From Prevotella sp. (GTDB taxonomy: Bacteria; Bacteroidota; Bacteroidia; Bacteroidales; Dysgonomonadaceae), in NCBI GenBank assembly GCA_031285625.1, contig JAITVV010000080.1, positions 55,902-119,901 on the forward strand: DNA of 64,000 nucleotides, read 5' to 3'. Under the pieces are notes generated by a model. It was not told where the DNA came from. It worked only from the letters and a program-made list of their open reading frames with translations, and ran no database searches. The translations under genes and the position numbers were made by a program. Positions 1 to 64,000 of this stretch are shown piece by piece. Each line of letters opens with the position of its first letter. Position 1 is the stretch's first letter.

Positions 1-1
1 A

Positions 2-712
2 ATAACCTCTGAAAGGCTTTATGATTACGAATTAGGATATAAATATGCAAATTCCATTGTTGCTTTCAGTGCCAATTTTTATTATATGAACTATAAAGAT
101 CAACTGGTACAGACTGGAAAATTAAATGATACAGGTTATAAGTTGCAAGAGAATGTTCCCGATAGTTACCGTACAGGGATTGAATTGGCACTATCATATA
201 CTCCAACTTATTGGTTGCGTATGGATGGTAATCTCACTTTAAGCAGAAATAAGATAAAAAATTATACTGTTTTTTATGATTATTATGATAATCAGAGTGA
301 TTGGAACTATTTGGGACAAGTATCACAGACATATAAGTCTACCGATATTTCTTTCTCTCCTAAAGTGGTAGGGAGTTTTATGATTACATTCAAGCCATTC
401 GAAAAAGAAGATATCAGTTTTTCATTTATCAACAAATATGTTGGAAAGATGTATTATGATAATACTTCTAATTCTGAAAACCGGCTGTCAGATTACCTTG
501 TTACCGATTTTGTTGCATCTTATACTTTGGATGCTTCCAGAGTCGGTAAATTCGATTTTCAGTTCTATATAAACAATCTGGCTAGTATAAAGTATAATGC
601 TAATGCATGGGTTGATACATCCAAATTCGAAGATGGTACGCAGGCTGTTTATAAAGGAGTATTTCCTCAGGCAGGTGCAAATCTGATGGGAAGAATAAGA
701 TATAGATTCTAA
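2..712 (+). CDS. TonB-dependent receptor, C-terminal part (cut by window edge)
   Basis: The frame is open from base 2, so this is the C-terminal end of a longer gene. It shows the alternating aromatic/polar beta-strands of a 22-strand outer-membrane barrel, for example ERLYDYELGYKY near the left edge, and ends in GRIRYRF with the terminal Phe typical of barrel proteins. Such receptors import scarce solutes across the outer membrane using TonB energy. The substrate cannot be read from this fragment. The next gene is a PnuC-type transporter, which suggests a vitamin such as thiamine or nicotinamide riboside (inference). A hairpin with a T-run follows the stop. Confidence 0.85.
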   Translation: MTSERLYDYELGYKYANSIVAFSANFYYMNYKDQLVQTGKLNDTGYKLQENVPDSYRTGIELALSYTPTYWLRMDGNLTLSRNKIKNYTVFYDYYDNQSDWNYLGQVSQTYKSTDISFSPKVVGSFMITFKPFEKEDISFSFINKYVGKMYYDNTSNSENRLSDYLVTDFVASYTLDASRVGKFDFQFYINNLASIKYNANAWVDTSKFEDGTQAVYKGVFPQAGANLMGRIRYRF

Positions 713-732
713 TATCTTTTACTTACTTTTAC

Positions 733-757
733 GGAGTGCTGAAAAAGCACTCCTTTT
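733..757 (+). terminator. Intrinsic terminator after TonB receptor
   Basis: Perfect 8-bp stem GGAGTGCT/AGCACTCC with loop GAAAA, followed by TTTTATAT. It sits only a few bases before the PnuC start, so it may act as a partial terminator between the receptor and the transporter. Confidence 0.7.
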
Positions 758-764
758 ATATATT

Positions 765-1358
765 ATGGAAATTATAAATTTTATTGAGAATAATTGGATT
801 AGTATAGCCGGTGCTATCATCGGACTTGTATTTCTTTTTCTGGAGTATAAGGCTAATGTATGGATGTGGGCTGCCAGTATTGTTATGGCTGCATTTTACA
901 TCTATATCTTTTATACTACCAGATTGTATGCCAGTATGGCGATCTATATCTATTTCTTTTTAGCATCAGTTTATGGCTGGGTTGTTTGGGTATTTCGTAA
1001 CAGGGATAGAGAAACCGGGCGTGAAATTATTACACATGTCGGAAAACGCTATATCTTACCTATTATACTGGGAGTGTTTTTCATTTCCATATTGATTTAT
1101 CTGGTTTTGGTACAGTTTAGTAATAATCTGGCATTAATTACTATTGGCGATTCTCTAACCACTTCCCTTAATATTGTCGCTCTATGGATGATTTCCCGTA
1201 AATGGGCCGAGCAATGGTTGTTGGTTATTCCTGCAAATCTTATTTCAGCAATTCTTTTATTTGCCCGGCATGACGTCATGTCAGGTTGTCTCTTCATTAT
1301 ATTCTTTCTTGTATCCATTATGGGTTATTTTAAATGGAAAGGGTTGATTAATAGATAA
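765..1358 (+). CDS. pnuC: PnuC-family vitamin transporter (nicotinamide riboside or thiamine)
   Basis: A 197-residue inner-membrane protein with about seven hydrophobic segments and the PnuC pattern of aromatic-rich helices (AASIVMAAFYIYIFY, YGWVVWVFRNRDRE, WLLVIPANLISAILLFAR). PnuC proteins move nicotinamide riboside by facilitated diffusion. In Bacteroidota a related form (PnuT) sits between a TonB receptor and thiamine pyrophosphokinase and carries thiamine. Here the receptor precedes the gene but no kinase follows, so the substrate is open. It is separated from the receptor by a short terminator-like hairpin. The family call is firm; the substrate is inference. Confidence 0.85.
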   Translation: MEIINFIENNWISIAGAIIGLVFLFLEYKANVWMWAASIVMAAFYIYIFYTTRLYASMAIYIYFFLASVYGWVVWVFRNRDRETGREIITHVGKRYILPIILGVFFISILIYLVLVQFSNNLALITIGDSLTTSLNIVALWMISRKWAEQWLLVIPANLISAILLFARHDVMSGCLFIIFFLVSIMGYFKWKGLINR

Positions 1359-1416
1359 TAAGTGGTAGAATATGTTATAAAAAGGGAATATTAACAATGA
1401 GAAAAATTAAAAATAC

Positions 1417-1424
1417 TATCTTTG
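1417..1424 (+). promoter_or_regulatory. -7 promoter element before polysaccharide cluster
   Basis: TATCTTTG matches the Bacteroidota -7 consensus TAnnTTTG, 20 nt before the first glycosyltransferase start at 1445. No clear TTTG -33 box was found. It would drive the roughly 10-kb cluster that follows. Confidence 0.5.
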
Positions 1425-1444
1425 TATCTATTATAAAGTAAAGT

Positions 1445-2509
1445 ATGAAGATTTTTCAGGTTATAACAGTATCTGAATATGGTGGTGCTCAAACCATTGT
1501 TGCAGATCTGGTAAAAAACCTTAGTTCAGAGAATGAACTTTATATTCTTTATGGAGGTAACGGAGAGGCATGGAGTAATCTCGGAAACAATTTTACCCGG
1601 CTGAAATTGAATGATCATCGTAAATCGGTTTCAATTAAAGATATTGGCCTTCTTCTGAAGCTTTTTTATTATCGGTTTAAATACAGACCCGATGTAGTTC
1701 ATTTACACTCATCCAAAATGGGAGTATTAGGACGCTTGGCCTTTAACAAGAAAAAAATAGTCTACACAGTTCATGGATTTGATTCTATACGTACTGCTTT
1801 CCGTAAATTCTTAACAATTGAAAAGTTATTGAAAAACAGGGCCTTCCGTATCATAGGTGTTAGCCAGTATGATGTGAATATGATGAAGGAGGAAAACATT
1901 TATAAAAATGTAGATAGAATTTACAATGGAGTTTCAGATCATTATATTCAACGAAGTGATGTAAATCCTGATGTAATAAGCAAACTGGAGGATATCCGGC
2001 AAGATTTTCCTAAAATTATAATGTGTATATCCAGAATATCCAAACAGAAAAAGTTTGATCTGTTTCTGGATATTGCAAAGCAAATGCCTCAATATGCTTT
2101 TGTGTGGATAGGTAATAAAGAGAATATGGCCGGGCTTCCTGGCAATGTATTTTGTTTAGGAGAAATGCATTCAGCTTTTTCCTGTCTGAGATATGCCGAT
2201 GTTTTTATTCTTCCTTCCAATTATGAGGGGTTACCAATGTCTATACTTGAAGCTTTGGCATTTGGAGTTCCTGTAGTTGCCTCGGCTGTAGGTGGAATTA
2301 CAGAGGTGTTGGATGGGGAAAATGGGTTTGCAGTAGAAAATAGTATTACAAACTTTGAAGATAAAATAAATCACATTTTATCTAATGAAAATATACAAAA
2401 AGAGATGTCACATAATGCAAGACAATCATATCTTGCTAACTTTACAATCGAAAAAATGGTAGGCAGCTATAAAGCTGTTTTTGACACAATCGTAGCAAAT
2501 AAAAAATGA
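1445..2509 (+). CDS. Glycosyltransferase, GT4-type (GT-B fold)
   Basis: A 354-residue GT-B enzyme. The N-terminal domain starts FQVITVSEYGGAQTIVADL and the C-terminal domain carries the GT4 motif SNYEGLPMSILEALAFG (about residues 258-274) with the E-x7-E pair that binds the nucleotide-sugar donor. It transfers a sugar to a lipid-linked glycan at the cytoplasmic face of the inner membrane. It is the first gene of the polysaccharide cluster; the next gene's start overlaps its stop by 4 nt (ATGA). Donor and linkage cannot be predicted. Confidence 0.9.
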   Translation: MKIFQVITVSEYGGAQTIVADLVKNLSSENELYILYGGNGEAWSNLGNNFTRLKLNDHRKSVSIKDIGLLLKLFYYRFKYRPDVVHLHSSKMGVLGRLAFNKKKIVYTVHGFDSIRTAFRKFLTIEKLLKNRAFRIIGVSQYDVNMMKEENIYKNVDRIYNGVSDHYIQRSDVNPDVISKLEDIRQDFPKIIMCISRISKQKKFDLFLDIAKQMPQYAFVWIGNKENMAGLPGNVFCLGEMHSAFSCLRYADVFILPSNYEGLPMSILEALAFGVPVVASAVGGITEVLDGENGFAVENSITNFEDKINHILSNENIQKEMSHNARQSYLANFTIEKMVGSYKAVFDTIVANKK

Positions 2510-3570
2510 ATCAACCTTTGGTTTCGGTGTTAATACCTTGCTATAATGTAGAGGCGTATGTAGAAGAATCGGTATTGTCGATTCTCAATCAAACATATCC
2601 TAATCTGGAGATTATAGCTATTAATGATTGTTCTACTGACAGAACAGGCGAGTTGTTGCAAAAACTGGCTAATCAGGATTCACGCATGAAGGTTTTTACG
2701 AATGAGGAAAACCTGAAGCTTATAAAAACACTGAATAAGGGTATCGGTCTCTGTAACGGAGAATACATTGCCCGTATGGATGCTGATGATATAGCCCTAC
2801 CGGCGCGTATAGAAAAAGAAGTTAATTTTCTAGAACAGAATAGAGACCATGATATCGTCAGTACACAGTTTTTAGCCTTTCGTTCGGAAAATCCTAAAAG
2901 AAAAGATCTAAATCATAGCCCCTTACATGATTGTGAACTCAGGGCTTATATGTTGTTTCGCTCAGGAATATGTCATCCTGCTGTAATGATCAGAAGAAGG
3001 GTTTTCTCTGAACTTGGATTGAAGTTTGAAGCAGAATACTTACATGTTGAAGATTATGCATTATGGTCGGAAGCCTTATATAAAACGAAATTGGCTAATT
3101 TAGGTGAGGCATTGTTATTATATAGAGTTCATAAGCACCAGATATCTTCTATACACGAAGACCTTCAGATAGAAAATAAGAAGAGAGTCTTTAAGATTCA
3201 CTGTAATCATTTAGGCTTGCCTACAGATGAAGAATATATTAATATCTATGCATCTGTAGCTGAATGTGTGCCTTTACATTCTTCGTTTGAATACTTAGAT
3301 AGATGTGAAGCTTTTATACTCTCATTAGTACAACTGAATGAAGATAAACCATTCTGTGATGACCTTTTTTTGAAAAAAATGTTGTCAATAACATGGTTGC
3401 GTCTATGTGCCAATTCTCGTCTAGGGTTGAAGGTTGTGAAAAAATTGAAAGCCTCTTCCTTGTATAGCAAAGCTGATTATTCTTTAAGAGATTTGGCTGT
3501 TTTTTATACAAAATGTACTTTTAGACTTAGGTATAAGAAGTCCTTTATTTATAAACTTGTATTCAGATAA
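2506..3570 (+). CDS. Glycosyltransferase family 2 (GT-A)
   Basis: A 354-residue GT-A enzyme. Residues 6-47 form the Rossmann-like donor site (VSVLIPCYNVEAYVEESV, then INDCSTDRT) and RMDADDIA near residue 90 carries the metal-binding DxD motif. The C-terminal 130 residues are less conserved and basic. It is coupled to the previous gene by a 4-nt overlap and to the next by a 2-nt gap, so all three are probably cotranslated. The role is addition of one sugar to the repeat unit; specificity is unknown. Confidence 0.9.
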   Translation: MNQPLVSVLIPCYNVEAYVEESVLSILNQTYPNLEIIAINDCSTDRTGELLQKLANQDSRMKVFTNEENLKLIKTLNKGIGLCNGEYIARMDADDIALPARIEKEVNFLEQNRDHDIVSTQFLAFRSENPKRKDLNHSPLHDCELRAYMLFRSGICHPAVMIRRRVFSELGLKFEAEYLHVEDYALWSEALYKTKLANLGEALLLYRVHKHQISSIHEDLQIENKKRVFKIHCNHLGLPTDEEYINIYASVAECVPLHSSFEYLDRCEAFILSLVQLNEDKPFCDDLFLKKMLSITWLRLCANSRLGLKVVKKLKASSLYSKADYSLRDLAVFYTKCTFRLRYKKSFIYKLVFR

Positions 3571-3572
3571 GT

Positions 3573-4868
3573 ATGCCAAAGTTGAAACATATTATTCCCA
3601 TGTTACTGCCATTAATAGTCATGTTCTATTATATTTATCCGCAGGCATTAGACATAAGAGGATCGTCTTTTATCTCTTTATCCGGGGTAGTTGGGCTTGG
3701 GGTATATGCATATCATCGTTTCCCGTTCAAAGAAGTGGTTTTCTTGTTATGCGGTTTTTTTGTGTTGTTCTTTACATTTTATTCTTCAACATGGATTAAT
3801 GGGGCTTACGATGATTATAGTATGAGCTATGCAAAGAGTCAGATTGCATGCTTATTTTCAGCATACCTGGTTATTTTCTTAATTTTTAAAACACATGTAA
3901 GACCCTCACTAAATACTGTTTTATTATACATCATTGCAGCTATAGCTTTACAATCTTTTCTGGCTTTTCTAATGTATATCAGTGAACCTATTGAAACTTT
4001 CCTTTTCTCACTTCAGATGCAGGTTGATTATACAGAAGAGATTAGAGAAGAGGCTGGACGGCAACGCTTGATGGGATATGGAATTGGGTTCTTTGGAGCA
4101 GGTGCGATTAGTGGGATAGCACTTATTTTGTTATCCTATCTGTTCATGAGGATGAAATTGAAAACTACAGAATTTGTGCTGCTGGCTGGACTGTATGTTC
4201 TTATTTTCTATATTGGCTTATTTATGGCGCGTACAACAATTGTGGGTATGGCCGTAGGATTTGGCGTGATAGCAGTTTTATACATTTGGGATAACCGAGC
4301 TGTAAAGAAGCAGGCTAAGACATTTGTTATTGCTTCTATTTTTTTGATGGCAGCCGGTTATGTTTTTGCAATGTTTTATTTCTCTAGTTTTTCTGACTGG
4401 GCATTTGAGTTGTTTACAAATCTGTTCGTTCATGGTAGGTTAGAAACAAAGTCATCCAGCGGATTAGCCGAAATGTTTATAATTCCTGAAGAAACATGGA
4501 CTCTTATTTTTGGTACCGGATCGTCGGCGTTTTTTGGTAGTGATGTAGGATATACACGTATTCTTTTCTATGTAGGTATAATTGGAGGATTAGCCTTCTT
4601 CTTATATCCATTGTTTATAATAAAATTGAGCATGACTAAAGACTGGGGAGTTAATATTGTAGCTTTCTCAATATATGTATATTCACTAGCCCTTAATATT
4701 AAGGGGTTGATCGAATTGAATCTTATATTATACCTTATTTTCTTTTATTTCATGTTCTATAGGTATTATATTTATTACCCTAAGCAGTACAGAATGGCAT
4801 TGAAAAGGAAAAAAATGAGAGAGGCGTATAAAAAATCTCCAACAGAAGTAATAGATATTACAAAATGA
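3573..4868 (+). CDS. Wzy-like O-antigen polymerase/ligase membrane protein
   Basis: A 431-residue protein with about ten to twelve hydrophobic helices and one large soluble loop in the second half (about residues 275-320, around FVHGRLETKSSSGLAEMF). The pattern of many helices with a late periplasmic loop is that of Wzy/WaaL-type polymerases and ligases. There is no firm catalytic motif, so the call rests on topology and context among glycosyltransferases and sugar-nucleotide enzymes. It overlaps the next gene by 4 nt. Confidence 0.65.
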   Translation: MPKLKHIIPMLLPLIVMFYYIYPQALDIRGSSFISLSGVVGLGVYAYHRFPFKEVVFLLCGFFVLFFTFYSSTWINGAYDDYSMSYAKSQIACLFSAYLVIFLIFKTHVRPSLNTVLLYIIAAIALQSFLAFLMYISEPIETFLFSLQMQVDYTEEIREEAGRQRLMGYGIGFFGAGAISGIALILLSYLFMRMKLKTTEFVLLAGLYVLIFYIGLFMARTTIVGMAVGFGVIAVLYIWDNRAVKKQAKTFVIASIFLMAAGYVFAMFYFSSFSDWAFELFTNLFVHGRLETKSSSGLAEMFIIPEETWTLIFGTGSSAFFGSDVGYTRILFYVGIIGGLAFFLYPLFIIKLSMTKDWGVNIVAFSIYVYSLALNIKGLIELNLILYLIFFYFMFYRYYIYYPKQYRMALKRKKMREAYKKSPTEVIDITK

Positions 4869-5572
4869 AAGAGTGTATTATATTGGCGGGAGGCTTAGGT
4901 ACGCGGCTCCAATCTGTAGTGAGTAATGTTCCTAAATGTATGGCTGAAGTGGCTGGTAAGCCATTTCTGAGCTATCTGTTTGATTATTTACAAAAAAATG
5001 ATTTTGATCACGTAATTTTAGCGTTGGGTTACAAATCTGAAATAGTTCTCCAATGGCTTGAAGGCGTAATTTATCCATTCTCTGTATCATATGTTATCGA
5101 AGAAGATCCTCTTGGTACGGGAGGGGCTATAAAGCTTGCTTTTGGAAAAGTCCAGGGAGATAAATCCTTTGTTTTTAATGGAGATACTTTTTTTGAAATA
5201 GATACTGATAATCTTTTAGAGTTTCATAAAAAGAAGAATGCTGTTATTTCATTAGCTCTCAAACCAATGCTTGACTTCGATCGTTATGGTTCGGTTGACT
5301 TGGATGAGGAACAGCGTATTATACGTTTCAATGAAAAACAGCATTGTAAAAAAGGCTTGATAAATGGAGGTGTGTATATAATTAACAAGGAGTTGTTTAC
5401 ACGTTTGGATTTACCTGAAAAATTTTCATTCGAAAAAGATATTCTTGAAGCACATTTGCTCGATATTTTGGTATATGGTTGTCAGCAAGACAGGTATTTT
5501 ATCGATATAGGTATTCCATCTGATTTCGAAAAAGCTAATCAGGAATTTAAGAATAGATATTTTGATGATTGA
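4865..5572 (+). CDS. hddC: D-glycero-alpha-D-manno-heptose 1-phosphate guanylyltransferase-like
   Basis: A 235-residue nucleotidyltransferase. The N-terminal signature ILAGGLGTRL with downstream PKCMAEVAGKPFL is the nucleotide and sugar-phosphate site, and FNGDTFFEID holds the metal-binding Asp. Length and the neighbours GmhB and HddA point to HddC, which makes GDP-D-glycero-alpha-D-manno-heptose from heptose 1-phosphate and GTP. Sequence alone would also allow another sugar-1-phosphate nucleotidyltransferase; the context decides. It overlaps gmhB by 8 nt. Confidence 0.8.
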   Translation: MKECIILAGGLGTRLQSVVSNVPKCMAEVAGKPFLSYLFDYLQKNDFDHVILALGYKSEIVLQWLEGVIYPFSVSYVIEEDPLGTGGAIKLAFGKVQGDKSFVFNGDTFFEIDTDNLLEFHKKKNAVISLALKPMLDFDRYGSVDLDEEQRIIRFNEKQHCKKGLINGGVYIINKELFTRLDLPEKFSFEKDILEAHLLDILVYGCQQDRYFIDIGIPSDFEKANQEFKNRYFDD

Positions 5573-6107
5573 CTTTAGTAAATATAAATATTTATTCCTT
5601 GACAGAGACGGAGTGGTCAATGTAGAGAGACCTGATGATTATGTAAAATGCATTTCGGAGTTTGTATTTATAGATGGTTCTCTACAAGCCATTGCAAAAT
5701 TAACGAAGAAGTTTGATTATATTTTTATTATTACAAATCAACGGGGAGTTGGACGTAATATAATGACTCTGCTAGACTTGCAACGAGTACATGCATTTAT
5801 GTTGTCGGAAATAGAAAAGGCCGGAGGAAGAATAGCACAAATATACTTCTGTACAGATATAGACTCTACTTCTATAAACAGGAAACCTAACATTGGGATG
5901 GCTTTTCAGGCGCAACGTGATTTCCCGGATGTAAATTTCTTAGAATCAATAATGGTTGGAAATAGTAAATCGGACATTGAGTTTGGTAACAAGCTGGGTA
6001 TGTATACGGTTTTGGTTGGGGACAAATATAATGCAGACCATAAAATATACGGAGATATAGATGCATATTGCGAAAATCTGTATAAGTTTGCAGAGAGTTT
6101 AAATTGA
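5565..6107 (+). CDS. gmhB: D-glycero-D-manno-heptose 1,7-bisphosphate 7-phosphatase-like (HAD-IIIA)
   Basis: A 180-residue HAD phosphatase. FLDRDGVVN carries the nucleophile and general-acid Asp pair (D13, D15), TNQRGVG is motif II, RKPNIGM supplies the motif III Lys, and GNSKSDIEFG holds the motif IV Asp. It removes the 7-phosphate from heptose bisphosphate between HddA and HddC. The start is ATG 5565 rather than a TTG one codon earlier. The Cys/His zinc loop of classical GmhB seems absent; only one Cys is seen in YFCTDIDS before the Lys motif. The family is firm; the exact substrate is from context. Confidence 0.8.
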   Translation: MIDFSKYKYLFLDRDGVVNVERPDDYVKCISEFVFIDGSLQAIAKLTKKFDYIFIITNQRGVGRNIMTLLDLQRVHAFMLSEIEKAGGRIAQIYFCTDIDSTSINRKPNIGMAFQAQRDFPDVNFLESIMVGNSKSDIEFGNKLGMYTVLVGDKYNADHKIYGDIDAYCENLYKFAESLN

Positions 6108-6120
6108 TAAATACAAAATC

Positions 6121-7149
6121 ATGATTATAAGAAGTAAGGCACCTTTCAGATTAGGTTTAGCTGGTGGTGGAACAGATGTTTCACCTTATTCAGATTTGTA
6201 TGGAGGATGTATTCTGAATGCAACAATCAATTTATATGCATACGCCAATATCGAACCCCGTAACGATAACAAAATAGTATTCCGTATACCTCAGACTGAG
6301 GAAGAATATATCTTCGATGCCGCACTAGAGCTACCTATATTACATGATAAGGCCGACCTGATGAAAGGTATTTATAACAGGGTTATAAAGGATTTCATTA
6401 AGAAACCTCTGTCTTTTACCCTGACTTGTGCATTAGAAGTGCCATTTGGTTCGGGGTTGGGTACTTCATCTACTCTGGCCACTGCAATACTGGGAGCATA
6501 TACCGAATGGTTGTCGTTGCCTTTGGGTGATTATGATCTTGCTTATCTTGCATACCTTATTGAAAGAATAGATCTTGAACAGGCCGGAGGAAAACAGGAT
6601 CAATATGCTGCAGCATTCGGCGGATTTAATTTTATGGAGTTTTATGCTGAGGATAAGGTTATTGTTAATCCGTTGCGTATTCGTAATGAGATTATAAATG
6701 AACTATCAAATAACTTGCTGTTATATTATACAAACTCGAGCCGTAATTCCGGCGATATTATCGAAAAACAGCAGAAAAATGTAAAAGAACATAAGGATAA
6801 ATCTGTGGAAGCAATGCATCAGATAAAAAAACAGGCTTATGAAATAAAAGAGGCTATTCTGAAAAATAATCTGGATGAAATAGGTAATATATTACACCGC
6901 GGATGGACTTATAAGAGAGATATGGCTGATGGTATATCCACTCCGTTATTTGAAGAATTATATAATACAGCGATAGATGCCGGATCTACGGGTGGTAAAA
7001 TATCCGGAGCGGGAGGTGGAGGATATGTGTTTTTCTATTGCCCTGATAATACTCGTTTTGCTGTAGCTAAAGCTTTGGAAGGCCTCGGCGGATGGGTGCA
7101 ACCTTATACTTTTACAAAAAAAGGTTTGGAAACTTGGCATACTAAATAA
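6121..7149 (+). CDS. hddA: D-glycero-alpha-D-manno-heptose 7-phosphate kinase (GHMP)
   Basis: A 342-residue GHMP kinase. The opening IIRSKAPFRLGLAGGGTD is typical of HddA and fucokinase-type kinases, EVPFGSGLGTSSTLA (about residues 104-118) is the ATP-binding motif, and GKISGAGGGGYVFFY near the end is GHMP motif 3. It phosphorylates heptose 7-phosphate at C1. With GmhB and HddC it covers three of the four steps to GDP-heptose. The isomerase GmhA, which supplies the substrate from sedoheptulose 7-phosphate, is not in the window. Confidence 0.85.
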   Translation: MIIRSKAPFRLGLAGGGTDVSPYSDLYGGCILNATINLYAYANIEPRNDNKIVFRIPQTEEEYIFDAALELPILHDKADLMKGIYNRVIKDFIKKPLSFTLTCALEVPFGSGLGTSSTLATAILGAYTEWLSLPLGDYDLAYLAYLIERIDLEQAGGKQDQYAAAFGGFNFMEFYAEDKVIVNPLRIRNEIINELSNNLLLYYTNSSRNSGDIIEKQQKNVKEHKDKSVEAMHQIKKQAYEIKEAILKNNLDEIGNILHRGWTYKRDMADGISTPLFEELYNTAIDAGSTGGKISGAGGGGYVFFYCPDNTRFAVAKALEGLGGWVQPYTFTKKGLETWHTK

Positions 7150-7155
7150 AGCTGA

Positions 7156-7989
7156 ATGAAAATAGCAGTTCTTATACGTGTATATGACCGGATTGAAGAT
7201 TTGAAATATAACCTTCAGATCATATCAGATACATGGAAGGAAAATGATTATTATATTATTGTTGTAAGCAATGGAAGGAGCAACGGCTTCGAGGTCTTAC
7301 CGGAATCATTACCTTTTATCGATAAGTTTATCGTCTTGGAGCAGAATGCAGGACATCGTAAAGGTAACTCCCAGTTGCTGATGGAAGGTATTAAGGCTAT
7401 TCCTGCTGATTGTGCTTTTACACTGATACTCGAAGCTGATACTTGGATGTATGGTGATACCATTATATCTAAGTATACAAGCCTCCTGAAGAACTCCAAA
7501 GCTGTATGGGCCAGTGCAGACTGGTACGATAAATATTACGCATTAGCAACAGATTTTGCAATCGTAAAAACAGATTATATCAGACTAAATCCGGGTATAT
7601 TCGATTTTGAACTTTTCCCTGAATGCCATATAACTAATTTTTTAAGAGATACTAATGCGGATTTTATATGGATAACGGAGAATATGCCGGTGCATGTACC
7701 TAGTTATGTAAATTATAAATATCCATATGTACCGAATATAAAAGAAGGCCGTTTTTATGTTTTTCCAAAATCGAAAACGGTTACACATCATATCGAATTT
7801 CTAAAAGGAGGTATGTATCAAAAGAAGGGTTATTTCAATATAATAGCCAATTGTGATTATTTCTCTAATATCAAGACTGGTAATAAAGGATGGAACCGGT
7901 TTAAGATGAGGTTTTGGACTGGATTGACGAAGCTTTTTATTAAGAGGAGCTGGTATAGTAAGAAGACATATAAAGATATTGAAGAATAG
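7156..7989 (+). CDS. Putative GT-A glycosyltransferase in polysaccharide cluster
   Basis: A 277-residue soluble protein. It opens like a GT-A fold (MKIAVLIRVYDRIEDLKYN), has an NAGHRKGN segment, and LILEADTWMYG near residue 98 could be the DxD-like metal site. The C-terminus is basic and aromatic, consistent with membrane association. It lies 6 nt after hddA and 8 nt before the MBOAT gene. It may transfer the heptose made by the preceding enzymes (inference). It is not a canonical GT2, so confidence is moderate. Confidence 0.55.
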   Translation: MKIAVLIRVYDRIEDLKYNLQIISDTWKENDYYIIVVSNGRSNGFEVLPESLPFIDKFIVLEQNAGHRKGNSQLLMEGIKAIPADCAFTLILEADTWMYGDTIISKYTSLLKNSKAVWASADWYDKYYALATDFAIVKTDYIRLNPGIFDFELFPECHITNFLRDTNADFIWITENMPVHVPSYVNYKYPYVPNIKEGRFYVFPKSKTVTHHIEFLKGGMYQKKGYFNIIANCDYFSNIKTGNKGWNRFKMRFWTGLTKLFIKRSWYSKKTYKDIEE

Positions 7990-7997
7990 TTTGAATT

Positions 7998-9449
7998 ATG
8001 ATATTCTCATCATATAGTTTTATTTTTATCTATTTACCTATTGTGCTTTTGTTATACTTTGGTATGGCAAGGTATGTAAGCCGGAGATTTCAGCAGATTT
8101 TTCTTATTCTGGCATCTTTGGTATTTTACGGAGCACTATTTTTTCAGGGTTTTAATCATTTATGGTATATCTGGCTTATTCTTTCTTCTGTTATAGTAAA
8201 TTATACTATAGCCAGTGGAGTTGAGAATATAAAGAAACCTCTTACCCGGCGGGTTACTTTTACTATAGGAGTCCTGTTTAATGTCTGTTTATTAGGATAT
8301 TATAAATATTATAATTTTTTTCTGGAGAATGTAAACTATACTTTTGGTACAGAGTATATTATAAAAGAAATTGCATTACCTATCGGGATCAGTTTCTTTA
8401 CATTCCAGCAAATAGCTTTTTTAATCGGAGTTTGGAAGAGAGAAGAACGTGTCCCTAACTTCTGGGATTATACTCTCTTTATTGTATTTTTCCCCCAATT
8501 GGTAGCTGGTCCTATAGTTTTCTTAAAGGATGTGTTGCATCAATACCAGGATAGCCAGAATCGCTTCTTTAATAGTGAGAATTTCTCAGCCGGACTCTTC
8601 ATTTTTGCAATTGGACTTTTTAAAAAAGCCGTTATTGCAGATACAATAGATAGTTTCGTCTTCTATTCTTATCTAACGCCAGAAAAACTTTCATTCGGAA
8701 CTTCCTGGCTCGCTTCTTTATCCTATTCGTTTCAGATATATTTCGATTTTAGCGGATATTCCGATATGGCTATCGGCTTGGCTAAGATGATGAATATAAA
8801 TCTTCCTGTCAATTTTTATTCACCGTATAAATCAGTAAGTATTACTGAGTTTTGGAAACGGTGGCATATTACATTAGGGAGGTCTTTAGCTGTACTTATT
8901 TATTTCCCTTTAGGAGGAAATAGAAAAGGAGCAGTACGTACATGTCTTAATCTTTTTGCTGTGTTTTTTGTTAGTGGTGTATGGCATGGGGCAGCATGGA
9001 CATTTATTGTATGGGGAGTAGCTCATGGAGTTGTGCGCGTTTTTGAAAAACTATTTATTAAGCAGTTAGAAAAAATACCAGATTTGATAAGGATTTTCTT
9101 TACATTTATGTTTGTCAATGCGGCGTGGGTCTTATTCAGGTCTCCAACCTTTGATACCGCATTGATTATGTTAAAGAAAATGTTCATGCCGGATAGTTTC
9201 AGTTTTGCCGGCATATCCGATATGGCATATAATACAAGTATAACATATCCTGAAAACATAGCAGTGGTGTATGTTCTGGCTATCCTTGCTATAGTGGCGG
9301 CATTGATATTTTTATATCCAAAGAATAGTATTGATAAATATAATGAGTTTAAACCTACAGTAAAAAATGCTTTCGTTATAGCTGTGTTGTTCTCTGTATC
9401 TGTTGTCCATTTTTCTAGGGTAGGAGCTTTTATATATTTCAATTTTTAG
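7998..9449 (+). CDS. MBOAT-family O-acyltransferase (AlgI-like)
   Basis: A 483-residue polytopic inner-membrane protein. SITEFWKRWHITLGR and VSGVWHGAAWTFIVWG (near residues 278-292 and 325-340) are the MBOAT signatures, the second carrying the catalytic His. AlgI/DltB-type MBOATs pass acetyl groups across the membrane to a periplasmic partner that acylates the glycan. The partner is probably the next gene, 3 nt downstream. This suggests the cluster's glycan is O-acetylated. Confidence 0.9.
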   Translation: MIFSSYSFIFIYLPIVLLLYFGMARYVSRRFQQIFLILASLVFYGALFFQGFNHLWYIWLILSSVIVNYTIASGVENIKKPLTRRVTFTIGVLFNVCLLGYYKYYNFFLENVNYTFGTEYIIKEIALPIGISFFTFQQIAFLIGVWKREERVPNFWDYTLFIVFFPQLVAGPIVFLKDVLHQYQDSQNRFFNSENFSAGLFIFAIGLFKKAVIADTIDSFVFYSYLTPEKLSFGTSWLASLSYSFQIYFDFSGYSDMAIGLAKMMNINLPVNFYSPYKSVSITEFWKRWHITLGRSLAVLIYFPLGGNRKGAVRTCLNLFAVFFVSGVWHGAAWTFIVWGVAHGVVRVFEKLFIKQLEKIPDLIRIFFTFMFVNAAWVLFRSPTFDTALIMLKKMFMPDSFSFAGISDMAYNTSITYPENIAVVYVLAILAIVAALIFLYPKNSIDKYNEFKPTVKNAFVIAVLFSVSVVHFSRVGAFIYFNF

Positions 9450-9452
9450 ATT

Positions 9453-10553
9453 ATGGAAACACCGGAAAATAAATATTCATATAAGCGATTCCTTGCTGTT
9501 GTTTCTGTATCAACTATTTTGCTGTTGTTGGTTATAGGCTTAGCGAGTTATATTGTTGATCCGTTTTTCCAGTTCAGGGTTAAAAATGATAATCATTACT
9601 TCTTGAATCCCTGGCTTGTTAATGGCGGGTTGGCAAAAAATTATGATTATAATACAGTAATATTGGGCTCGTCGATGGTTCAGAACTATGACCTGTCTGT
9701 ATTAAGAAAAAAAGACTCATCGGTAAGACCTGTAAAATTATCTTCAGGAGGGATGAACAATGAGGAAATGAAGTACCTTTATTCATTTGTAAAGAAAGAT
9801 AGTGTAAAGTCTTTTATCATCAATATTGATGTCCCTCAACTAAATCTAGGTTTCGAAGAAGTGCGCTTTCCCAAATTTTTGTATGATAATACATTCAAAA
9901 ACAAAATGGAATATTTGTATGGTTATGAAACCTGCATCCGCTTTATACCTATAGATATAGCTTTGTCATTATATCTTAAGAATAAAGATGTTGAAAGTTT
10001 ATCACCTACTTATAGGATGAAAACAGATATAGATCAGATAGGGAATAATAGCCACCAAAATATATATGATGCTGATTATGTAAAAGATATGTACCTTAGT
10101 GGCCGGACGGTCTCTGTACAAAACCTGGAAGGAATACATGAACGTATGCATCAAAAACTTGATACATTACTAGCCAGTATGGATTTGGATAATTATAAAC
10201 ATATTGAGTATACATTTGTTTTATCTCCATATTCGGCATTGTATTGGTATCACACTCGCAAAGAGGGCTATTACAACCATTTTTTGGACTTTGTTTATTA
10301 TCTGAACGAATCGGTAGGGAAGCATGATAATGCTAAACTTATGTTTTTCTTCGACTTGGACGAAATACTGGATCTGAATTATTATACAGATGTATCACAT
10401 TTTAGTCCGGCTTTATCAAATAAAGTACTTGATAATGTATATAACCCGGAATATGAACTCAATGCATCGAATATTGATTATAAAATCCAACGATTAGATA
10501 GTCTGGTGAATGTATTTGTTGAAAAAAATAAGGATTGGCTACCTAAAAATTAA
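9453..10553 (+). CDS. Membrane-anchored SGNH-like protein, partner of MBOAT
   Basis: A 366-residue protein with one N-terminal membrane helix (about residues 15-35) and a periplasmic domain. VILGSSMVQNYD (about residues 68-79) fits the SGNH block I nucleophile Ser, and DVSHFSP (about residues 313-319) gives the D-x-x-H pair, as in AlgJ/AlgX/DltD-type acyltransferases. It directly follows the MBOAT gene, as such partners usually do. Probable role: transfer of an acyl group to the surface glycan. The motifs are seen; the function is inferred. Confidence 0.7.
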   Translation: METPENKYSYKRFLAVVSVSTILLLLVIGLASYIVDPFFQFRVKNDNHYFLNPWLVNGGLAKNYDYNTVILGSSMVQNYDLSVLRKKDSSVRPVKLSSGGMNNEEMKYLYSFVKKDSVKSFIINIDVPQLNLGFEEVRFPKFLYDNTFKNKMEYLYGYETCIRFIPIDIALSLYLKNKDVESLSPTYRMKTDIDQIGNNSHQNIYDADYVKDMYLSGRTVSVQNLEGIHERMHQKLDTLLASMDLDNYKHIEYTFVLSPYSALYWYHTRKEGYYNHFLDFVYYLNESVGKHDNAKLMFFFDLDEILDLNYYTDVSHFSPALSNKVLDNVYNPEYELNASNIDYKIQRLDSLVNVFVEKNKDWLPKN

Positions 10554-10559
10554 TTAGAT

Positions 10560-11621
10560 ATGTTTGTAGTAAATGGCAGATATTTGACCCAGAAAGCGAC
10601 AGGTGTTCATCGTTATGCGTTTGAAATATGCAACAAATTGCATGAGATGGGAGTTGACTTTCATGTAGCTATACCGCAAGAGATAGACCCCGGTTATAAG
10701 ATTGCATTCAAGACGGTAAAATGCGGGTCGTTGAATACACATATGTGGGAACAAATATCTCTGCCTCGTTATCTGAAAAGTATTGGTTCTCCATTACTGA
10801 TTAGCTTCACGGGCTGTGGGCCGCTGAACTATGATAATCAGATAATGACAATTCACGATGTCTCTCACGAACGTTACCCCCAGTGGTTTTCGAAGAACTA
10901 TTACCGGTTTTACCATTTTATGATGCCCCGTATAGGGAGAAAAGCACATGCAGTACTTACTGTAAGTGAATTTTCGAAAGATGAAATCGTGGATACTCTT
11001 GGGCTTGATAAGGATAAAATACATGTAATACATAGTAATGTACCTTTTCATAATAAACCGTCGAAAGATGAGATTTTAAACTTTCGTCGTGACCCTGATG
11101 CCGAAAGATATATCATTGCTGTATCATCTATGGATCCCCGTAAAAACTTTGTACGTCTGGTTGAAGCTTTTGATAAGATTGAAGATAAGTCTGTTAAATT
11201 ATATATAATTGGAATGTCCTTTAAGGCATTCAATACCCCTGATTTGCAGAAGCTGATAAACGAAAGAGTGCATTTACCAGGATATATCCCCGACGAAGCA
11301 TTACAGACAATGTATCAAAATGCATTATTGTCGGTATACCCTTCATTATATGAGGGATTTGGATTGCCACCATTGGAGTCGATGACTTATGGTTGTCCGG
11401 CGATTAATTCTAGTATTCCTGCATTGCGTGAGGTAAGTGAAGATGCGGCATTGTACGTCGATCCGTATGACGTTGAAGATATGACAATAAAAATAAACCA
11501 GTTGTTAGAAGATGAATCTTTGAGGCAGGCGCTGCGTTTAAGAGGCTTGGAACAGATTAAGAAATACTCATGGGACAAATCTGCCAAGCAGGTATATGAA
11601 TTAGCACAACGATTTATGTAA
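10560..11621 (+). CDS. Glycosyltransferase, GT4-type (GT-B fold)
   Basis: A 353-residue GT-B enzyme. The N-terminus NGRYLTQKATGVHRYAFEI is typical of GT4 mannosyl- or rhamnosyltransferase-like proteins. AVSSMDPRKNFVRLVEAF opens the C-terminal domain and YPSLYEGFGLPPLESMTYG (about residues 260-278) holds the E-x7-E donor motif. It is the last gene of the polysaccharide cluster. The acceptor is unknown. Confidence 0.88.
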   Translation: MFVVNGRYLTQKATGVHRYAFEICNKLHEMGVDFHVAIPQEIDPGYKIAFKTVKCGSLNTHMWEQISLPRYLKSIGSPLLISFTGCGPLNYDNQIMTIHDVSHERYPQWFSKNYYRFYHFMMPRIGRKAHAVLTVSEFSKDEIVDTLGLDKDKIHVIHSNVPFHNKPSKDEILNFRRDPDAERYIIAVSSMDPRKNFVRLVEAFDKIEDKSVKLYIIGMSFKAFNTPDLQKLINERVHLPGYIPDEALQTMYQNALLSVYPSLYEGFGLPPLESMTYGCPAINSSIPALREVSEDAALYVDPYDVEDMTIKINQLLEDESLRQALRLRGLEQIKKYSWDKSAKQVYELAQRFM

Positions 11622-11814
11622 ACCGTTGATCCTGTGATCTAATCTTTTGCTTTATAGTTATCGCAAGCGATATGATCAATAAGATTACTGAAGCTGCAAA
11701 GCATACATACCCCAATGTCTTATTCGAATCAAAATTGAGTAGCCCTATTGATGTAAGCAACATAGCAGAAGGTACAAGGGCATACGTGATTGTAAATGGC
11801 TTAGACGATTTCAT
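11614..11814 (-). CDS. Small two-helix membrane protein
   Basis: A 66-residue protein with two hydrophobic segments (TITYALVPSAMLLTSIGLL and TLGYVCFAASVILLIISLA) and a basic tail. No family was recognised. A -7-like box TATTTTTG lies about 60 nt upstream on the same strand, and the helices favour this strand over the overlapping plus-strand frame at 11672-11878. Its 3' end overlaps the end of the glycosyltransferase gene by 8 nt, convergent. Confidence 0.5.
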   Translation of the reverse strand: MKSSKPFTITYALVPSAMLLTSIGLLNFDSNKTLGYVCFAASVILLIISLAITIKQKIRSQDQRFT

Positions 11815-11869
11815 TTTCTTTGTATTTTTTGTGTTCTACTTATTAGATGCAATTTTTAGTGAAAAGCTT

Positions 11870-11877
11870 CAAAAATA
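11870..11877 (-). promoter_or_regulatory. -7-like element for small membrane protein
   Basis: On the minus strand this reads TATTTTTG, matching TAnnTTTG. No -33 box was identified. Confidence 0.35.
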
Positions 11878-11881
11878 AATT

Positions 11882-12339
11882 TATTTTATGATAATTTAAC
11901 TTTTATTGACTTTTTGAAGTGTGAAATAATTAATCTAAAAAATAGATAACAGTTTGGAAATCTATATATCTTCTGTATAATAAAAACATCTGACACACGC
12001 TTTTAGTTCATCATTTATATCCTTTTAATTGTTAAGTTTTTGTGTATTTAAATAAAAACACTATTTTTAACTTATTGCATTGTTCTTAATGAACGTAATT
12101 ATTGTTAACTTGTTTACCTAATAAGACCCGGAATCTTGATAAATAAATGGATGTAGAATTGTTTACCATGTGATAAATCATTTTACTTTTTGACTAAATT
12201 GGTATTCCTTTTGCTTTGAAAATCCCTTTATTTAATCTACTTTTGCATGACAATAGAAAAAAACGATACCATATGGTTATTTTCTATGATTATCAGCTAT
12301 TAATTAACTATTCTAAATAACTAAAAACAAATTTAATTT
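11882..12339. other. Gene-free region upstream of fumarate reductase operon
   Basis: About 460 nt of very AT-rich sequence with no plausible gene. The right part holds the frd promoter at 12215-12245. Nothing else was recognised. Confidence 0.6.
12215..12245 (+). promoter_or_regulatory. Full-consensus promoter of frdCAB
   Basis: TTTG (12215-12218), a 19-nt spacer, then TACTTTTG (12238-12245): an exact match to the Bacteroidota housekeeping promoter. Transcription would start near 12252, giving a leader of about 88 nt. Confidence 0.75.
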
Positions 12340-13014
12340 ATGAGTTGGTTACTTAAATCTTCTATTGGCCGAAAGTTTATTATGGCTTTGTCCGGCTGTT
12401 GTATGGTTTTGTTCCTGCTGTTTCACATGTCGATGAACTTGGTTTTGGTATTTTCCGCCGAAGCTTATGACATGATATGTGAGTTTTTGGGAACTAATTG
12501 GTATGCTATCGTCGGAACAATGGGGTTGGCAGCTTTATTTTTGGTGCATATTATATATGCAATCATACTGACGTTGCAAAACAGAAAGGCCAGAGGAGCT
12601 GATTCTTACGCTTCATCAAGCCTTAGCGACGCTACATGGTCTTCCAAGAACATGTTCGTTCTGGGTGTGGTTATCCTTGCCTTCCTGGGCTTACATCTTT
12701 ACGATTTCTGGTACAAGATGCAGTTCTCTGAACTTCTTCATCTGCCGGGTGCAGAATCCAAGGGATCGGTAATTGCATTGGCTCTGTTCAAAAATCCGGT
12801 GCATGTAATTCTTTACCTGATAGGTATTGCTGCTGTATGGGTGCATCTATCTCATGGTGTTTGGAGTATGTTCCAATCTACAGGTCTTAACGGTCGTACA
12901 TGGGCTCCTCGTCTTAAGGTGATTGGATATGTGGTTGCTACGATTATCGCAGTAGGATTTGCTATTGTTCCGATCTATTGTTTGGCAAGAGCATATTTAT
13001 GTCCTTTTGCTTAA
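12340..13014 (+). CDS. frdC: Fumarate reductase/succinate dehydrogenase cytochrome b subunit
   Basis: A 224-residue membrane subunit with five helices, as in B-type succinate:quinone oxidoreductases. Histidines in the helices (LFHMSMN, LVHIIYA, LGLHLYDFW, VHLSHGVW) are heme b ligand candidates. It anchors the flavoprotein and iron-sulfur subunits and exchanges electrons with menaquinone. The order C-A-B matches other Bacteroidales, where the complex mainly reduces fumarate to succinate during fermentation. Direction cannot be read from sequence. Confidence 0.92.
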   Translation: MSWLLKSSIGRKFIMALSGCCMVLFLLFHMSMNLVLVFSAEAYDMICEFLGTNWYAIVGTMGLAALFLVHIIYAIILTLQNRKARGADSYASSSLSDATWSSKNMFVLGVVILAFLGLHLYDFWYKMQFSELLHLPGAESKGSVIALALFKNPVHVILYLIGIAAVWVHLSHGVWSMFQSTGLNGRTWAPRLKVIGYVVATIIAVGFAIVPIYCLARAYLCPFA

Positions 13015-13060
13015 GTTAGGCACTGATTATTTTTGTTAAAGATTAAAAGAAAAAACAGAT

Positions 13061-15019
13061 ATGAGTACTATACTAGATCCAAAAAAAGATTCAAAAATAC
13101 CTGAAGGACCATTGGCAGAAAAATGGACTAACTACAAGGATCATCAGAAATTGGTGAACCCTGCAAATAAACGTCGTCTCGATGTTATCGTGGTTGGTAC
13201 TGGCCTTGCCGGAGCTTCAGCCGCCGCTTCTCTGGGAGAAATGGGCTTCAATGTGCTGAACTTCTGTATTCAGGATTCACCTCGTCGTGCACACTCTATT
13301 GCGGCACAAGGAGGTATTAATGCTGCAAAAAATTATCAAAATGATGGTGACTCTGTTTACCGTCTGTTCTATGATACAATTAAAGGTGGTGACTACCGTG
13401 CACGTGAGGCTAACGTATATCGTTTGGCTGAAGTAGCTAACAGTATCATCGACCAGTGTGTTGCACAAGGTGTTCCGTTTGCTCGTGAATATGGTGGTTT
13501 ACTTGATAACCGTTCATTTGGTGGAGCTCAGGTTTCACGTACATTCTATGCAAAAGGACAAACAGGACAACAATTATTGTTAGGGGCTTATTCAGCATTG
13601 AGCCGTCAGGTAAACAAAGGAAGTGTAAAACTTTACACTCGCTACGAAATGCTTGATGTTGTTATCGTTGATGGACGCGCCCGTGGTATTATTGCCCGCA
13701 ATCTGGTAACAGGTCAGTTGGAACGTTTTGCCGCTCATGCAGTAGTAATTGCAACAGGCGGTTATGGAAATACATTCTTCCTTTCTACCAATGCAATGGG
13801 TTCGAATGGTTCTGCTGCTATCCAGGCATACAAGAAAGGCGCTTATTTTGCAAATCCTTGTTATGCTCAGATTCACCCTACATGTATTCCTGTTCATGGT
13901 GAATTCCAGTCGAAATTAACTTTGATGTCAGAATCTCTTCGTAATGATGGCCGTATCTGGGTTCCTAAGAAAATAGAAGATTCGGAAGCTATCCGTGCAG
14001 GAAAACTGAAACCAACTCAAATAAAAGAAGAAGACAGAGATTACTATCTGGAAAGACGTTACCCTGCATTTGGTAACCTTGTGCCTCGTGACGTAGCTTC
14101 ACGTGCTGCTAAAGAAAGATGTGATGCCGGTTATGGTGTAGGCTCTACAGGTCTTGCTGTTTATCTTGACTTTAGCGATGCTATCAAACGTCTTGGTAAA
14201 GATGTGGTAGAGGCTAAATATGGTAACCTGTTCCAGATGTATGACAAAATTGTAGACGAGAATCCATACGAAACTCCGATGATGATCTATCCGGCTATCC
14301 ACTATACAATGGGTGGTATATGGGTTGATTATGAGTTGATGACCTCTATCAAAGGTTTGTTTGCTCTTGGTGAAGCTAACTTCTCTGACCACGGAGCTAA
14401 CCGCCTTGGAGCATCTGCTTTGATGCAGGGATTGGCTGATGGATATTTCGTATTGCCTTATACTATCCAGAATTATCTGGCCGATCAGATTACTGTTCCT
14501 CGCTTCAGTACTGATCTTCCTGAATTTGTACAAACAGAAAATGAGATCAAAGAAAAGGTTTCTAAATTGATGAACATCAAAGGTAACCGTTCTGTAGACT
14601 CTATCCATAAGCAACTTGGTCTTATTATGTGGGACTTTGTTGGTATGGCCCGTACAAAAGAATCTCTTGAAAAAGCGATTGAGGAATTAAAGGTTGTGAA
14701 AAAAGAATTCTGGTCTAACGTTCGTATTCCGGGTGATGCTTCCGACTTGAATACAGAGTTGGAAAAAGCATTACGTTTAGCTGACTTTATCGAAATCGGT
14801 TTATTGATGGCATATGACGGACTGAATCGTAATGAGTCTTGCGGAGGACACTTCCGTGAAGAATATCAAACTCCTGAAGGTGAAGCGATGCGCGACGATG
14901 AGCATTATTCTTATGTTGCATGTTGGAAGTTTACAGGAGAAGATTCTGCTCCTGAACTTGTAAAAGAACCTCTTGATTATGAGTTCGTAGTAAGACAACA
15001 ACGTAATTACAAGGCATAA
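13061..15019 (+). CDS. frdA: Fumarate reductase/succinate dehydrogenase flavoprotein subunit
   Basis: A 652-residue FAD subunit. [19 protein letters not shown] (about residues 45-63) is the dinucleotide-binding motif and [13 protein letters not shown] carries the His that binds FAD covalently. HPTCIP and the segment around [15 protein letters not shown] belong to the substrate and FAD domain. It interconverts fumarate and succinate on the cytoplasmic side. It lies 46 nt after frdC and 11 nt before frdB. Confidence 0.95.
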
Positions 15020-15030
15020 AATAAACGACG

Positions 15031-15786
15031 ATGGAAAAATTAATAAATATAACATTAAAAATTTGGCGTCAAAGAGGTCCTAAAGAAAAAGGAGCCTTTG
15101 AAACATATCCACTTAATGGTGTTTCTACAGAAAGTTCATTTCTAGAAATGCTTGATATATTGAATGAAAACCTAATCAATGAAGGTAAAGAGCCTGTAGT
15201 ATTTGATCATGACTGTCGTGAAGGTATCTGCGGTATGTGTAGCCTTTATATAAACGGCCATCCTCATGGACCGGATGAAGATATAACTACCTGTCAGCTG
15301 CATATGCGTAAATTTAAAGATGGTGAAATTATCACTATCGAACCATGGCGTTCAGCAGGATTTCCTGTTATTCGCGACCTTATGGTTGACCGTAATGCAT
15401 TTGATAAAATTATACAAGCCGGAGGTTATGTAAGTGTAAACACTGGTGGTATACCAGATGCAAATGCTATACCTATTCCTAAGGTTGACGCAGATGAAGC
15501 TATGGACTCTGCATCATGTATTGGTTGCGGTGCCTGTGTTGCTGCTTGTAAAAATGGTTCGGCTATGTTGTTCCTTTCAGCAAAGGTTAGTCAGTTGGCG
15601 CTTCTTCCTCAAGGACGTGTTGAAGCTACCCGTCGTGCTAAAGCGATGGTTGCTAAAATGGATGAACTTGGATTCGGTAACTGTACAAATACAGGAGCAT
15701 GTGAGGTAGAATGCCCTAAGAACGTTTCGATAAGCAATATTGCACGTCTGAACCGTGAATTCCTGAAAGCTAAATTCAGAGATTAA
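15031..15786 (+). CDS. frdB: Fumarate reductase/succinate dehydrogenase iron-sulfur subunit
   Basis: A 251-residue subunit with three cluster sites: CREGICGMC plus a later Cys for [2Fe-2S], [14 protein letters not shown] for [4Fe-4S], and [15 protein letters not shown] for [3Fe-4S]. It relays electrons between quinol at the cytochrome b subunit and FAD. It is the last gene of the operon and is followed by a strong terminator. Confidence 0.95.
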
Positions 15787-15805
15787 GAACAATCTTATTA
15801 TAATA

Positions 15806-15838
15806 AAAGGTGGCTATTACAAATAGTCACCTTTTTAT
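15806..15838 (+). terminator. Intrinsic terminator of frdCAB
   Basis: A 13-bp stem (AAAGGTGGCTATT with AATAGTCACCTTT, one G-U pair) and a short T-run. Confidence 0.8.
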
Positions 15839-15994
15839 TTTTTAATATGGAGCTATAACTAACTCTTTTTCATTGAAGATGCTGATATATCCTTTTGCCC
15901 ATAACTTAAAGTAATTGAAGTATTCTATCTGTGTCATATGGTTGTTGTATTAAAATGCATAAGCAAATATATCCAATCTGCACAAAATCTGTTA

Positions 15995-16002
15995 TATATT
16001 TG
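15995..16002 (+). promoter_or_regulatory. -7 element of panE-like gene
   Basis: TATATTTG matches TAnnTTTG and would start transcription near 16009, only a few bases before ATG 16016. This rules out the upstream in-frame ATG at 15938 as the start. Confidence 0.55.
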
Positions 16003-16015
16003 TAAAAAAATAGTT

Positions 16016-16936
16016 ATGTCATTAAAATACGCAGTTATAGGAACCGGTGCCATTGGAGGATACTATGGCGGGAAATTAGCCAGAGCAGGAAAAGATGTTC
16101 ATTTCTTATTTCATTCTGATTATGAATATGTGAAGAGGCATGGTTTGAAAATTGATTCTGTAAACGGAGATTTTAGCCTTTCTTCTGTAAATGCCTATAA
16201 TAATACGATTGACATGCCTAAATGTGATATTGTATTAGTGTGTCTGAAGTCAACAAATAACCATTTGCTGAAAGACTTACTAGCTCCTGTTCTTCATAAA
16301 GAGACTTTGGTAATTCTTATTCAAAATGGACTAGGGTTGGAAGAAGACCTTCAAAAAGATCTTCCCCGATTATATATTGCGGGAGGATTAGCCTTTATAT
16401 GCTCTAATAAGGTAGGGGAGGGGCATATTGCCCACCTCGACTATGGAAAGCTTAATATCGGCTCTTATTCATGCTCTGATCCGGTTTTAATAGATACTGT
16501 GGTTACCGATTTTCAGCAAGCTGGTATTGAAGCAAAGAATGTGGACTTGAAGGAGGCTCGCTGGATGAAGTTAGTATGGAATATTCCTTATAACGGAATG
16601 ACTGTGGTTTTGAATACTACTACTGATAAACTGATGAATAATCCCGATACTCAGGGTTTATTGTATGAGATGATGCTGGAAGTGATCAGGGCTGCTAATA
16701 GTACCGGATTGAGGCATGATATAGATGAATCATATGCAGATGAAATGATTGAGATGACGAAGGCAATGACTCCGTATTCTCCGAGTATGAAACTGGACTT
16801 TGACTCTCTTCGCCCATTAGAGATAGAATATATTTATAGCCGTCCTGTAGAAGTCGCTAAAAGATCTGGTTTTGAAATGGCTCGCGTGTCAATGCTCGAA
16901 AAGCAATTGAAGTTTATAGAATCCAACTATAAGTAA
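16016..16936 (+). CDS. panE: Ketopantoate reductase family (2-dehydropantoate 2-reductase)
   Basis: A 306-residue NADPH-dependent reductase of the PanE/ApbA family. VIGTGAIGGYYGG near the N-terminus is the Rossmann GxGxxG motif, CLKSTNN and QNGLG follow the family pattern, and WMKLVWNIPYN contains the conserved Lys and Asn of the catalytic domain. The classical reaction is ketopantoate to pantoate for coenzyme A synthesis, but the family also includes other 2-oxoacid reductases. The start is ATG 16016 because a -7 promoter box lies at 15995. Confidence 0.8.
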   Translation: MSLKYAVIGTGAIGGYYGGKLARAGKDVHFLFHSDYEYVKRHGLKIDSVNGDFSLSSVNAYNNTIDMPKCDIVLVCLKSTNNHLLKDLLAPVLHKETLVILIQNGLGLEEDLQKDLPRLYIAGGLAFICSNKVGEGHIAHLDYGKLNIGSYSCSDPVLIDTVVTDFQQAGIEAKNVDLKEARWMKLVWNIPYNGMTVVLNTTTDKLMNNPDTQGLLYEMMLEVIRAANSTGLRHDIDESYADEMIEMTKAMTPYSPSMKLDFDSLRPLEIEYIYSRPVEVAKRSGFEMARVSMLEKQLKFIESNYK

Positions 16937-16953
16937 ATATTACTACTATCCAT

Positions 16954-16992
16954 AACAAAATAAGCGTAGAGAAACTCTACGCTTATTTTGTT
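16954..16992. terminator. Bidirectional terminator between convergent genes
   Basis: A perfect 18-bp inverted repeat (arms 16954-16971 and 16975-16992, loop AAA) with A/T-rich ends that give a T-run on either strand. It serves the panE-like gene and the ompA-like gene. Confidence 0.85.
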
Positions 16993-17011
16993 CTTTCTAT
17001 TGTATAGTATT

Positions 17012-17662
17012 TTATGGATTGATCAAGAACAATACTGCACGGTTCTTGTCATTCTCTAATTGGAATGGTTGTAACCCGTCTCCTTTCCAGTTAACGGATA
17101 TCCTGCTTTTCGCAATTCCATATTTTGTTTCCAGTGCTTTAGCAACCTCATTAGAACGTTGCTGTGACAGTTTCAGATTGATAGCAGCAGTACCTGTTTT
17201 CTTGTCTGCATATCCTGTAACAACTACAGTTGATCCCGGATTTTCGTTTAGGTAATTAACAGCCAATTCGATCTTGGACCATTCTGATGCATCGATAACA
17301 TATTTGTTGATACGGAAGAATACAGGATCTGGCAAGAAGAATGGGTCACGTTTTACCGGAGCAATCACTGGATCTGGATTCTTGATTGTATTAGGTGTAT
17401 GCGAAATTGGAGGTGTGTCTTTTACTGGTCCGCATAATACAGGAATATTATCAGGGCATCCAAAATATTTTTTTCTTTTTGTTGCAGGGTTTGACAAAAC
17501 TATCGTCTTTCCAGGAGTGTCACTTCTTAAAATAGTAATGCGATCATCACTAATTAATTGTACAGTCGTAGAGTCTTTTGCAGTTGAAGTGATAATTTGC
17601 GCTTTCACAGGAAATACAAATAATCCCAGAAGCAGAAGTGAAAATAAAAATCTTATGTTCAT
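17012..17662 (-). CDS. OmpA-family protein with C-terminal peptidoglycan-binding domain
   Basis: A 216-residue exported protein. A signal peptide (about residues 1-21, ending VKAQ) is followed by a Pro-rich linker (about 85-105) and an OmpA-like domain from about residue 110 (FFRINKYVIDASEWSKIE, then VVTGYADKKTG and LSQQRSNEVAKAL). The Asp/Arg pair of these motifs binds diaminopimelate in peptidoglycan. Probable role: tethering the outer membrane to the wall. A -7 box TAAATTTG lies about 50 nt upstream. Confidence 0.85.
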   Translation of the reverse strand: MNIRFLFSLLLLGLFVFPVKAQIITSTAKDSTTVQLISDDRITILRSDTPGKTIVLSNPATKRKKYFGCPDNIPVLCGPVKDTPPISHTPNTIKNPDPVIAPVKRDPFFLPDPVFFRINKYVIDASEWSKIELAVNYLNENPGSTVVVTGYADKKTGTAAINLKLSQQRSNEVAKALETKYGIAKSRISVNWKGDGLQPFQLENDKNRAVLFLINP

Positions 17663-17712
17663 AACAATATTCTTGGTGTTAAGGTAAATACCTATATACT
17701 CATATTAAAGTA

Positions 17713-17720
17713 CAAATTTA
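17713..17720 (-). promoter_or_regulatory. -7 element of ompA-like gene
   Basis: Minus-strand TAAATTTG matches TAnnTTTG; no -33 TTTG was seen at the usual distance. Confidence 0.45.
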
Positions 17721-17853
17721 ATACATTTCTTATATTATTATCTATTTTTTTAGGAAAAGATTTGCAGAAACTGAAAAATAGCAAAGAATATCCCTGTATT
17801 TTATTCGATTTACAAATTGTTGTGGCTTTTTATCTTTTATAAGTAAACTGTTT

Positions 17854-17861
17854 TAACTTTG
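17854..17861 (+). promoter_or_regulatory. -7 element of ModF-like ABC gene
   Basis: TAACTTTG matches TAnnTTTG, with the start codon 23 nt downstream. Confidence 0.5.
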
Positions 17862-17883
17862 AAACTCGAATTTAAAATATAGA

Positions 17884-19335
17884 ATGAAAAGAACATTGAT
17901 TGAAATAAAAAATGCTGTTCCCCGGCTTGATAATTTTAGGTTTTGCAAACCTATCGACTGGTCGGTAAAAGAGGGAGAGCATTGGGCCATTGTAGGATCG
18001 AACGGAGGAGGTAAAACGCTTCTTACTGATATCTTATTAGGAAAGTTTGCATTAAAAAGTGGAGAGGTTATTTGCAAAGGTAGTAAAGGTGAAGTTTTGC
18101 CTGTTTCATCTGTGGTGAAGAGTGTTGCTTTCCGTGATATATATGGTATTATAGATACACAAAACAGTTATTATCAACAAAGATGGAATAAGGGAGATGA
18201 ACAGGATGTGCCTTTAGTTAAAGAACTTGTCTTGAATGCCGATCCTCAGTGGTTAAACACGTTGATTGAATGGTTTGGTATAGAGGAACTGATGAACAAA
18301 GAGGTGAATATGCTGTCGAGTGGGGAGTTGCGCAAATTTTTGATTGTACGCTCACTATTAACCAAACCTCGTATTCTGATACTTGATAATCCTTTTATCG
18401 GGTTAGATGCTGCCTCACGCACTGTATTGAATGAACTGTTGGTGCGTCTTTCCGAGCTGGATAACCTGCAAATTGTTTTGGTGCTATCCAATCCATCCGA
18501 TATTCCCGAAATGGTCACAGATGTTTTGTCAGTTAAGGATAAGACTATATGTTCGTCTTTATCCCGTCAGGATTTCATAAATGATAAACTGCTGGTTGAG
18601 GAATTATTTCCAAACGTTGAAGTTGGAAAATTAGACTCATTAAAGAATAGTGAAAAGAATGATTTTACTTTCGAAAATGCTGCCGTTTTAAAAAATATCC
18701 ATATAAAATATGGTGCACGCACAATACTGAAAGGTCTGGACTGGACAGTAAAGAATGGCGATAAGTGGGCATTGTTGGGGGTAAACGGATCCGGGAAGTC
18801 TACACTATTGAGCCTTATTTGTGGAGATAATCCTCAAGCTTATGCTAATGACATAACTCTTTTTGACCGTAAGCGGGGTACAGGAGAGAGTATCTGGGAT
18901 ATAAAAAAGCGTATTGGGTATATTTCGCCGGAGATGCACTTGTATTATTTGAAAAACGTGAAGTGCCTTGATGTTGTCGGTTCAGGTTTTTTTGATACAA
19001 TTGGTCTGTATCGGAAATGTAATAGCGAGCAGGAAGAAATTGCACTGCAGTGGATGGAGTTATTCCGGATAGAGCACCTGAAGGATACATCTTTCTTAAA
19101 TATATCATCGGGAGAACAACGCCTGGTACTTTTGGCGCGGGTTTTTGTGAAAAATCCGGATTTATTGATTCTTGATGAACCTCTGCATGGGCTTGATATT
19201 ATTAATAAAAAAAGAGTGAAAGAAATAATCGAAAAGTTCTGTGGAAAAGATAAATCTCTGATATATGTTACGCATTATGAAAATGAGATACCCGATATCG
19301 TTGATAAACGGATGATTTTAGTAAAAAATGAGTAG
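17884..19335 (+). CDS. Tandem ABC ATPase, ModF/PhrA-like
   Basis: A 483-residue soluble protein with two ABC ATPase domains. Domain 1 has Walker A GSNGGGKT (about residue 39), signature LSSGELRK and Walker B ILILDNPFIG, where the usual catalytic Glu after Asp is Asn. Domain 2 has GVNGSGKST (about 298), signature ISSGEQRL and Walker B LLILDEPLHG with the normal Glu. Length and layout match E. coli ModF. There is no permease next to it, so a transport role is uncertain. Domain 1 may bind ATP without fast hydrolysis (inference). Confidence 0.8.
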   Translation: MKRTLIEIKNAVPRLDNFRFCKPIDWSVKEGEHWAIVGSNGGGKTLLTDILLGKFALKSGEVICKGSKGEVLPVSSVVKSVAFRDIYGIIDTQNSYYQQRWNKGDEQDVPLVKELVLNADPQWLNTLIEWFGIEELMNKEVNMLSSGELRKFLIVRSLLTKPRILILDNPFIGLDAASRTVLNELLVRLSELDNLQIVLVLSNPSDIPEMVTDVLSVKDKTICSSLSRQDFINDKLLVEELFPNVEVGKLDSLKNSEKNDFTFENAAVLKNIHIKYGARTILKGLDWTVKNGDKWALLGVNGSGKSTLLSLICGDNPQAYANDITLFDRKRGTGESIWDIKKRIGYISPEMHLYYLKNVKCLDVVGSGFFDTIGLYRKCNSEQEEIALQWMELFRIEHLKDTSFLNISSGEQRLVLLARVFVKNPDLLILDEPLHGLDIINKKRVKEIIEKFCGKDKSLIYVTHYENEIPDIVDKRMILVKNE

Positions 19336-19391
19336 GCTTTAAACATAAAAGAAGATTTGTTGTTTTAAGAAATAATTGCATGATCAGTATA

Positions 19392-19424
19392 AAAAGGGGT
19401 AGTTTATATATCCCTTTTATGTTT
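19392..19424 (+). terminator. Terminator-like hairpin after ABC gene
   Basis: AAAAGGGG pairs with TCCCTTTT across an 11-nt loop, followed by a T-rich run. Confidence 0.5.
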
Positions 19425-19450
19425 TTATATGTAGATAATGAAAAAATTAT

Positions 19451-19458
19451 TATTTTTG
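19451..19458 (+). promoter_or_regulatory. -7 element before pRiA4b-like gene and miaA
   Basis: TATTTTTG matches TAnnTTTG, 25 nt before the ATG at 19484. Confidence 0.45.
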
Positions 19459-19483
19459 AATTAGAAATAAAAATAACAATTAA

Positions 19484-20035
19484 ATGGTATTTCGTTTTTT
19501 ACTTTTATCAGACGAAGTTGAAGACTTCAAACGTGAGATTCAAATTAGTGCAGATGCTACATTTTTTGATCTGCATAAAGCTATCATAAAGTCAGTAGGC
19601 TATAAGGATGGAGAAATGACTTCGTTTTTCCTGTGCAGCGATGATTGGGAAAAAGAGCAGGAAATTACTCTTGTAGAAATGGACACAAGTTCGGATGAGG
19701 ATTCATATACTATGGATGCTACAGTCTTGAATGATTTTCTTGAGGATGAAAGACAAAAGCTAATGTATGTATTCGACTATCTAACCGAGCGTGCATTTTT
19801 TATGGAGCTGCGCGAAATCATTACAGGTACGAATCTACCGGAAGCTGTTTGTACAAAATCTATAGGCGATGCACCGGCCCAGTTTGTCGATTTCGACACC
19901 GTTTCGGCAACGACTACTTCTCTGGATACCGGAGAAAGTTTTTATGGAGATGAAAGCTATGATATGAATGAACTCGATGCTGAAGGATTTGACGGATTAG
20001 ATGACGTTCAGTTACCAAGCGACGAAGAGTATTGA
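19484..20035 (+). CDS. Plasmid pRiA4b ORF-3-like family protein
   Basis: A 183-residue acidic protein. The pattern [19 protein letters not shown], then [14 protein letters not shown] and [16 protein letters not shown], fits the pRiA4b ORF-3 family. The C-terminal 40 residues are strongly acidic and low in complexity. The biochemical role is unknown. Its stop overlaps the miaA start by one base, so the two are translationally coupled. Such coupling with a tRNA-modification gene is the only functional hint. Confidence 0.7.
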
Positions 20036-20943
20036 TGAAACGCCTGATAGTACTGCTTGGACCTACAGGTGTAGGAAAAACAGCACTTAGTCTTAACCTG
20101 GCTGAACATTATCACTCTACGATAATCTCGGCTGATTCACGACAATTTTATAAAGGACTTGAAATTGGTACTGCTGCACCTACAGCAGATCAGTTGTTGC
20201 GCGTACCCCATTATCTGGTGGGTATGCTCGATATAAATGATTATTATAGCGCGAGCGAATTTGAGCGTGATGCCCTGAATATAATAGACGATCTGCATAA
20301 AAAACATGATGTTGTAATTGCTTCCGGTGGTTCTATGATGTATATCGATGCCTTGTGCAATGGTATAGATGATGTGCCTACCATCGATGAAAATCTGAGG
20401 AAGGAACTGTTTCAACTATATGAGCAGGAAGGACTAGAGCCTATACGTGCACAGCTAAAAGTACTTGATCCTGTATTTTATGATGAAGTCGATCTTAAGA
20501 ATCATAAACGTGTAATCCATGCGCTCGAAGTTTGCCTGATGACAGGGAAGCCGTATTCTTCTTTCAGGACAAAAACGAAGAAAGAGCGTCCTTTCCAGAT
20601 TATTAAAGTAGGGTTGATGCGTGATAGGGAAGAGCTATATGACCGTATTAATAAGCGCACCGATGAAATGATGGATTTGGGATTTCTGAAAGAGGCTGAG
20701 AAGTTTTATCCGCAACGACACCTGAACTCTCTGAATACTGTAGGATATAAAGAACTATTTAAGTATCTGGATGGTGAGTGGACATTAGACTTTGCAATAG
20801 AGAAGATCAAACAGAGCACGCGTATCTATTCCCGTAAGCAAATGACATGGTTTAAGCGGGATAAAGAGATTTATTGGATAAACTTATCGGAAGTTAGCGA
20901 GTCCGAAGCGTTAAAAAAAATAATATCTATTAGTGGTTGTTAA
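20035..20943 (+). CDS. miaA: tRNA dimethylallyltransferase
   Basis: A 302-residue enzyme that adds a dimethylallyl group to A37 of tRNAs reading codons beginning with U. The P-loop [12 protein letters not shown] (residues 6-17), [16 protein letters not shown] and the substrate segment around [11 protein letters not shown] match MiaA. The start is ATG 20035, overlapping the preceding stop by one base, rather than the TTG one codon earlier. Confidence 0.95.
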
Positions 20944-21013
20944 CAAAACTAACCGTTTAGTTGTTTAAAAAGAACATATTCCATATTTTTAGCAAAATTT
21001 TAAAATTTATTAT

Positions 21014-21511
21014 ATGAAAACAAAGCTATACAAGTATTTAATAATCTCTTTGGTTACTGTATTTGGAATCACTGGTTTTACTAGTTGTGGGGATGATATT
21101 ACAGAACAGTATTATGTTGGTTCAGAGGTAATAACAAGGGATATTCAAATAAAAAAGAGCGAATGGGGTTGGAATAGTGTTTATAACCGTTATGAATGTA
21201 CTATAGGAATACCTGAAATAGATGAAAGGTTGTATGAGTATGGTACAATAGCTGGAACTATATTTGTAACAGAAGAAACAGAAAAAGGAGAAACATATGA
21301 AGTTCAAAAAAATCTACCTTTTGTACAAGCGTATAAAAACTTAACTACTCCATATACTGAATATATAGGTTTTGATATATTTTATGGAAATGGAACTAAT
21401 CCGTCTGTAACTTTTTATATACAAACATCAGATGGTTTGTCGACAACTCCTTTTATCCCAGATGTATATTATTTTAAGTTAGCTTTAATATGGGATAGTG
21501 AGACAGCTTAA
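21014..21511 (+). CDS. Small lipoprotein of unknown function
   Basis: A 165-residue protein with a lipoprotein signal ending GFTSC (Cys25), then a beta-rich domain with many Tyr and Thr residues. No family was recognised. It stands alone between miaA and the DUF763 gene and is followed by a strong terminator. Confidence 0.7.
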   Translation: MKTKLYKYLIISLVTVFGITGFTSCGDDITEQYYVGSEVITRDIQIKKSEWGWNSVYNRYECTIGIPEIDERLYEYGTIAGTIFVTEETEKGETYEVQKNLPFVQAYKNLTTPYTEYIGFDIFYGNGTNPSVTFYIQTSDGLSTTPFIPDVYYFKLALIWDSETA

Positions 21512-21535
21512 TTAAATAAAAAATATCATAAATGA

Positions 21536-21570
21536 AAAACAGACATCGTTCGATGTCTGTTTTTTTTATA
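21536..21570 (+). terminator. Intrinsic terminator after lipoprotein gene
   Basis: A 13-bp stem (AAAACAGACATCG with CGATGTCTGTTTT, loop TT) followed by more T. It ends just before the DUF763 start. Confidence 0.85.
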
Positions 21571-21580
21571 CCTTTAATTT

Positions 21581-22786
21581 ATGAAACGCGGACATGCCGA
21601 TTTACCCCTTCATTATGGAACAGTACCACCTTGGTTAGCTCAGCGGATGAGCTTACTGGGCGGAGCTATTGTAGAAGCTATTGTAATGGAATATGGGCGG
21701 CCTGCCCTTTTACAGCGGCTTAGCGATCCCTTTTGGTTTCAGTCTTTGGGTTGCGTGCTTGGTATGGACTGGCATTCGTCCGGTATTACCACATCGGTAA
21801 TGAATGCGCTTAAGAAAGCTGTAAATAAACGGTCGGCCGAACTGGGTGTATACATCTGTGGCGGCCGTGGAAAATCGTCACGGCAAACACCTGCCGAATT
21901 GCTCGAAATTGCAAATAAAACAGGGCTGAACGGAGAAGAACTTGTCCGCAACAGTAAGCTGTCGGCAAAGGTAGATAATACGGCCATTCAGGACGGGTTT
22001 CAGCTCTATCTGCACTCTTTTGTACTTACTATAGACGGCGAGTGGGCTGTAATTCAGCAGGGTATGAATGGTAACAACCGCATGGCAAGGCGTTATCACT
22101 GGCTTTCGTCCTCTATCCGCTCTTTTATGGAAGAACCGCACACATCTGTTTGTGGAAAGAATCAGGGATTGATACTTAACCTGACAGATAAACTTGCTTC
22201 ACCGACCAAAGATGGTATAATAGAACTAACCAAAGAACTACCCGATAAACTGATGAATGAGGTTTCTATTATTTTACCAAACCATCATGATGTAAGAGCA
22301 GAAGATGTAAACCTCAAACGATTGGGAGCCGCTCTCATACTGGCTCACGAAACAGACATAACGGATATGGAATCCTTGCTTTTGCTGGAGGGGGTAGGGC
22401 CTCGTACCGTACAATCCCTTACGTTGGTGAGTGAAGTAATACATGGTACACCTTCGCGCTTTTCCGATCCGGCACGTTTCTCATTTGCGCATGGTGGTAA
22501 GGATGGGCATCCTTTTCCGGTGCCTACACGTGTGTATGATGAAACGATAGAAATTTTTGATAAGGCTATTCATCAGGCCAAACTAGGCGACAAGGATAAA
22601 TCGGATGCCTTGAAGAACCTGTCTAAAATATCGCAGGAGATGGAGAAAGACTATACTCCAAACGATTATTTCGATGATCTGGTACAGCATGAACGTGATA
22701 CGTCGTACAAGTATGGAGGCAAAACCGTATTTGGTGATGCTAAAAAGCCCAAAGATAAAGGTACTCAGTTGAGCCTTTGGGATTAA
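21581..22786 (+). CDS. DUF763 family protein
   Basis: A 401-residue protein matching DUF763 from its opening (MKRGHADLPLHYGTVPPWL) and the conserved QQGMNGNNRMARRYHW and HDVRAEDVN segments. A GVGPRTVQSL stretch near residue 270 looks like a helix-hairpin-helix motif. The family is common in archaea and thermophiles and sporadic elsewhere; its role is not established, though nucleic-acid binding is plausible. By eye its codons look more GC-rich than its neighbours, which may point to past transfer (inference). Confidence 0.8.
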   Translation: MKRGHADLPLHYGTVPPWLAQRMSLLGGAIVEAIVMEYGRPALLQRLSDPFWFQSLGCVLGMDWHSSGITTSVMNALKKAVNKRSAELGVYICGGRGKSSRQTPAELLEIANKTGLNGEELVRNSKLSAKVDNTAIQDGFQLYLHSFVLTIDGEWAVIQQGMNGNNRMARRYHWLSSSIRSFMEEPHTSVCGKNQGLILNLTDKLASPTKDGIIELTKELPDKLMNEVSIILPNHHDVRAEDVNLKRLGAALILAHETDITDMESLLLLEGVGPRTVQSLTLVSEVIHGTPSRFSDPARFSFAHGGKDGHPFPVPTRVYDETIEIFDKAIHQAKLGDKDKSDALKNLSKISQEMEKDYTPNDYFDDLVQHERDTSYKYGGKTVFGDAKKPKDKGTQLSLWD

Positions 22787-22859
22787 AGCTACATCTATAA
22801 ATTATCTAAAAGATTATCTAATTATAAGGTCTTTGGCATAATCAGTAATAGAAATAAAA

Positions 22860-22900
22860 GTTACAATTAAAAGTCTGTCAAAAGGTGTTACTTTTGTCAC
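22860..22900 (+). promoter_or_regulatory. Bipartite GTTAC element, copy A
   Basis: GTTACA, 21 nt, then GTTACTTTTGTCAC; the two GTTAC units start 27 nt apart. It includes TACTTTTG, a match to the -7 consensus. Part of it also forms a hairpin (AAAAGGTG 22880-22887 with CACCTTTT 22898-22905) that could end DUF763 transcription. Confidence 0.55.
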
Positions 22901-22984
22901 CTTTTTGCTTTAGTGATTTGTATATCATGTGTTTAATAAAAATGAGAATTTGTCACTTTTTTGCTTTATGATTTTTTTATATGA

Positions 22985-23110
22985 TCAGCCTCCTTGTCAT
23001 TGGCTCCGCTTCGCTCTGCCGAACGTTGTTTCTGAGTGTAATGAAGAATCTCTTAGCTTCTTTCCTTGATAAATGGGTCGGGATGTTTCACTTCGTTCAA
23101 CATGACAAAT
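22985..23110. repeat. Dispersed intergenic repeat of the CHVERSETS type
   Basis: On the minus strand one frame reads CHVERSETSRPIYQG then LRDSSLHSETT. This peptide is a known sign of a non-coding dispersed repeat found across many bacterial genomes (typically GTCATTCTGAGCGAAGCGAA-like ends facing each other), not of a real protein. The ends form partial inverted repeats (CTTCGTTCAACATGACA on the right, GTCATTGGCTCCGCTTCG on the left). Confidence 0.7.
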
Positions 23111-23181
23111 GAAACAAATAAAAATTGCCTGGATGATCATCTGATTATACACTTCTTTAGCATATTTCGGAGAAGAATAAA

Positions 23182-23222
23182 GTAACAATAAAAACTATGT
23201 TTGAAAGTGTTACTTTTGTTAC
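23182..23222 (+). promoter_or_regulatory. Bipartite GTTAC element, copy B, upstream of porP
   Basis: GTAACA, 21 nt, then GTTACTTTTGTTAC, with the same 27-nt phase as copy A. It lies 198 nt before the porP start and contains TACTTTTG. It is a candidate promoter or operator of the porP-porK-porN operon. Confidence 0.55.
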
Positions 23223-23419
23223 CTTTTTGTTGTACTATTTTGTATATCATGTGTTTAATGAAGATGGGAATTTGTTACTTTTTCAAAATCTGTCACTTTT
23301 TTCATATATACATGTATAATCGGACGGAAATTCATCCTAAAGAGGCAATTTATAAGGCATTTAACCGTTATTTAAATAAATTGTACTTACTTTGCACTCC
23401 ATTATCACTATCATTGTGA

Positions 23420-24358
23420 ATGAAGCTTAACTATATAATATTATTCGTTTTATTTCTTGTTCTCGAAACCACTAGTGTTTATGCACAATGGGATACACAG
23501 ATCAGTCAATATTGGCGGATGAAGAATTTCTATAATCCTTCATTTATAGCAGGGGAGAATGTTATAGAGGCTTCTCTATTGCATCGTCGCCAATGGGTGG
23601 GGATCGATAATGCTCCTGTAACATCACTAGTTTCGCTTAACATGCCTCTGAAATTTCTTGGAAAAGAACATGGAGTGGGGGTTATGGTAGTAAATGATAA
23701 GCTTGGTCTGTTTTCTAATACATCGATGATGGGACAATATTCCTATAGATTTAAATTCAAGAAAAACAGATATTTGAGTATCGGATTACAAGCCGGATTG
23801 ATAGATGTTGGTTTCGATGCTTCAGATATAGAAATACCGGACGACCAAAAGACAGGTATAGAACTGCCTCCGGCAATAGGAGATAAGAAACTGGATGTAG
23901 GCTTAGGTATTTCGTGGGTAACGCCAAAATATTATGTAGGAGTGTCCACAACCCATATTTTAGAACCAAAATTTGATATGGATGATGAACATTCTACCTC
24001 TATTGGGCGTATATATTATATGGTAGCAGGATACAATATTCAGATGAATAATCCGTTAATAGAATTGCAACCTTCTGCTCTCTTTAAATCTGATGCTGTA
24101 ACCTATCAATTAGACGTAACGGCAAAAGTTGAATATAAAAAGATGTTCAATGGAGGAATATCTTGGAGAAAAGGAGACGGTTTTGTATTTTTGTTGGGCG
24201 TAAAAATAAAAAATATAGATGCGGGCTATTCATACGACCTTTCGACATCAGCGATATCGAAGGTTAGTAGTGGAAGCCATGAGTTGTTTATACGCTATTG
24301 TCTTCCTCTCGAAAAGAGAAAAGATAGGCATACCGGCAAGAGTATAAGAATACTTTAA
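23420..24358 (+). CDS. porP: T9SS outer-membrane protein, PorP/SprF family
   Basis: A 312-residue protein with a signal peptide (to about residue 22, VYAQ) and the family opening WDTQISQYWRMKNFYNPSF, followed by RRQWVGIDNAP and repeated beta-strands ending in RYCLPL. PorP/SprF proteins are outer-membrane barrels that work with the PorK-PorN ring in type IX secretion. It is the first gene of the porP-porK-porN set, as expected. The family has paralogues outside the core system, but the neighbours support a core role. Confidence 0.85.
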   Translation: MKLNYIILFVLFLVLETTSVYAQWDTQISQYWRMKNFYNPSFIAGENVIEASLLHRRQWVGIDNAPVTSLVSLNMPLKFLGKEHGVGVMVVNDKLGLFSNTSMMGQYSYRFKFKKNRYLSIGLQAGLIDVGFDASDIEIPDDQKTGIELPPAIGDKKLDVGLGISWVTPKYYVGVSTTHILEPKFDMDDEHSTSIGRIYYMVAGYNIQMNNPLIELQPSALFKSDAVTYQLDVTAKVEYKKMFNGGISWRKGDGFVFLLGVKIKNIDAGYSYDLSTSAISKVSSGSHELFIRYCLPLEKRKDRHTGKSIRIL

Positions 24359-24442
24359 GAGATTGATTATATACAAGTTTACAAACATACAAATAAAATA
24401 AACTAAAGGCCGCTGGGATAGTTCAGGGCATTGAAAGTAAAT

Positions 24443-25864
24443 ATGAAACATTTGTTTTTTGCAATAATAGCTTCACTTGCATTGTTTACATCCTGCGGTA
24501 AATCTGTGGGATCAGGCATCGGAGGTGAGGTTACCGGCGAGAAAGGATCGTCGTGGGCAGAACCTTCACCCTATGGTATGGTATTGGTTTCGAGAGGTTC
24601 AATAGAAATGGGACCTGCCGAAAACGATTCTTTGTGGGATATCAAAGCTAATCCGAAAGGGGTATCTGTTGATAACTTCTGGATGGATGAAACTGAGGTT
24701 ACCAATTCTAAGTATCGTCAGTTTGTTTATTGGGTTCGCGATTCTATTATCCGGGAACGGCTTGCCGATCCTGCTTTTGGCGGTGATGAAACATTCAAGA
24801 TCACAGAAGATAGATATGGAGATCCTGTAAAACCGTACCTGAACTGGAAGAAAGCTATTCCTAAAAGACCACTGGAAGAGGAAGAACTGGCTATAAACAG
24901 TGTTACGTTCCTGCATCCTATAACAGGTGTACGTGGTCTTGACCCTAGGCAAATGAACTTTAAATACGAATGGTTTGACTATACAGAAGCTGCAAAGCGT
25001 AGAAACAGGCTTATACCTCAGGAAAGAATCCTTAATACAGATATTACTGTGGATCCTAACCAGTCTGTTATGATATCGAAAGATACTGCCTACATTAATG
25101 ATGAAGGGCTTCCTGTAAACGAAACTATTGTGCGTCTGTTGAGTTCCCTGTTCGATTTTGTGCATACCAAGATTGTAAACATATATCCGGATACTACCGT
25201 TTGGGTAAATGACTTTAATAATGCATATAACGAACCTTATATGCGTATGTATTTTACACATACAGGCTATAATGACTATCCTGTTGTTGGGGTAACATGG
25301 GAGCAGGCAACAGCATTTTGTGAGTGGAGAACTGCTTTTTACAGGATGGGGCAACCTAGAAATGGACGTCCTATCGAGAATTTCCGCCTGCCTACAGAAG
25401 GTGAATGGGAGTTTGCAGCGCGTAATGGTAAAACAGAAAACAAATATCCGTGGGATAAAGAAGGAACAATGGATGAAAAGGCATGCTTTATGGCGAACTT
25501 TAAACCGGGAGAAGGTAACTATACGAAAGATGGTAACCTGATTCCTGCACGTGTTGCCTCTTATGTTCCAAACCGCTTTGGAGTCTACGATCTTGCCGGT
25601 AACGTATCGGAATGGACATCTACAGCTTACACCGAATCAGGAACTGCGCAAATGAATGATATGAATCCTCAATATAAATATGATGCTGCTAAAGAAGACC
25701 CCTATTCTATAAAGAAGAAGGTTGTAAAAGGTGGTTCATGGAAAGATATAGGTCGTAATATCAGAGGAGATATGAGAGAGGGTGAATTCCAAAATCAGCC
25801 CCGCTCATACATCGGGTTCAGATGTGTGAGAACTCAGATCGGTTTTGCAAAATCTAAGAAGTGA
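24443..25864 (+). CDS. porK: T9SS ring lipoprotein PorK/GldK
   Basis: A 473-residue lipoprotein (signal MKHLFFAIIASLALFTSC, Cys18) with a formylglycine-generating-enzyme-like fold: FWMDETEVTNSKYRQFV, YPVVGVTWEQATAFCEWR, RLPTEGEWEFAARNG and GNVSEWT. The long insert with PDTTVWVNDFNNAYNEPYM is specific to GldK/PorK. With PorN it forms the periplasmic ring of the secretion system. The start is ATG 24443 because it begins the lipoprotein signal, not the TTG at 24431. PorL and PorM normally follow; here PorN does. Confidence 0.92.
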   Translation: MKHLFFAIIASLALFTSCGKSVGSGIGGEVTGEKGSSWAEPSPYGMVLVSRGSIEMGPAENDSLWDIKANPKGVSVDNFWMDETEVTNSKYRQFVYWVRDSIIRERLADPAFGGDETFKITEDRYGDPVKPYLNWKKAIPKRPLEEEELAINSVTFLHPITGVRGLDPRQMNFKYEWFDYTEAAKRRNRLIPQERILNTDITVDPNQSVMISKDTAYINDEGLPVNETIVRLLSSLFDFVHTKIVNIYPDTTVWVNDFNNAYNEPYMRMYFTHTGYNDYPVVGVTWEQATAFCEWRTAFYRMGQPRNGRPIENFRLPTEGEWEFAARNGKTENKYPWDKEGTMDEKACFMANFKPGEGNYTKDGNLIPARVASYVPNRFGVYDLAGNVSEWTSTAYTESGTAQMNDMNPQYKYDAAKEDPYSIKKKVVKGGSWKDIGRNIRGDMREGEFQNQPRSYIGFRCVRTQIGFAKSKK

Positions 25865-25872
25865 TTGAAAAG

Positions 25873-26910
25873 ATGAAAAAAATATATCAAATAGCAGCCT
25901 TATTAATTTGCTCTCTGTGTTTTGCATCTTTGGCATATGCACAGGATCAACCGGAGTCTCTCCGCGACAGGCTGGCTAAGAAACAACAGCAACAACAAGG
26001 TACTGCGCAAGATAATGGTCCTAAGGTACCTCAATTATCTGTCCGTGCCGAAATGATGAATGATACACAAACTCAGGATTTGTCGAATGCAACATGGATA
26101 CGCGAAGTATACCGTTTTCTTGACCTTACAAAGGGAAAGAATGCAGCTTTATTTTATCCGGTTCAACCCGTTGGAAATCAGATGAATTTCTATACAATGA
26201 TTTTTAAGCTGATGGGTGATGGAAATTTGGTTGCCTATGATTGGAATAATGGAAAGGATCTATTTGTAGATAAGCTCCGGGTTAATTTTGGAGATGTTCT
26301 GGAAAGGCTGGAGATACCATATCAAAAAAATGGAAATGCCTATTCTTATGATGAATTTAGTATTCCTAGCAATGAGGCATTGGGCTATTACATCAAAGAG
26401 GCATGGTATTTCGATCAGTCGAACTCTGTACTGGGTGTAAAAACAGTGGCTATTTGTCCTGTCTTGTTTCGTCAGGAATATGTTGATGGAATCGACTTGG
26501 GTACAGATCAGGGATTGCGTGAGCCTCAGTTCTGGATTCCTTACGAGAATATTCGTCCGTATGCTGCCCGTATGCCCATTATGGCTTCTGATAAGAATAA
26601 TGTGATGAATAAGACTATCGATGACTATTTCCGTATGCGATTGTATGAAGGAGAAATATACATGACTACAAATATGGAAAATAAGGTCTTGAGTCAGAAA
26701 TATACAACACCAGAAGCTTTAAAAGAAGCTCAGGAAAAGATTGAAGGTGAATTAAAGGAGTTTGATAAGGAATTATGGGTGTTGAATGATTCAATCAATA
26801 ATTTACCTGTAAATAATAAGTCGAAGAATACTAAGACAAAGGCGCCTAAAATGAGTAAGCCTAAAAATTCATCATCTGGTGCTACATATTCGGCCAGAGA
26901 CAGGAGGTAG
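25873..26910 (+). CDS. porN: T9SS ring protein PorN/GldN
   Basis: A 345-residue periplasmic protein with a signal peptide ending AYAQ. The domain with NATWIREVYRFLDLTKGKN, LFYPVQPVGNQMN and TIDDYFRMRLYEGEIY is diagnostic of GldN/PorN. The C-terminus is Lys/Ser-rich and disordered. It partners PorK in the secretion ring. ATG 25873 lies 8 nt after the porK stop; a GTG at 25861 overlaps that stop by 4 nt and is the alternative. A terminator follows, so porN ends the operon. Confidence 0.92.
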   Translation: MKKIYQIAALLICSLCFASLAYAQDQPESLRDRLAKKQQQQQGTAQDNGPKVPQLSVRAEMMNDTQTQDLSNATWIREVYRFLDLTKGKNAALFYPVQPVGNQMNFYTMIFKLMGDGNLVAYDWNNGKDLFVDKLRVNFGDVLERLEIPYQKNGNAYSYDEFSIPSNEALGYYIKEAWYFDQSNSVLGVKTVAICPVLFRQEYVDGIDLGTDQGLREPQFWIPYENIRPYAARMPIMASDKNNVMNKTIDDYFRMRLYEGEIYMTTNMENKVLSQKYTTPEALKEAQEKIEGELKEFDKELWVLNDSINNLPVNNKSKNTKTKAPKMSKPKNSSSGATYSARDRR

Positions 26911-26937
26911 ACTTCATAAATCGATATAGTGAATGGG

Positions 26938-26964
26938 AAGAGTAGCATTTTGCTACTCTTTTTT
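26938..26964 (+). terminator. Intrinsic terminator of porP-porK-porN
   Basis: A 10-bp stem AAGAGTAGCA/TGCTACTCTT with loop TTT and a T-run. Confidence 0.85.
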
Positions 26965-27057
26965 CATTAATTGATATACGTATATTACATTATTATATAA
27001 TATTTATTCTGTATATGTTATATTGATACAATCAATTCTGATTTAGTGTTAATATGT

Positions 27058-27087
27058 TTTGTTTTTTGTCTTTTATCTCTATCTTTG
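27058..27087 (+). promoter_or_regulatory. Promoter of small exported protein
   Basis: TTTG (27058-27061), an 18-nt spacer, and TATCTTTG (27080-27087). Transcription would start near 27094, leaving a leader of about 120 nt that contains a terminator-like hairpin. Confidence 0.6.
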
Positions 27088-27128
27088 TACTGTGATTTAG
27101 GTTATTTAATTTATTATAAGATATAGAC

Positions 27129-27168
27129 CAGAGAATACCATGATACCATAGGTGTTCTCTGTTTTTTT
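27129..27168 (+). promoter_or_regulatory. Terminator-like hairpin in 5' leader (attenuator candidate)
   Basis: An 11-bp stem (CAGAGAATACC with GGTGTTCTCTG, one G-U pair), an 11-nt loop, then seven T. It lies between the promoter at 27058-27087 and the start at 27215, where full termination would silence the gene. It is either an attenuator or the end of a roughly 75-nt small RNA. Confidence 0.5.
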
Positions 27169-27214
27169 ATGTCTTATAGGTAATAAAGATTGTTTAATTA
27201 AGAAAAGATTGGTT

Positions 27215-27580
27215 ATGAAAAGGTTATTAATTTTATTTGCTGCTATTGCAGGTTTTAGTATTAGTTCATTTGCCGAAAAGGATTATGAGGTACTTTGGGT
27301 ATTGAATAACAAATCGACTTTCAATACAGTTACAGACTATGTACAAGCTAGCCCTAATCAACAGGCATTGATGAAGAATATATTTTATGATTCAGCAGAG
27401 AAACTCAAAGATGCACTTATTGAGAACGATCTGCAAGCTGCCGAAAAGGCATTATACTTTAATCTTGTAAATGTAAAATCGGTTTTGACTGTTGACCAGT
27501 ATAAAAAGTATTTGACAATATTAAATGCTACAATACATAATCAGCAAGATAAGTATTTGGCACTTTCCAAGAATAAGTAA
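27215..27580 (+). CDS. Small exported protein of unknown function
   Basis: A 121-residue protein with a signal peptide (MKRLLILFAAIAGFSISSFA) and a helical domain of about 100 residues with no cysteines. No family was recognised. The start is ATG 27215: an upstream in-frame ATG at 27152 lies inside the leader hairpin and does not give a signal peptide. It shares a bidirectional terminator with the converging gene. Confidence 0.7.
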   Translation: MKRLLILFAAIAGFSISSFAEKDYEVLWVLNNKSTFNTVTDYVQASPNQQALMKNIFYDSAEKLKDALIENDLQAAEKALYFNLVNVKSVLTVDQYKKYLTILNATIHNQQDKYLALSKNK

Positions 27581-27594
27581 GAAAGTAATTTATA

Positions 27595-27636
27595 AAATAA
27601 AAGAGGATATCTGATTTCAGATATCCTCTTTTATTT
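27595..27636. terminator. Bidirectional terminator, 20-bp perfect stem
   Basis: Arms 27595-27614 and 27617-27636 around a 2-nt centre, with A/T-rich ends. The stop codon of the minus-strand gene lies in the right arm. Confidence 0.9.
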
Positions 27637-28690
27637 GTAATCTTTTTTTCTTTATATTATCTATTATTAATACTATAACTAAATAGATAGGCATAAGCAT
27701 AAGGAAAAAGAAAAATATAAAAATCATATATTCGGCTCTTCCTGAGGCGTATTTTCCTATTATAAAATTAGTCAGTGAGCATGAAATAAGATATAAGACC
27801 CAATAAATAAACGGAGCCATAATGCTTCCGGCGATTACTACAGGAGAGAATCGTTTGTTCGGATTTTTTATTCTATATCTTATAATAAAGTAAATATGAA
27901 AACTAATTAATAAAATGGATAAAATAAGAAAAAGACCTTCTGGTGTTAGCTTTATCAGCATTTTTGCTAACCAGCTTATTTCAGGTTTATAACTGATTAT
28001 AAGTTCATCTTGCGGTAATTCTGTAAAGTGAAGATGTGTAACAGTGCTGGTAAGGATTGAGTCCGAACTGATATTTGTTTCAAAGATACCTTTTATATTC
28101 GATGTGTTGATCTCTACATCAAGGCTACCAAAAGATCGCCAGTAACGTGCAGGTTTGAGATTATATTGTATTTTAAATTTTTTTATCAGGTCCCAATTAT
28201 CAACTTCTGCTTGTGCTGTATATTCTACATGTATTGTATGTTCCCCTTTTGTTAGGTCTATTTCAAAGTATTTCAGTCCTATGATATTCGGAACATCTTC
28301 CTTAGGATATCTTAGATAGTTATCTAAAGAGTCAATCCATTGAAGCGCATTCGGATTTTCATATGTAGATGGTATTCTTAGTACAGGTATAGTTTGATTG
28401 TCTAGCCATACTGAAAATGATCCGTCTTCAGCATAGCGATTAGTCATAGTGTCAAATATCATCGGAATTTGTTTTCCGTCACGGTCTGATTTTATTCTAT
28501 ATACTACAGTGAACTTTACAGTATAGAAGTCTATAAAAGTTATGAGCAAATGTTCGTGAAGTATATCTATATCTTTACTAGAATATGCCTCAGAGGTAAT
28601 ATCTCCTTTATGAATCGGAGAACTCATGTTTGCATATACTGATGTGTATAATGTAAAAAGAGTAATAAGTATTACAAGCCGTTTTAGCAT
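27617..28690 (-). CDS. Membrane protein of unknown function in porE-porD operon
   Basis: A 357-residue protein with a signal peptide (VYANM), a large beta-rich extracytoplasmic domain (about residues 22-245, with HEHLLITFIDFYTVKFTVVY), and three membrane helices (about 250-345) before a short basic tail. No family was recognised. It starts 5 nt after the porD stop, so it is cotranscribed with porE and porD. Operon membership suggests a link to type IX secretion or the envelope (inference). Confidence 0.7.
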   Translation of the reverse strand: MLKRLVILITLFTLYTSVYANMSSPIHKGDITSEAYSSKDIDILHEHLLITFIDFYTVKFTVVYRIKSDRDGKQIPMIFDTMTNRYAEDGSFSVWLDNQTIPVLRIPSTYENPNALQWIDSLDNYLRYPKEDVPNIIGLKYFEIDLTKGEHTIHVEYTAQAEVDNWDLIKKFKIQYNLKPARYWRSFGSLDVEINTSNIKGIFETNISSDSILTSTVTHLHFTELPQDELIISYKPEISWLAKMLIKLTPEGLFLILSILLISFHIYFIIRYRIKNPNKRFSPVVIAGSIMAPFIYWVLYLISCSLTNFIIGKYASGRAEYMIFIFFFFLMLMPIYLVIVLIIDNIKKKRLQIKEDI

Positions 28691-28695
28691 CCTAA

Positions 28696-29601
28696 TTACC
28701 TTAGGTTATTAATTATATGTCCTTTTGTTGGAAATATCTGATTCAGAGTCTTTTTGATACTTTGCTTCTCTTCGGCTGTTGCTTGTAAACTGATTTGTAC
28801 TATTTCATTCATTTTTGTTTCTCCAATGATCGTAAGCAACGGTGATGCAGGTCGCGCATCATATAATTTCTGAAGATCGGGTAAACATTCTATAATACGT
28901 ATTCTCCCACGTGATGCATTTGCAGCCATTTCATCTAATCCCATACGATGATAATTATACCAGAATGCATGAAAACTCTTAGAGCTCTCGTCAGTTAAGG
29001 CTACAGCAAGATCATAACGGTTGTCATTCTTTCCGGAGAAAGGTTCCCATCCCTTTGTATTAAGGGATTGTGCCATATTAGCGATTTCCATTGCTCTTGC
29101 AAAATAGGGTGCCCCTCCATTCAGCGAAAAAGAATCAAAATCCAACCCTATAACAATGTTAGCATAAAAAGAAAGTACAGCAACCAGATTGCTATTTAAT
29201 ACAATGTTATTTAGATCGAGAGATTCACCTTGGGTATAAGTAAATTCAAATTTTGTATCTCTGAAATTCAGTAGGGTAGCGATGTAAGTTGAATTATATA
29301 CTGGACGTCTCGACGAAACCTGTATTTCGGCAGAGAAACTATTATCTGCAGTCATCTCATTCATCGAAATGACTATAGTACAATCGATACGTTCATTCTT
29401 GTTGAAGTTTGTATCTGTCCATTTCTGATCATTCAATAATTGATTGACTGATCTTTCTAATGAAGAAAATAAAGCTTCGTTTGCTGCAGGTAGTTTACGG
29501 GTATTTAATGTAAGCTTCGCGTTTAGCTCCTGCGCCTTTATAGTAGCGGATATAAGTATTACTGATATGATGAATAAAACTAGTATTCTCATCTTATTCA
29601 A
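28696..29601 (-). CDS. porD: PorD-like (DUF4835) T9SS-associated protein
   Basis: A 301-residue exported protein (signal peptide to about residue 23, KAQE). QELNAKLTLNTRKLPAANE, then LERSVNQLLNDQKWT, FEFTYTQGESL and GGAPYFARAMEIANMAQ match the DUF4835 family, which is annotated as type IX secretion protein PorD in some databases. The exact role is not established. It overlaps the end of porE by 8 nt, so the two are coupled. Confidence 0.75.
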   Translation of the reverse strand: MNKMRILVLFIISVILISATIKAQELNAKLTLNTRKLPAANEALFSSLERSVNQLLNDQKWTDTNFNKNERIDCTIVISMNEMTADNSFSAEIQVSSRRPVYNSTYIATLLNFRDTKFEFTYTQGESLDLNNIVLNSNLVAVLSFYANIVIGLDFDSFSLNGGAPYFARAMEIANMAQSLNTKGWEPFSGKNDNRYDLAVALTDESSKSFHAFWYNYHRMGLDEMAANASRGRIRIIECLPDLQKLYDARPASPLLTIIGETKMNEIVQISLQATAEEKQSIKKTLNQIFPTKGHIINNLR

Positions 29602-31576
29602 GATTATAGGTTACACTCAATACTTTAAACTCTGTGCGGCGATTTATCTGGTCCGCCATTTCTTGTTGCTCAGGTGTTAATCCCTCAATGAAATCCTCAG
29701 TGAGTATTTCGCCCTCTTTAAGGAAATCATACTTCTTAATTACAGCCTTAGTTACATTTTTTGGTTGCGATTTTCCTTTTCCAACGGCTGTAAGCCGCTC
29801 TTTGGCTATACCGGCAGCAATCAGATAGCTGACTACCGATTCTGCTCTTCGCTGAGATAGTTTAATATTATATTCGTCAGATCCTTTTCTGTCAGTATGA
29901 GCTGATAATTCGATCGTAACATTCGGATTTATATTGAGCAGATCTATTAACCCATCGAGCTCTTCTTTCGATTCAGGACGTAGAGTTGCTTTATCGAAGT
30001 CATAGAATATATTCTCCAATACTACCGGCTTATTGATAGGTGTGAGGATGAAATCTATCAGGTATGTTGAATCCTTCTCTGTGGTTATGGTTTTTAGCGA
30101 CATTCTGGTATTCAGATGATCTTTTGCACTGGCAAGGAATACATAATCTACGCCTTGATTAACGTCCATTTTATAGGTTCCATCATTCTTCCCCGGAAAT
30201 CTCATATTAGTACCGTCTCTTCCCACTACACGTATTGTTGCATTGGTTATAAATTCGTCATCAGTATCTACTATATAACCTTCCGCAACTGTAGTTATTA
30301 CAGGGTAGACAAAGGAATAGATATGGTCAAATCCTTTTCCATCTCCTCTGTTAGAACTGAAGAACCCACTTTCTTTCTCTCCTTCAAATGTGATTCCAAA
30401 ATCGTCACCTTGAGAATTTATCGGTGACCTCAGGTTTTCTATAGTCCAGCTTTTTGTCTTTTTGTTATAATCAGCCTTATATATGTCCAGTCCTCCCATG
30501 CCAACATGCCCATCAGAGGAAAAATACAGAGTGGAGTCATTTCTCATATAAGGAAACATTTCATCTCCTGCTGTATTTATATCCGGTCCCAGGTTTTCCA
30601 CGTATTCTACCAGATCGCCAACCATACTTGCCCGCCATATATCTTTACCGCCATGTCCCCCTGGCATATCTGATACAAAGTATAGGAACTCTCCAGATGG
30701 AGTGATAGTCGGATGTGCATAAACGCTGGTAGAATCTCTTTTATTGATTTCTATCTTGGTCCCTGCTCCCCAAGATCCGGAAGAACGATAAGAGACGTAG
30801 ATAGCCGGAAAAGAGGTATTAATAGAATCTAGTTTCGTCTGAGTGAAATACATGGCTGTACCTGATGCTGAAAAAGATGTAGTACCTTCATCGGAAGAGG
30901 TGTTTATTGCTGATTCAAGATGTTCCGGCTTCATCCAGTTACCACTTTCATCCTTTCGCGCCATAAATACGTCGTTGAGTTTGGACCCCGTAATGTTGCT
31001 TATTGTATCTCCGATCACTTCATCCCTGTTTGATGTAAAATATAGTTGGTCGTAGTCCGGAGGAAGTAACATCGGGCTAAATTCTCCTCTTCTCGAATTT
31101 AGCAATTCCATCCTCTTTACGGTGTGAAGAGTTGGATTTGCTTTCCATTCGGGAGCTATCTTAGAACCTTCCAGTCCATTAAGAGCAAACTTATTATTTG
31201 GGTACAGTTTAAGGAAATCAGTATAATATTTGATGGCCTGTTTGTAATCTCCTGCTTTTTGTAACGATCTGGCATATTGCAGGTTGATGGTGCTATCATT
31301 TACCTTATAGCGAACAGCGTTTGCATAAGCAGCATTCGCCCGTAAAGGGTTGTTGATAAGGCGATAACTTTCGGCCATCCTGTGAGCAATCTCTCCCCGG
31401 AATTCCCTTTTCTTAGCAGGGGTTTGACGATATATCTTTCGATACATATCAGCTGCTACAAAGTACTCGCCTTGTGCAAATTTCCGGTCTGCATCTTCCA
31501 ACTTGACCTGTTTGCAAGACCATACAGATAATAGTAGTGTGAGAATTCCCAGTGTATAGGATATATATCTTTTCAA
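29594..31576 (-). CDS. porE: PorE-like OmpA/PD40/TPR lipoprotein of T9SS
   Basis: A 660-residue lipoprotein (signal to Cys21, SVWSC). In order: TPR repeats (about residues 24-140), a PD40 beta-propeller (about 160-420, repeated LYFTSNRD/MYFTQTK/LYFVSDMPGG/LYFSSDGH blades), a carboxypeptidase regulatory-like domain (about 425-515), and an OmpA domain (from about 520, FYDFDKATLRPES and LSAHTDRKGSDEYN). This architecture matches P. gingivalis PorE, which links the secretion machine to peptidoglycan. It is the first gene of the porE-porD-membrane protein operon. Confidence 0.85.
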   Translation of the reverse strand: MKRYISYTLGILTLLLSVWSCKQVKLEDADRKFAQGEYFVAADMYRKIYRQTPAKKREFRGEIAHRMAESYRLINNPLRANAAYANAVRYKVNDSTINLQYARSLQKAGDYKQAIKYYTDFLKLYPNNKFALNGLEGSKIAPEWKANPTLHTVKRMELLNSRRGEFSPMLLPPDYDQLYFTSNRDEVIGDTISNITGSKLNDVFMARKDESGNWMKPEHLESAINTSSDEGTTSFSASGTAMYFTQTKLDSINTSFPAIYVSYRSSGSWGAGTKIEINKRDSTSVYAHPTITPSGEFLYFVSDMPGGHGGKDIWRASMVGDLVEYVENLGPDINTAGDEMFPYMRNDSTLYFSSDGHVGMGGLDIYKADYNKKTKSWTIENLRSPINSQGDDFGITFEGEKESGFFSSNRGDGKGFDHIYSFVYPVITTVAEGYIVDTDDEFITNATIRVVGRDGTNMRFPGKNDGTYKMDVNQGVDYVFLASAKDHLNTRMSLKTITTEKDSTYLIDFILTPINKPVVLENIFYDFDKATLRPESKEELDGLIDLLNINPNVTIELSAHTDRKGSDEYNIKLSQRRAESVVSYLIAAGIAKERLTAVGKGKSQPKNVTKAVIKKYDFLKEGEILTEDFIEGLTPEQQEMADQINRRTEFKVLSVTYNLE

Positions 31577-31606
31577 GACTTTTTACATCTAAGTTATTAC
31601 AGTCTA

Positions 31607-31614
31607 CAAATATA
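31607..31614 (-). promoter_or_regulatory. -7 element close to porE
   Basis: Minus-strand TATATTTG matches TAnnTTTG, 30 nt before the porE ATG. It may be a second promoter besides the bipartite element 181 nt upstream. Confidence 0.5.
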
Positions 31615-31756
31615 ACTCATTTCCTTGTAGAATATTGCTTTTATGACATGGAAACGTAATCAGGATGTAGTATATCTCCAAAAAGTAACAAAGCCGAGAG
31701 GTAATAATTATCCCATTTATTTAAGTTGTTGTATGCCAGTTTTGTATTGTGAAAAG

Positions 31757-31797
31757 GTGACAAAGGTAACAGCTTTCAAGCTATTTTTGCATGTAAC
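31757..31797 (-). promoter_or_regulatory. Bipartite GTTAC element, copy C, upstream of porE
   Basis: Minus strand: GTTACA, 21 nt, then GTTACCTTTGTCAC; the phase is 27 nt as in the other copies. It contains the -7 match TACCTTTG. It is 181 nt from the porE start and oriented towards it. Confidence 0.55.
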
Positions 31798-31839
31798 TTT
31801 TTGTATTATCATCCTTTTTCGAGAAATACAGAAAATAAT

Positions 31840-31869
31840 AAAGCAAGGAATCAAATCAATCCTTGCTTT
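31840..31869 (-). terminator. Terminator of recA
   Basis: A 10-bp stem AAAGCAAGGA/TCCTTGCTTT with a 10-nt loop, 32 nt beyond the recA stop. Confidence 0.75.
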
Positions 31870-31900
31870 ATATAAGATAATTTTATGTATATTAAATACT

Positions 31901-32926
31901 TTAGTTTTTCTTTTCCTTCAATGCATTGAATATAAGCACTTCCAGTTCATCAGCCAGTTCGGGATTATCTTTTATTACCTCTTTTGCCGATTCACGGCCT
32001 TGCGCTAATTTAGTATCGTTGTAGCTGTACCACGAACCACTTTTCTTGATAATACCCAGTTCCGATCCTAAATCAATGATTTCTCCTGAACGGGAAATGC
32101 CTTCACCATACATGATGTCAAATTCGGCTTTACGGAACGGAGGAGCCACCTTGTTTTTTGCCACTTTTACACGGGTCTGGCTACCTTTTACTTCGTCCCC
32201 GTCTTTTAACTGTCCTATACGGCGTATATCAAGACGTACAGATGAATAATACTTCAGGGCATTACCTCCGGTTGTTGTTTCCGGTGAACCGAACATAACC
32301 CCGATCTTATCACGCAACTGGTTGATAAAAATACATGTTGTACTTGTCTTATTGATTGCTGCAGTAAGTTTACGTAATGCCTGAGACATCAAGCGTGCTT
32401 GTAATCCCATTTTAGAATCACCCATCTCACCTTCCAGTTCGGCTTTTGGCGTAAGAGCTGCAACCGAGTCTATAACAATAATATCTATTGCTGACGAGCG
32501 GATAAGCTGTTCCGCAATTTCCAGAGCTTGTTCTCCGCTATCAGGTTGTGATATATAAAGATTTTCAACATCTACACCCAATTTCTCTGCATAAAAGCGA
32601 TCGAAAGCATGCTCAGCATCGATAAATGCAGCTATACCACCTGCTTTTTGAGCTTCGGCGATAGCATGTATCGCTAAAGTAGTTTTACCTGAAGACTCAG
32701 GGCCATATATTTCCACTACTCTGCCACGTGGGTATCCACCTACGCCAAGAGCAGCATTTAATGCTATTGAACCTGTAGAAATAACGGCTACCTCATCGAC
32801 TTTTTCGTCGCCCATTTTCATTATCGAGCCTTTACCGTAACTCTTTTCAATTTTGTCCATTGCAGCATGCAGAGCTTTTAGTTTCTCTGTATTTGGTGCT
32901 GCTTTCTTTTCTTTTTCTTCTGCCAT
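31901..32926 (-). CDS. recA: Recombinase RecA
   Basis: A 341-residue RecA. Walker [25 protein letters not shown], Walker B region [19 protein letters not shown], and loops [15 protein letters not shown] and [14 protein letters not shown] are all intact. It forms ATP-dependent filaments on single-stranded DNA for repair and SOS signalling. It lies 32 nt after bcp on the same strand and is the last gene of that group. No SOS box was identified. Confidence 0.97.
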
Positions 32927-32958
32927 TATTTTCTTGTAATTATATGTAAGTAAACTTA

Positions 32959-33417
32959 TTATAGATCCAATATCTGTTGCGCGTGCTCTTTTGTCTTTAT
33001 TTCTTTTGGAGTGATTATTTTTTCTATTACTCCCTTTTCATCAATGAGGAAAGTTGTGCGGAATGTACCCATATATTTACGTCCGGCAAGAGTTTTTTCT
33101 CCCCATACACCAAATTGCTCAACCAGTTTTTTGTCTGTGTCTGCTATCAAAGGGAATGGCAACTGTTGCTTTTCGATAAACTTTTGATGAGATTTCTCAC
33201 TGTCTACACTGACACCTAATATCTGATACCCTGCTTTTCTAAGTTGAGAGAAATTATCCCTGAAACTGCAAGCCTCTGCTGTACATCCCGGTGTGCTGTC
33301 TTTAGGATAAAAATAAAGTACAAGCTTAGTACCTGCATAATCTGCAGCTTTTACTTCTTTTCCATCCTGATCTGTTCCCAGTATATCAGGTATTTTATCT
33401 CCTATACTCAACGCCAT
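32959..33417 (-). CDS. bcp: Thioredoxin-dependent thiol peroxidase (BCP/PrxQ)
   Basis: A 152-residue peroxiredoxin. [19 protein letters not shown] contains the peroxidatic Cys45 and the resolving Cys50 five residues later, the PrxQ arrangement. [21 protein letters not shown] completes the active site. It reduces hydroperoxides in the cytoplasm using thioredoxin. It starts 2 nt after the preceding gene and lies just upstream of recA, so oxidative-damage defence and DNA repair are probably cotranscribed. Confidence 0.93.
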
Positions 33418-33419
33418 AA

Positions 33420-33944
33420 TTATTCTATATAAAATGTTTTTTCGTATGTACTTTTTTTATCTCTTACTATATTTCTCAAATCTATCGTTTGATTAGAGAC
33501 ATCAGTAAATTTAATAGATGCATTATTGTATTCTATTGCATCTGCATTAGGATCATCTCCAAGTATCCCCAGATTTTCCAAAGCTTCGACCTTTGCTTTT
33601 ACCGAATTGATATAAGTCAGAACGGCCAGTTGATATTCTTCTCCCCCTTTGTAGATAGGAGTTGTTTTTACTATATCGAGGTACTTGTCAATTTCTTTAA
33701 AAGCCTCTGTTTTTCCTTTACGTAGGTCTGCGCTTATCTTTTTATCCCATACATCCTGTACTTTTTTCTCATATTCGGAGTATACTGCATCACTATAATT
33801 AACCGCATCTAAAAGTAAATAATTATAATGCTTTTTTGAATCTCCTTTATTTGTGTTCTCTACCACACGTTTTACTACATTCTGAGCATTCATAACTGTT
33901 GTAACGCTCAACATCGCTAATACGATGAATAAATACTTTCTCAT
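33420..33944 (-). CDS. Exported helical protein of unknown function
   Basis: A 174-residue protein with a signal peptide ending MNAQ and a mainly helical, Lys/Glu/Tyr-rich domain. No family was recognised. It is the first gene of a tight set with bcp (2-nt gap) and recA. Confidence 0.7.
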   Translation of the reverse strand: MRKYLFIVLAMLSVTTVMNAQNVVKRVVENTNKGDSKKHYNYLLLDAVNYSDAVYSEYEKKVQDVWDKKISADLRKGKTEAFKEIDKYLDIVKTTPIYKGGEEYQLAVLTYINSVKAKVEALENLGILGDDPNADAIEYNNASIKFTDVSNQTIDLRNIVRDKKSTYEKTFYIE

Positions 33945-33983
33945 AGCTCGTTTTGTTTGTTTGTTTTTATCTTTAGTCCAATT

Positions 33984-34559
33984 TTAATTCACTACAAACC
34001 ATTTATCATTTACAGGTGGAGCATATTTCTCCATCTTGTTTAATAAACAATCTATTTTATCGTCTACTAACAATAGATCCTGATATTCCTCTTTGAGAAA
34101 ACCATTTTTAATCATTGTTTGCGACATTGTTATCAATGGATTGTAATACCCATTGGTATTTAATATAGCTACCGGTTTCTTATGCAAAGCTAATTGCGCC
34201 CAGGTAAGCATTTCAAATAACTCGTCCAATGTACCATACCCGCCAGGAAGAGCGATGATTCCGTCACTTAGGTCGTTCATCAATGCTTTTCTTTCGTGCA
34301 TAGTTTCCACTATATGTATTTTGGTGAGTCTGGTATGTTCCAGTTCCTTACTTTTCAGAAACTCAGGAATTATACCTATCACTTCTCCTCCGGCATTAAG
34401 CGCTCCGTTGGCAACATATCCCATAAGTCCTACATGAGCTCCCCCATATACAATCCCATAACCACGTTGTGCAATTGTTTTTCCCAATAGTGTAGCTTGT
34501 TCTGCATATACGGTATCATTACCGGAAGATGAACCGCAAAATATAGATATATATTTCAT
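33984..34559 (-). CDS. LOG-family protein (cytokinin riboside 5'-monophosphate phosphoribohydrolase-like)
   Basis: A 191-residue Rossmann-fold protein. The N-terminal IFCGSSSGND, then VYGGAHVGLMG, and the signature MHERKA plus PGGYGTLDELFEMLTW define the LOG family. Members split nucleotide 5'-monophosphates into base and ribose 5-phosphate. In bacteria it probably works on AMP-like or damaged nucleotides. A -7 box TATCTTTG lies about 30 nt upstream. Confidence 0.88.
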   Translation of the reverse strand: MKYISIFCGSSSGNDTVYAEQATLLGKTIAQRGYGIVYGGAHVGLMGYVANGALNAGGEVIGIIPEFLKSKELEHTRLTKIHIVETMHERKALMNDLSDGIIALPGGYGTLDELFEMLTWAQLALHKKPVAILNTNGYYNPLITMSQTMIKNGFLKEEYQDLLLVDDKIDCLLNKMEKYAPPVNDKWFVVN

Positions 34560-34586
34560 TCAATAATTCTTTCCTTTCTTAAGAAG

Positions 34587-34594
34587 CAAAGATA
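34587..34594 (-). promoter_or_regulatory. -7 element of LOG-family gene
   Basis: Minus-strand TATCTTTG matches TAnnTTTG, 28 nt before the start. Confidence 0.5.
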
Positions 34595-34652
34595 ATAATA
34601 TTCTCAAATAATTTTAATAATAAAATATGCTGTTGAAAACTTTTGAATGATT

Positions 34653-34660
34653 TATCTTTG
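34653..34660 (+). promoter_or_regulatory. -7 element of lipoprotein gene
   Basis: TATCTTTG. It lies downstream of the first in-frame ATG (34647), so the true start is ATG 34719. Confidence 0.5.
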
Positions 34661-34718
34661 TTTAGAAATGATCTGTGAAATGATTTTCTGTTTTACAGAA
34701 AGAAAAAACTTATATGAT

Positions 34719-35213
34719 ATGAAGTTTATTTTATTTTTAATAAGTCTCATTTTATTATTTTCAGGTTGCCAGTCGGTACCCAAAACAGTCTCAAAAACGG
34801 AAGGATGGCATAATATAGCTGTTACCGAAGATGTTGAAATCTTTACAGATACTACAAGTATTCGTCAGGAAGGAGCCGTAGCATATGCCCGTGAAAAGAG
34901 AATATATGTTACTGTAGATGGCCGTAAATCGTATGTGGATAAAATAAGGAATGAATATGCCAAAATGGGTAAAGCTGAAAAGGCTGATAAGTGGAGCGAT
35001 TTTAGCTACTGCATATATAATAGCCTGTATGACTGTACAAACAAAAGATTCAGAGTCTTATCTGTAGAAGACTATGATTCGGCAGGGAAGCTAATAATGA
35101 AAACTACTTCTTCCAAAAAAAATATAAGGTGGTTGAATGTAGACAGTGAAACGGTAGGCGATTATACTTTCTTTTTTGTCTGCGATTATCAGAACCGATT
35201 TGTTATAGAATAA
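34719..35213 (+). CDS. Lipoprotein of unknown function
   Basis: A 164-residue lipoprotein (signal MKFILFLISLILLFSGC, Cys17). The mature domain is a small mixed fold with WHNIAVTEDVEIFTDTTSI and two central Cys (YCIYNSLYDC). It resembles surface-exposed small lipoproteins that record reactions such as 'acetylated' substrates in other families only loosely; no assignment is made. The start was chosen from the signal and the promoter at 34653. Confidence 0.7.
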   Translation: MKFILFLISLILLFSGCQSVPKTVSKTEGWHNIAVTEDVEIFTDTTSIRQEGAVAYAREKRIYVTVDGRKSYVDKIRNEYAKMGKAEKADKWSDFSYCIYNSLYDCTNKRFRVLSVEDYDSAGKLIMKTTSSKKNIRWLNVDSETVGDYTFFFVCDYQNRFVIE

Positions 35214-35246
35214 GAAAAGAGTAGGGAACTACTCCTTTTCTTTTAT
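35212..35246. terminator. Bidirectional terminator between convergent lipoprotein genes
   Basis: A 13-bp stem with one bulged C (arms 35212-35224 and 35229-35242, loop GGAA), A/T-rich outside. It overlaps the stop of the minus-strand gene. Confidence 0.75.
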
Positions 35247-35612
35247 ACGTATAAGGCGCATTATAATTTTATTCGGATCGTCTTTATCTACTACGGTAAG
35301 GATATCATCTTTTAGTATAAACCGGTGTGTTTGTTGCTCTCCCATTCTGCCGGTAACAGTGATCAGATTGTCTTGGATAGAATAGACACCCATACACTCA
35401 CTCCTGGCTATTACTCCGTTTGTACGTACTTCCATATACATCGTATCCCGTTCAAATCTTAGTTCGGGTGCAACGATAGTATCTCCTCTGACAACAAAGG
35501 CTGTATCCTGATTATGATCCATCTCCATAGCCCATCTTCCTTCTATTGTAGGACGGGTACTACAAGCCATAAGTACGATTACAAATGAAAAGCAAAAAAA
35601 CAGTCGTTTCAT
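35229..35612 (-). CDS. Lipocalin-like lipoprotein
   Basis: A 127-residue lipoprotein (Cys17, LMACSTRP). TIEGRWAMEMDHN opens a small beta-barrel of alternating strands (GVYSIQDNLITVTG, RFILKDDILTVVD), the pattern of Bacteroidota lipocalin-like lipoproteins. The ligand is unknown. Several proteins of the same type occur at 44-46.6 kb. Confidence 0.65.
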   Translation of the reverse strand: MKRLFFCFSFVIVLMACSTRPTIEGRWAMEMDHNQDTAFVVRGDTIVAPELRFERDTMYMEVRTNGVIARSECMGVYSIQDNLITVTGRMGEQQTHRFILKDDILTVVDKDDPNKIIMRLIRIKEKE

Positions 35613-35757
35613 TATTATATGTTTAAGTATGATATCTCTGTCTGTAAGACGATGTGAAGATATTAAAAAAAGTTGAATTACTGTTTTCTCAGGTATTTAA
35701 CGATATTAAAAAAACGTTATACACGTTATTTATGGATAAACAATTGACTTAACTTGA

Positions 35758-35786
35758 TTGTTATTTTAATAAATAAGCTATATTTG
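35758..35786 (+). promoter_or_regulatory. Promoter of YtxH-like gene
   Basis: TTG (35758-35760), an 18-nt spacer, TATATTTG (35779-35786). Transcription would begin near 35793, so ATG 35826 is the start and the upstream frame from 35754 is not translated. Confidence 0.6.
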
Positions 35787-35825
35787 TTAAAACGAAAATG
35801 TATAACTCATAAAATACAGCACATT

Positions 35826-36128
35826 ATGAAAGGATTTATATTAGGATTGGCTGTTGGTGCACTAGGTGTATATGCAGCATTGAAACTATCAGATGAGGAA
35901 ACAAGGGAAGAATTGCGTTCCAGAGTGAATAATGTTACTGATAAGGCAAAATCTGAATTAGATTATGGTCTTACTGTAGGTAGGAGTAAAGCATTACGTG
36001 CTGGGGTAAAAGCAAGACAGGAAGTAAGAAAAGGTAAGCAGAAAATTAATCAGGTAACTGGTGATGTAGCCGGAAAGTTAGCTAGTGAACTGTCTGAAAT
36101 AGAAGCAAAGGCGAAAGCTAATGCATAA
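35826..36128 (+). CDS. YtxH-domain small protein
   Basis: A 100-residue protein with one N-terminal hydrophobic segment (FILGLAVGALGVYAALKLS) containing the Gly-rich YtxH pattern, then a long charged amphipathic helix (EETREELRSRVNNVTDKA). YtxH proteins are small stress-related membrane proteins of unclear function. Confidence 0.75.
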   Translation: MKGFILGLAVGALGVYAALKLSDEETREELRSRVNNVTDKAKSELDYGLTVGRSKALRAGVKARQEVRKGKQKINQVTGDVAGKLASELSEIEAKAKANA

Positions 36129-36154
36129 ATTGACAAAGTAATAAATTACTATAA

Positions 36155-36190
36155 AAAAGGATTATCTGATACAGATAATCCTTTTCTTTT
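36155..36190. terminator. Terminator after YtxH-like gene
   Basis: A 14-bp stem (AAAAGGATTATCTG with CAGATAATCCTTTT) and a T-rich tail. It may also serve the converging amidinotransferase gene. Confidence 0.85.
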
Positions 36191-36197
36191 TATGTTT

Positions 36198-37112
36198 TCA
36201 CTCTCTTATCAATGGCAGAGTAGAACATCTGAGTAATCCCCCCATCTTTGATATTTCGTAATATGGGACTGTTTCTACGGTCAACCCCCATTGATCAGCC
36301 ATATGGCGATTGAGTCTCTTAAAGTTCTGCTCACTTACCACTACCGAAGGAGATATAGAAAAGACATTGGTATTCATATAGTACATTTCTTCTTGTGTAA
36401 TATCAAAAATATTTTCCTTTCCGAAAAAGTCTACTACAAAATTATAATCTTCTTCATGCTTGAATCCTCTCTTGTAAATGATGGCTTTTCCTTTACCGAC
36501 AGGCATGAAAGTACAGTCGAGATGCAGAATCCCTTTGCGTGGATCTGTATCACTCTTTTCCAGTTCCAGTGGAACAAATACTTTATTAGGGAATAACTCC
36601 TTTAGAAATGCAAAAGCATAGGCATTTGTACGTGCTGTTTTGAATTCAGGATAGTCTCTTTCTGTATACGTCCCTACAAAAACAGTGTCTCCGTATAGCA
36701 CTACATCACCACCTTCTACATGGGCCTTTTCGGGCAGATTGTATATCTTGTTGAATGCAATCTCGCTATATATAGGGGCATACGCCTCTTGCTCGTCAGC
36801 CCGGTCAGGGATAATGTTGGATGTGATTATCATATCATCTATAACAAATGCTACATCACGGGCATATACCTGATTGCAATTGGGTAATATAAGCGGGCGG
36901 AGTACTTCTACTCCGTATTTAACAAGAACTTGTTCAAAAGCTGTCATTTCAGCAGCTATGTCTTCTTCTTTCGGATAGGTTCCGTTTTGTATGGTCTCGT
37001 ATGATTTCGCATCATATGACTCATCTAGGGTGGGCACTTTGCCTAAAGAATAAGGCTGCCCTAAGACTACAGTTCTGAGCGTTGAAGTCTCGTTTTGGAT
37101 ATTCAGTATCAT
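36198..37112 (-). CDS. Amidinotransferase/dimethylargininase-fold protein
   Basis: A 304-residue protein of the pentein (arginine deiminase/amidinotransferase) fold. YARDVAFVIDDMII supplies the substrate Asp, HVEGGDVVLYGD the Glu/Asp pair, HLDCTFMPVGKG the catalytic His, and GGLLRCSTLPLIRE the C-terminal nucleophile Cys. All catalytic residues are present, so it is probably an active guanidino-group hydrolase or transferase. The substrate is unknown. A -7 box TATATTTG lies at 37130-37137. Confidence 0.85.
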   Translation of the reverse strand: MILNIQNETSTLRTVVLGQPYSLGKVPTLDESYDAKSYETIQNGTYPKEEDIAAEMTAFEQVLVKYGVEVLRPLILPNCNQVYARDVAFVIDDMIITSNIIPDRADEQEAYAPIYSEIAFNKIYNLPEKAHVEGGDVVLYGDTVFVGTYTERDYPEFKTARTNAYAFAFLKELFPNKVFVPLELEKSDTDPRKGILHLDCTFMPVGKGKAIIYKRGFKHEEDYNFVVDFFGKENIFDITQEEMYYMNTNVFSISPSVVVSEQNFKRLNRHMADQWGLTVETVPYYEISKMGGLLRCSTLPLIRE

Positions 37113-37129
37113 AATCTTCTTATTTGATA

Positions 37130-37137
37130 CAAATATA
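37130..37137 (-). promoter_or_regulatory. -7 element of amidinotransferase-fold gene
   Basis: Minus-strand TATATTTG, 18 nt before the start codon. Confidence 0.5.
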
Positions 37138-37176
37138 CAGTTTTCAAACGGTAATGAAAAAACAATAGGGTGATAC

Positions 37177-37755
37177 TTATTTCAATATAACAGTTACCCC
37201 TTTAGCACCGTGGGCTCCTACAACGAGAGCCTGCTCAATATCAGCTGTTTTAGAGGGACCGGAAATAAATACTCCAAAACCGTAATCATTAAATTTAAGC
37301 TGGTTATATGCCTCATGCATATTGTTGACTATATCATTTCTATCCAGAATGATAATAAGGTATTCTGCGATAAAGTAAATGACTTTTTCTTTCACATTCT
37401 GCGGTATCCATACACAGCCATTTTCTGCAACACCCAGTTCTCCCTCTATTATGGCCAAATCAATACCATTTAAATCATGGGGTGACTGCACATCATCCGG
37501 ATTGATTGCTGTCAGGCTGATGTCAGGCAGATTGGAAGCTATTGTCTTAGCTTCCGGATATAGGGCTCTGATCAATTCATTTATATCATCTTTCCCATCA
37601 TGGATAATCGCATCTCCTCCAACCGATTTGCTGATCTCAATAAATTGTGCTGTCTTATCTGCATATTGGATTCCCTGAATATCAATATCCGGCATTTCAT
37701 ATTGCGTATTGATATGGCGCCTTATATTCTCTAATATGTCTTTCTTATTACTCAT
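37177..37755 (-). CDS. lutC: L-lactate utilization protein LutC (LUD domain)
   Basis: A 192-residue LUD-domain protein. LAIIEGELGVAENGCVWIP, YLIIILDRNDIVNNMHEAY and GFGVFISGPSKTADIEQALVVGAHGAKGV (read in parts) match LutC/YkgG. It is the third subunit of the LutABC complex that oxidises L-lactate to pyruvate. It starts 2 nt after lutB. Confidence 0.9.
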   Translation of the reverse strand: MSNKKDILENIRRHINTQYEMPDIDIQGIQYADKTAQFIEISKSVGGDAIIHDGKDDINELIRALYPEAKTIASNLPDISLTAINPDDVQSPHDLNGIDLAIIEGELGVAENGCVWIPQNVKEKVIYFIAEYLIIILDRNDIVNNMHEAYNQLKFNDYGFGVFISGPSKTADIEQALVVGAHGAKGVTVILK

Positions 37756-37757
37756 AC

Positions 37758-39137
37758 TTAACTTTGTTTATTCTGTATTTTCTCCTTTTTCCACATTTCC
37801 GTGAATGTTTCTTTTGAGAATCGAGGCAATTCCCTTCCTTTTCCCCAATCGTTTAATCCATTGTATAACATAAAGCGGGGTAAATGATTTATTACAGGAG
37901 CAAATTTCAGACTAGTGTTATATAATCCCGGATGAGTAAATATAAATTTCATGCCTGTTGACATCAATTTTTTCATTTTGTCTGCCTTGTGCAACGAGTC
38001 AAGATCTTGCCGCCACCTATATATCTGATCGGCTAAATCTATCTTTACTGGGCATACATTGTTACATGAATAGCATAGTGAACAAGCTGATACATTATCG
38101 GCATATTCCTGTGGAGACTTGAGCATCCCAAGATTGATCCCTATCGGTCCGGGTATAAAGTAGGTATATGAATATCCTCCGCTTCGGCGATATACAGGGC
38201 AGGTATTCATGCAGGCTCCACAACGGATACACTTTAATGTCTGAATATGTTCTTTATTTCCCAGTATCTCGCTTCTGCCATTATCAACAAGTATAATATG
38301 CATTTCGCAGCCTTTGCGTGGTTTACGAAAATGTGAGGTGTATGTAGTTACAGGCTGTCCTGTAGCAGAGCGTGCCAGTAGCCTGGTGTATATACTGAGT
38401 GCTTTGTGGTTGGGTATTACTTTCTCCAATCCCATGGATACAATATGTACTTTAGGGAGTGAAGTTCCCATGTCAGCGTTCCCCTCATTGGTACATACAA
38501 CGATATCGCCTGTTTCTGCTACACCGAAATTGGCTCCTGTCATAGCCGCATCAGCAGTTAAGAATTCATTTCTCAGATGTTGCCGGGCTGCACGGGTGAG
38601 ATAGGTAGGGTCGCTGTTGTCTTTTTCGGTTTGAAGCTTTTCTTCGAATAATTTACCTACTTCCTGCCTCTTGAGGTGGATTGCCGGCATTACAATATGG
38701 CTTGGAGGCTCGTTCATCAACTGTAGTATTCGTTCACCCAGATCGCTTTCCACAACATCTATTCCTCTTTCTATCAGGTAAGGATTTAAATGACATTCCT
38801 CGGTGAGCATCGATTTGCTTTTCACCAGCTTTTTTGCATTACGATCAGCCAGTATTTGATACACTATTTCGTTATGTTCTTTTTCATCTTTAGCCCAATG
38901 TATTACTACTCCGTTTGCTTCTGCATTTTGTGCAAATTGCTCCAAATACTTATCAAGATGGGTGATGGTATGCATTTTCACTTTGGCGGCGAGTTCCCGT
39001 AATTCTTCCCATTCGGGTATTAGCATAGCCATCCGGTCTCTCTTCTCCCGCACCATCCAGAGAGTCTCATTATGCCAGTTTTCCTGTTCTTTATTTCCGA
39101 TGAAGCGTTTTGCTGCTTCTGCATGTTTTGTACTCAT
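37758..39137 (-). CDS. lutB: L-lactate utilization iron-sulfur protein LutB
   Basis: A 459-residue protein. It joins an N-terminal LUD domain (TGANFGVAETGDIVVCTNEG) with two 4Fe-4S motifs, CIRCGACMNTCPVYR and CSLCYSCNNVCPVKID. It is the electron-transfer subunit of LutABC. Its start overlaps the lutA stop by 4 nt. Confidence 0.93.
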   Translation of the reverse strand: MSTKHAEAAKRFIGNKEQENWHNETLWMVREKRDRMAMLIPEWEELRELAAKVKMHTITHLDKYLEQFAQNAEANGVVIHWAKDEKEHNEIVYQILADRNAKKLVKSKSMLTEECHLNPYLIERGIDVVESDLGERILQLMNEPPSHIVMPAIHLKRQEVGKLFEEKLQTEKDNSDPTYLTRAARQHLRNEFLTADAAMTGANFGVAETGDIVVCTNEGNADMGTSLPKVHIVSMGLEKVIPNHKALSIYTRLLARSATGQPVTTYTSHFRKPRKGCEMHIILVDNGRSEILGNKEHIQTLKCIRCGACMNTCPVYRRSGGYSYTYFIPGPIGINLGMLKSPQEYADNVSACSLCYSCNNVCPVKIDLADQIYRWRQDLDSLHKADKMKKLMSTGMKFIFTHPGLYNTSLKFAPVINHLPRFMLYNGLNDWGKGRELPRFSKETFTEMWKKEKIQNKQS

Positions 39138-39874
39138 ATTCCTGCAGCTAAGATTTGTATTACATGAATAAACTTAACAGGTAGGTTTTCCCTGTTGACA
39201 ATTCCCTGCATATGCATCAGGCATGAGCTGTCTGCCCCGGTAATATATTCCGCTCCGGTAGCAATATGATTATTCACCTTATCCTGTCCCATACAAACCG
39301 ATACTTCAGGCTCCTCAATGGAAAACATACCTCCGAAGCCACAGCACTCATCAACTTTCTTAGGTTCCAGTACTTCTATACCTTCCACTAAAGACAGTAA
39401 GTCTTTAATTTTAGAATAGCGGGGGATATTCAGTTCGCTGGCTGATGACAGATGTAATTCTCGAACACCATGACAGCTATTATGAATACTGACTTTATGA
39501 TGAAATTTCCCCGGCAGCTTATCCACCTTCAGTATATCATGTATGAATTCGCATAAATCATATATTTTCTCACTGGCCTGGCATAAGTGTCCATCCTTTT
39601 TCATCAGGCGGGGATAATTTTCCTTTACAAATACTGCACAACTGGCCGAAGGAGCAACTATATACTCATACTGCCCAAATAATTTCTCGAATTGCTTTGC
39701 CAAAGGAATTGCCTTTTCTTCAAAACCTGCATTGGCCATCGGTTGACCACAACAAGTCTGCCCCAGAGGATAATCGACTTCTACACCCAGATAATTTAGT
39801 AATTTGTATGAAGCAATTCCAACTTCAGGATAGATTGTATTTACATAACAAGGAATAAATAATCCGACTTTCAT
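39134..39874 (-). CDS. lutA: L-lactate utilization protein LutA (CCG domains)
   Basis: A 246-residue protein with two Cys-rich CCG motifs (GQTCCGQPMANAGFEE and DECCGFGGMFSIEEPEVS), as in LutA/YkgE and heterodisulfide reductase subunits. It opens MKVGLFIPCYVN. The start is ATG 39874: the earlier in-frame ATG at 39901 lies inside a terminator hairpin. It is the first gene of lutABC, directly downstream of the aldehyde dehydrogenase. Confidence 0.92.
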   Translation of the reverse strand: MKVGLFIPCYVNTIYPEVGIASYKLLNYLGVEVDYPLGQTCCGQPMANAGFEEKAIPLAKQFEKLFGQYEYIVAPSASCAVFVKENYPRLMKKDGHLCQASEKIYDLCEFIHDILKVDKLPGKFHHKVSIHNSCHGVRELHLSSASELNIPRYSKIKDLLSLVEGIEVLEPKKVDECCGFGGMFSIEEPEVSVCMGQDKVNNHIATGAEYITGADSSCLMHMQGIVNRENLPVKFIHVIQILAAGI

Positions 39875-39891
39875 ATTGATAAAGTTAAGTA

Positions 39892-39923
39892 AAAAACTCA
39901 AAGCTAATTTGCTTTGAGTTTTT
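39892..39923. terminator. Terminator between aldehyde dehydrogenase gene and lutA
   Basis: A 13-bp stem AAAAACTCAAAGC/GCTTTGAGTTTTT, loop of 6. Read-through would still allow cotranscription. A minus-strand TAACTTTA, one base off the -7 consensus, lies between it and lutA. Confidence 0.8.
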
Positions 39924-39936
39924 AATCTTATTTTAA

Positions 39937-41373
39937 TTAGCCTTTTGTTTCCAGATATACGACATGTGTTTGGAGATATTCTTCAAGTCCGTGTTTTCCA
40001 TCTGCACCACCAATACCCGATTTACGCCATCCGGCATGGAATCCCTGCATAGCCTCAAAGTTTTCCCGGTTGATGTAGGTTTCGCCAAATTTGAGAGCTC
40101 TAACCAGTTTAAAGGCTGTATCCAGATTCTGAGTATAGACAGACGATGTTAAACCATATTCACAATCATTAGCCCATGTAATAGCATCGTTTATATCCGT
40201 AAAATCTACAATAGGTAATACAGGCCCAAATGTTTCTTCCTGTATGATGTCCATTTTTTGAGTAGCATCTGTAAGTATAGTCGGTTCAAAGAAATAGCCC
40301 TTGTCTCCAATGCGATTTCCTCCCAAGGCCAGTTTTGCCCCTTGTTTTATCGCTTTCTCTACTTTTTCACTTACTGATTTCAAGGCATTTGCTTCTACAA
40401 GAGGTCCCATATCCAGATCTGTGATTTCGGATGGATTTCCTACTTTCACAGCTTTCATTCCTGCAATTAATTTCTCAAGAAAAGCTTCTTTTACCTTTTT
40501 GTGAACATATACACGCTCTGCACAATTGCAGACTTGCCCTGTGTTGATTACACGCGATGCTATAATAGACTTTACAGCTAAGTCAAGATCTGCATCGTCC
40601 ATAACAATAGCCGGAGCTTTACCTCCCAGTTCGAGCGATACTTTTGTTACATTGGTAGCCGCAGCTTCCATTGTTTGTATTCCTGCGCTCACACTACCAG
40701 TGAGGCTGACCATTCCAACCTTAGGGTTAGCTGCCAGTTCATGCCCTATAACAGAACCACGCCCCATGACCAGATTGAACACTCCGGCAGGCACACCAAC
40801 TTCTTCTACAATCTGTGCAAATACATAAGCATTTTCAGGTGTTATCTGGCTTGGTTTCACTACTATGGTATTTCCGGTTACCAGAGCTGGTGCAGCTTTA
40901 CGTGCTATAAGGAAGAAAGGGAAATTCCACGGCAGAATCCCGGTTGTAACTCCGATTGGTTTCTTAAATAGAAAGATATTTTCATTTGGGCGGTCGCTTT
41001 GGATAATTTCACCTTCGTATCTGCGTGCCCATCCAGCCATATATTCAAGATAATCGGCAGTAAACAGGACTTCAACATTAGCCAAACCTTGTGTTTTACC
41101 TCCTTCACGAACAATTATATCGGTTAATTCTTTTTCTCTTTTACGGATCCCTGCTGCAATTTTTATCAGGTAACCGGCTCTTTCTACTGCAGGCGTCTTT
41201 TCCCATTTATCCTGAGCTTTCTCTGCTGCATCTATTGCTTTTTTTGCATCGTCAATAGTACCATCAGGCATTTTGGAGATTACTTCTTCGGTAGACGGAT
41301 TTAGTACATTGATCCATTTTCCGGATGTGTTTTGTACAAACTTTCCATCGATAAACATTTTTAATTCTTTCAT
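39937..41373 (-). CDS. aldA: Aldehyde dehydrogenase, AldA/lactaldehyde dehydrogenase-like
   Basis: A 478-residue NAD(P)-dependent aldehyde dehydrogenase. PWNFPFFLIARKAAPAL is the cofactor site, VSLELGGKAPAIV carries the general-base Glu, and NTGQVCNCAERVYV the catalytic Cys. FGETYINRENFEAMQGFHAG near the end is typical of the AldA (lactaldehyde) group. Lactaldehyde from fucose or rhamnose would give L-lactate, which LutABC downstream can oxidise to pyruvate. The class is firm; the substrate comes from similarity and context. Confidence 0.88.
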   Translation of the reverse strand: MKELKMFIDGKFVQNTSGKWINVLNPSTEEVISKMPDGTIDDAKKAIDAAEKAQDKWEKTPAVERAGYLIKIAAGIRKREKELTDIIVREGGKTQGLANVEVLFTADYLEYMAGWARRYEGEIIQSDRPNENIFLFKKPIGVTTGILPWNFPFFLIARKAAPALVTGNTIVVKPSQITPENAYVFAQIVEEVGVPAGVFNLVMGRGSVIGHELAANPKVGMVSLTGSVSAGIQTMEAAATNVTKVSLELGGKAPAIVMDDADLDLAVKSIIASRVINTGQVCNCAERVYVHKKVKEAFLEKLIAGMKAVKVGNPSEITDLDMGPLVEANALKSVSEKVEKAIKQGAKLALGGNRIGDKGYFFEPTILTDATQKMDIIQEETFGPVLPIVDFTDINDAITWANDCEYGLTSSVYTQNLDTAFKLVRALKFGETYINRENFEAMQGFHAGWRKSGIGGADGKHGLEEYLQTHVVYLETKG

Positions 41374-41523
41374 GATATTCTGGTTTAACGTTAGTTGTGG
41401 TAAATGATTTTACTAAATTACTAAATTTAAGACAATATTTATTTTGATTTTTGACAATAATATTCCATAATATGATGGTTTAAGATTATTTCATATATTT
41501 ACACCCTAATCAAAATTTGCAAA
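41374..41523. other. Divergent intergenic region aldA/epimerase
   Basis: 150 nt, very AT-rich, with only near-consensus -7 boxes (TAAATTTA on the minus strand, TATATTTA on the plus strand). No other feature was seen. Confidence 0.4.
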
Positions 41524-42477
41524 ATGAAAAGAGTAGCTATTACCGGAGCAGCAGGAAACTTAGGCGGGTTGTTGGCTCAGGGTATGAAGAATTTAAGTGT
41601 AAATTTAAACTTATTGATTCATAAAAAAGATGTAGCTGAAGATTTAAAGGGTAAAGAAAGTATTTCTGTTTTTAGGGTTGATCTGGCTAAACAGGAAACA
41701 CTAAATGAGGCTTTGACGAATGTTGATGTAATTGTGCATTTTGCAGGTATATTGTTTAAAGCTAATCCTGAGAAATTCTTACCAACCACAAATACGCAAT
41801 ATTTTAGAAATCTATTAGATGTTGCTGTAAAACAAAAAGTGAAGCGCGTAATTCTTATCAGCTTTCCTCATGTTGAAGGTGAGAATACTCCAGATAACCC
41901 GGCTACAGGAATACTTACGGGAAACCCCGAATCGATGCACGCACGCACAAGACTTGAAGAGGAAAAGTTATTATTCCAATATGGAGAAAAATATGGATTT
42001 GAAGCTGTTTCGTTACGTGTGGGAATGGTTTATGGCAAAGGTATTCTGATGATAGATGCCGGACAGTGGTTTGCGCGTCATTGGTTGCTGGGTATATGGA
42101 AGAAGCCTACTTATATTCATCTGATTTCAAAGGATGATTTTGTAGAAGCAACAATCGCCGCCTCTTTAAATCTTAATGTAAAGGGCATCTACCATATTGG
42201 TGATGAGGGAATACAGACATTGCAGCAATTTTTGGATGACATAACCGTATATAAAGGAAATCATAAACCTTGGCGCATGCCTGTATGGATGATAATGACA
42301 GCAGCCCGGGGATTTGAATTATTCTCTGCTATATTCGGTACACAGAGTCCATTAACTATTGATTTCGTAAAAATAGGAATGACATCTTATTATGGCGATA
42401 CCAGCCGTATGCGAACAGAGTTATTACCACAACTTAAATATAAGACGTATAAGGAAGGTATGGGGCTTTTTGATTGA
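41524..42477 (+). CDS. NAD-dependent epimerase/dehydratase family protein
   Basis: A 317-residue short-chain dehydrogenase-like protein. AITGAAGNLGGLLAQGMK is the GxxGxxG nucleotide site. The classical YxxxK motif is not clear; MHARTRLEEEKLLFQYGEKYG occupies the usual place, so it may be an atypical SDR. The substrate is unknown. Confidence 0.78.
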   Translation: MKRVAITGAAGNLGGLLAQGMKNLSVNLNLLIHKKDVAEDLKGKESISVFRVDLAKQETLNEALTNVDVIVHFAGILFKANPEKFLPTTNTQYFRNLLDVAVKQKVKRVILISFPHVEGENTPDNPATGILTGNPESMHARTRLEEEKLLFQYGEKYGFEAVSLRVGMVYGKGILMIDAGQWFARHWLLGIWKKPTYIHLISKDDFVEATIAASLNLNVKGIYHIGDEGIQTLQQFLDDITVYKGNHKPWRMPVWMIMTAARGFELFSAIFGTQSPLTIDFVKIGMTSYYGDTSRMRTELLPQLKYKTYKEGMGLFD

Positions 42478-42488
42478 TAATATAAAAT

Positions 42489-42518
42489 AATAATGGCTGT
42501 ATTTATACAGCCATTATT
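42489..42518. terminator. Bidirectional terminator
   Basis: A 14-bp stem (AATAATGGCTGTAT with ATACAGCCATTATT) with A/T flanks, between convergent genes. Confidence 0.85.
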
Positions 42519-42526
42519 ATTTTATA

Positions 42527-44095
42527 TTATCTCGGTGCTAATCCGTCATCATCACTATTGGATTTCGTATTGATTGTAATTGGTTTTTGAAAGAAATCCA
42601 TAAATCTGTCATATGTACTTTCATAATACATTTTGCTGAATAATACGTCAGATCCCAATAGGGGTTCATCATCATACTTTATTTTGCTGGATATTTTCGC
42701 ATTACAGTTTTCTTTTGATGCTTCTGAACCATATTTCGAACATTCTTGCTGGAAGACAAAAAAGCGTGCAAGATTCTTAGATGAAGATAGTTTGTATTGT
42801 AAAACAAGATAGTTTGTTTTAAAGATTATAGCATCTTTTCTTTTAGGAGTATCAATCGCCTGCTCACTTATTCTTATCATATCATCCAGTGTATTACTTA
42901 AGTCTGCATGTGCAGCAAGCGGAAACCGGATTATAGATGAATTTTCGAGATCTGCAAATGCAGTCAGATAATCTTCTTTAGATATAAGATAAAATGTTTC
43001 ACCTGCATATTTCTCAAATCTGGTAATCAATATATAATCTTTTTCATCATATCTGAAGTTTCTCATTTCATATCTTCCTACTGTCTCAAAGCGGTAAGAA
43101 TAATTTGAATCTGTGACCCATTCGCTCTCACTATTCAGATACCATCCTTCGATTCCAGAAAAAGAAGCGATGGGAGCCGATATGGTAGCTTTTTCTTTAT
43201 TCTTTCTTATTGTGATATTTTCATTGTCTTGTACAGGCATTGCTTGTATTGTATCAGCTGCTACTGAAGGTCTGGGTTCAAAGTCGGATTCTTCAATCTC
43301 TGTTCTGGGAGCTATACTATTACTATTCTGTTGTGATGGCTCTGTATTCGTTGTTGCGACAGTTGCTGCTATGTCTCCCAAGTCAAACTCTTCATTTATT
43401 ATTTGCTTTGGTGCCGGTAATAAGATTTTATTAAATTCGTCCCATTTTGTTTCAAAATAGCTGCTCGTTAAGGCTTTGCTTGTTTCACTTGATTTTTCTG
43501 GTAGAAGAAAACGTACCACATCTTCGTTATCTACATGTTGGGCGTTTATGCTGAAATCATATTTAGGTGAGCTTTCGCCTGCTAGTATAGATTGTCCCAT
43601 TAACTGCAATAATTTGCTTGCAGAGTATATTCCATCATTATCAGACATGTAGCCATACGATGAAGAGTGGATCGTGAGTGTTTCTCCTGTTTTTGCTGCT
43701 ACAGTTGCTGCTATACTGGCATACGATTTACTAGTCATCAGATAATAATAAACCCGGCGTTCATTCTGTGTATTCGAGATATATACAGTTGTTTCATATA
43801 ATAACGCATACAAATCTTGTGCCCCGTTTTTCAGGGAAATTAGTTGTACCCATTTAAAGTTTTGCGGAACAGTATATTGTGTTGATTCATTTAGTTCTGT
43901 ATCAGATATAGCGTTCTGATTTGAAATCCAGTTACCCACGAGATCCTGTTGCCAGCCTGTAGCAACTCTCAGCTTTTCAGACTGACTTTGTATGGTCAGG
44001 CTATTGCTCTGTTTTGGATTCCGGCTTTGCCCTACTAACTGAGATGTAAAGCAGAAGGCAAATACGGTCAGGGTAAATAGTTTAAAGTATTTCAT
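42527..44095 (-). CDS. Exported protein with duplicated domain, unknown function
   Basis: A 522-residue protein with a signal peptide (ending LVGQ). Two similar modules are seen: residues ~45-130 (GWQQDLVGNWISNQN, WVQLISLKNGAQDLYALLYE, YYYLMTSKSYASI) and ~315-395 (GWYLNSESEWVTDSN, DYILITRFEKYAGETFYLIS, KEDYLTAF). They are joined by a Ser/Thr/Glu-rich linker. Several Cys lie near the C-terminus. No family was recognised. Confidence 0.7.
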   Translation of the reverse strand: MKYFKLFTLTVFAFCFTSQLVGQSRNPKQSNSLTIQSQSEKLRVATGWQQDLVGNWISNQNAISDTELNESTQYTVPQNFKWVQLISLKNGAQDLYALLYETTVYISNTQNERRVYYYLMTSKSYASIAATVAAKTGETLTIHSSSYGYMSDNDGIYSASKLLQLMGQSILAGESSPKYDFSINAQHVDNEDVVRFLLPEKSSETSKALTSSYFETKWDEFNKILLPAPKQIINEEFDLGDIAATVATTNTEPSQQNSNSIAPRTEIEESDFEPRPSVAADTIQAMPVQDNENITIRKNKEKATISAPIASFSGIEGWYLNSESEWVTDSNYSYRFETVGRYEMRNFRYDEKDYILITRFEKYAGETFYLISKEDYLTAFADLENSSIIRFPLAAHADLSNTLDDMIRISEQAIDTPKRKDAIIFKTNYLVLQYKLSSSKNLARFFVFQQECSKYGSEASKENCNAKISSKIKYDDEPLLGSDVLFSKMYYESTYDRFMDFFQKPITINTKSNSDDDGLAPR

Positions 44096-44123
44096 AAGGC
44101 ATTTATCGATTTATAAGTATTTA

Positions 44124-44492
44124 TTATTCTATTTTCTTCCCAAACGGAACAAGTGCCAGATGTATTAGTTTGAAATGTTGTTTTCCAAACGGAATACCGA
44201 TAATCGTTATACAGAATAATACTCCCCAAAACAGATGTGTGAGTGCTATCCAGAATCCTCCAATAATAATCCATATTATGTTCATAATAAGGCTGAGGCA
44301 ACCTGAAGAATTTTCAATTTCCTTGACACTGCTTCCAAAAGGCCAAAGGGCTAATATTCCTAATTTGAAAGCTTGTAACCCAAATGGGATACCAATGATT
44401 GTGAGCATTAATAAAAAACCGGCAATAAAATATTCAAGGGCAATCATAAAGCCACCAAAAATTACCCATATAATATTTCCTAATGTCTTCAT
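44124..44492 (-). CDS. YccF-domain inner-membrane protein
   Basis: A 122-residue protein made of two YccF repeats, each with a Gly/Trp-rich helix and the motif TIIGIPFGxQxFKL (about residues 30-43 and 92-105). Four hydrophobic segments are expected. The family is widespread and of unknown function. It precedes the duplicated-domain protein gene on the same strand with a 28-nt gap. Confidence 0.85.
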   Translation of the reverse strand: MKTLGNIIWVIFGGFMIALEYFIAGFLLMLTIIGIPFGLQAFKLGILALWPFGSSVKEIENSSGCLSLIMNIIWIIIGGFWIALTHLFWGVLFCITIIGIPFGKQHFKLIHLALVPFGKKIE

Positions 44493-44653
44493 ATATTTTT
44501 ATTTATAGTTGTTTGGGCAATGAACGCCAGTCCAAAATATTTTGACAAATATAGCATGATTTTGAATATGGATAACTCTTTTTCTCTATTTTTCAGAAAT
44601 GTAAATTCTTATTAATGGAAAATAATTCGTTTTTTTGTAACAAAAATAGTATT

Positions 44654-45037
44654 ATGTTTAGAATTTGTTATATGACATTTATACTCCTTATTTGCTGTTC
44701 GAGTAGCTGCAAGCGTTTCAATAGTGATGAGCTAAATCAGCAGATGATACAAGGAAAGTGGAGGCTTATGGATGTGAAGCGTAAAGCATATGATTCTATA
44801 CATATAGATTACGATAAACAAATTACTTATCTTGTTTTTGATGGGAATAAATGTACGCAGGAAATGGTAGGGCTTACGACTTCAAACTATACGTTTACCA
44901 TACATAATTATTCATTAACCCTGTATGTTGATTCGGTATTTGAAAATAAACTGGAAATAAATACATTAACTGAGGACTCCCTTATATTTACCCAAGGGCG
45001 TGATAGTAAATGGCAGTATATAAGAATGGAGCAATAA
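44654..45037 (+). CDS. Lipocalin-like lipoprotein
   Basis: A 127-residue lipoprotein. The signal MFRICYMTFILLICCSSSC leads to the lipid-modified Cys, so ATG 44654 is preferred over 44615. The mature part has MIQGKWRLMDVKRKAYD and beta-strands typical of lipocalin-like proteins. The ligand is unknown. Confidence 0.65.
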   Translation: MFRICYMTFILLICCSSSCKRFNSDELNQQMIQGKWRLMDVKRKAYDSIHIDYDKQITYLVFDGNKCTQEMVGLTTSNYTFTIHNYSLTLYVDSVFENKLEINTLTEDSLIFTQGRDSKWQYIRMEQ

Positions 45038-45056
45038 TCTATTGCTCCACTTTTTA
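45027..45056. terminator. Terminator between convergent lipoprotein genes
   Basis: A 10-bp stem TGGAGCAATA/TATTGCTCCA with loop ATC, then CTTTTT. The plus-strand stop codon is inside the stem. Confidence 0.8.
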
Positions 45057-46046
45057 TTTAACTCTTTTGAAATATCTTTTCTCCTGGTAATATAATTCCG
45101 GTTTTGCATCCGTTCTTAATTGATTTAAGTCAATAAATGAATCTATGGTTTGTCCGTTGTCAGGATCTTTTCTATCTTGCCATTCTGTTATCCAAAGCCA
45201 GAACGCCTGAGGGCCCCATTTTTCGGTTTTTTCATTATATTCATTAGGAGCAATATAGTATATAACATCATCAACTATTTTTACCTCCAGATTTCTATAT
45301 GATGTTTCATCCCAAAACATATTTCCATCATCATCCCAACCTTTTAGCTTAAGAGAAACTCTTTTCTTTCCCTGGGTATCGATGGTAAATGTAAATGAGT
45401 TTCCTTTGAGGGTATCCAATTCTAATTGGGAATGCTTCTCTTCATATTTACCATTATTGAGTAATAAATAATCATATATTTCCCATGTTCCTAGCATTTC
45501 ATTAAATCGGGTATCCATATCTATCTTCTCTATATCAGGATGCACTTTAGGTGCTCTTTCAAGATTACGCATAGCCCTGTTATCCTTAACATTCCATTTA
45601 TCAATCGTAAAGAATTTAAATACACTTATTGTTTCTTTCTTTTCCAAGAAAACCCCAATAGTTTCAATATTCTGGTAGGCAGTATCCCGTCCATTATGCA
45701 TGGTCACATCCATTATAATAGATTGGCCATCTATCTTGTATGTACCTTTATCAATAACCTGATCTACAAGATTTAAGTTTTCAAAGATGTAAGAACCGTC
45801 CGATCCTTTATAAAACTTATTTATAAAGCCATCATAGTCTGGTCTGCGGAAAACCGGTAAATTGGTACCTCCTGAAGATACCTGTTTGGCTGAATAGTAT
45901 ACCTCCCAAGTACCAAGAAGATCATCTTCCTTTGGATTTTCAATAGGTTTAGGAGGAATTTCTTTTTCATCCGGGCTGTCACTATTGCAACTACTGAAGC
46001 CTAATAAGGTAAGGGCAAGAAAGATAAGATATAAGTATTTTTTCAT
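45054..46046 (-). CDS. Lipoprotein with two lipocalin-like domains
   Basis: A 330-residue lipoprotein (Cys20, GFSSCNSD) with a Pro/Glu-rich linker and two similar beta domains beginning LLGTWEVYYSAK (about residue 43) and MLGTWEIYDYLLL (about residue 185). The GTWE start is typical of lipocalin-like lipoproteins. It converges on the single-domain lipoprotein gene at 44654. No ligand is predicted. Confidence 0.68.
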   Translation of the reverse strand: MKKYLYLIFLALTLLGFSSCNSDSPDEKEIPPKPIENPKEDDLLGTWEVYYSAKQVSSGGTNLPVFRRPDYDGFINKFYKGSDGSYIFENLNLVDQVIDKGTYKIDGQSIIMDVTMHNGRDTAYQNIETIGVFLEKKETISVFKFFTIDKWNVKDNRAMRNLERAPKVHPDIEKIDMDTRFNEMLGTWEIYDYLLLNNGKYEEKHSQLELDTLKGNSFTFTIDTQGKKRVSLKLKGWDDDGNMFWDETSYRNLEVKIVDDVIYYIAPNEYNEKTEKWGPQAFWLWITEWQDRKDPDNGQTIDSFIDLNQLRTDAKPELYYQEKRYFKRVK

Positions 46047-46216
46047 TTTGAATGAACCGTTGTGTATTGGTTTATGTATTGCAAAGATACGATAAATATA
46101 TAAAAGAATAAGATACTATTTGTTTTTTAACTAGATACTGTGCTGTAACATACTGTTTTGCATCATTCTGTGTTTATAACGAATCAATATGGTTATTATT
46201 GCCTGTCAATTAAGTT

Positions 46217-46636
46217 TTATTGCGTTAAGTCTTGTTTTTTCAACAGTAGTTTATAACTATAATCATAATCTGTGACCATTGCAGTCATCAGGTTGCTGTT
46301 GATAGATAGCACTTTTAGAGATATTTGCTTCGCTTTTCTATTGTGCGCATTGCCTTTTAGGAAGTCAAGATAGATAATGCTTATAACATCTTCGTGTATT
46401 GTATATTTACCTGCTACATTGAATAAAATAACACCATCTGATGCTTCACCCAAATGGAAAGTATCATTGTCGCGAAAGATATATGTATATGGAAACTCTA
46501 TATCCTCTATCTGGTTATTTATTTCTTTTACTTCCACCCAGCGTCCGATTATATCCTCCTTGTTCAATAATACATTTTGTGAAAAAGTATTTTGAAAGAA
46601 GGGAAAGAATAGTAGAAGTATTATGACTTTCTTCAT
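46217..46636 (-). CDS. Small exported lipocalin-like protein
   Basis: A 139-residue protein with signal peptide MKKVIILLLFFPFFQNTFSQ, followed by IIGRWVEVKEINNQ and a beta-rich domain. The start is ATG 46636; the earlier in-frame ATG at 46663 overlaps the -7 region of element copy D. This is the gene closest to any copy of the bipartite element, 21 nt away. Confidence 0.65.
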   Translation of the reverse strand: MKKVIILLLFFPFFQNTFSQNVLLNKEDIIGRWVEVKEINNQIEDIEFPYTYIFRDNDTFHLGEASDGVILFNVAGKYTIHEDVISIIYLDFLKGNAHNRKAKQISLKVLSINSNLMTAMVTDYDYSYKLLLKKQDLTQ

Positions 46637-46656
46637 TATTTGTATTTTGTTAAAAA

Positions 46657-46697
46657 GTGACAAAGGTAACAGCTTTTTACCGTTTCTGTATTGTAAC
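46657..46697 (-). promoter_or_regulatory. Bipartite GTTAC element, copy D
   Basis: Minus strand: GTTACA, 21 nt, then GTTACCTTTGTCAC, phase 27 nt. TACCTTTG at 46661-46668 would start transcription near 46654, 18 nt before the start codon, which fits a promoter. Confidence 0.6.
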
Positions 46698-46751
46698 CTT
46701 TTCTATCGTAGTATTTGTTATAGATAAAACAATAAACATAAAGTAATAGTT

Positions 46752-47405
46752 TTACATACTTGCTATTTCATCCGATTCATATACATGATAACCTACTGTA
46801 CCCTGTTGTGCTATATTAAACATTGCATTGGCTACTTTCTTAGATTTTACCGGACGATATTTTCTTAGTTTTCCAACCATGAATACAGAGAAAATTTTCA
46901 TTGCATATTCTCCCAGCTTTTCACCCAGACGGAATTCTTTCCTGTTTCCGATCAATAGAGATGGACGAAATATGGAGATAGACTGAAATGGCAGTTTTCT
47001 CAATTGCTCTTCACATTTTCCTTTAGTGCGCAAATAGAAATTGCTGGATTCGGGATTGGCCCCGATAGAGGAGATTATCGAAAATTGTTTTACTCCGTTT
47101 TTAGCTCCTGTCTTAGCAAATTCGACAGGATAGGTCAGGTCTACTTTTTCAAAAGCTTCCTGACTTCCGGCTTGTTTGATAGTGGTGCCAAGACAACAGA
47201 ACATATCATTCCCTTCCACATAGTCCTGATATGATTCGACATTGTCAAAATCGACAACATGCTGAATCAGTTTTGGATGAGATATTTTTGTTTGCCGGCG
47301 TACAAAGCTGATTACCTTATCATATACATCGCTCGAAAGTAATGTCTTTAATAAATGGGAACCGGTTAGTCCTGTACTACCTATTATAATTGCAGTTTTT
47401 GTCAT
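46752..47405 (-). CDS. NAD(P)H-binding oxidoreductase, HTATIP2/YbjT-like
   Basis: A 217-residue atypical short-chain dehydrogenase. IIGSTGLTGSHLLKTLLSS is the nucleotide site, and FCCLGTTIKQAGSQEAFEKVD and FSIISSIGANPES match the HTATIP2-like group. KEFRLGEKLGEYA lies near the C-terminus. The substrate is unknown. Confidence 0.8.
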   Translation of the reverse strand: MTKTAIIIGSTGLTGSHLLKTLLSSDVYDKVISFVRRQTKISHPKLIQHVVDFDNVESYQDYVEGNDMFCCLGTTIKQAGSQEAFEKVDLTYPVEFAKTGAKNGVKQFSIISSIGANPESSNFYLRTKGKCEEQLRKLPFQSISIFRPSLLIGNRKEFRLGEKLGEYAMKIFSVFMVGKLRKYRPVKSKKVANAMFNIAQQGTVGYHVYESDEIASM

Positions 47406-47510
47406 TCTTATTTCTTAAATTTAATTGTTTCTTAGATAGTTATGTCAATAATAGTGCCAATATGGTTTTATATTTGTTATTTTAAACTATATTATGAAAT
47501 ATCATTTATG

Positions 47511-49973
47511 TTAATCTAAATCAACAACAGTGATCCCTGTTCCTCCAAACTGTACATGCTCATCCTGATAATTACGGACTCCCGGAGCACTATGCAGATA
47601 ATCCCTGATGATTTGTCTTAATGCTCCTGTGCCCGTTCCATGAAGGATACGGACACGGGACATACCTACTAATACAGCATCATCGATAAAATACATCACA
47701 GCTTGTAGCGCTTCGTCGCCTCTCATACCTCTCACATCGATATCTTGCTTGAAGTTAAGCTTTTTTTCTCGTACATCATCAGTGGCAGCGGCACTCATTA
47801 ATGTGCTTTTTGTATCCCGTTTAACCTGATTTTTGCTTACATATTCCAGCGTATCGAGCTTCGCAGTCGATTTTATCATACCGAAAGCAACAATAGCACT
47901 ATCTTTTTTTATATCCAGTACTTGTCCTATAGATGTCTGCCCTTTAATGCGCACATTATCTCCAACAGATATCGGTTGCTGTCTTTGCTCTTTAGGCTGT
48001 TTGTCCTTTTGTTTCTTTGTTTTTTCTTTGTCTTTTATTTTTTGAATTTTACGGGCGATCTTATCATCCGTAAAATTATCATCGTTTCCTAGTGTCGATT
48101 TAAAATCATTAAGCGATTGCCGCGCTTCTTTGGTTTTCTCCTTTTCAGCTTGAGATTCCCTTATTGTACGTATTGTATTTTCTATCTTCGCATTAGCTTC
48201 TGATAATATGCGTTCTGCTTCAGTTTTTGCCTGACGGAGTATTTCTTTGCGCTGTTTATCTACAGCAAGCAAGTCGGTTTCGTAAGTTTCTGTAATTTCT
48301 TCAAGCCGTTTTTCTTTTTGGCGAACACTTTGTCGTTTGGTTTCCCAATAACGTTTGTCACGGACTATATCTTGCAAATACTTGTCCATATTGATATAGT
48401 CACTACCAACAATTTCAGAAGCATCTGCAATAACATCTTCTGGAAGGCCAATCTTTCGCGCAATTTCTATAGCAAACGAACTTCCCGGATTGCCAATAGA
48501 AAGGGTAAATAACGGTTGCATCAGATGGCGGTCATAGAGCATAGCCCCGTTTACCACGCCTTTGTGCTCATTTGCGTAATGCTTCAGATTCTGATAGTGT
48601 GTTGTTATTACACCGAATGCTTCTTTTTCATTAAAGCGTTTAAGTAATGATTCAGCAATAGCACCCCCTATCTGAGGTTCAGTACCACCTCCGAATTCGT
48701 CAATGAGCAAAATTGTATTCTTATCACAGTTCCTGACAAAATATTTCATGTTGGTCAGATGCGAGCTATATGTACTCAGGTCGTTTTCTATAGATTGTTC
48801 ATCACCTATATCTATAAATATATTATCAAATACTCCAACAATAGAATTCTCGGCCAGTGGAATAGGAACTCCGCATTGAACCATATATTGCAAAAGTCCT
48901 ACGGTTTTCAAACATACGGACTTTCCTCCGGCATTGGGTCCTGAAATAATAAGTAGTCGCTTGTCCTCTTCAAGCTCTATATCAAGAGGGACGATATTTT
49001 TATTTTGTTTCCTGTGAGATATGAACAATAAAGGATGCTTAGCCCTATACCACCTGATAATCTGTTTGTTTTCCATTGGTGGTTTGATGGCATCAATATC
49101 GATAGCAAAAGTAGCTTTGGCTCTGATGAAATCTATCATAGCCAGAAATTCATAGGATTGCAAGATCTCGGGAACAAGCGGGCGTAGAATATCCGTGAAT
49201 GCGATTAGTATTTTTACTATCTCGCGACGTTCTTCACTTTCCAGCTCTCTTATGCGATTATTAGCTTCCACCACCTCGGCAGGTTCTATAAACACGGTTT
49301 TTCCGGAAGCAGACTCATCATGTACGATTCCCTTTATTTTTCGTTTGAATGCAGGGGCAACAGGTATCACCAGACGTCCGTCACGCATTGTTGGGGTTAC
49401 GTCTTTTTCTACAAGGCCCTCACTTTGAGCTGATCGGAGAATTGCATTTAAGCTTCGAGAAATACCACCCGCTACATGTGCAATATCTTTTCGTATGCGA
49501 TTCAGTTCGGATGAAGCATTATCCTTTATACGTCCAAACTTATCTAGAATGTTATCTATCCTGCTGATTAGCTGTGGAAAGACAATAACTTCGCCTGCTA
49601 AAGCATATAAATAAGGGTAAGCTGTGTTTTCTTCGTCTTCTTTCTTTAGAAAGGAAACGATATCACGTATTGTTTGTAGCGAACGGCGTAGGTCAAACAG
49701 GGCTATTTCATCTATCCATGTACCTTCTATCCGTATATTACGTAACGATGGACGGACATCCAAAAAGTAATTGGTAGGGAAGTTATCCTCTTCTTGTATA
49801 ATCCGGATAAATTCCTCTGTTTGTGATAATGCATCTGTTATATGTATGTAGTCAGAAGAAAAAAGCATTTCCTCGACCCTTTCTTCTCCTAATGGACTTA
49901 AGCATTTGGATGCAAGTATTTGACGAATTTTGTCAAATCCTATTTTATATTCAAAATTTTCAGGATAGATCAC
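47511..49973 (-). CDS. mutS2: Endonuclease MutS2
   Basis: An 820-residue MutS2. Walker A GPNAGGKSVCLKT and LLIDEFGGGTEP form the ATPase, a long coiled coil follows (about residues 510-630, KRLEEITETYE), then a KOW-like segment and the C-terminal Smr nuclease domain (DVRGMRGDEALQ, RILHGTGTGALR). It acts on branched DNA or stalled ribosomes in various bacteria. The start is GTG 49973, giving the family's usual IYPENFEYKIGFDKIR opening; the ATG at 49997 lies within the -7 box. Confidence 0.92.
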   Translation of the reverse strand: MIYPENFEYKIGFDKIRQILASKCLSPLGEERVEEMLFSSDYIHITDALSQTEEFIRIIQEEDNFPTNYFLDVRPSLRNIRIEGTWIDEIALFDLRRSLQTIRDIVSFLKKEDEENTAYPYLYALAGEVIVFPQLISRIDNILDKFGRIKDNASSELNRIRKDIAHVAGGISRSLNAILRSAQSEGLVEKDVTPTMRDGRLVIPVAPAFKRKIKGIVHDESASGKTVFIEPAEVVEANNRIRELESEERREIVKILIAFTDILRPLVPEILQSYEFLAMIDFIRAKATFAIDIDAIKPPMENKQIIRWYRAKHPLLFISHRKQNKNIVPLDIELEEDKRLLIISGPNAGGKSVCLKTVGLLQYMVQCGVPIPLAENSIVGVFDNIFIDIGDEQSIENDLSTYSSHLTNMKYFVRNCDKNTILLIDEFGGGTEPQIGGAIAESLLKRFNEKEAFGVITTHYQNLKHYANEHKGVVNGAMLYDRHLMQPLFTLSIGNPGSSFAIEIARKIGLPEDVIADASEIVGSDYINMDKYLQDIVRDKRYWETKRQSVRQKEKRLEEITETYETDLLAVDKQRKEILRQAKTEAERILSEANAKIENTIRTIRESQAEKEKTKEARQSLNDFKSTLGNDDNFTDDKIARKIQKIKDKEKTKKQKDKQPKEQRQQPISVGDNVRIKGQTSIGQVLDIKKDSAIVAFGMIKSTAKLDTLEYVSKNQVKRDTKSTLMSAAATDDVREKKLNFKQDIDVRGMRGDEALQAVMYFIDDAVLVGMSRVRILHGTGTGALRQIIRDYLHSAPGVRNYQDEHVQFGGTGITVVDLD

Positions 49974-49994
49974 ACTATTATTTTTTATTGGGTG

Positions 49995-50002
49995 CAAAGA
50001 TA
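49995..50002 (-). promoter_or_regulatory. -7 element of mutS2
   Basis: Minus-strand TATCTTTG. Transcription would start near 49988, 15 nt before GTG 49973, which excludes ATG 49997 as the start. Confidence 0.55.
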
Positions 50003-50752
50003 ATGAATTTGCTTAAAAAGTTTTATTCTCATTTTTTTGTAAAATTGACATAGAATTTTTGTTAAATATAAAATTAAATTCTATTTTTGTAGTGACAATA
50101 CATAAAAGAAGACTTGAAAGGTCCTTTGCAAACTGAATAAAATATTAGAATAACAAAAGTATCAGATATTTACATCAAAGTAAAGAAGAACTATACATTA
50201 TTTTTTATTACCTATATACTTTAAGGAGCCCAAATTAAAAACCATTAAAAATATAAGATATAAAATAATTGGAAAACGAAGACCAAATAACTTCTGGTTC
50301 TACTTGTCTGAAACTTTCAAAAATAAAATATAGAATATACCAATGCAATAGAGGAGTGACTAAAGGATTTATTGGGCATTTATTATCCTGCAATGACTCT
50401 TATCTTTAAACTAACAAGTGTTTTACCTCATTTATTTGCTTGTGAAAGTGGATACTTGGGTTGTCATTGAAAAAACACTTCTCTAACGCGTTGGTTATTT
50501 AATCTCTTACTTGCCAAGCCGAATATATATGGTTAGACTCACTAATCAACTGGTATTATGCATGGTTTCTTAAATATACTTTAGATATCTGAAATTATAT
50601 TATTCTTTCTTAATAGTATTTTTGTATTTGTTTGGTATATAGCTACAAAAGGAATTCTTTTTTATATTCATTCTAAATAGGCTGAAATTTATATCTTCTT
50701 TTAGATAAAAAATACGCATCTTTGCACTTCTAAATTAAAGAAAGATTTGGCT
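50003..50752. other. 750-nt gene-free region between mutS2 and feoAB
   Basis: No credible ORF. It contains a consensus promoter (50058-50089) pointing right, a 9-nt inverted repeat AAGTGTTTT/AAAACACTT (about 50417 and 50472), a small hairpin GGTTAG/CTAATC near 50532, and a near-consensus -7 box CATCTTTG (50717-50724) before feoAB. It may hold a long leader or a non-coding RNA. Confidence 0.55.
50058..50089 (+). promoter_or_regulatory. Consensus promoter into gene-free region
   Basis: TTTG (50058-50061), a 20-nt spacer, TATTTTTG (50082-50089). No gene starts within the next 650 nt. Confidence 0.55.
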
Positions 50753-53230
50753 ATGCTTTTGTCTGATTTGAAGACGGGTGAAAAAGGTGTGATTGTACGT
50801 GTTTACGGTAGTGGTGCCTTTCGAAAACGTATTCTGGAAATGGGTTTTATCAAAGGTAAAACAATAAAGGTTATTCTTAATGCACCTCTGAAGGACCCGA
50901 TTAAGTATAAAATAATGGATTATGAAGTTTCACTGCGTCGTAGTGAGGCGAGACTAATCGAGGTTGTTTATTCCGATACACCTAAAGTAAAAGGGGAATT
51001 TTCCTCTCAGGATCCGGTTACTGTTGATTCTGACCGGTATTCAGAAGATGCTTTTATTCCTTCGCATAGGGCATCACATTTGGAGGGGAAGAAAAAAATT
51101 ACGGTTGCGTTAGTGGGAAATCCTAATGCTGGTAAGACGTCTTTATTTAATATCGCTTCAGGTGCTCATGAGCATGTGGGGAATTATGGCGGCGTCACAG
51201 TTGATTCAAAAGAGGGTAAGTTTAAGCATGGTGGATACACATTCCATATAGTCGATCTTCCTGGTACCTATTCATTATCAGCATATACCCCCGAGGAGCT
51301 TTTTGTAAGAAGGCATATTGTAGAGGATCAGCCGGATGTTATAATAAATATTGTAGCAGCATCCAATCTGGAACGTAATCTATATCTGACCACGGAGCTT
51401 ATAGATATGGAGGTGCCTGCTGTGATAGCACTGAATATGTATGATGAGTTGCAGGATACAGGCAGTGAATTTGATTATCAGAGTCTCTCTGAAATGATTG
51501 GCATTCCTATTGTTCCTACTGTTGCAAAATCAGGGGTTGGTATAGGTGATCTATTTGATGCGGTGATCCGTGTATATGAAGAGAAAGAACCTGTCGTTCG
51601 CAGAGTTCATATATATTATGGTAATACAGTAGAGAATTCTATAAGCAAACTGAACATATTGCTTGAAAAGCAAATGGGAGCCGGATTAGTCTTTCCCCGC
51701 CGTTATATTTCTGTCAAATTACTGGAAAAAGATAAAGATATCGATGCATATGTAAGCGGATTGTCAAATGCGAAGGATATATTTACTTTAAGGGATGCGG
51801 AAATAAAATATATTGAGGACACACTAAAAGAAGATACAGAGTCTGCATTAACCAATGCGCGTTATGGCTTTGTGGCCGGGGGGCTGAAGCAAACCTTAAA
51901 AGAGAAGCTAGTAGAATCGGATACTACCCGTATGATAGATGCTGTGGTGACAAATAAGTATCTTGGTTTTCCTATCTTTTTCTTCTTTATGTGGGTTATG
52001 TTTGAATGTACCTTCAGGCTTGGTGGATACCCTATGGAGTGGATAGAAAGCGGTGTAGGTGTATTGGGCGATTTTATCCGTACTACTATGGCTGATGGAA
52101 TGCTCAAGGATCTTATTGTTGATGGCATCATTGGCGGGGTAGGGGGCGTTATTGTTTTTCTTCCCAATATATTGATATTATATGCTTTTATTTCATTTAT
52201 GGAAGATTCCGGCTATATGGCACGTGCAGCTTTTATAATGGATAAGGTTATGCATAAGATGGGGTTGCATGGAAAATCTTTTATCCCACTTGTAATGGGT
52301 TTTGGTTGTAATGTACCTGCCATATTGTCAACTCGTACTATCGAGAGCCGTAATAGCAGAATGATAACTATGCTGATCAATCCTTTTATGTCTTGTAGTG
52401 CCCGATTACCGGTTTATCTGTTGTTTGTGGGGGTCTTCTTTAAGTCATATGCCAGTTTTGTCTTATTCGGATTATATTTTACGGGTATATTGCTTGCAGT
52501 TGTTTCTGCCAGGCTGTTTAAGCGATTTCTTTTTCCTAAAGAGGATATGCCTTTTGTAATGGAATTACCTCCTTATCGTATGCCTACCGCAAAATCAGTT
52601 GCGATACATATGTGGGATAAATCCCAGCAATATTTGAGAAAAATGGGAGGGGTTATTCTTATTGCATCTATTATTATTTGGTTCTTGGGGTATTTCCCTC
52701 TGGATAAAGAGCGCGAAGATAGATATAACCAATTAATGACTCAGATTGAGCAACAGGATAGTCTGGCTGAGGTAGAAAAGGGGGCGCAACTTGAGGAACT
52801 GATGGATCAGCATAATATTGAGCATCAGGAAGAATCATATATAGGGCGTATCGGAAAGGCTATCGAGCCGGTAATGAAACCTCTTGGTTTCGACTGGAAG
52901 ATAAGTGTGAGTTTATTGTCTGGTATGGCCGCGAAAGAAGTTGTAGTAAGTACACTGGGTGTCTTATATACAGGTGAATCGGAAAATCAGGAATCCTTGG
53001 AGGCCCGGTTGACAAGTGAAACTAAAGCAGATGGTTCTCCTACTTTTACACCGTTGGTTGTTGTCAGTTTGTTGCTTTTTGTGTTAATTTACTTTCCATG
53101 TGTTGCTACTATAGTTGCAATAAAAGAAGAGGCTGGGTCATGGAAGTGGGGCGTTTTTAGTATCATTTATACAACAATGTTAGCTTGGTTTATCTCTTTT
53201 ATTGTCTTTCAGATTGGAAGTTTGCTCTAA
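50753..53230 (+). CDS. feoB: Ferrous iron transporter, FeoA-FeoB fusion
   Basis: An 825-residue fusion. Residues 1-75 are a FeoA SH3-like domain (LSDLKTGEKGVIVRVYG, RILEMGFIKGKTI). A linker leads to the FeoB G domain with G1 GNPNAGKT (about 122-129), G3 DLPGTYSL and G4 NMYD. The membrane part has both Gate motifs (MGFGCNVPAILSTRT, SGMAAKEVVVSTLGVLY). It imports Fe2+ across the inner membrane. FeoA-FeoB fusion is normal in Bacteroidota. The start is ATG 50753 rather than TTG 50747. Confidence 0.95.
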   Translation: MLLSDLKTGEKGVIVRVYGSGAFRKRILEMGFIKGKTIKVILNAPLKDPIKYKIMDYEVSLRRSEARLIEVVYSDTPKVKGEFSSQDPVTVDSDRYSEDAFIPSHRASHLEGKKKITVALVGNPNAGKTSLFNIASGAHEHVGNYGGVTVDSKEGKFKHGGYTFHIVDLPGTYSLSAYTPEELFVRRHIVEDQPDVIINIVAASNLERNLYLTTELIDMEVPAVIALNMYDELQDTGSEFDYQSLSEMIGIPIVPTVAKSGVGIGDLFDAVIRVYEEKEPVVRRVHIYYGNTVENSISKLNILLEKQMGAGLVFPRRYISVKLLEKDKDIDAYVSGLSNAKDIFTLRDAEIKYIEDTLKEDTESALTNARYGFVAGGLKQTLKEKLVESDTTRMIDAVVTNKYLGFPIFFFFMWVMFECTFRLGGYPMEWIESGVGVLGDFIRTTMADGMLKDLIVDGIIGGVGGVIVFLPNILILYAFISFMEDSGYMARAAFIMDKVMHKMGLHGKSFIPLVMGFGCNVPAILSTRTIESRNSRMITMLINPFMSCSARLPVYLLFVGVFFKSYASFVLFGLYFTGILLAVVSARLFKRFLFPKEDMPFVMELPPYRMPTAKSVAIHMWDKSQQYLRKMGGVILIASIIIWFLGYFPLDKEREDRYNQLMTQIEQQDSLAEVEKGAQLEELMDQHNIEHQEESYIGRIGKAIEPVMKPLGFDWKISVSLLSGMAAKEVVVSTLGVLYTGESENQESLEARLTSETKADGSPTFTPLVVVSLLLFVLIYFPCVATIVAIKEEAGSWKWGVFSIIYTTMLAWFISFIVFQIGSLL

Positions 53231-53292
53231 ATTGAGCTTTTTTGATTTCTATTCGTAATGTTAGCGTATTTATTATAATCTTAAAGTAAAGT

Positions 53293-53318
53293 AAAGAGCA
53301 ATTTGTATTGCTCTTTCT
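53293..53318 (+). terminator. Terminator of feoAB
   Basis: A 10-bp stem AAAGAGCAAT/ATTGCTCTTT, loop TTGT, followed by a T-rich stretch. Confidence 0.8.
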
Positions 53319-53532
53319 TGTTTTTTGGAAAATGCTGGAAAAAAAGTGTTAAAACTACTATCTTCTCAAAAAAGTGTAAGTTGTTTTTCAAGAGTGAGCT
53401 TCCTTGATAAGTATATTTGTCTTTCAATGTGTTATGTAATTAACATATTCGTGTCTGAATTACCCTTTGTATTTTCCATTTTTTCTTATTTTCACTTTCA
53501 TAATGTCAAATTTTATATAATTTAATCTAAGG

Positions 53533-53563
53533 TTTGTTTTTTCGTGAAAATTGCCTAAATTTG
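53533..53563 (+). promoter_or_regulatory. Full-consensus promoter of susC/susD
   Basis: TTTG (53533-53536), a 19-nt spacer, TAAATTTG (53556-53563). The predicted start near 53570 gives a leader of about 98 nt. Confidence 0.75.
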
Positions 53564-53667
53564 CATGTCAAAAAACAAACTGATGCTAAAAATCAAAATA
53601 TGGTATCAAAGTGTTAAAATGATAGTGTCAGGTTGAAGTTTTAATTTATAATTAAAGTAGTGTTTGT

Positions 53668-56600
53668 ATGAAGAAAAGAGTGATGTTAATTTTATCCTGC
53701 TTATTTTTAAGTATAGGATTCATTACAGCACAAACAACTCGTGTTACCGGTGTCGTTATTGATGATATAGGTGAACCTGTTGTTGGTGCTTCGGTCGTTG
53801 TTAAAGGGACTACTGTTGGTACGATAACTGAAGTAGATGGTACTTTTTCTATTAATGTTCCTGAAGGAAAGAATACATTAGTATTTTCTTTAGTTGGGAT
53901 GACTTCTGTTGAAGCTAAAGTTTCTCAGAATATGAAGATTACCCTGAAGAATGACGAAACTGCATTAGAAGAGGTAGTTGTAACAGGATATGGTAATACT
54001 AAGAAAGCTACTTTTACAGGGTCAGCAACTACGATATCCAATAAATCCATAACTGAGGTAACTGTTAGTTCGATGGATAAGGCATTACAAGGAAATGCTC
54101 CCGGACTATTGACTCAAGCCTCTTCAGGACAACCCGGAGCTGGTCAACGTATTGTTATCCGTGGTCTTGGGTCTATTAATGCTGGTACAGAGCCATTGTG
54201 GATTATTGATGGTGTTCCGGTTGCCTCTGGTAATTATGGACAATTGACTGCGACAGGAGAAGTTGATTATTCTGATAACTCAAATCCACTTGCGGGAATT
54301 AATCCGAATGATATAGCAAATGTTACAGTTTTAAAGGATGCATCAGCTACATCTATATATGGAGCCCGTGCGGCTAATGGTGTGGTGTTGGTCACAACAA
54401 AACAGGGTTCAGAAGGTAAAACCAAATTCAATTTGTCTTCAAGTTATGGATGGTCTAGCCGTGCAACTAAGAAATTTAAAGTCATGAATAAAGATCAATA
54501 TGTTGATTTTCTATCTGATGCTTTATATAATGCTGGAGGGTATGCAGATAAGAATGAAGCTATTGCAGATGTTTATGATACTTTTCCAGTAGATGCAAAT
54601 GGAAATTCGTATGATTTTGATTGGATGAAGGCAGCATATAAAGACGATGCTCCTACTTATAGCGTAGACTTTTCGGCAAATGGTGGTAATTCTAAGACAA
54701 AATTTTATGTTTCTGCTGCTATTTTTAACCAAGAAGGTATGTTAGAAGCATCAGGTCTGAATCGTTTATCTAATAAGGTCAATGTTAGTCATGAATATTC
54801 AGAGAAATTGAGATTTGGTGTAAATAGTACTCTTTCGTTAACTAAACAGGATACACCATTAACTTCAAATAGTTATTATTCTAATCCGGTTTTGGCGTCA
54901 GCTGTTCAGCCAAATCTTGATCCGGGCATTATTGATGGCAAACCATTATCCAGAACGGTTATCCTTAGTTCAAATTTCTTATCTAATGTTGCATATAATT
55001 ATGCTAAGCAGAGAGTGTATCGGATTATCGAAAGTGGTTATGCTGAATATGATATATTAAAAGAATTAACTTACCGCATCCAAGCCGGGTTTGACTATAT
55101 GCAGGTGAATGAATCTCAATGGGATGATACCAGAGTTGGTGGTAATACTGCTATGAATACAGGTGGTCGGGCAACGCGTACCAATGGTGAAAGTTTGATT
55201 TGGAATGTTTCAAATACATTAAGTTATAATAAGATTTTTGATGGCGTACATAACTTAGGCGTTATGATAGGTCAGGAAGTAAATGATGATTCATATCGTT
55301 ATAATGGATCTTCCATTGAAGGATTTCCTTCTAATGAACTTCAGGAGCCTTCTTCTGGAACAACTCCTTCGGATGCATTTGGTAGCCATACAAATGTAAG
55401 ATTGGCATCTTTCTTGTCTCGGGTAAATTATGCTTACGATAATAAATATATTCTCTCTGCTAGTTTTCGTCGTGATGGATCTTCTCGTTTCTCCGAAAAG
55501 AACAGATGGGCTAACTTCTGGTCTGTAGGTGGACAATGGAGAATCAGTCAGGAGCAATTTATGCAAGGCTTTTCTGGATGGTTATCCAATTTAGGATTAA
55601 GAGCTAGTTATGGTACTGCTGGTAACTCGGATATTAAAACAACTACCAGAATCGATGGCCGATATGCTGCCAGGGGTACATATAGAGCTGGTTATAATTA
55701 TAATGGAATACCAGGAATGGGACCTTATCAGATGGTAAATGAAAATTTGAAATGGGAAACAAGTAATTCTTTTAATGTGGGTCTTGATTTTGCTGCTTTC
55801 AATAATAGGTTAAGCACAACAATTGAATTCTATAACAAACGGACAACAGATTTATTACTTGAAGTGCCTGTTTCCAGAACTACAGGTTTTTCTGTTGCAA
55901 TGCAAAATGTCGGTGTGATGCAAAACAGGGGTGTTGAATGGACTGTAAATGCAGTGCCTGTGGTTACAAAAGACTTTGAATGGTCTGTAAACTTTAATAT
56001 AAGCCATAATAAGAACAAGATTGTTGAACTTTATGAGAAACAGGATATCATAATCGGATCTAGAATATATAGAGAAGGTGAGGACATGCAGTCTATTTAT
56101 ACATACGAGTGGGCTGGAGTTGATCCGGATGATGGAGCTCCTATGTGGTATGCAAAAGATGGCTCAAAGGTGAAAAGTGTAAGCCAGGCTGAGAGGCGTA
56201 TTGTTGGTTCTGCAGCTCCTAAATATTTTGGGGGGTTAACAAATTCATTCAAATTTAAAGGCTTTGATTTATCTGCATTGATTTACTTTAATCAGGGTAA
56301 CGATATATCGGATCAAACCCTTGCTATGGTTAATGCTTTTGGATCGAGAGGCTTATTCAACCAGTCTGTTGATATGGTAAATAGATGGCAAAAGCCGGGA
56401 GATATAACAGATGTGCCAAAAGCAATGTATGGTGTATCTTCAGCTGTATATGCACCTATGTCTTCAAGATATGTATACGATGGTTCTTACATACGTTTAA
56501 GAAGTTTAACTGTTGGTTATACCCTTCCTATGGTTAAAGGTTTAAGATTATATTTCCAGGGAACAAATCTATTTACTATAACTGATTATAAAGGTTTAGA

Positions 56601-56685
56601 CCCTGAGGTTGGTATTAATGGAGACCCATGGTTTGGTTATCCGGTAAGCAAGACAATTACTTTCGGATTTAATTATAATTTTTAA
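53668..56685 (+). CDS. SusC/RagA-family TonB-linked outer-membrane transporter
   Basis: A 1005-residue SusC-type transporter. After a signal peptide (ending FITAQ) come a carboxypeptidase-like domain (TRVTGVVIDDIGEPVVGAS), the linker EEVVVTGYGN, the plug (IVIRGLGSINAGTEPLWIID, LKDASATSIYGARAANGV), and a 22-strand barrel ending FGFNYNF. It works with the SusD protein encoded 35 nt downstream to import large nutrients. No glycosidase, peptidase, ECF sigma or anti-sigma gene is adjacent, so the substrate is unknown. Neighbouring feoAB and the FeoB-associated peptide are the only hints. Confidence 0.93.
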   Translation: MKKRVMLILSCLFLSIGFITAQTTRVTGVVIDDIGEPVVGASVVVKGTTVGTITEVDGTFSINVPEGKNTLVFSLVGMTSVEAKVSQNMKITLKNDETALEEVVVTGYGNTKKATFTGSATTISNKSITEVTVSSMDKALQGNAPGLLTQASSGQPGAGQRIVIRGLGSINAGTEPLWIIDGVPVASGNYGQLTATGEVDYSDNSNPLAGINPNDIANVTVLKDASATSIYGARAANGVVLVTTKQGSEGKTKFNLSSSYGWSSRATKKFKVMNKDQYVDFLSDALYNAGGYADKNEAIADVYDTFPVDANGNSYDFDWMKAAYKDDAPTYSVDFSANGGNSKTKFYVSAAIFNQEGMLEASGLNRLSNKVNVSHEYSEKLRFGVNSTLSLTKQDTPLTSNSYYSNPVLASAVQPNLDPGIIDGKPLSRTVILSSNFLSNVAYNYAKQRVYRIIESGYAEYDILKELTYRIQAGFDYMQVNESQWDDTRVGGNTAMNTGGRATRTNGESLIWNVSNTLSYNKIFDGVHNLGVMIGQEVNDDSYRYNGSSIEGFPSNELQEPSSGTTPSDAFGSHTNVRLASFLSRVNYAYDNKYILSASFRRDGSSRFSEKNRWANFWSVGGQWRISQEQFMQGFSGWLSNLGLRASYGTAGNSDIKTTTRIDGRYAARGTYRAGYNYNGIPGMGPYQMVNENLKWETSNSFNVGLDFAAFNNRLSTTIEFYNKRTTDLLLEVPVSRTTGFSVAMQNVGVMQNRGVEWTVNAVPVVTKDFEWSVNFNISHNKNKIVELYEKQDIIIGSRIYREGEDMQSIYTYEWAGVDPDDGAPMWYAKDGSKVKSVSQAERRIVGSAAPKYFGGLTNSFKFKGFDLSALIYFNQGNDISDQTLAMVNAFGSRGLFNQSVDMVNRWQKPGDITDVPKAMYGVSSAVYAPMSSRYVYDGSYIRLRSLTVGYTLPMVKGLRLYFQGTNLFTITDYKGLDPEVGINGDPWFGYPVSKTITFGFNYNF

Positions 56686-56720
56686 GTAGTTAATAGCTAT
56701 TTTTATCAAAAAAAAACATT

Positions 56721-58169
56721 ATGAATAAGTTTATAAAAACAACTATATTAATAGTAATAAGCACTGTCCTGCTGCAATCTTGTGGCGATTTCTTGGATTC
56801 GTCGCCACATATATCAATTGATGATGATACAGCTATTAAAGACGTGAAAAGTGCTATTGGTGGTGTTACGGGTGCATATGATGCAATGACACAAGTAGAT
56901 AGTTATGGTCGTAATTTTTCTGTATTTGGTGATGTCTTTACAGATAATGTACAGATAAGTCCAACAAATTCAAACAGATTTACTGGTGAGGCAGCATGGT
57001 CATGGACTTCTTCTAATACTGATTACAGGGATTATTGGACTCGTTCATATCAGGTAATCAATCGAGTTAATAATATAATTAATGCCAGTATAGCTGGAGA
57101 CCCAGATCAAATAGATCAACTTTTAGGAGAATCCTATGCAATCAGGGCATTAATCCATTTCGATATGGTACGTTTATTTGCTCAGGATTATAGATTTACT
57201 GCAGATCAGTCTCATCTAGGTATACCTTATATTAAGGCTCATGACCCTAAAGGCCAGCCTTCACGTAATACTGTAGCAGAAGTGTATACAAATATCCTTT
57301 CGGATATGGAAGAAGCAGCTAAACGTATTAAGGTATTAAGAGGTATTAGCCTTGAAAATCCTTTAGCAAAGCCATATGGTACAGCTCCCTATACAATATC
57401 ACCAGATGTTGTGAATGCTATTTATGCCAGAATATATCTGACAATGGGTAATTATGCAAAAGCAAAAGAATACGCTGAGTTGCTAATTCCTAAATATTCA
57501 TTAGTAAGTAATGAAGATTATGCCAGCATTTGGACTGAATTATATTCTTCCGAATCAATTTTTACAATGTCCAATTCTGAAATAGATTACCTATCTACAA
57601 ACTCTTTGGGATATATATATGTAGAAAGTGGATACGGGGATCTATTAGTTAGCCCTACATTATATGCTTTGTATGCGGATAATGATATTAGAAAATCATT
57701 GGTTGTGAATGGTACAGCTGCATCTAAGAAAAATAATCTTTATATGCAAGGGAAATATCCATATACGAGAGGGCGTCCGGGACTAGATAATCCCAATCTA
57801 ATCAGAGTTTCTGAAATGTATTTGATTGCTGCTGAAGCTGCTGCAAGAACAGGTAATGAACCTATAGCTCGCAAATATCTAGATAATATCCGTCAAAGAG
57901 CTATTCCTACAGCACCAGCTAGCACAGCTACAGGACAAGCTCTTATCGATGAGATTCTTTTAGAGAAAAGAAAAGAGTTGGCTTTCGAAGGTCAATATTT
58001 CTATGACTTGAAACGTCTTCATTTGGACATTATTGGTGCTACAGCTGGTAATGGAACAATAGGCAAGGTGATCAAATATGGTGATGATCTATTGGCTCTA
58101 CCTATACCTCAGGCTGAAACGGATGCTAATCCTAATCTAGCTAAACAACAAAACCCTGGTTATAATTAA
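56721..58169 (+). CDS. SusD/RagB-family substrate-binding lipoprotein
   Basis: A 482-residue surface lipoprotein (Cys21, LLQSCGDF). SusD features include the N-terminal FLDSSPH, TPR-like helices around YAIRALIHFDMVRLFAQDY, and the C-terminal ELAFEGQYFYDLKR. It caps the SusC barrel and captures the substrate at the cell surface. It is cotranscribed with susC and followed by a terminator. Confidence 0.93.
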   Translation: MNKFIKTTILIVISTVLLQSCGDFLDSSPHISIDDDTAIKDVKSAIGGVTGAYDAMTQVDSYGRNFSVFGDVFTDNVQISPTNSNRFTGEAAWSWTSSNTDYRDYWTRSYQVINRVNNIINASIAGDPDQIDQLLGESYAIRALIHFDMVRLFAQDYRFTADQSHLGIPYIKAHDPKGQPSRNTVAEVYTNILSDMEEAAKRIKVLRGISLENPLAKPYGTAPYTISPDVVNAIYARIYLTMGNYAKAKEYAELLIPKYSLVSNEDYASIWTELYSSESIFTMSNSEIDYLSTNSLGYIYVESGYGDLLVSPTLYALYADNDIRKSLVVNGTAASKKNNLYMQGKYPYTRGRPGLDNPNLIRVSEMYLIAAEAAARTGNEPIARKYLDNIRQRAIPTAPASTATGQALIDEILLEKRKELAFEGQYFYDLKRLHLDIIGATAGNGTIGKVIKYGDDLLALPIPQAETDANPNLAKQQNPGYN

Positions 58170-58186
58170 TCTGAGTTTAATATATA

Positions 58187-58220
58187 AAAAACTCCAAGTA
58201 TTTTCACTTGGAGTTTTTTT
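58187..58220 (+). terminator. Terminator of susC/susD
   Basis: A 13-bp stem (AAAAACTCCAAGT with ACTTGGAGTTTTT), loop of 6, and a T-run. Confidence 0.9.
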
Positions 58221-58266
58221 TATTTCTTTTAACCCACTATTAACGCTGATTTTCTTTTTTCTTATA

Positions 58267-58274
58267 TATCTTTG
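58267..58274 (+). promoter_or_regulatory. -7 element of FeoB-associated peptide gene
   Basis: TATCTTTG, 25 nt before ATG 58299. It lies over the first in-frame ATA/ATG-type start at 58272, so the later ATG is used. Confidence 0.5.
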
Positions 58275-58298
58275 ATATCACAAACGGAGGATAGTATA

Positions 58299-58457
58299 AT
58301 GTTTCAGGAGATTATTGTTGCTATAATAGGACTTGCTGTAGCTCTGCTGGTCGCATATAAAATATATGGATTCTTCTTCTCGAAGAATGAACAAAAAGGA
58401 AGTTACGGATGTTCTAGTTGCGGTTGTAGTACCAAACAAAAGCAAATAAAATATTAA
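58299..58457 (+). CDS. FeoB-associated Cys-rich membrane protein
   Basis: A 52-residue peptide with one membrane helix (IIVAIIGLAVALLVAYKIYGF) and a Cys-rich tail (GCSSCGCSTKQ), the FeoB-associated Cys-rich family. A good ribosome site GGAGG precedes ATG 58299. These peptides usually sit next to feoB; here the SusC/SusD pair lies between. The Cys cluster may bind iron (inference). Confidence 0.85.
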   Translation: MFQEIIVAIIGLAVALLVAYKIYGFFFSKNEQKGSYGCSSCGCSTKQKQIKY

Positions 58458-58464
58458 GATTTTA

Positions 58465-58496
58465 TTTGGAGTTAAAGAATATAGTCCTTATATTTG
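58465..58496 (+). promoter_or_regulatory. Full-consensus promoter of ncRNA candidate
   Basis: TTTG (58465-58468), a 20-nt spacer, TATATTTG (58489-58496). The predicted transcript begins near 58503. Confidence 0.7.
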
Positions 58497-58502
58497 ATAT
58501 AG

Positions 58503-58722
58503 AGAAAGATTTAAGTCGTATTGGTCGATTGGGAAGCTCATCAATTAATAAATGACCGAGACAAGCTTTTGATTCTAATGGCGGGCCACACCTTCGGGTT
58601 GCTTAGCGCAGTGGATTACAAAGGGATCGAGGCACTCAAATCCTGTTTAACGGAGTTTCGGTATATCCACCAATGCGACTTTATATACAAAGGAGTTACT
58701 TTGAAAAAAGTAACTCCTTTCT
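58503..58722 (+). ncRNA. Structured non-coding RNA candidate, 6S-like layout
   Basis: A unit of about 220 nt with its own promoter and a final hairpin. A 12-bp long-range stem closes it: AAGTCGTATTGG (58513-58524) with CCAATGCGACTT (58670-58681), one G-U pair. Inside are an apical arm (TAAT/ATTA and CCAC/GTGG enclosing ACC-TTCG-GGT at about 58576-58618) and a 3' side hairpin (CGA..ACTC with GAGT..TCG, about 58628-58660). The core is clearly more GC-rich than its flanks. The closed stem, open centre and apical arm recall 6S RNA, but no sequence identity was established. Confidence 0.6.
58689..58722. terminator. Strong hairpin ending the ncRNA unit
   Basis: A 13-bp stem AAAGGAGTTACTT/AAGTAACTCCTTT with loop TGAAAA. 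The T-run is modest, so termination is probable but not certain; it may also serve the converging minus-strand gene. Confidence 0.65.
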
Positions 58723-58741
58723 GTTTCTGATATAATCAGTT

Positions 58742-59224
58742 TTAATTATTAATCAATGATTTAAGAAATCCTAATGTAAGTCCAACCCCTATTCTTACAA
58801 AAAACTGTCCATCGTTATGATGGGTATTGTAATCATAACCGGCAGATATATAGTAAACAGAAGCATCCGCATAAAGGCTCGGGGTAAGGATAACCCCATT
58901 TCCATGACCGAAACCGAAATTATAACCGGCATCGAGTTTCATCCCAATGGTGAATGCTGAATAATTATTCTTCATAAGAAATAATGATATCGGTTTCATA
59001 TTTAATCCCGACACTTTAAATCCTGGAGAAAGATAATCAAATCCTGATCCCAGGCCAAGAATAAAGGGTGATGAAGTATCATTTATCTGATAAAAAGGCA
59101 CATAACTATTTATTGAGAATTGGAGTTTTTCTTTCTTTACATGTTGTGAGCCGATCCCCAATGATTGGGCTGAACAAATAGCGCATGGAATCAGGAGAAA
59201 AAGACAAATAATAATTTTCTTCAT
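58742..59224 (-). CDS. Small outer-membrane beta-barrel-like protein, paralogue 2
   Basis: A 160-residue protein with a signal peptide ending CSAQ and alternating beta-strands (SINSYVPFYQIND, VILTPSLYADASVYYISAGYDY, QFFVRIGVGLTLGFLKS). It is a clear paralogue of the gene just upstream (shared SLGIGSQ/FLGIGAQ start, LNMKPISL/LNLKPIQL, QFFVRIG/QFFVRAG). The 12-nt gap implies one operon. Function unknown. Confidence 0.75.
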   Translation of the reverse strand: MKKIIICLFLLIPCAICSAQSLGIGSQHVKKEKLQFSINSYVPFYQINDTSSPFILGLGSGFDYLSPGFKVSGLNMKPISLFLMKNNYSAFTIGMKLDAGYNFGFGHGNGVILTPSLYADASVYYISAGYDYNTHHNDGQFFVRIGVGLTLGFLKSLINN

Positions 59225-59236
59225 TGTTAGATGATA

Positions 59237-59746
59237 TTACCAGATTTGTGTTTTTACAAACGATTTTATAGATCCCATCCCAAAACAAAAACCGGCGCGC
59301 ACAAAGAATTGCTGCTCGTTACCTGTTATATTAAAATCGTAACCGGCTTTTACAAAGAAGAATTTATAATCAAAATACACATTGGGTGTTATCACAATAC
59401 CATCCTTACCATGTCTGAAATTAAATAAGTAACCGGCATCACATCCTACCAGAATGGTTGCTTTATTATTATTGAATAAAGATTCGCTAAGAAAAGATGT
59501 AAGCTGGATCGGTTTCAGATTCAGTCCTGCTACGGGAGAGCTTCCCCCTGTATAGTCTATACCGCTGGATACAAAGGAGTTTAATGGGTTCTTCTTATGC
59601 CACACAGGAAATGAAGCGTTTGCGGCAAACTGAAAATCATTTCCCCTACCTTTTGCATCAGCATATTGTGCACCTATGCCCAGAAACTGAGCTGAACAGG
59701 CTAGGGGTAAAAGTATAAACAGTAATATTATTTTTATTTTTTTCAT
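59237..59746 (-). CDS. Small outer-membrane beta-barrel-like protein, paralogue 1
   Basis: A 169-residue protein with signal peptide ending CSAQ and barrel-like strands (FQFAANASFPVWH, VITPNVYFDYKFFFVKAGYDF). It is a tandem duplicate of the downstream gene. A minus-strand -7 box TAACTTTG (59766-59773) lies about 20 nt upstream, beyond the last codons of the transporter gene. Function unknown. Confidence 0.75.
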   Translation of the reverse strand: MKKIKIILLFILLPLACSAQFLGIGAQYADAKGRGNDFQFAANASFPVWHKKNPLNSFVSSGIDYTGGSSPVAGLNLKPIQLTSFLSESLFNNNKATILVGCDAGYLFNFRHGKDGIVITPNVYFDYKFFFVKAGYDFNITGNEQQFFVRAGFCFGMGSIKSFVKTQIW

Positions 59747-59765
59747 CAGACATAAATTTAAGAAA

Positions 59766-59773
59766 CAAAGTTA
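59766..59773 (-). promoter_or_regulatory. -7 element of tandem paralogue pair
   Basis: Minus-strand TAACTTTG, just past the stop of the upstream transporter gene. Confidence 0.4.
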
Positions 59774-59777
59774 CACT

Positions 59778-60716
59778 TTATTTTTTAACCGGAACAACCT
59801 CTTCCTCTAAGTCTGCCCTTGATTTACTTACTGTTACCAGATAGACTCCTCCGAATATAAGTATGGCGGCTATCAATTTTTCTATTGTAAACCTGTCCAT
59901 ACCCATGTATATGGCTACAGCTGAGGCAATCAGAGGCTGCATATTGTTGTACATTGAGATTGTTGTTGGTCTGATCCGTCTTTGGGCAAGAGGTATAAGT
60001 AAATAGGTAATAAATGTAGCTCCAACCAAAGTAAACGATAAAAGTAAATAAGGCATTATATCTGGTTGATAGAATAAAGGTGCATCCATTACATATTTGT
60101 AACCTATGGGTAAATCTATCAGAGCAGAGAATAAAAACATCCACTTCATCATAGTTATCGGAGAATATTTAGTTGACAAAGGGCGAGTTATTACCAAATA
60201 GAATGAATAAAAAAGCTGTGCACTCAAAACAGCAATATCTCCCGCCAAAGCCGATCCCTGCCCTGTTGTACTTACTTGTGTACTCGAGTAAACAAGAAAT
60301 ATGGCTCCTGCCCCCCCGACTAATACACCACCAGCCTTTTTAGCTGTAATAGGTTCTTTTAGAATTATAGCTGCGAGAATCATAGCAAACAGAGGGCCAC
60401 TAGTAGTAATAATAGATGCATCTACAGATGATGTCTGCCCCAAGCCATATGCAAAGAGACTTTGATTGATAAGCATACCACAAAGCCCGCCAATAAGCAA
60501 GATCAACATATCTTTCTTTTCCACTTTCTCCTTCGGCATCATTAAGGAGATAAGCCAAAAAGCTATTGACGCAAATCCCATACGCAACAATGTCATAGCC
60601 ATTGGTGTAAGGAGTCCGCTTGTATAAAGATATTTATTGATTGGAATATTCAAGCCGAATATCGTCATCACAACAAGCATGATAAGGTGTCCTTGCTGTT
60701 TCTGGGAAATGGTCAT
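59778..60716 (-). CDS. EamA/DMT-family transporter
   Basis: A 312-residue protein with ten hydrophobic helices in two EamA repeats. TPMAMTLLRMGFASIAFWLIS and SSVDASIITTSGPLFAMILA lie in repeat 1, and ISMYNNMQPLIASAVAIYMG in repeat 2. Such proteins export metabolites or amino acids. It is the last gene of the ribE operon, 15 nt after the YjdF-like gene. Confidence 0.88.
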   Translation of the reverse strand: MTISQKQQGHLIMLVVMTIFGLNIPINKYLYTSGLLTPMAMTLLRMGFASIAFWLISLMMPKEKVEKKDMLILLIGGLCGMLINQSLFAYGLGQTSSVDASIITTSGPLFAMILAAIILKEPITAKKAGGVLVGGAGAIFLVYSSTQVSTTGQGSALAGDIAVLSAQLFYSFYLVITRPLSTKYSPITMMKWMFLFSALIDLPIGYKYVMDAPLFYQPDIMPYLLLSFTLVGATFITYLLIPLAQRRIRPTTISMYNNMQPLIASAVAIYMGMDRFTIEKLIAAILIFGGVYLVTVSKSRADLEEEVVPVKK

Positions 60717-60731
60717 TACTATTTAATTAAA

Positions 60732-61349
60732 TCACTTATTACCTGCTAACTTGCTAATCTGTTTATTCTGTAACTTCGAAAAGAATATAAGCATACAAAT
60801 GGCACCGATCATCGCACAGAGCATATCAGATTGAGTATCCCATTCATATCCCTGCATGCCGAGAAAATCATCGGCTCCATCTCCTGATAGTACAGCAACC
60901 CACCATTCTATAAATTCGTAAAAAGCACTAATTGCCATACAAATACAAACCACAAAAAATGGAATCCATGATTTCTTTCGAACTACATCCAGGCGAATTA
61001 TTATTTCACGGGCAATCATTGCAGGTATGAATCCCTGAGCAAAATGGCCTACCTTATCGTAATTATTACGGCTCTGGTCGAAAACTTCCCTTATCCAATC
61101 AAATAAAGGTACTCTGGCATAGGAATAATGTGCTCCTACAAAGAGGATTATGAGATGGATAAGTATAAATGTGTATGTAAGGTCTGTAAATTGAAACCGC
61201 TTGTAAGTAAAAGCGAGAATAATCACTCCCACAATACACATGCCAGCCTCCATAAACCAAAGCCCGGTCTCATATGCTCCTACACCCGACCAAACGGCTA
61301 CCACAGCGAATATTATAAGATAGACCCAATGTAATTTCTTAACTGCCAT
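60732..61349 (-). CDS. DUF2238/YjdF-like inner-membrane protein
   Basis: A 205-residue protein with about six helices. YDKVGHFAQGFIPAMIAREI and AFYEFIEWWVAVLSGDGADDFLG (read in parts) followed by QGYEWDTQSDMLCAMIGA are characteristic of the YjdF/DUF2238 family. Function unknown. It lies 2 nt after the nitroreductase gene. Confidence 0.85.
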   Translation of the reverse strand: MAVKKLHWVYLIIFAVVAVWSGVGAYETGLWFMEAGMCIVGVIILAFTYKRFQFTDLTYTFILIHLIILFVGAHYSYARVPLFDWIREVFDQSRNNYDKVGHFAQGFIPAMIAREIIIRLDVVRKKSWIPFFVVCICMAISAFYEFIEWWVAVLSGDGADDFLGMQGYEWDTQSDMLCAMIGAICMLIFFSKLQNKQISKLAGNK

Positions 61350-61351
61350 AG

Positions 61352-61897
61352 TTATTTATAGGTGTTATATGATATTATTTCCTCTGAAGTTTTACGTTTC
61401 TTATTTCGTAGTGGCTGTGCCGGATAGCCAATAACAATATCCAGAACCACGCGTTTATTATCAGGAATGTTTAATAATTTCTTCATTTTAGATTCGGCAA
61501 ACCAACCCAGTATACAGCTACCTAATCCTTCGGCTTCTGCGGCAAGGCAAATATGTGCAGTGGCAATACCAATATCCAGAAATGCAAAATGCTTGTCTTT
61601 TACAATACCTCCGATACCCGAACTTAGATTTACCTTCTCTTCAACTACAACTATATGTACGGGAGCTTGTTTTGTAAAATGGTTCATACCCAACAAACGG
61701 GCAGAAGCAGCATCAGCTACTTTATTTTTTAATTGGGGATCGTCTACTACTATAAAATGCCAGGGTTGCGCGTTGCACGCAGATGGGGCCAGACGCCCTG
61801 CATCAAGGATACGTGCAAGTATCTCTCTGTTTACTGTACGGGATGTGTCAAAGGCGCGTGTACTTTGTCGATGTTTTACAAGTTCGTAAAAGTCCAT
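61352..61897 (-). CDS. Nitroreductase-family FMN oxidoreductase
   Basis: A 181-residue enzyme. RQSTRAFDTSRTVNREIL is the N-terminal FMN phosphate site, LAPSACNAQPWHFIVV the middle motif, and AAEAEGLGSCILGWF the C-terminal FMN site. It reduces nitro compounds, quinones or similar using NAD(P)H and bound FMN. It shares an operon with riboflavin synthase, whose product leads to FMN. Confidence 0.88.
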   Translation of the reverse strand: MDFYELVKHRQSTRAFDTSRTVNREILARILDAGRLAPSACNAQPWHFIVVDDPQLKNKVADAASARLLGMNHFTKQAPVHIVVVEEKVNLSSGIGGIVKDKHFAFLDIGIATAHICLAAEAEGLGSCILGWFAESKMKKLLNIPDNKRVVLDIVIGYPAQPLRNKKRKTSEEIISYNTYK

Positions 61898-61902
61898 ATT
61901 AA

Positions 61903-62532
61903 TTAATGTCGCATTTTAGCTTTTATATCTTCTATTGTTATCTTTTTATCCCAGATAGCGGTATTACCGAAGAGTTTCAGATATTCTTCCATCGGAGACA
62001 AGTCCATTTCTTTTCTTCTTATATCTACATTTTCCGGATCTTCAATTGGCCAGACATAACCATTTACAATCTGGGAACCATATATCTGGAATTTATCGGC
62101 ATACATCAGTATACGGTCTCTAAATATGGCATAAAGACTTGGAATAATATTACCTTTCGTATATTCTTCCTCAACAACGGAGGCATATTTATTCATATAG
62201 TCAGGCCCGCCATGTTGTATAACCATAAAAATTGCCATATTTCCTTCAAATGAAAGCCCCGAAGGCCATCCATCAGAATCCAGCATAGTTGAAATAAACT
62301 GTTGGTTCTCTTTATCGATCTCCAACATCTGAGAAATTACACTGTCCATCTTTTCTTTCAGTTCAGCTTTGCCTGCATATTTGGAATTAATCTCACCCAA
62401 ACTTTTGCGTATAGACTGGTCGGTATTATATATTTCCGATAGTCTTTTTTCCAAATCCTGTTTATCTTCCTGTGAAAAAGCAACGATTATGGGTAAGGAT
62501 AATATGATGAAAAGAAGGATATATTTTTTCAT
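61903..62532 (-). CDS. Exported DUF6624-like protein
   Basis: A 209-residue protein with a signal peptide ending AFSQ. DQSIRKSLGEINSK, then WPSGLSFEGNMAIFMVIQHG and LYAIFRDRILMYADKFQIYG match the DUF6624 pattern with its conserved QH and D-R motifs. Function unknown. It lies 3 nt after ribE and 5 nt before the nitroreductase gene. Confidence 0.7.
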   Translation of the reverse strand: MKKYILLFIILSLPIIVAFSQEDKQDLEKRLSEIYNTDQSIRKSLGEINSKYAGKAELKEKMDSVISQMLEIDKENQQFISTMLDSDGWPSGLSFEGNMAIFMVIQHGGPDYMNKYASVVEEEYTKGNIIPSLYAIFRDRILMYADKFQIYGSQIVNGYVWPIEDPENVDIRRKEMDLSPMEEYLKLFGNTAIWDKKITIEDIKAKMRH

Positions 62533-62535
62533 ATA

Positions 62536-63135
62536 TTAAAATTGTGAAAGGCGGCTGATATATTTGCCTATAATATCAAATTCGATATTCACTACACTCC
62601 CAACTTTTAGCTGATGGAAGTTAGTATGCTCATATGTATATGGAATAATAGCTACTTCGAAAGTATTGTCTGTTGGCGAAACTACTGTCAGGCTGATACC
62701 ATTTACTGTTACAGAGCCTTTATCTACTGTGAAGTAACCTTTCTTAGTCATTTCACGGTCAAACTCATATTCAAACTTGAAGTACCAGCTGCCATCAGCC
62801 TCACGTATCTCTACACATCTAGCAGTCTGATCGACATGTCCCTGAACGATATGACCATCCAGACGTCCATTCATTATCATACTGCGTTCAAGGTTTACTT
62901 TATCTCCTTCTTTAAGTAATCCCAGATTGGAGCGTTCTAATGTTTCCTTAATTGCTGTAACTGTATATTTATCATCATCAAGGTTTACCACAGTCAGGCA
63001 AACGCCGTTATGTGATACGCTTTGGTCTATTTTTAATTCGTTAGTAAATGAACATTTCATTGTAAGATGCAGGTTTTCTGCCTCTTTACGTAATGATACT
63101 ACGGTTGCTGCTTCTTCTACTATACCTGAAAACAT
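62536..63135 (-). CDS. ribE: Riboflavin synthase alpha chain
   Basis: A 199-residue enzyme made of two lumazine-binding repeats. MFSGIVEEAATVVSL opens repeat 1 and GRLDGHIVQGHVDQTAR opens repeat 2; NGVCLTVV and NGISLTVV mark the matching strands. It converts two 6,7-dimethyl-8-ribityllumazine molecules into riboflavin. It is the first gene of a five-gene operon with DUF6624, nitroreductase, YjdF and EamA genes. No FMN riboswitch is seen in the short leader. Confidence 0.95.
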   Translation of the reverse strand: MFSGIVEEAATVVSLRKEAENLHLTMKCSFTNELKIDQSVSHNGVCLTVVNLDDDKYTVTAIKETLERSNLGLLKEGDKVNLERSMIMNGRLDGHIVQGHVDQTARCVEIREADGSWYFKFEYEFDREMTKKGYFTVDKGSVTVNGISLTVVSPTDNTFEVAIIPYTYEHTNFHQLKVGSVVNIEFDIIGKYISRLSQF

Positions 63136-63170
63136 GATCTTTATATTTTAGTTATACGATTTCTTATATA

Positions 63171-63178
63171 CAAAGGTA
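63171..63178 (-). promoter_or_regulatory. -7 element of ribE operon
   Basis: Minus-strand TACCTTTG, 36 nt before the ribE start. A TTTG lies 24 nt further upstream, slightly beyond the usual spacing. The GTTAC bipartite pattern is not present here. Confidence 0.5.
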
Positions 63179-63198
63179 CGGATTTATTTAGAGAAAAA

Positions 63199-63876
63199 TC
63201 AGCAAATATTATCCGGATCCCAGCCAATCTTTCTAAAAACTAAACAGACAATAGCATAAGCCCTGAACAGCTCTTCTACATTAGGGCATTCTTTCAAATA
63301 TCCTTTGGGACAGTGATAAGAGTATGAACGCTTTTTATCCTGTGTTCTTAATTCTATCCTATATAATACTCCATCCAAAATATACGGATCGTAATAAGGT
63401 CCTCCTGATAAATTTGTATATATACCCTGTACTGCCAATGTATCAGCAGAATATATCCTCATCTTATCTCTGATAGAATCAAGCGTTGGTAAAGTCAATA
63501 TTTGATTGCCTCTAAGTTTCTCCCATAACTCTACCAAATCATTTTGTGCTAATTCCTTTTCTTGCCAATAAACAGATACAACCTGATCTTGAATCTTCAC
63601 CTTTTGAGTAAAACAACGGGTATTCCATTGATCATCTTTCTTACTTAATATGAATATACTTCTTCCACTCATAGGTGCAGGCTCTATCCAAAAGCGAAAT
63701 TCGAAATCATATTTGTCTGTTACTCCAAATTCTTTATTTATATCCTTATTCAATTTTTCATAATCATAATGTTTATTATAAGTATCATTAAAGGAGTCAG
63801 GATCATTATCGAAATCTATCTGAGAATAGGCATTCACTGAGAACAAAGCAAACAAGATTACCAGTATATTCTTCAT
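63199..63876 (-). CDS. Exported protein of unknown function
   Basis: A 225-residue protein with a signal peptide ending AYSQ and a soluble domain rich in Asp, Tyr and Lys (FRFWIEPAPMSGRSIFILSK, YLKECPNVEELFRAY). No family was recognised. Divergent from the structured leader at the right edge. Confidence 0.65.
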   Translation of the reverse strand: MKNILVILFALFSVNAYSQIDFDNDPDSFNDTYNKHYDYEKLNKDINKEFGVTDKYDFEFRFWIEPAPMSGRSIFILSKKDDQWNTRCFTQKVKIQDQVVSVYWQEKELAQNDLVELWEKLRGNQILTLPTLDSIRDKMRIYSADTLAVQGIYTNLSGGPYYDPYILDGVLYRIELRTQDKKRSYSYHCPKGYLKECPNVEELFRAYAIVCLVFRKIGWDPDNIC

Positions 63877-63939
63877 AAGATTATTTCCAGTTAAAATCCA
63901 AATAAATTGGATGATTATTTTAAATTAATTTCAGTTTTA

Positions 63940-64000
63940 TATCTTTGTGTCAGGATGTTAAGAGGAAACAGGCACTGCTGGGGAGCAACCTGTCAGCAAT
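63940..64000 (+). promoter_or_regulatory. -7 element and start of a structured leader (cut by window edge)
   Basis: TATCTTTG (63940-63947) predicts a transcript from about 63953. It begins with a GC-richer hairpin: ACAGG pairs with CCTGT and GCT with AGC around a GGGG loop (about 63973-63998). It could be a riboswitch or the start of a short ORF (ATG at 63954). The window ends before this can be decided. Confidence 0.4.

Follow-up and report, generated by a model that had tools for sequence, protein, structure and literature searches.

A genus-specific GTNAC element at gene starts in Dysgonomonas, a putative multi-site operator

Tandem-binding regulators, such as the MerR-like BldC, use multi-site operators made of direct repeats in which the number of units is variable. 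REPINs and other RAYT-borne repeats have paired conserved ends around variable filler, lie between genes and occur many times per genome. Few promoter types are known in Bacteroidota. The promoter read by the primary sigma factor of Bacteroidetes, sigma-ABfr, consists of TTTG at -33 and TAnnTTTG at -7, and the available part of the same source describes in B. thetaiotaomicron a near-palindromic second promoter motif (PM2) at 75 coding genes, with boxes centred at -10 and -30 and enrichment at oxidative stress genes (PMC7366714). In the accessible sections of two papers on P. gingivalis, the PorX site is given as CG(A/C)AAAAA-N5-T(T/A)TCTTTGC (PMC8265659, PMC4800418). No paper on Dysgonomonas promoters was found, in searches that were weak, and the element described below may still be in print.

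The window, a stretch of 64,000 nt, belongs to a 4.84-Mb genome (G000). At all four sites where a first-pass annotation had placed a bipartite element, the pattern GTWACA-N21-GTTACYTTTGTYAC was matched exactly and on the claimed strand (4/4; 0 in 100 dinucleotide shuffles). Copy A (22860..22900, + strand) contains the units GTTAC, GTTAC and GTCAC and lies 519 nt upstream of porP, with copy B between. Copy B (23182..23222, +) contains GTAAC, GTTAC and GTTAC, and the porP ATG follows 197 nt downstream. Copy C (31757..31797, -) is 180 nt from the TTG start of porE (31576). Copy D (46657..46697, -) is a short form that stands, as had been reported, just before a small secreted-protein gene (46217..46636, -; 139 aa, without an NCBIfam match), 20 nt from its ATG (46636). 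NCBIfam also identified the neighbouring genes as they had been named: PorP (TIGR03519; 23420..24358, +), PorK (TIGR03525), PorN (TIGR03523), PorE (NF052230; 29594..31576, -) and PorD (NF052317). Upstream boxes were found for copy A (gaTTATCTAATTATAAgg, 22812..22829, +), for copy C (aaatTATCTTATATAAAG, 31864..31883, -, adjoining a 341-aa ORF that ends at 31901) and for copy D (ttTATCTATAAC, 46717..46730, -). Downstream, there is a fourth unit after copy A (TTTGTCACTTTTTTG, 22949..22963, +) and after copy C (TTTGTTACTTTTT, 31680..31692, -), and copy B is followed by the extra units TTTGTTACTTTTT and CTGTCACTTTTTT (23271..23303, +). Copies A and B look like a local duplication, since about 60 nt of downstream sequence is also common to both. 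Four copies in 64 kb are only moderately above the genome average, which at 82 GTNAC-type copies over 4.84 Mb comes to about 1.1 in such a stretch.

The conserved stretch is longer than was noted earlier. The element unit reads AAAAA-GTNACA-N21(±1)-TGTNAC-YTTT-GTNAC-YTTTT, that is, one inverted GTNAC site and tandem ones, with A-tracts at -5..-1, 9-13 and 20-23, YTTTT at 41-45 and a T26 that is invariant in 41/41 exact copies. Some copies have three tandem GTNAC units, the tandem step being 9 nt; these units and the inverted-repeat design speak for a one-operator view. A TTATCTWATA box is often found 30-60 nt upstream of the element, and 13 of 18 intergenic WTTRTCTWATA boxes are then followed by an element. 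The exact 27-nt phase noted in the first-pass annotation holds for the four window copies but not throughout the genome. When an expression permitting N19-N23 was used, the spacer was N21 in 47, N20 in 7, N22 in 4 and N19 in 1 of 59 distinct elements, so that 12/59 differ from N21. The apparent exactness is in part due to the chosen pattern, which fixes the spacing.

A scan of this genome and its relatives, as had been proposed, recovered 41 exact copies in G000 (reversed-pattern control, 0) and revealed that several Dysgonomonas species also carry the pattern. With the middle bases freed (GTNAC), the number in G000 rose to 82. A PWM scan of 853 kb returned 38 rows above 12 bits (reversed control, 0), of which 35 remained after the removal of two reverse-strand self-matches and one overlapping shift. 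The family comprises dozens to perhaps 200 elements per genome, the latter figure being extrapolated from the 35 copies seen in 853 kb; degenerate copies are under-counted because both the PWM and the regular expressions derive from this very pattern. Between species, across 25 genomes of the genus, the number of copies per genome ranges from 0 (G006, G013 and G016) to 123 (G018); some rows of this tally give a single site twice, once per strand, and values of 1-4 do not rise above the control. Save for single matches at control level, the pattern is confined to Dysgonomonas and one or two sister-genus genomes. Seven non-Dysgonomonas matches were judged to be chance. The A-tracts are absent in all seven; there is overlap with a called ORF at L054, L067, L078 and L080, while L066 and L068 lie within simple GTTAC repeats and L071 is intergenic with other GTTAC units around it.

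Copies in random orientation, or inside genes and terminators, had been named as an outcome that would speak against a shared promoter or operator. The elements were found to be intergenic and co-oriented with the next gene: 0/35 PWM copies in G000 lie in genes and 32/35 are co-oriented (p=4e-7), 28/32 copies are co-oriented in D. mossii (one in a called gene), and named Dysgonomonas contigs have 49 copies, none in genes, with co-orientation at 40/42 of those having a called downstream gene. The gene calling behind these orientation counts, and behind the distance and terminator counts, is crude. Intrinsic terminators were considered and rejected, the upstream gene being in the other orientation at 10/35 (G000) and 10/32 (D. 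mossii) copies.

An ORF was called within 420 nt after 38/41 exact copies, giving 37 distinct ORFs, of which 36, all but the 68-aa ORF of L009, were searched against NCBIfam. The downstream genes are functionally mixed and include dxs, aroB, panB, ligA, pyrC, ilvA and coaBC; this lack of a shared function weighs against a one-operator view. Parts of the type IX secretion system (T9SS) account for 2/36 scanned proteins, PorP and PorE only. Moreover, among 20 readable Dysgonomonas porP loci (G008 and G020, at contig ends, are left out), 16 are without the element, one has single units and three have the full element. A TAnTTTG-like box directly 5' of porP was present in 17/20 of these loci (exceptions G006, G013 and G016), whether or not the element was. 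In the window, both porP and porE have an ordinary -7-like box between element and gene: a TACTTTG promoter-like box directly 5' of porP (23388..23394, +) and the canonical -7-like box TATATTTG 30 nt 5' of the porE start (31607..31614, -), with the element farther out. The shared T9SS promoter or regulon suggested by the first-pass annotation was rejected on the 2/36 targets and the 3/20 porP loci, and the four window signals do not form a dedicated switch for protein secretion. To infer a regulon from as few as four copies is risky, as the identical site type precedes many unrelated genes.

It had also been argued that fixed units with diverged filler reflect protein recognition rather than recent copying, and the data support this. 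Among 47 copies compared pairwise, mean filler identity was 0.320, against 0.320 for shuffled columns, and mean identity of the upstream flanks was 0.326, against 0.326. With few exceptions, the elements are not recent duplicates of one another. In two pairs the filler identity, at 0.91, is above the shuffled maximum of 0.82, as is that of a few downstream flanks; the G000 copies C26:12455 and C41:245 are identical; and clusters of near-identical copies occur in G014 (C7) and G018 (C12/C30/C31/C39). That some copies are related is a point against a one-operator view.

Orthologues were checked in the relatives G017, G014, G018 and G024 and counted where the gene was found, using the best 56 of 74 rows (the 18 weakest, mostly other glycosyltransferases, were left out). 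A further tex row, from G004, had been cut 92 nt away from the intended place and is left uncounted. The element is kept at aroB (4/4 relatives), tex (4/4), alkD (3/3) and GT2 (3/4); only the sisters G017 and G014 still share the filler, which elsewhere has been replaced. It was found at few orthologues of MFS, pyrC and L015 (1/4 each) and of ABC (1/3). The full element is absent at dxs, coaBC, panB, ligA and GH26 (0/4 each), GH18 (0/3), glxK (0/2), sulfatase (0/1) and L036 (0/1, partial). The many element-free orthologues fit poorly with a one-operator view.

The distance to the start codon divides the elements into two forms. Short forms make up 13/27 element-bearing genes in G000 and 8/27 in D. 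mossii, the remainder lying farther from the ATG; that under half are short is another observation against a one-operator view. In G000 the short forms place TTTG 20-59 nt from the ATG, which is the peak range of canonical TAnnTTTG boxes. A second canonical box was found at 0/13 of these genes versus 135/402 element-free genes (p=0.012); the D. mossii comparison, 1/8 versus 208/566, was not significant (p=0.27). When 141 canonical boxes of the genome were checked, GTNAC occurred upstream in 6, scattered and never at the element's position, and no strong -33 box was found among them.

Further variation concerns the first base of the second unit. The proposed -7 match, TACYTTTG, is present in 52/82 GTNAC copies of G000 (T 52, C 26, A 4), but in relatives the T is often C or A, which makes the match an unreliable one. 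Unit 2 has mostly T in G000 and sp. 511, C in sp. 521 (CACYTTTG in most copies among the matches listed) and A in G011 (AACYTTYG in 10/16 copies); for G017 the letters come from 39 of 59 no-mismatch matches. In D. mossii the base tracks the chromosome region, with 16 C and 1 T on contig C2 (CACYTTTG in 16/17 copies) and 0 C and 15 T on C3. Regional base composition was rejected as the source of this split, the GC of sampled loci being 0.374-0.378 across C1-C3. G000 shows no such regional effect (p=0.26), and in G014 it is weaker. It is conceivable, though doubtful, that one global Dysgonomonas protein serves 60 to perhaps 200 bipartite GTNAC gene-start sites whose letters drift in concert by species and, in D. 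mossii, by region. If so, the protein, whether a global regulator or a nucleoid protein, would co-evolve with its sites and tell chromosome domains apart.

With a probability of roughly 0.55, the element is a genus-specific, multi-site operator at gene starts, bound by one putative trans-acting DNA-binding protein that would act on transcription. The half-site read by such a protein may be asymmetric, GTNAC with a pyrimidine/T tract after it. The layout comprises, in order, an inverted site (AAAAA-GTNAC-A), some 21 nt bearing two A-tracts approximately one helical turn apart, and a tandem series of two or three sites with a 9-nt step (T-GTNAC-YTTT-GTNAC-YTTTT). Short forms have their tandem sites at the usual place of the promoter's -7 box, so that a protein bound there would directly govern promoter recognition or take its place. 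The long form lies farther upstream, often with an ordinary promoter box after it, and would act as an upstream operator or a second promoter. On this explanation, the operator sites partly overlap promoters.

Another reading, an unlikely one, is a promoter for an alternative ECF-like sigma factor, in which GTNACA would serve as a -35-type box and TGTNACYTTTGTNAC as one of the -10 type, with a 21±1 nt spacer between them. The spacer tolerance of ±1-2 nt resembles that of promoters, the short forms sit in the place of the -7 box, and F. psychrophilum has seven ECF sigmas and an ECF-type motif in the part of PMC9723704 that was available. However, the two boxes carry one site in opposite orientations, and the second box recurs in tandem; a single DNA-binding domain explains this better than two sigma domains would. 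Moreover, the distance to the ATG exceeds 60-65 nt for 14/27 elements in G000 and 19/27 in D. mossii, and 4/14 and 10/18 of these far elements, respectively, have a canonical box downstream. A structured leader RNA, with the inverted repeat AAAAAGTNACA/TGTNACTTTT forming a 5' UTR hairpin, would suit the short forms directly 5' of the ATG; it is the least probable reading of all. The middle pair is T-T, A-C or A-A in 26/59 G000 copies, so pairing is not kept, and some long forms are upstream of a canonical box. A search of Rfam over 22600-47000 gave four weak matches (E up to 1), all of them away from the four element copies, and on these mismatches and this negative the hairpin was rejected.

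Sites for a nucleoid-associated, chromosome-organising protein, with regulation merely a by-product, would explain why a genome has dozens to perhaps 200 sites, at genes without a common function, and why the base is region-dependent in D. mossii. This is distinctly improbable, as the strong orientation to gene starts and the short ATG distances are unexpected under it, and the regional effect does not extend to G000. Slightly less probable still is a dispersed mobile repeat (MITE or REPIN-like) that is intergenic by chance. The element resembles REPINs in its paired conserved ends, variable filler, intergenic location and many copies per genome. Its near restriction to one genus, the copy number that varies between species, the near-identical clusters and few related pairs, the shared flanks of copies A and B and the other repeats present in the same spacers agree with mobility, as do the four Y1_Tnp (PF01797) matches in each of the element-rich G018 and G024. 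Against it, the likewise element-rich G000, G017 and G014 gave 0 Y1_Tnp/RAYT matches, which indicates that a Y1/RAYT gene is not needed for the element, and G012 and G013 have a Y1 transposase and no elements. The elements also differ from REPINs in having no general copy relationship, mean identities being those of shuffled columns, and in being oriented to gene starts, and copies are kept at orthologues. No exact empty site turned up from which the ends of a repeat could be read. A mobile repeat was accordingly rejected as the main explanation, despite the matches in G018 and G024 and the few related copies.

An element of this length that abounds in a single genus and is almost missing elsewhere suggests a global regulator, or a class of promoter, specific to this lineage of Bacteroidota. 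Some orthologues keep the site but not its filler, which makes the genus a clean system in which to follow the joint change of a regulator and all of its sites. Among described systems, PorX/SigP control in P. gingivalis is alike in acting upstream of por genes. The PorX/SigP-type site proposed by the first-pass annotation was nevertheless discarded, because in the available parts of the sources the PorX site and the predicted SigP motif, compared by eye, are unlike GTNAC, and the element's targets are not T9SS-specific (PMC8265659, PMC4800418). The T9SS-linked SM6 motif of F. psychrophilum, as far as the accessible text gives it, shows no likeness to GTNAC (PMC9723704), and the BtAraR operator GTGTTACTTTTACAC, in the portion of its source at hand, is a different palindrome (PMC4666351). 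By its description in the available part of the source, PM2 shares with the element two related boxes upstream of genes and a genome-wide rather than single-operon distribution; it differs in its -10/-30 centres and oxidative stress enrichment (PMC7366714). The sigma-ABfr promoter is similar in that unit 2 reads NACYTTTG, with the A and TTTG invariant in exact copies, and in that short-form elements share the ATG distance of canonical boxes. It differs in that the element has GTNACA where the -33 TTTG would be, a third GTNAC unit and conserved A-tracts, and a first T of unit 2 that varies among relatives. BldC-type operators likewise have tandem direct repeats in variable number, whereas the Dysgonomonas element has a 9-nt step and an inverted distal site.

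The four copies in the window, at 22860-22900 (+) and 23182-23222 (+) before porP, 31757-31797 (-) before porE and 46657-46697 (-) before a small secreted-protein gene, are all exact and real (0 in 100 shuffles). A pattern search of the whole genome (4.84 Mb, 96 contigs), as proposed in the first-pass annotation, gave 41 exact copies, split 21 to 20 between the strands; the pattern read backwards gave none. Leaving the middle bases of the GTNAC units free raises this to 82. The family is thus genome-wide, and the window shows four of its members. On 853 kb of the genome a weight matrix returned 38 rows above 12 bits, and its reversed control none; 35 elements were left once two self-matches on the reverse strand and an overlapping shift had been removed, which by extrapolation would amount to about 200 per genome.

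The whole unit reads AAAAA-GTNACA-N3-AAAAA-N6-AAAA-N2-TGTNAC-YTTT-GTNAC-YTTTT. Its two boxes are reverse complements of each other, and the second is repeated in tandem at 9 nt. Letters outside the search pattern are also conserved across the 41 aligned copies, namely A-tracts at -5 to -1, 9-13 and 20-23, T26 (41/41) and YTTTT at 41-45. The exact 27-nt phase initially described is the main spacing (N21 in 47 of 59 distinct elements) but not an invariant one, with N20 in 7, N22 in 4 and N19 in 1. Three tandem units occur in some copies (loci L013 and L026; aroB and L010 of Dysgonomonas sp. 521), and an extra unit of type TTTGTNACTTTTT follows about 50 (49-82) nt downstream in 16 of the 41, two more copies having been set aside since the unit there is part of a neighbouring copy. 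The element is preceded, mostly at a distance of 30-60 nt, by a box AAWTTATCTWATA (133 elements of 14 genomes). Over the 110 nt that precede each of the 41 copies, the density of TRTCTW is four times that across loci at large (7.5/kb vs 1.9/kb), and 13 of the 18 intergenic WTTRTCTWATA sites in the 853 kb have an element within 170 nt after them. A second type of dispersed repeat (such as GAGATCCTTCGTTCCTCAGGATGACAAA or CGGGATGTTTCACTTCGTTCAACATGACAAATG) is found in the same spacers, often directly before the element, both in the window (22990-23115) and ahead of the elements in loci L002, L022, L023, L025, L028, L031 and L034.

All 35 matrix-found elements are outside called genes, and 32 face the next gene's start (p=4e-7); a cruder count gave 36 of the 41 exact copies. 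The upstream gene's orientation differs from that of the element in 10/35. Across 1.2 Mb of D. mossii, where the reversed control gave 0 matches, 28 of 32 elements have the orientation of the gene that follows, and one overlaps a called gene. Contigs of named Dysgonomonas hold 49 copies, none in genes; a gene was called downstream of 42, and 40 of these share its orientation. Elsewhere in the window, weak Rfam matches on both strands (threonine operon leader, 32.1 bits at a cut-off of 55; mir-556) fall at 42476-42598, where two ORFs ending at 42477 and 42527 meet.

Orthologues of 20 element-bearing genes were sought in D. mossii, its sister G014, sp. 521 and a further relative, G024 (56 of 74 search rows used), and 18 genes gave at least one. 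The names Tex, alkD, GH26, GT2 and uxaA are presumptive, assigned from the sequences. A full element lies within 420 nt of the orthologue for aroB (4/4), alkD (3/3), GT2 (3/4), L010 (1/1), the uxaA-like gene (1/2), ABC (1/3), and pyrC, MFS and L015 (1/4 each); none was found within that distance for dxs, coaBC, panB, ligA and GH26 (0/4 each), GH18 (0/3), glxK (0/2), sulfatase (0/1) and L036 (0/1, partial). The ABC orthologues of D. mossii and G014 retain two units. The tex element is present in the window's genome and all four relatives, its first unit degenerate in D. mossii, and genus-wide in 5 of 23 readable genomes. At porP, 3 of 20 readable loci have the full element and one has single units; the secreted-protein gene has it, among the matches listed, in the window's genome alone (1/18). 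Retained elements keep their units constant and have their filler replaced, except in the sisters D. mossii and G014, where filler is still alike.

Of 61 genomes, 10, counting the window's own, have the exact pattern, and all 10 belong to its genus. In the genome-contig collection 52 stretches match it, of which 45 are Dysgonomonas; the other seven are without A-tracts and look like chance matches. Runs of GTTACATCT and GTTACTTTT units in an Alistipes MAG (L066) and a Prevotella MAG (L068) fit the pattern through repetition and were judged unrelated simple repeats. When two mismatches are allowed, the pattern is found in 16 of the 25 genus genomes, with the most matches in sp. 521 (123) and the window's own genome (94), and nine have none, counts of 1-4 per genome being at reversed-control level. 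If the middle bases are free and one mismatch is tolerated, matches among 101 family genomes fall mainly within the genus; outside it, two genomes of one other genus have 11 (G065) and 3 (G064), and the rest 0 or 1. Near-identical elements cluster about 1.5-17 kb apart in G014 (C7:11892-41208) and sp. 521 (contigs C12, C30, C31 and C39), perhaps each before a paralogous gene.

In short forms, 13 of 27 element-bearing genes in the genome sample, YTTTG precedes the ATG by 20-59 nt, which is where canonical TAnnTTTG boxes peak. A second TAnnTTTG box at 5-60 nt is found in 0/13 short forms vs 135/402 genes without an element (p=0.012); in D. mossii the direction is the same but not significant (1/8 vs 208/566, p=0.27). 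The ATG is farther away in the long forms (14/27; 19/27 in D. mossii), after which a canonical box stands near the ATG in 4/14 and in 10 of the 18 that have the ATG within 300 nt, respectively. The secreted-protein gene has a short form. The copies at porP and porE are long forms, with a TACTTTG box (23388-23394) and a TATATTTG box (31607-31614) between element and gene start; a porP-proximal TAnTTTG-like box is found in 17 of 20 readable genus loci. GTNAC is near 6 of 141 canonical boxes.

The second unit had been read as a -7 match. Its middle base is T in 52, C in 26 and A in 4 of 82 copies in the window's genome, A in 10, T in 4 and C in 2 of 16 in the relative G011, and, among the matches listed, T in sp. 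511 and mostly C in sp. 521. With these letters the TAnnTTTG reading fails in several species. In D. mossii the unit depends on the contig, C1 and C2 having GTCAC and C3 GTTAC (24 C/3 T vs 0 C/12 T among the matches listed, 39 tabulated; 16 C/1 T on C2 to 800 kb vs 0 C/15 T on C3 to 400 kb in the scanned stretches); this applies to both strands, and GC is similar. G014 has a weaker contig trend (p=0.003; 0.02 once a cluster of near-identical copies is left out), which counts with D. mossii as one observation because of shared ancestry; the window's genome has no contig dependence (p=0.26).

Taken together, the sequence evidence is fitted best by a protein operator near promoters. This reading draws on inverted and tandem repeats of one asymmetric half-site, A-tracts between them, tolerance of ±1 nt, orientation towards genes and upkeep at orthologues. 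A candidate protein would bind the element, which would occupy the promoter's place in short forms and act from upstream in long forms. The main rival is that an alternative sigma factor reads the element. A structured hairpin RNA, to which the inverted boxes might point, is unlikely because the middle position is mispaired in 26/59 copies.

Protein recognition had been preferred to recent copying on account of diverged filler, and this stands: mean filler identity among 47 copies of the window's genome (1081 pairs) is 0.320, as in shuffled columns (0.320), save for two pairs (0.91, where shuffling reaches at most 0.82), a few downstream flanks (0.60-0.72 vs 0.57) and two identical copies on contigs C26 and C41. 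A mobile repeat could draw on the four Y1 transposase matches each in sp. 521 and G024, but is unlikely as a general explanation, since the window's genome, D. mossii and G014 have no such match and the elements no general copy relationship.

The downstream genes are diverse. Of 36 distinct downstream proteins scanned, the ones that pass the NCBIfam cut-off are dxs, glycerate kinase, coaBC, aroB, panB, ligA, dihydroorotase, ilvA, PorP, PorE and a repair radical SAM protein (TIGR03916). Likeness below the families' own cut-offs was found to QueE, an AmpG-like transporter, arylsulfatase, chitinase, galactarate dehydratase and a RecB-like helicase, and 16 of the 36 had no match at 1e-10. PorP and PorE are the sole T9SS parts, and the shared T9SS promoter first suggested is not borne out. 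In the window (24431-26910) porN directly follows porK, with porL and porM absent between them; a GldM search of the assembly gave no match, and D. mossii has gldM/porM (C2:391806) and porP (C3:528847) on separate contigs. Such a split may be common across the genus. Comparison with published sites gives a T9SS regulon no support either: in passages of the respective papers, the PorX and SigP sites (PMC8265659, PMC4800418) and the SM6 site (PMC9723704) differ from the element.
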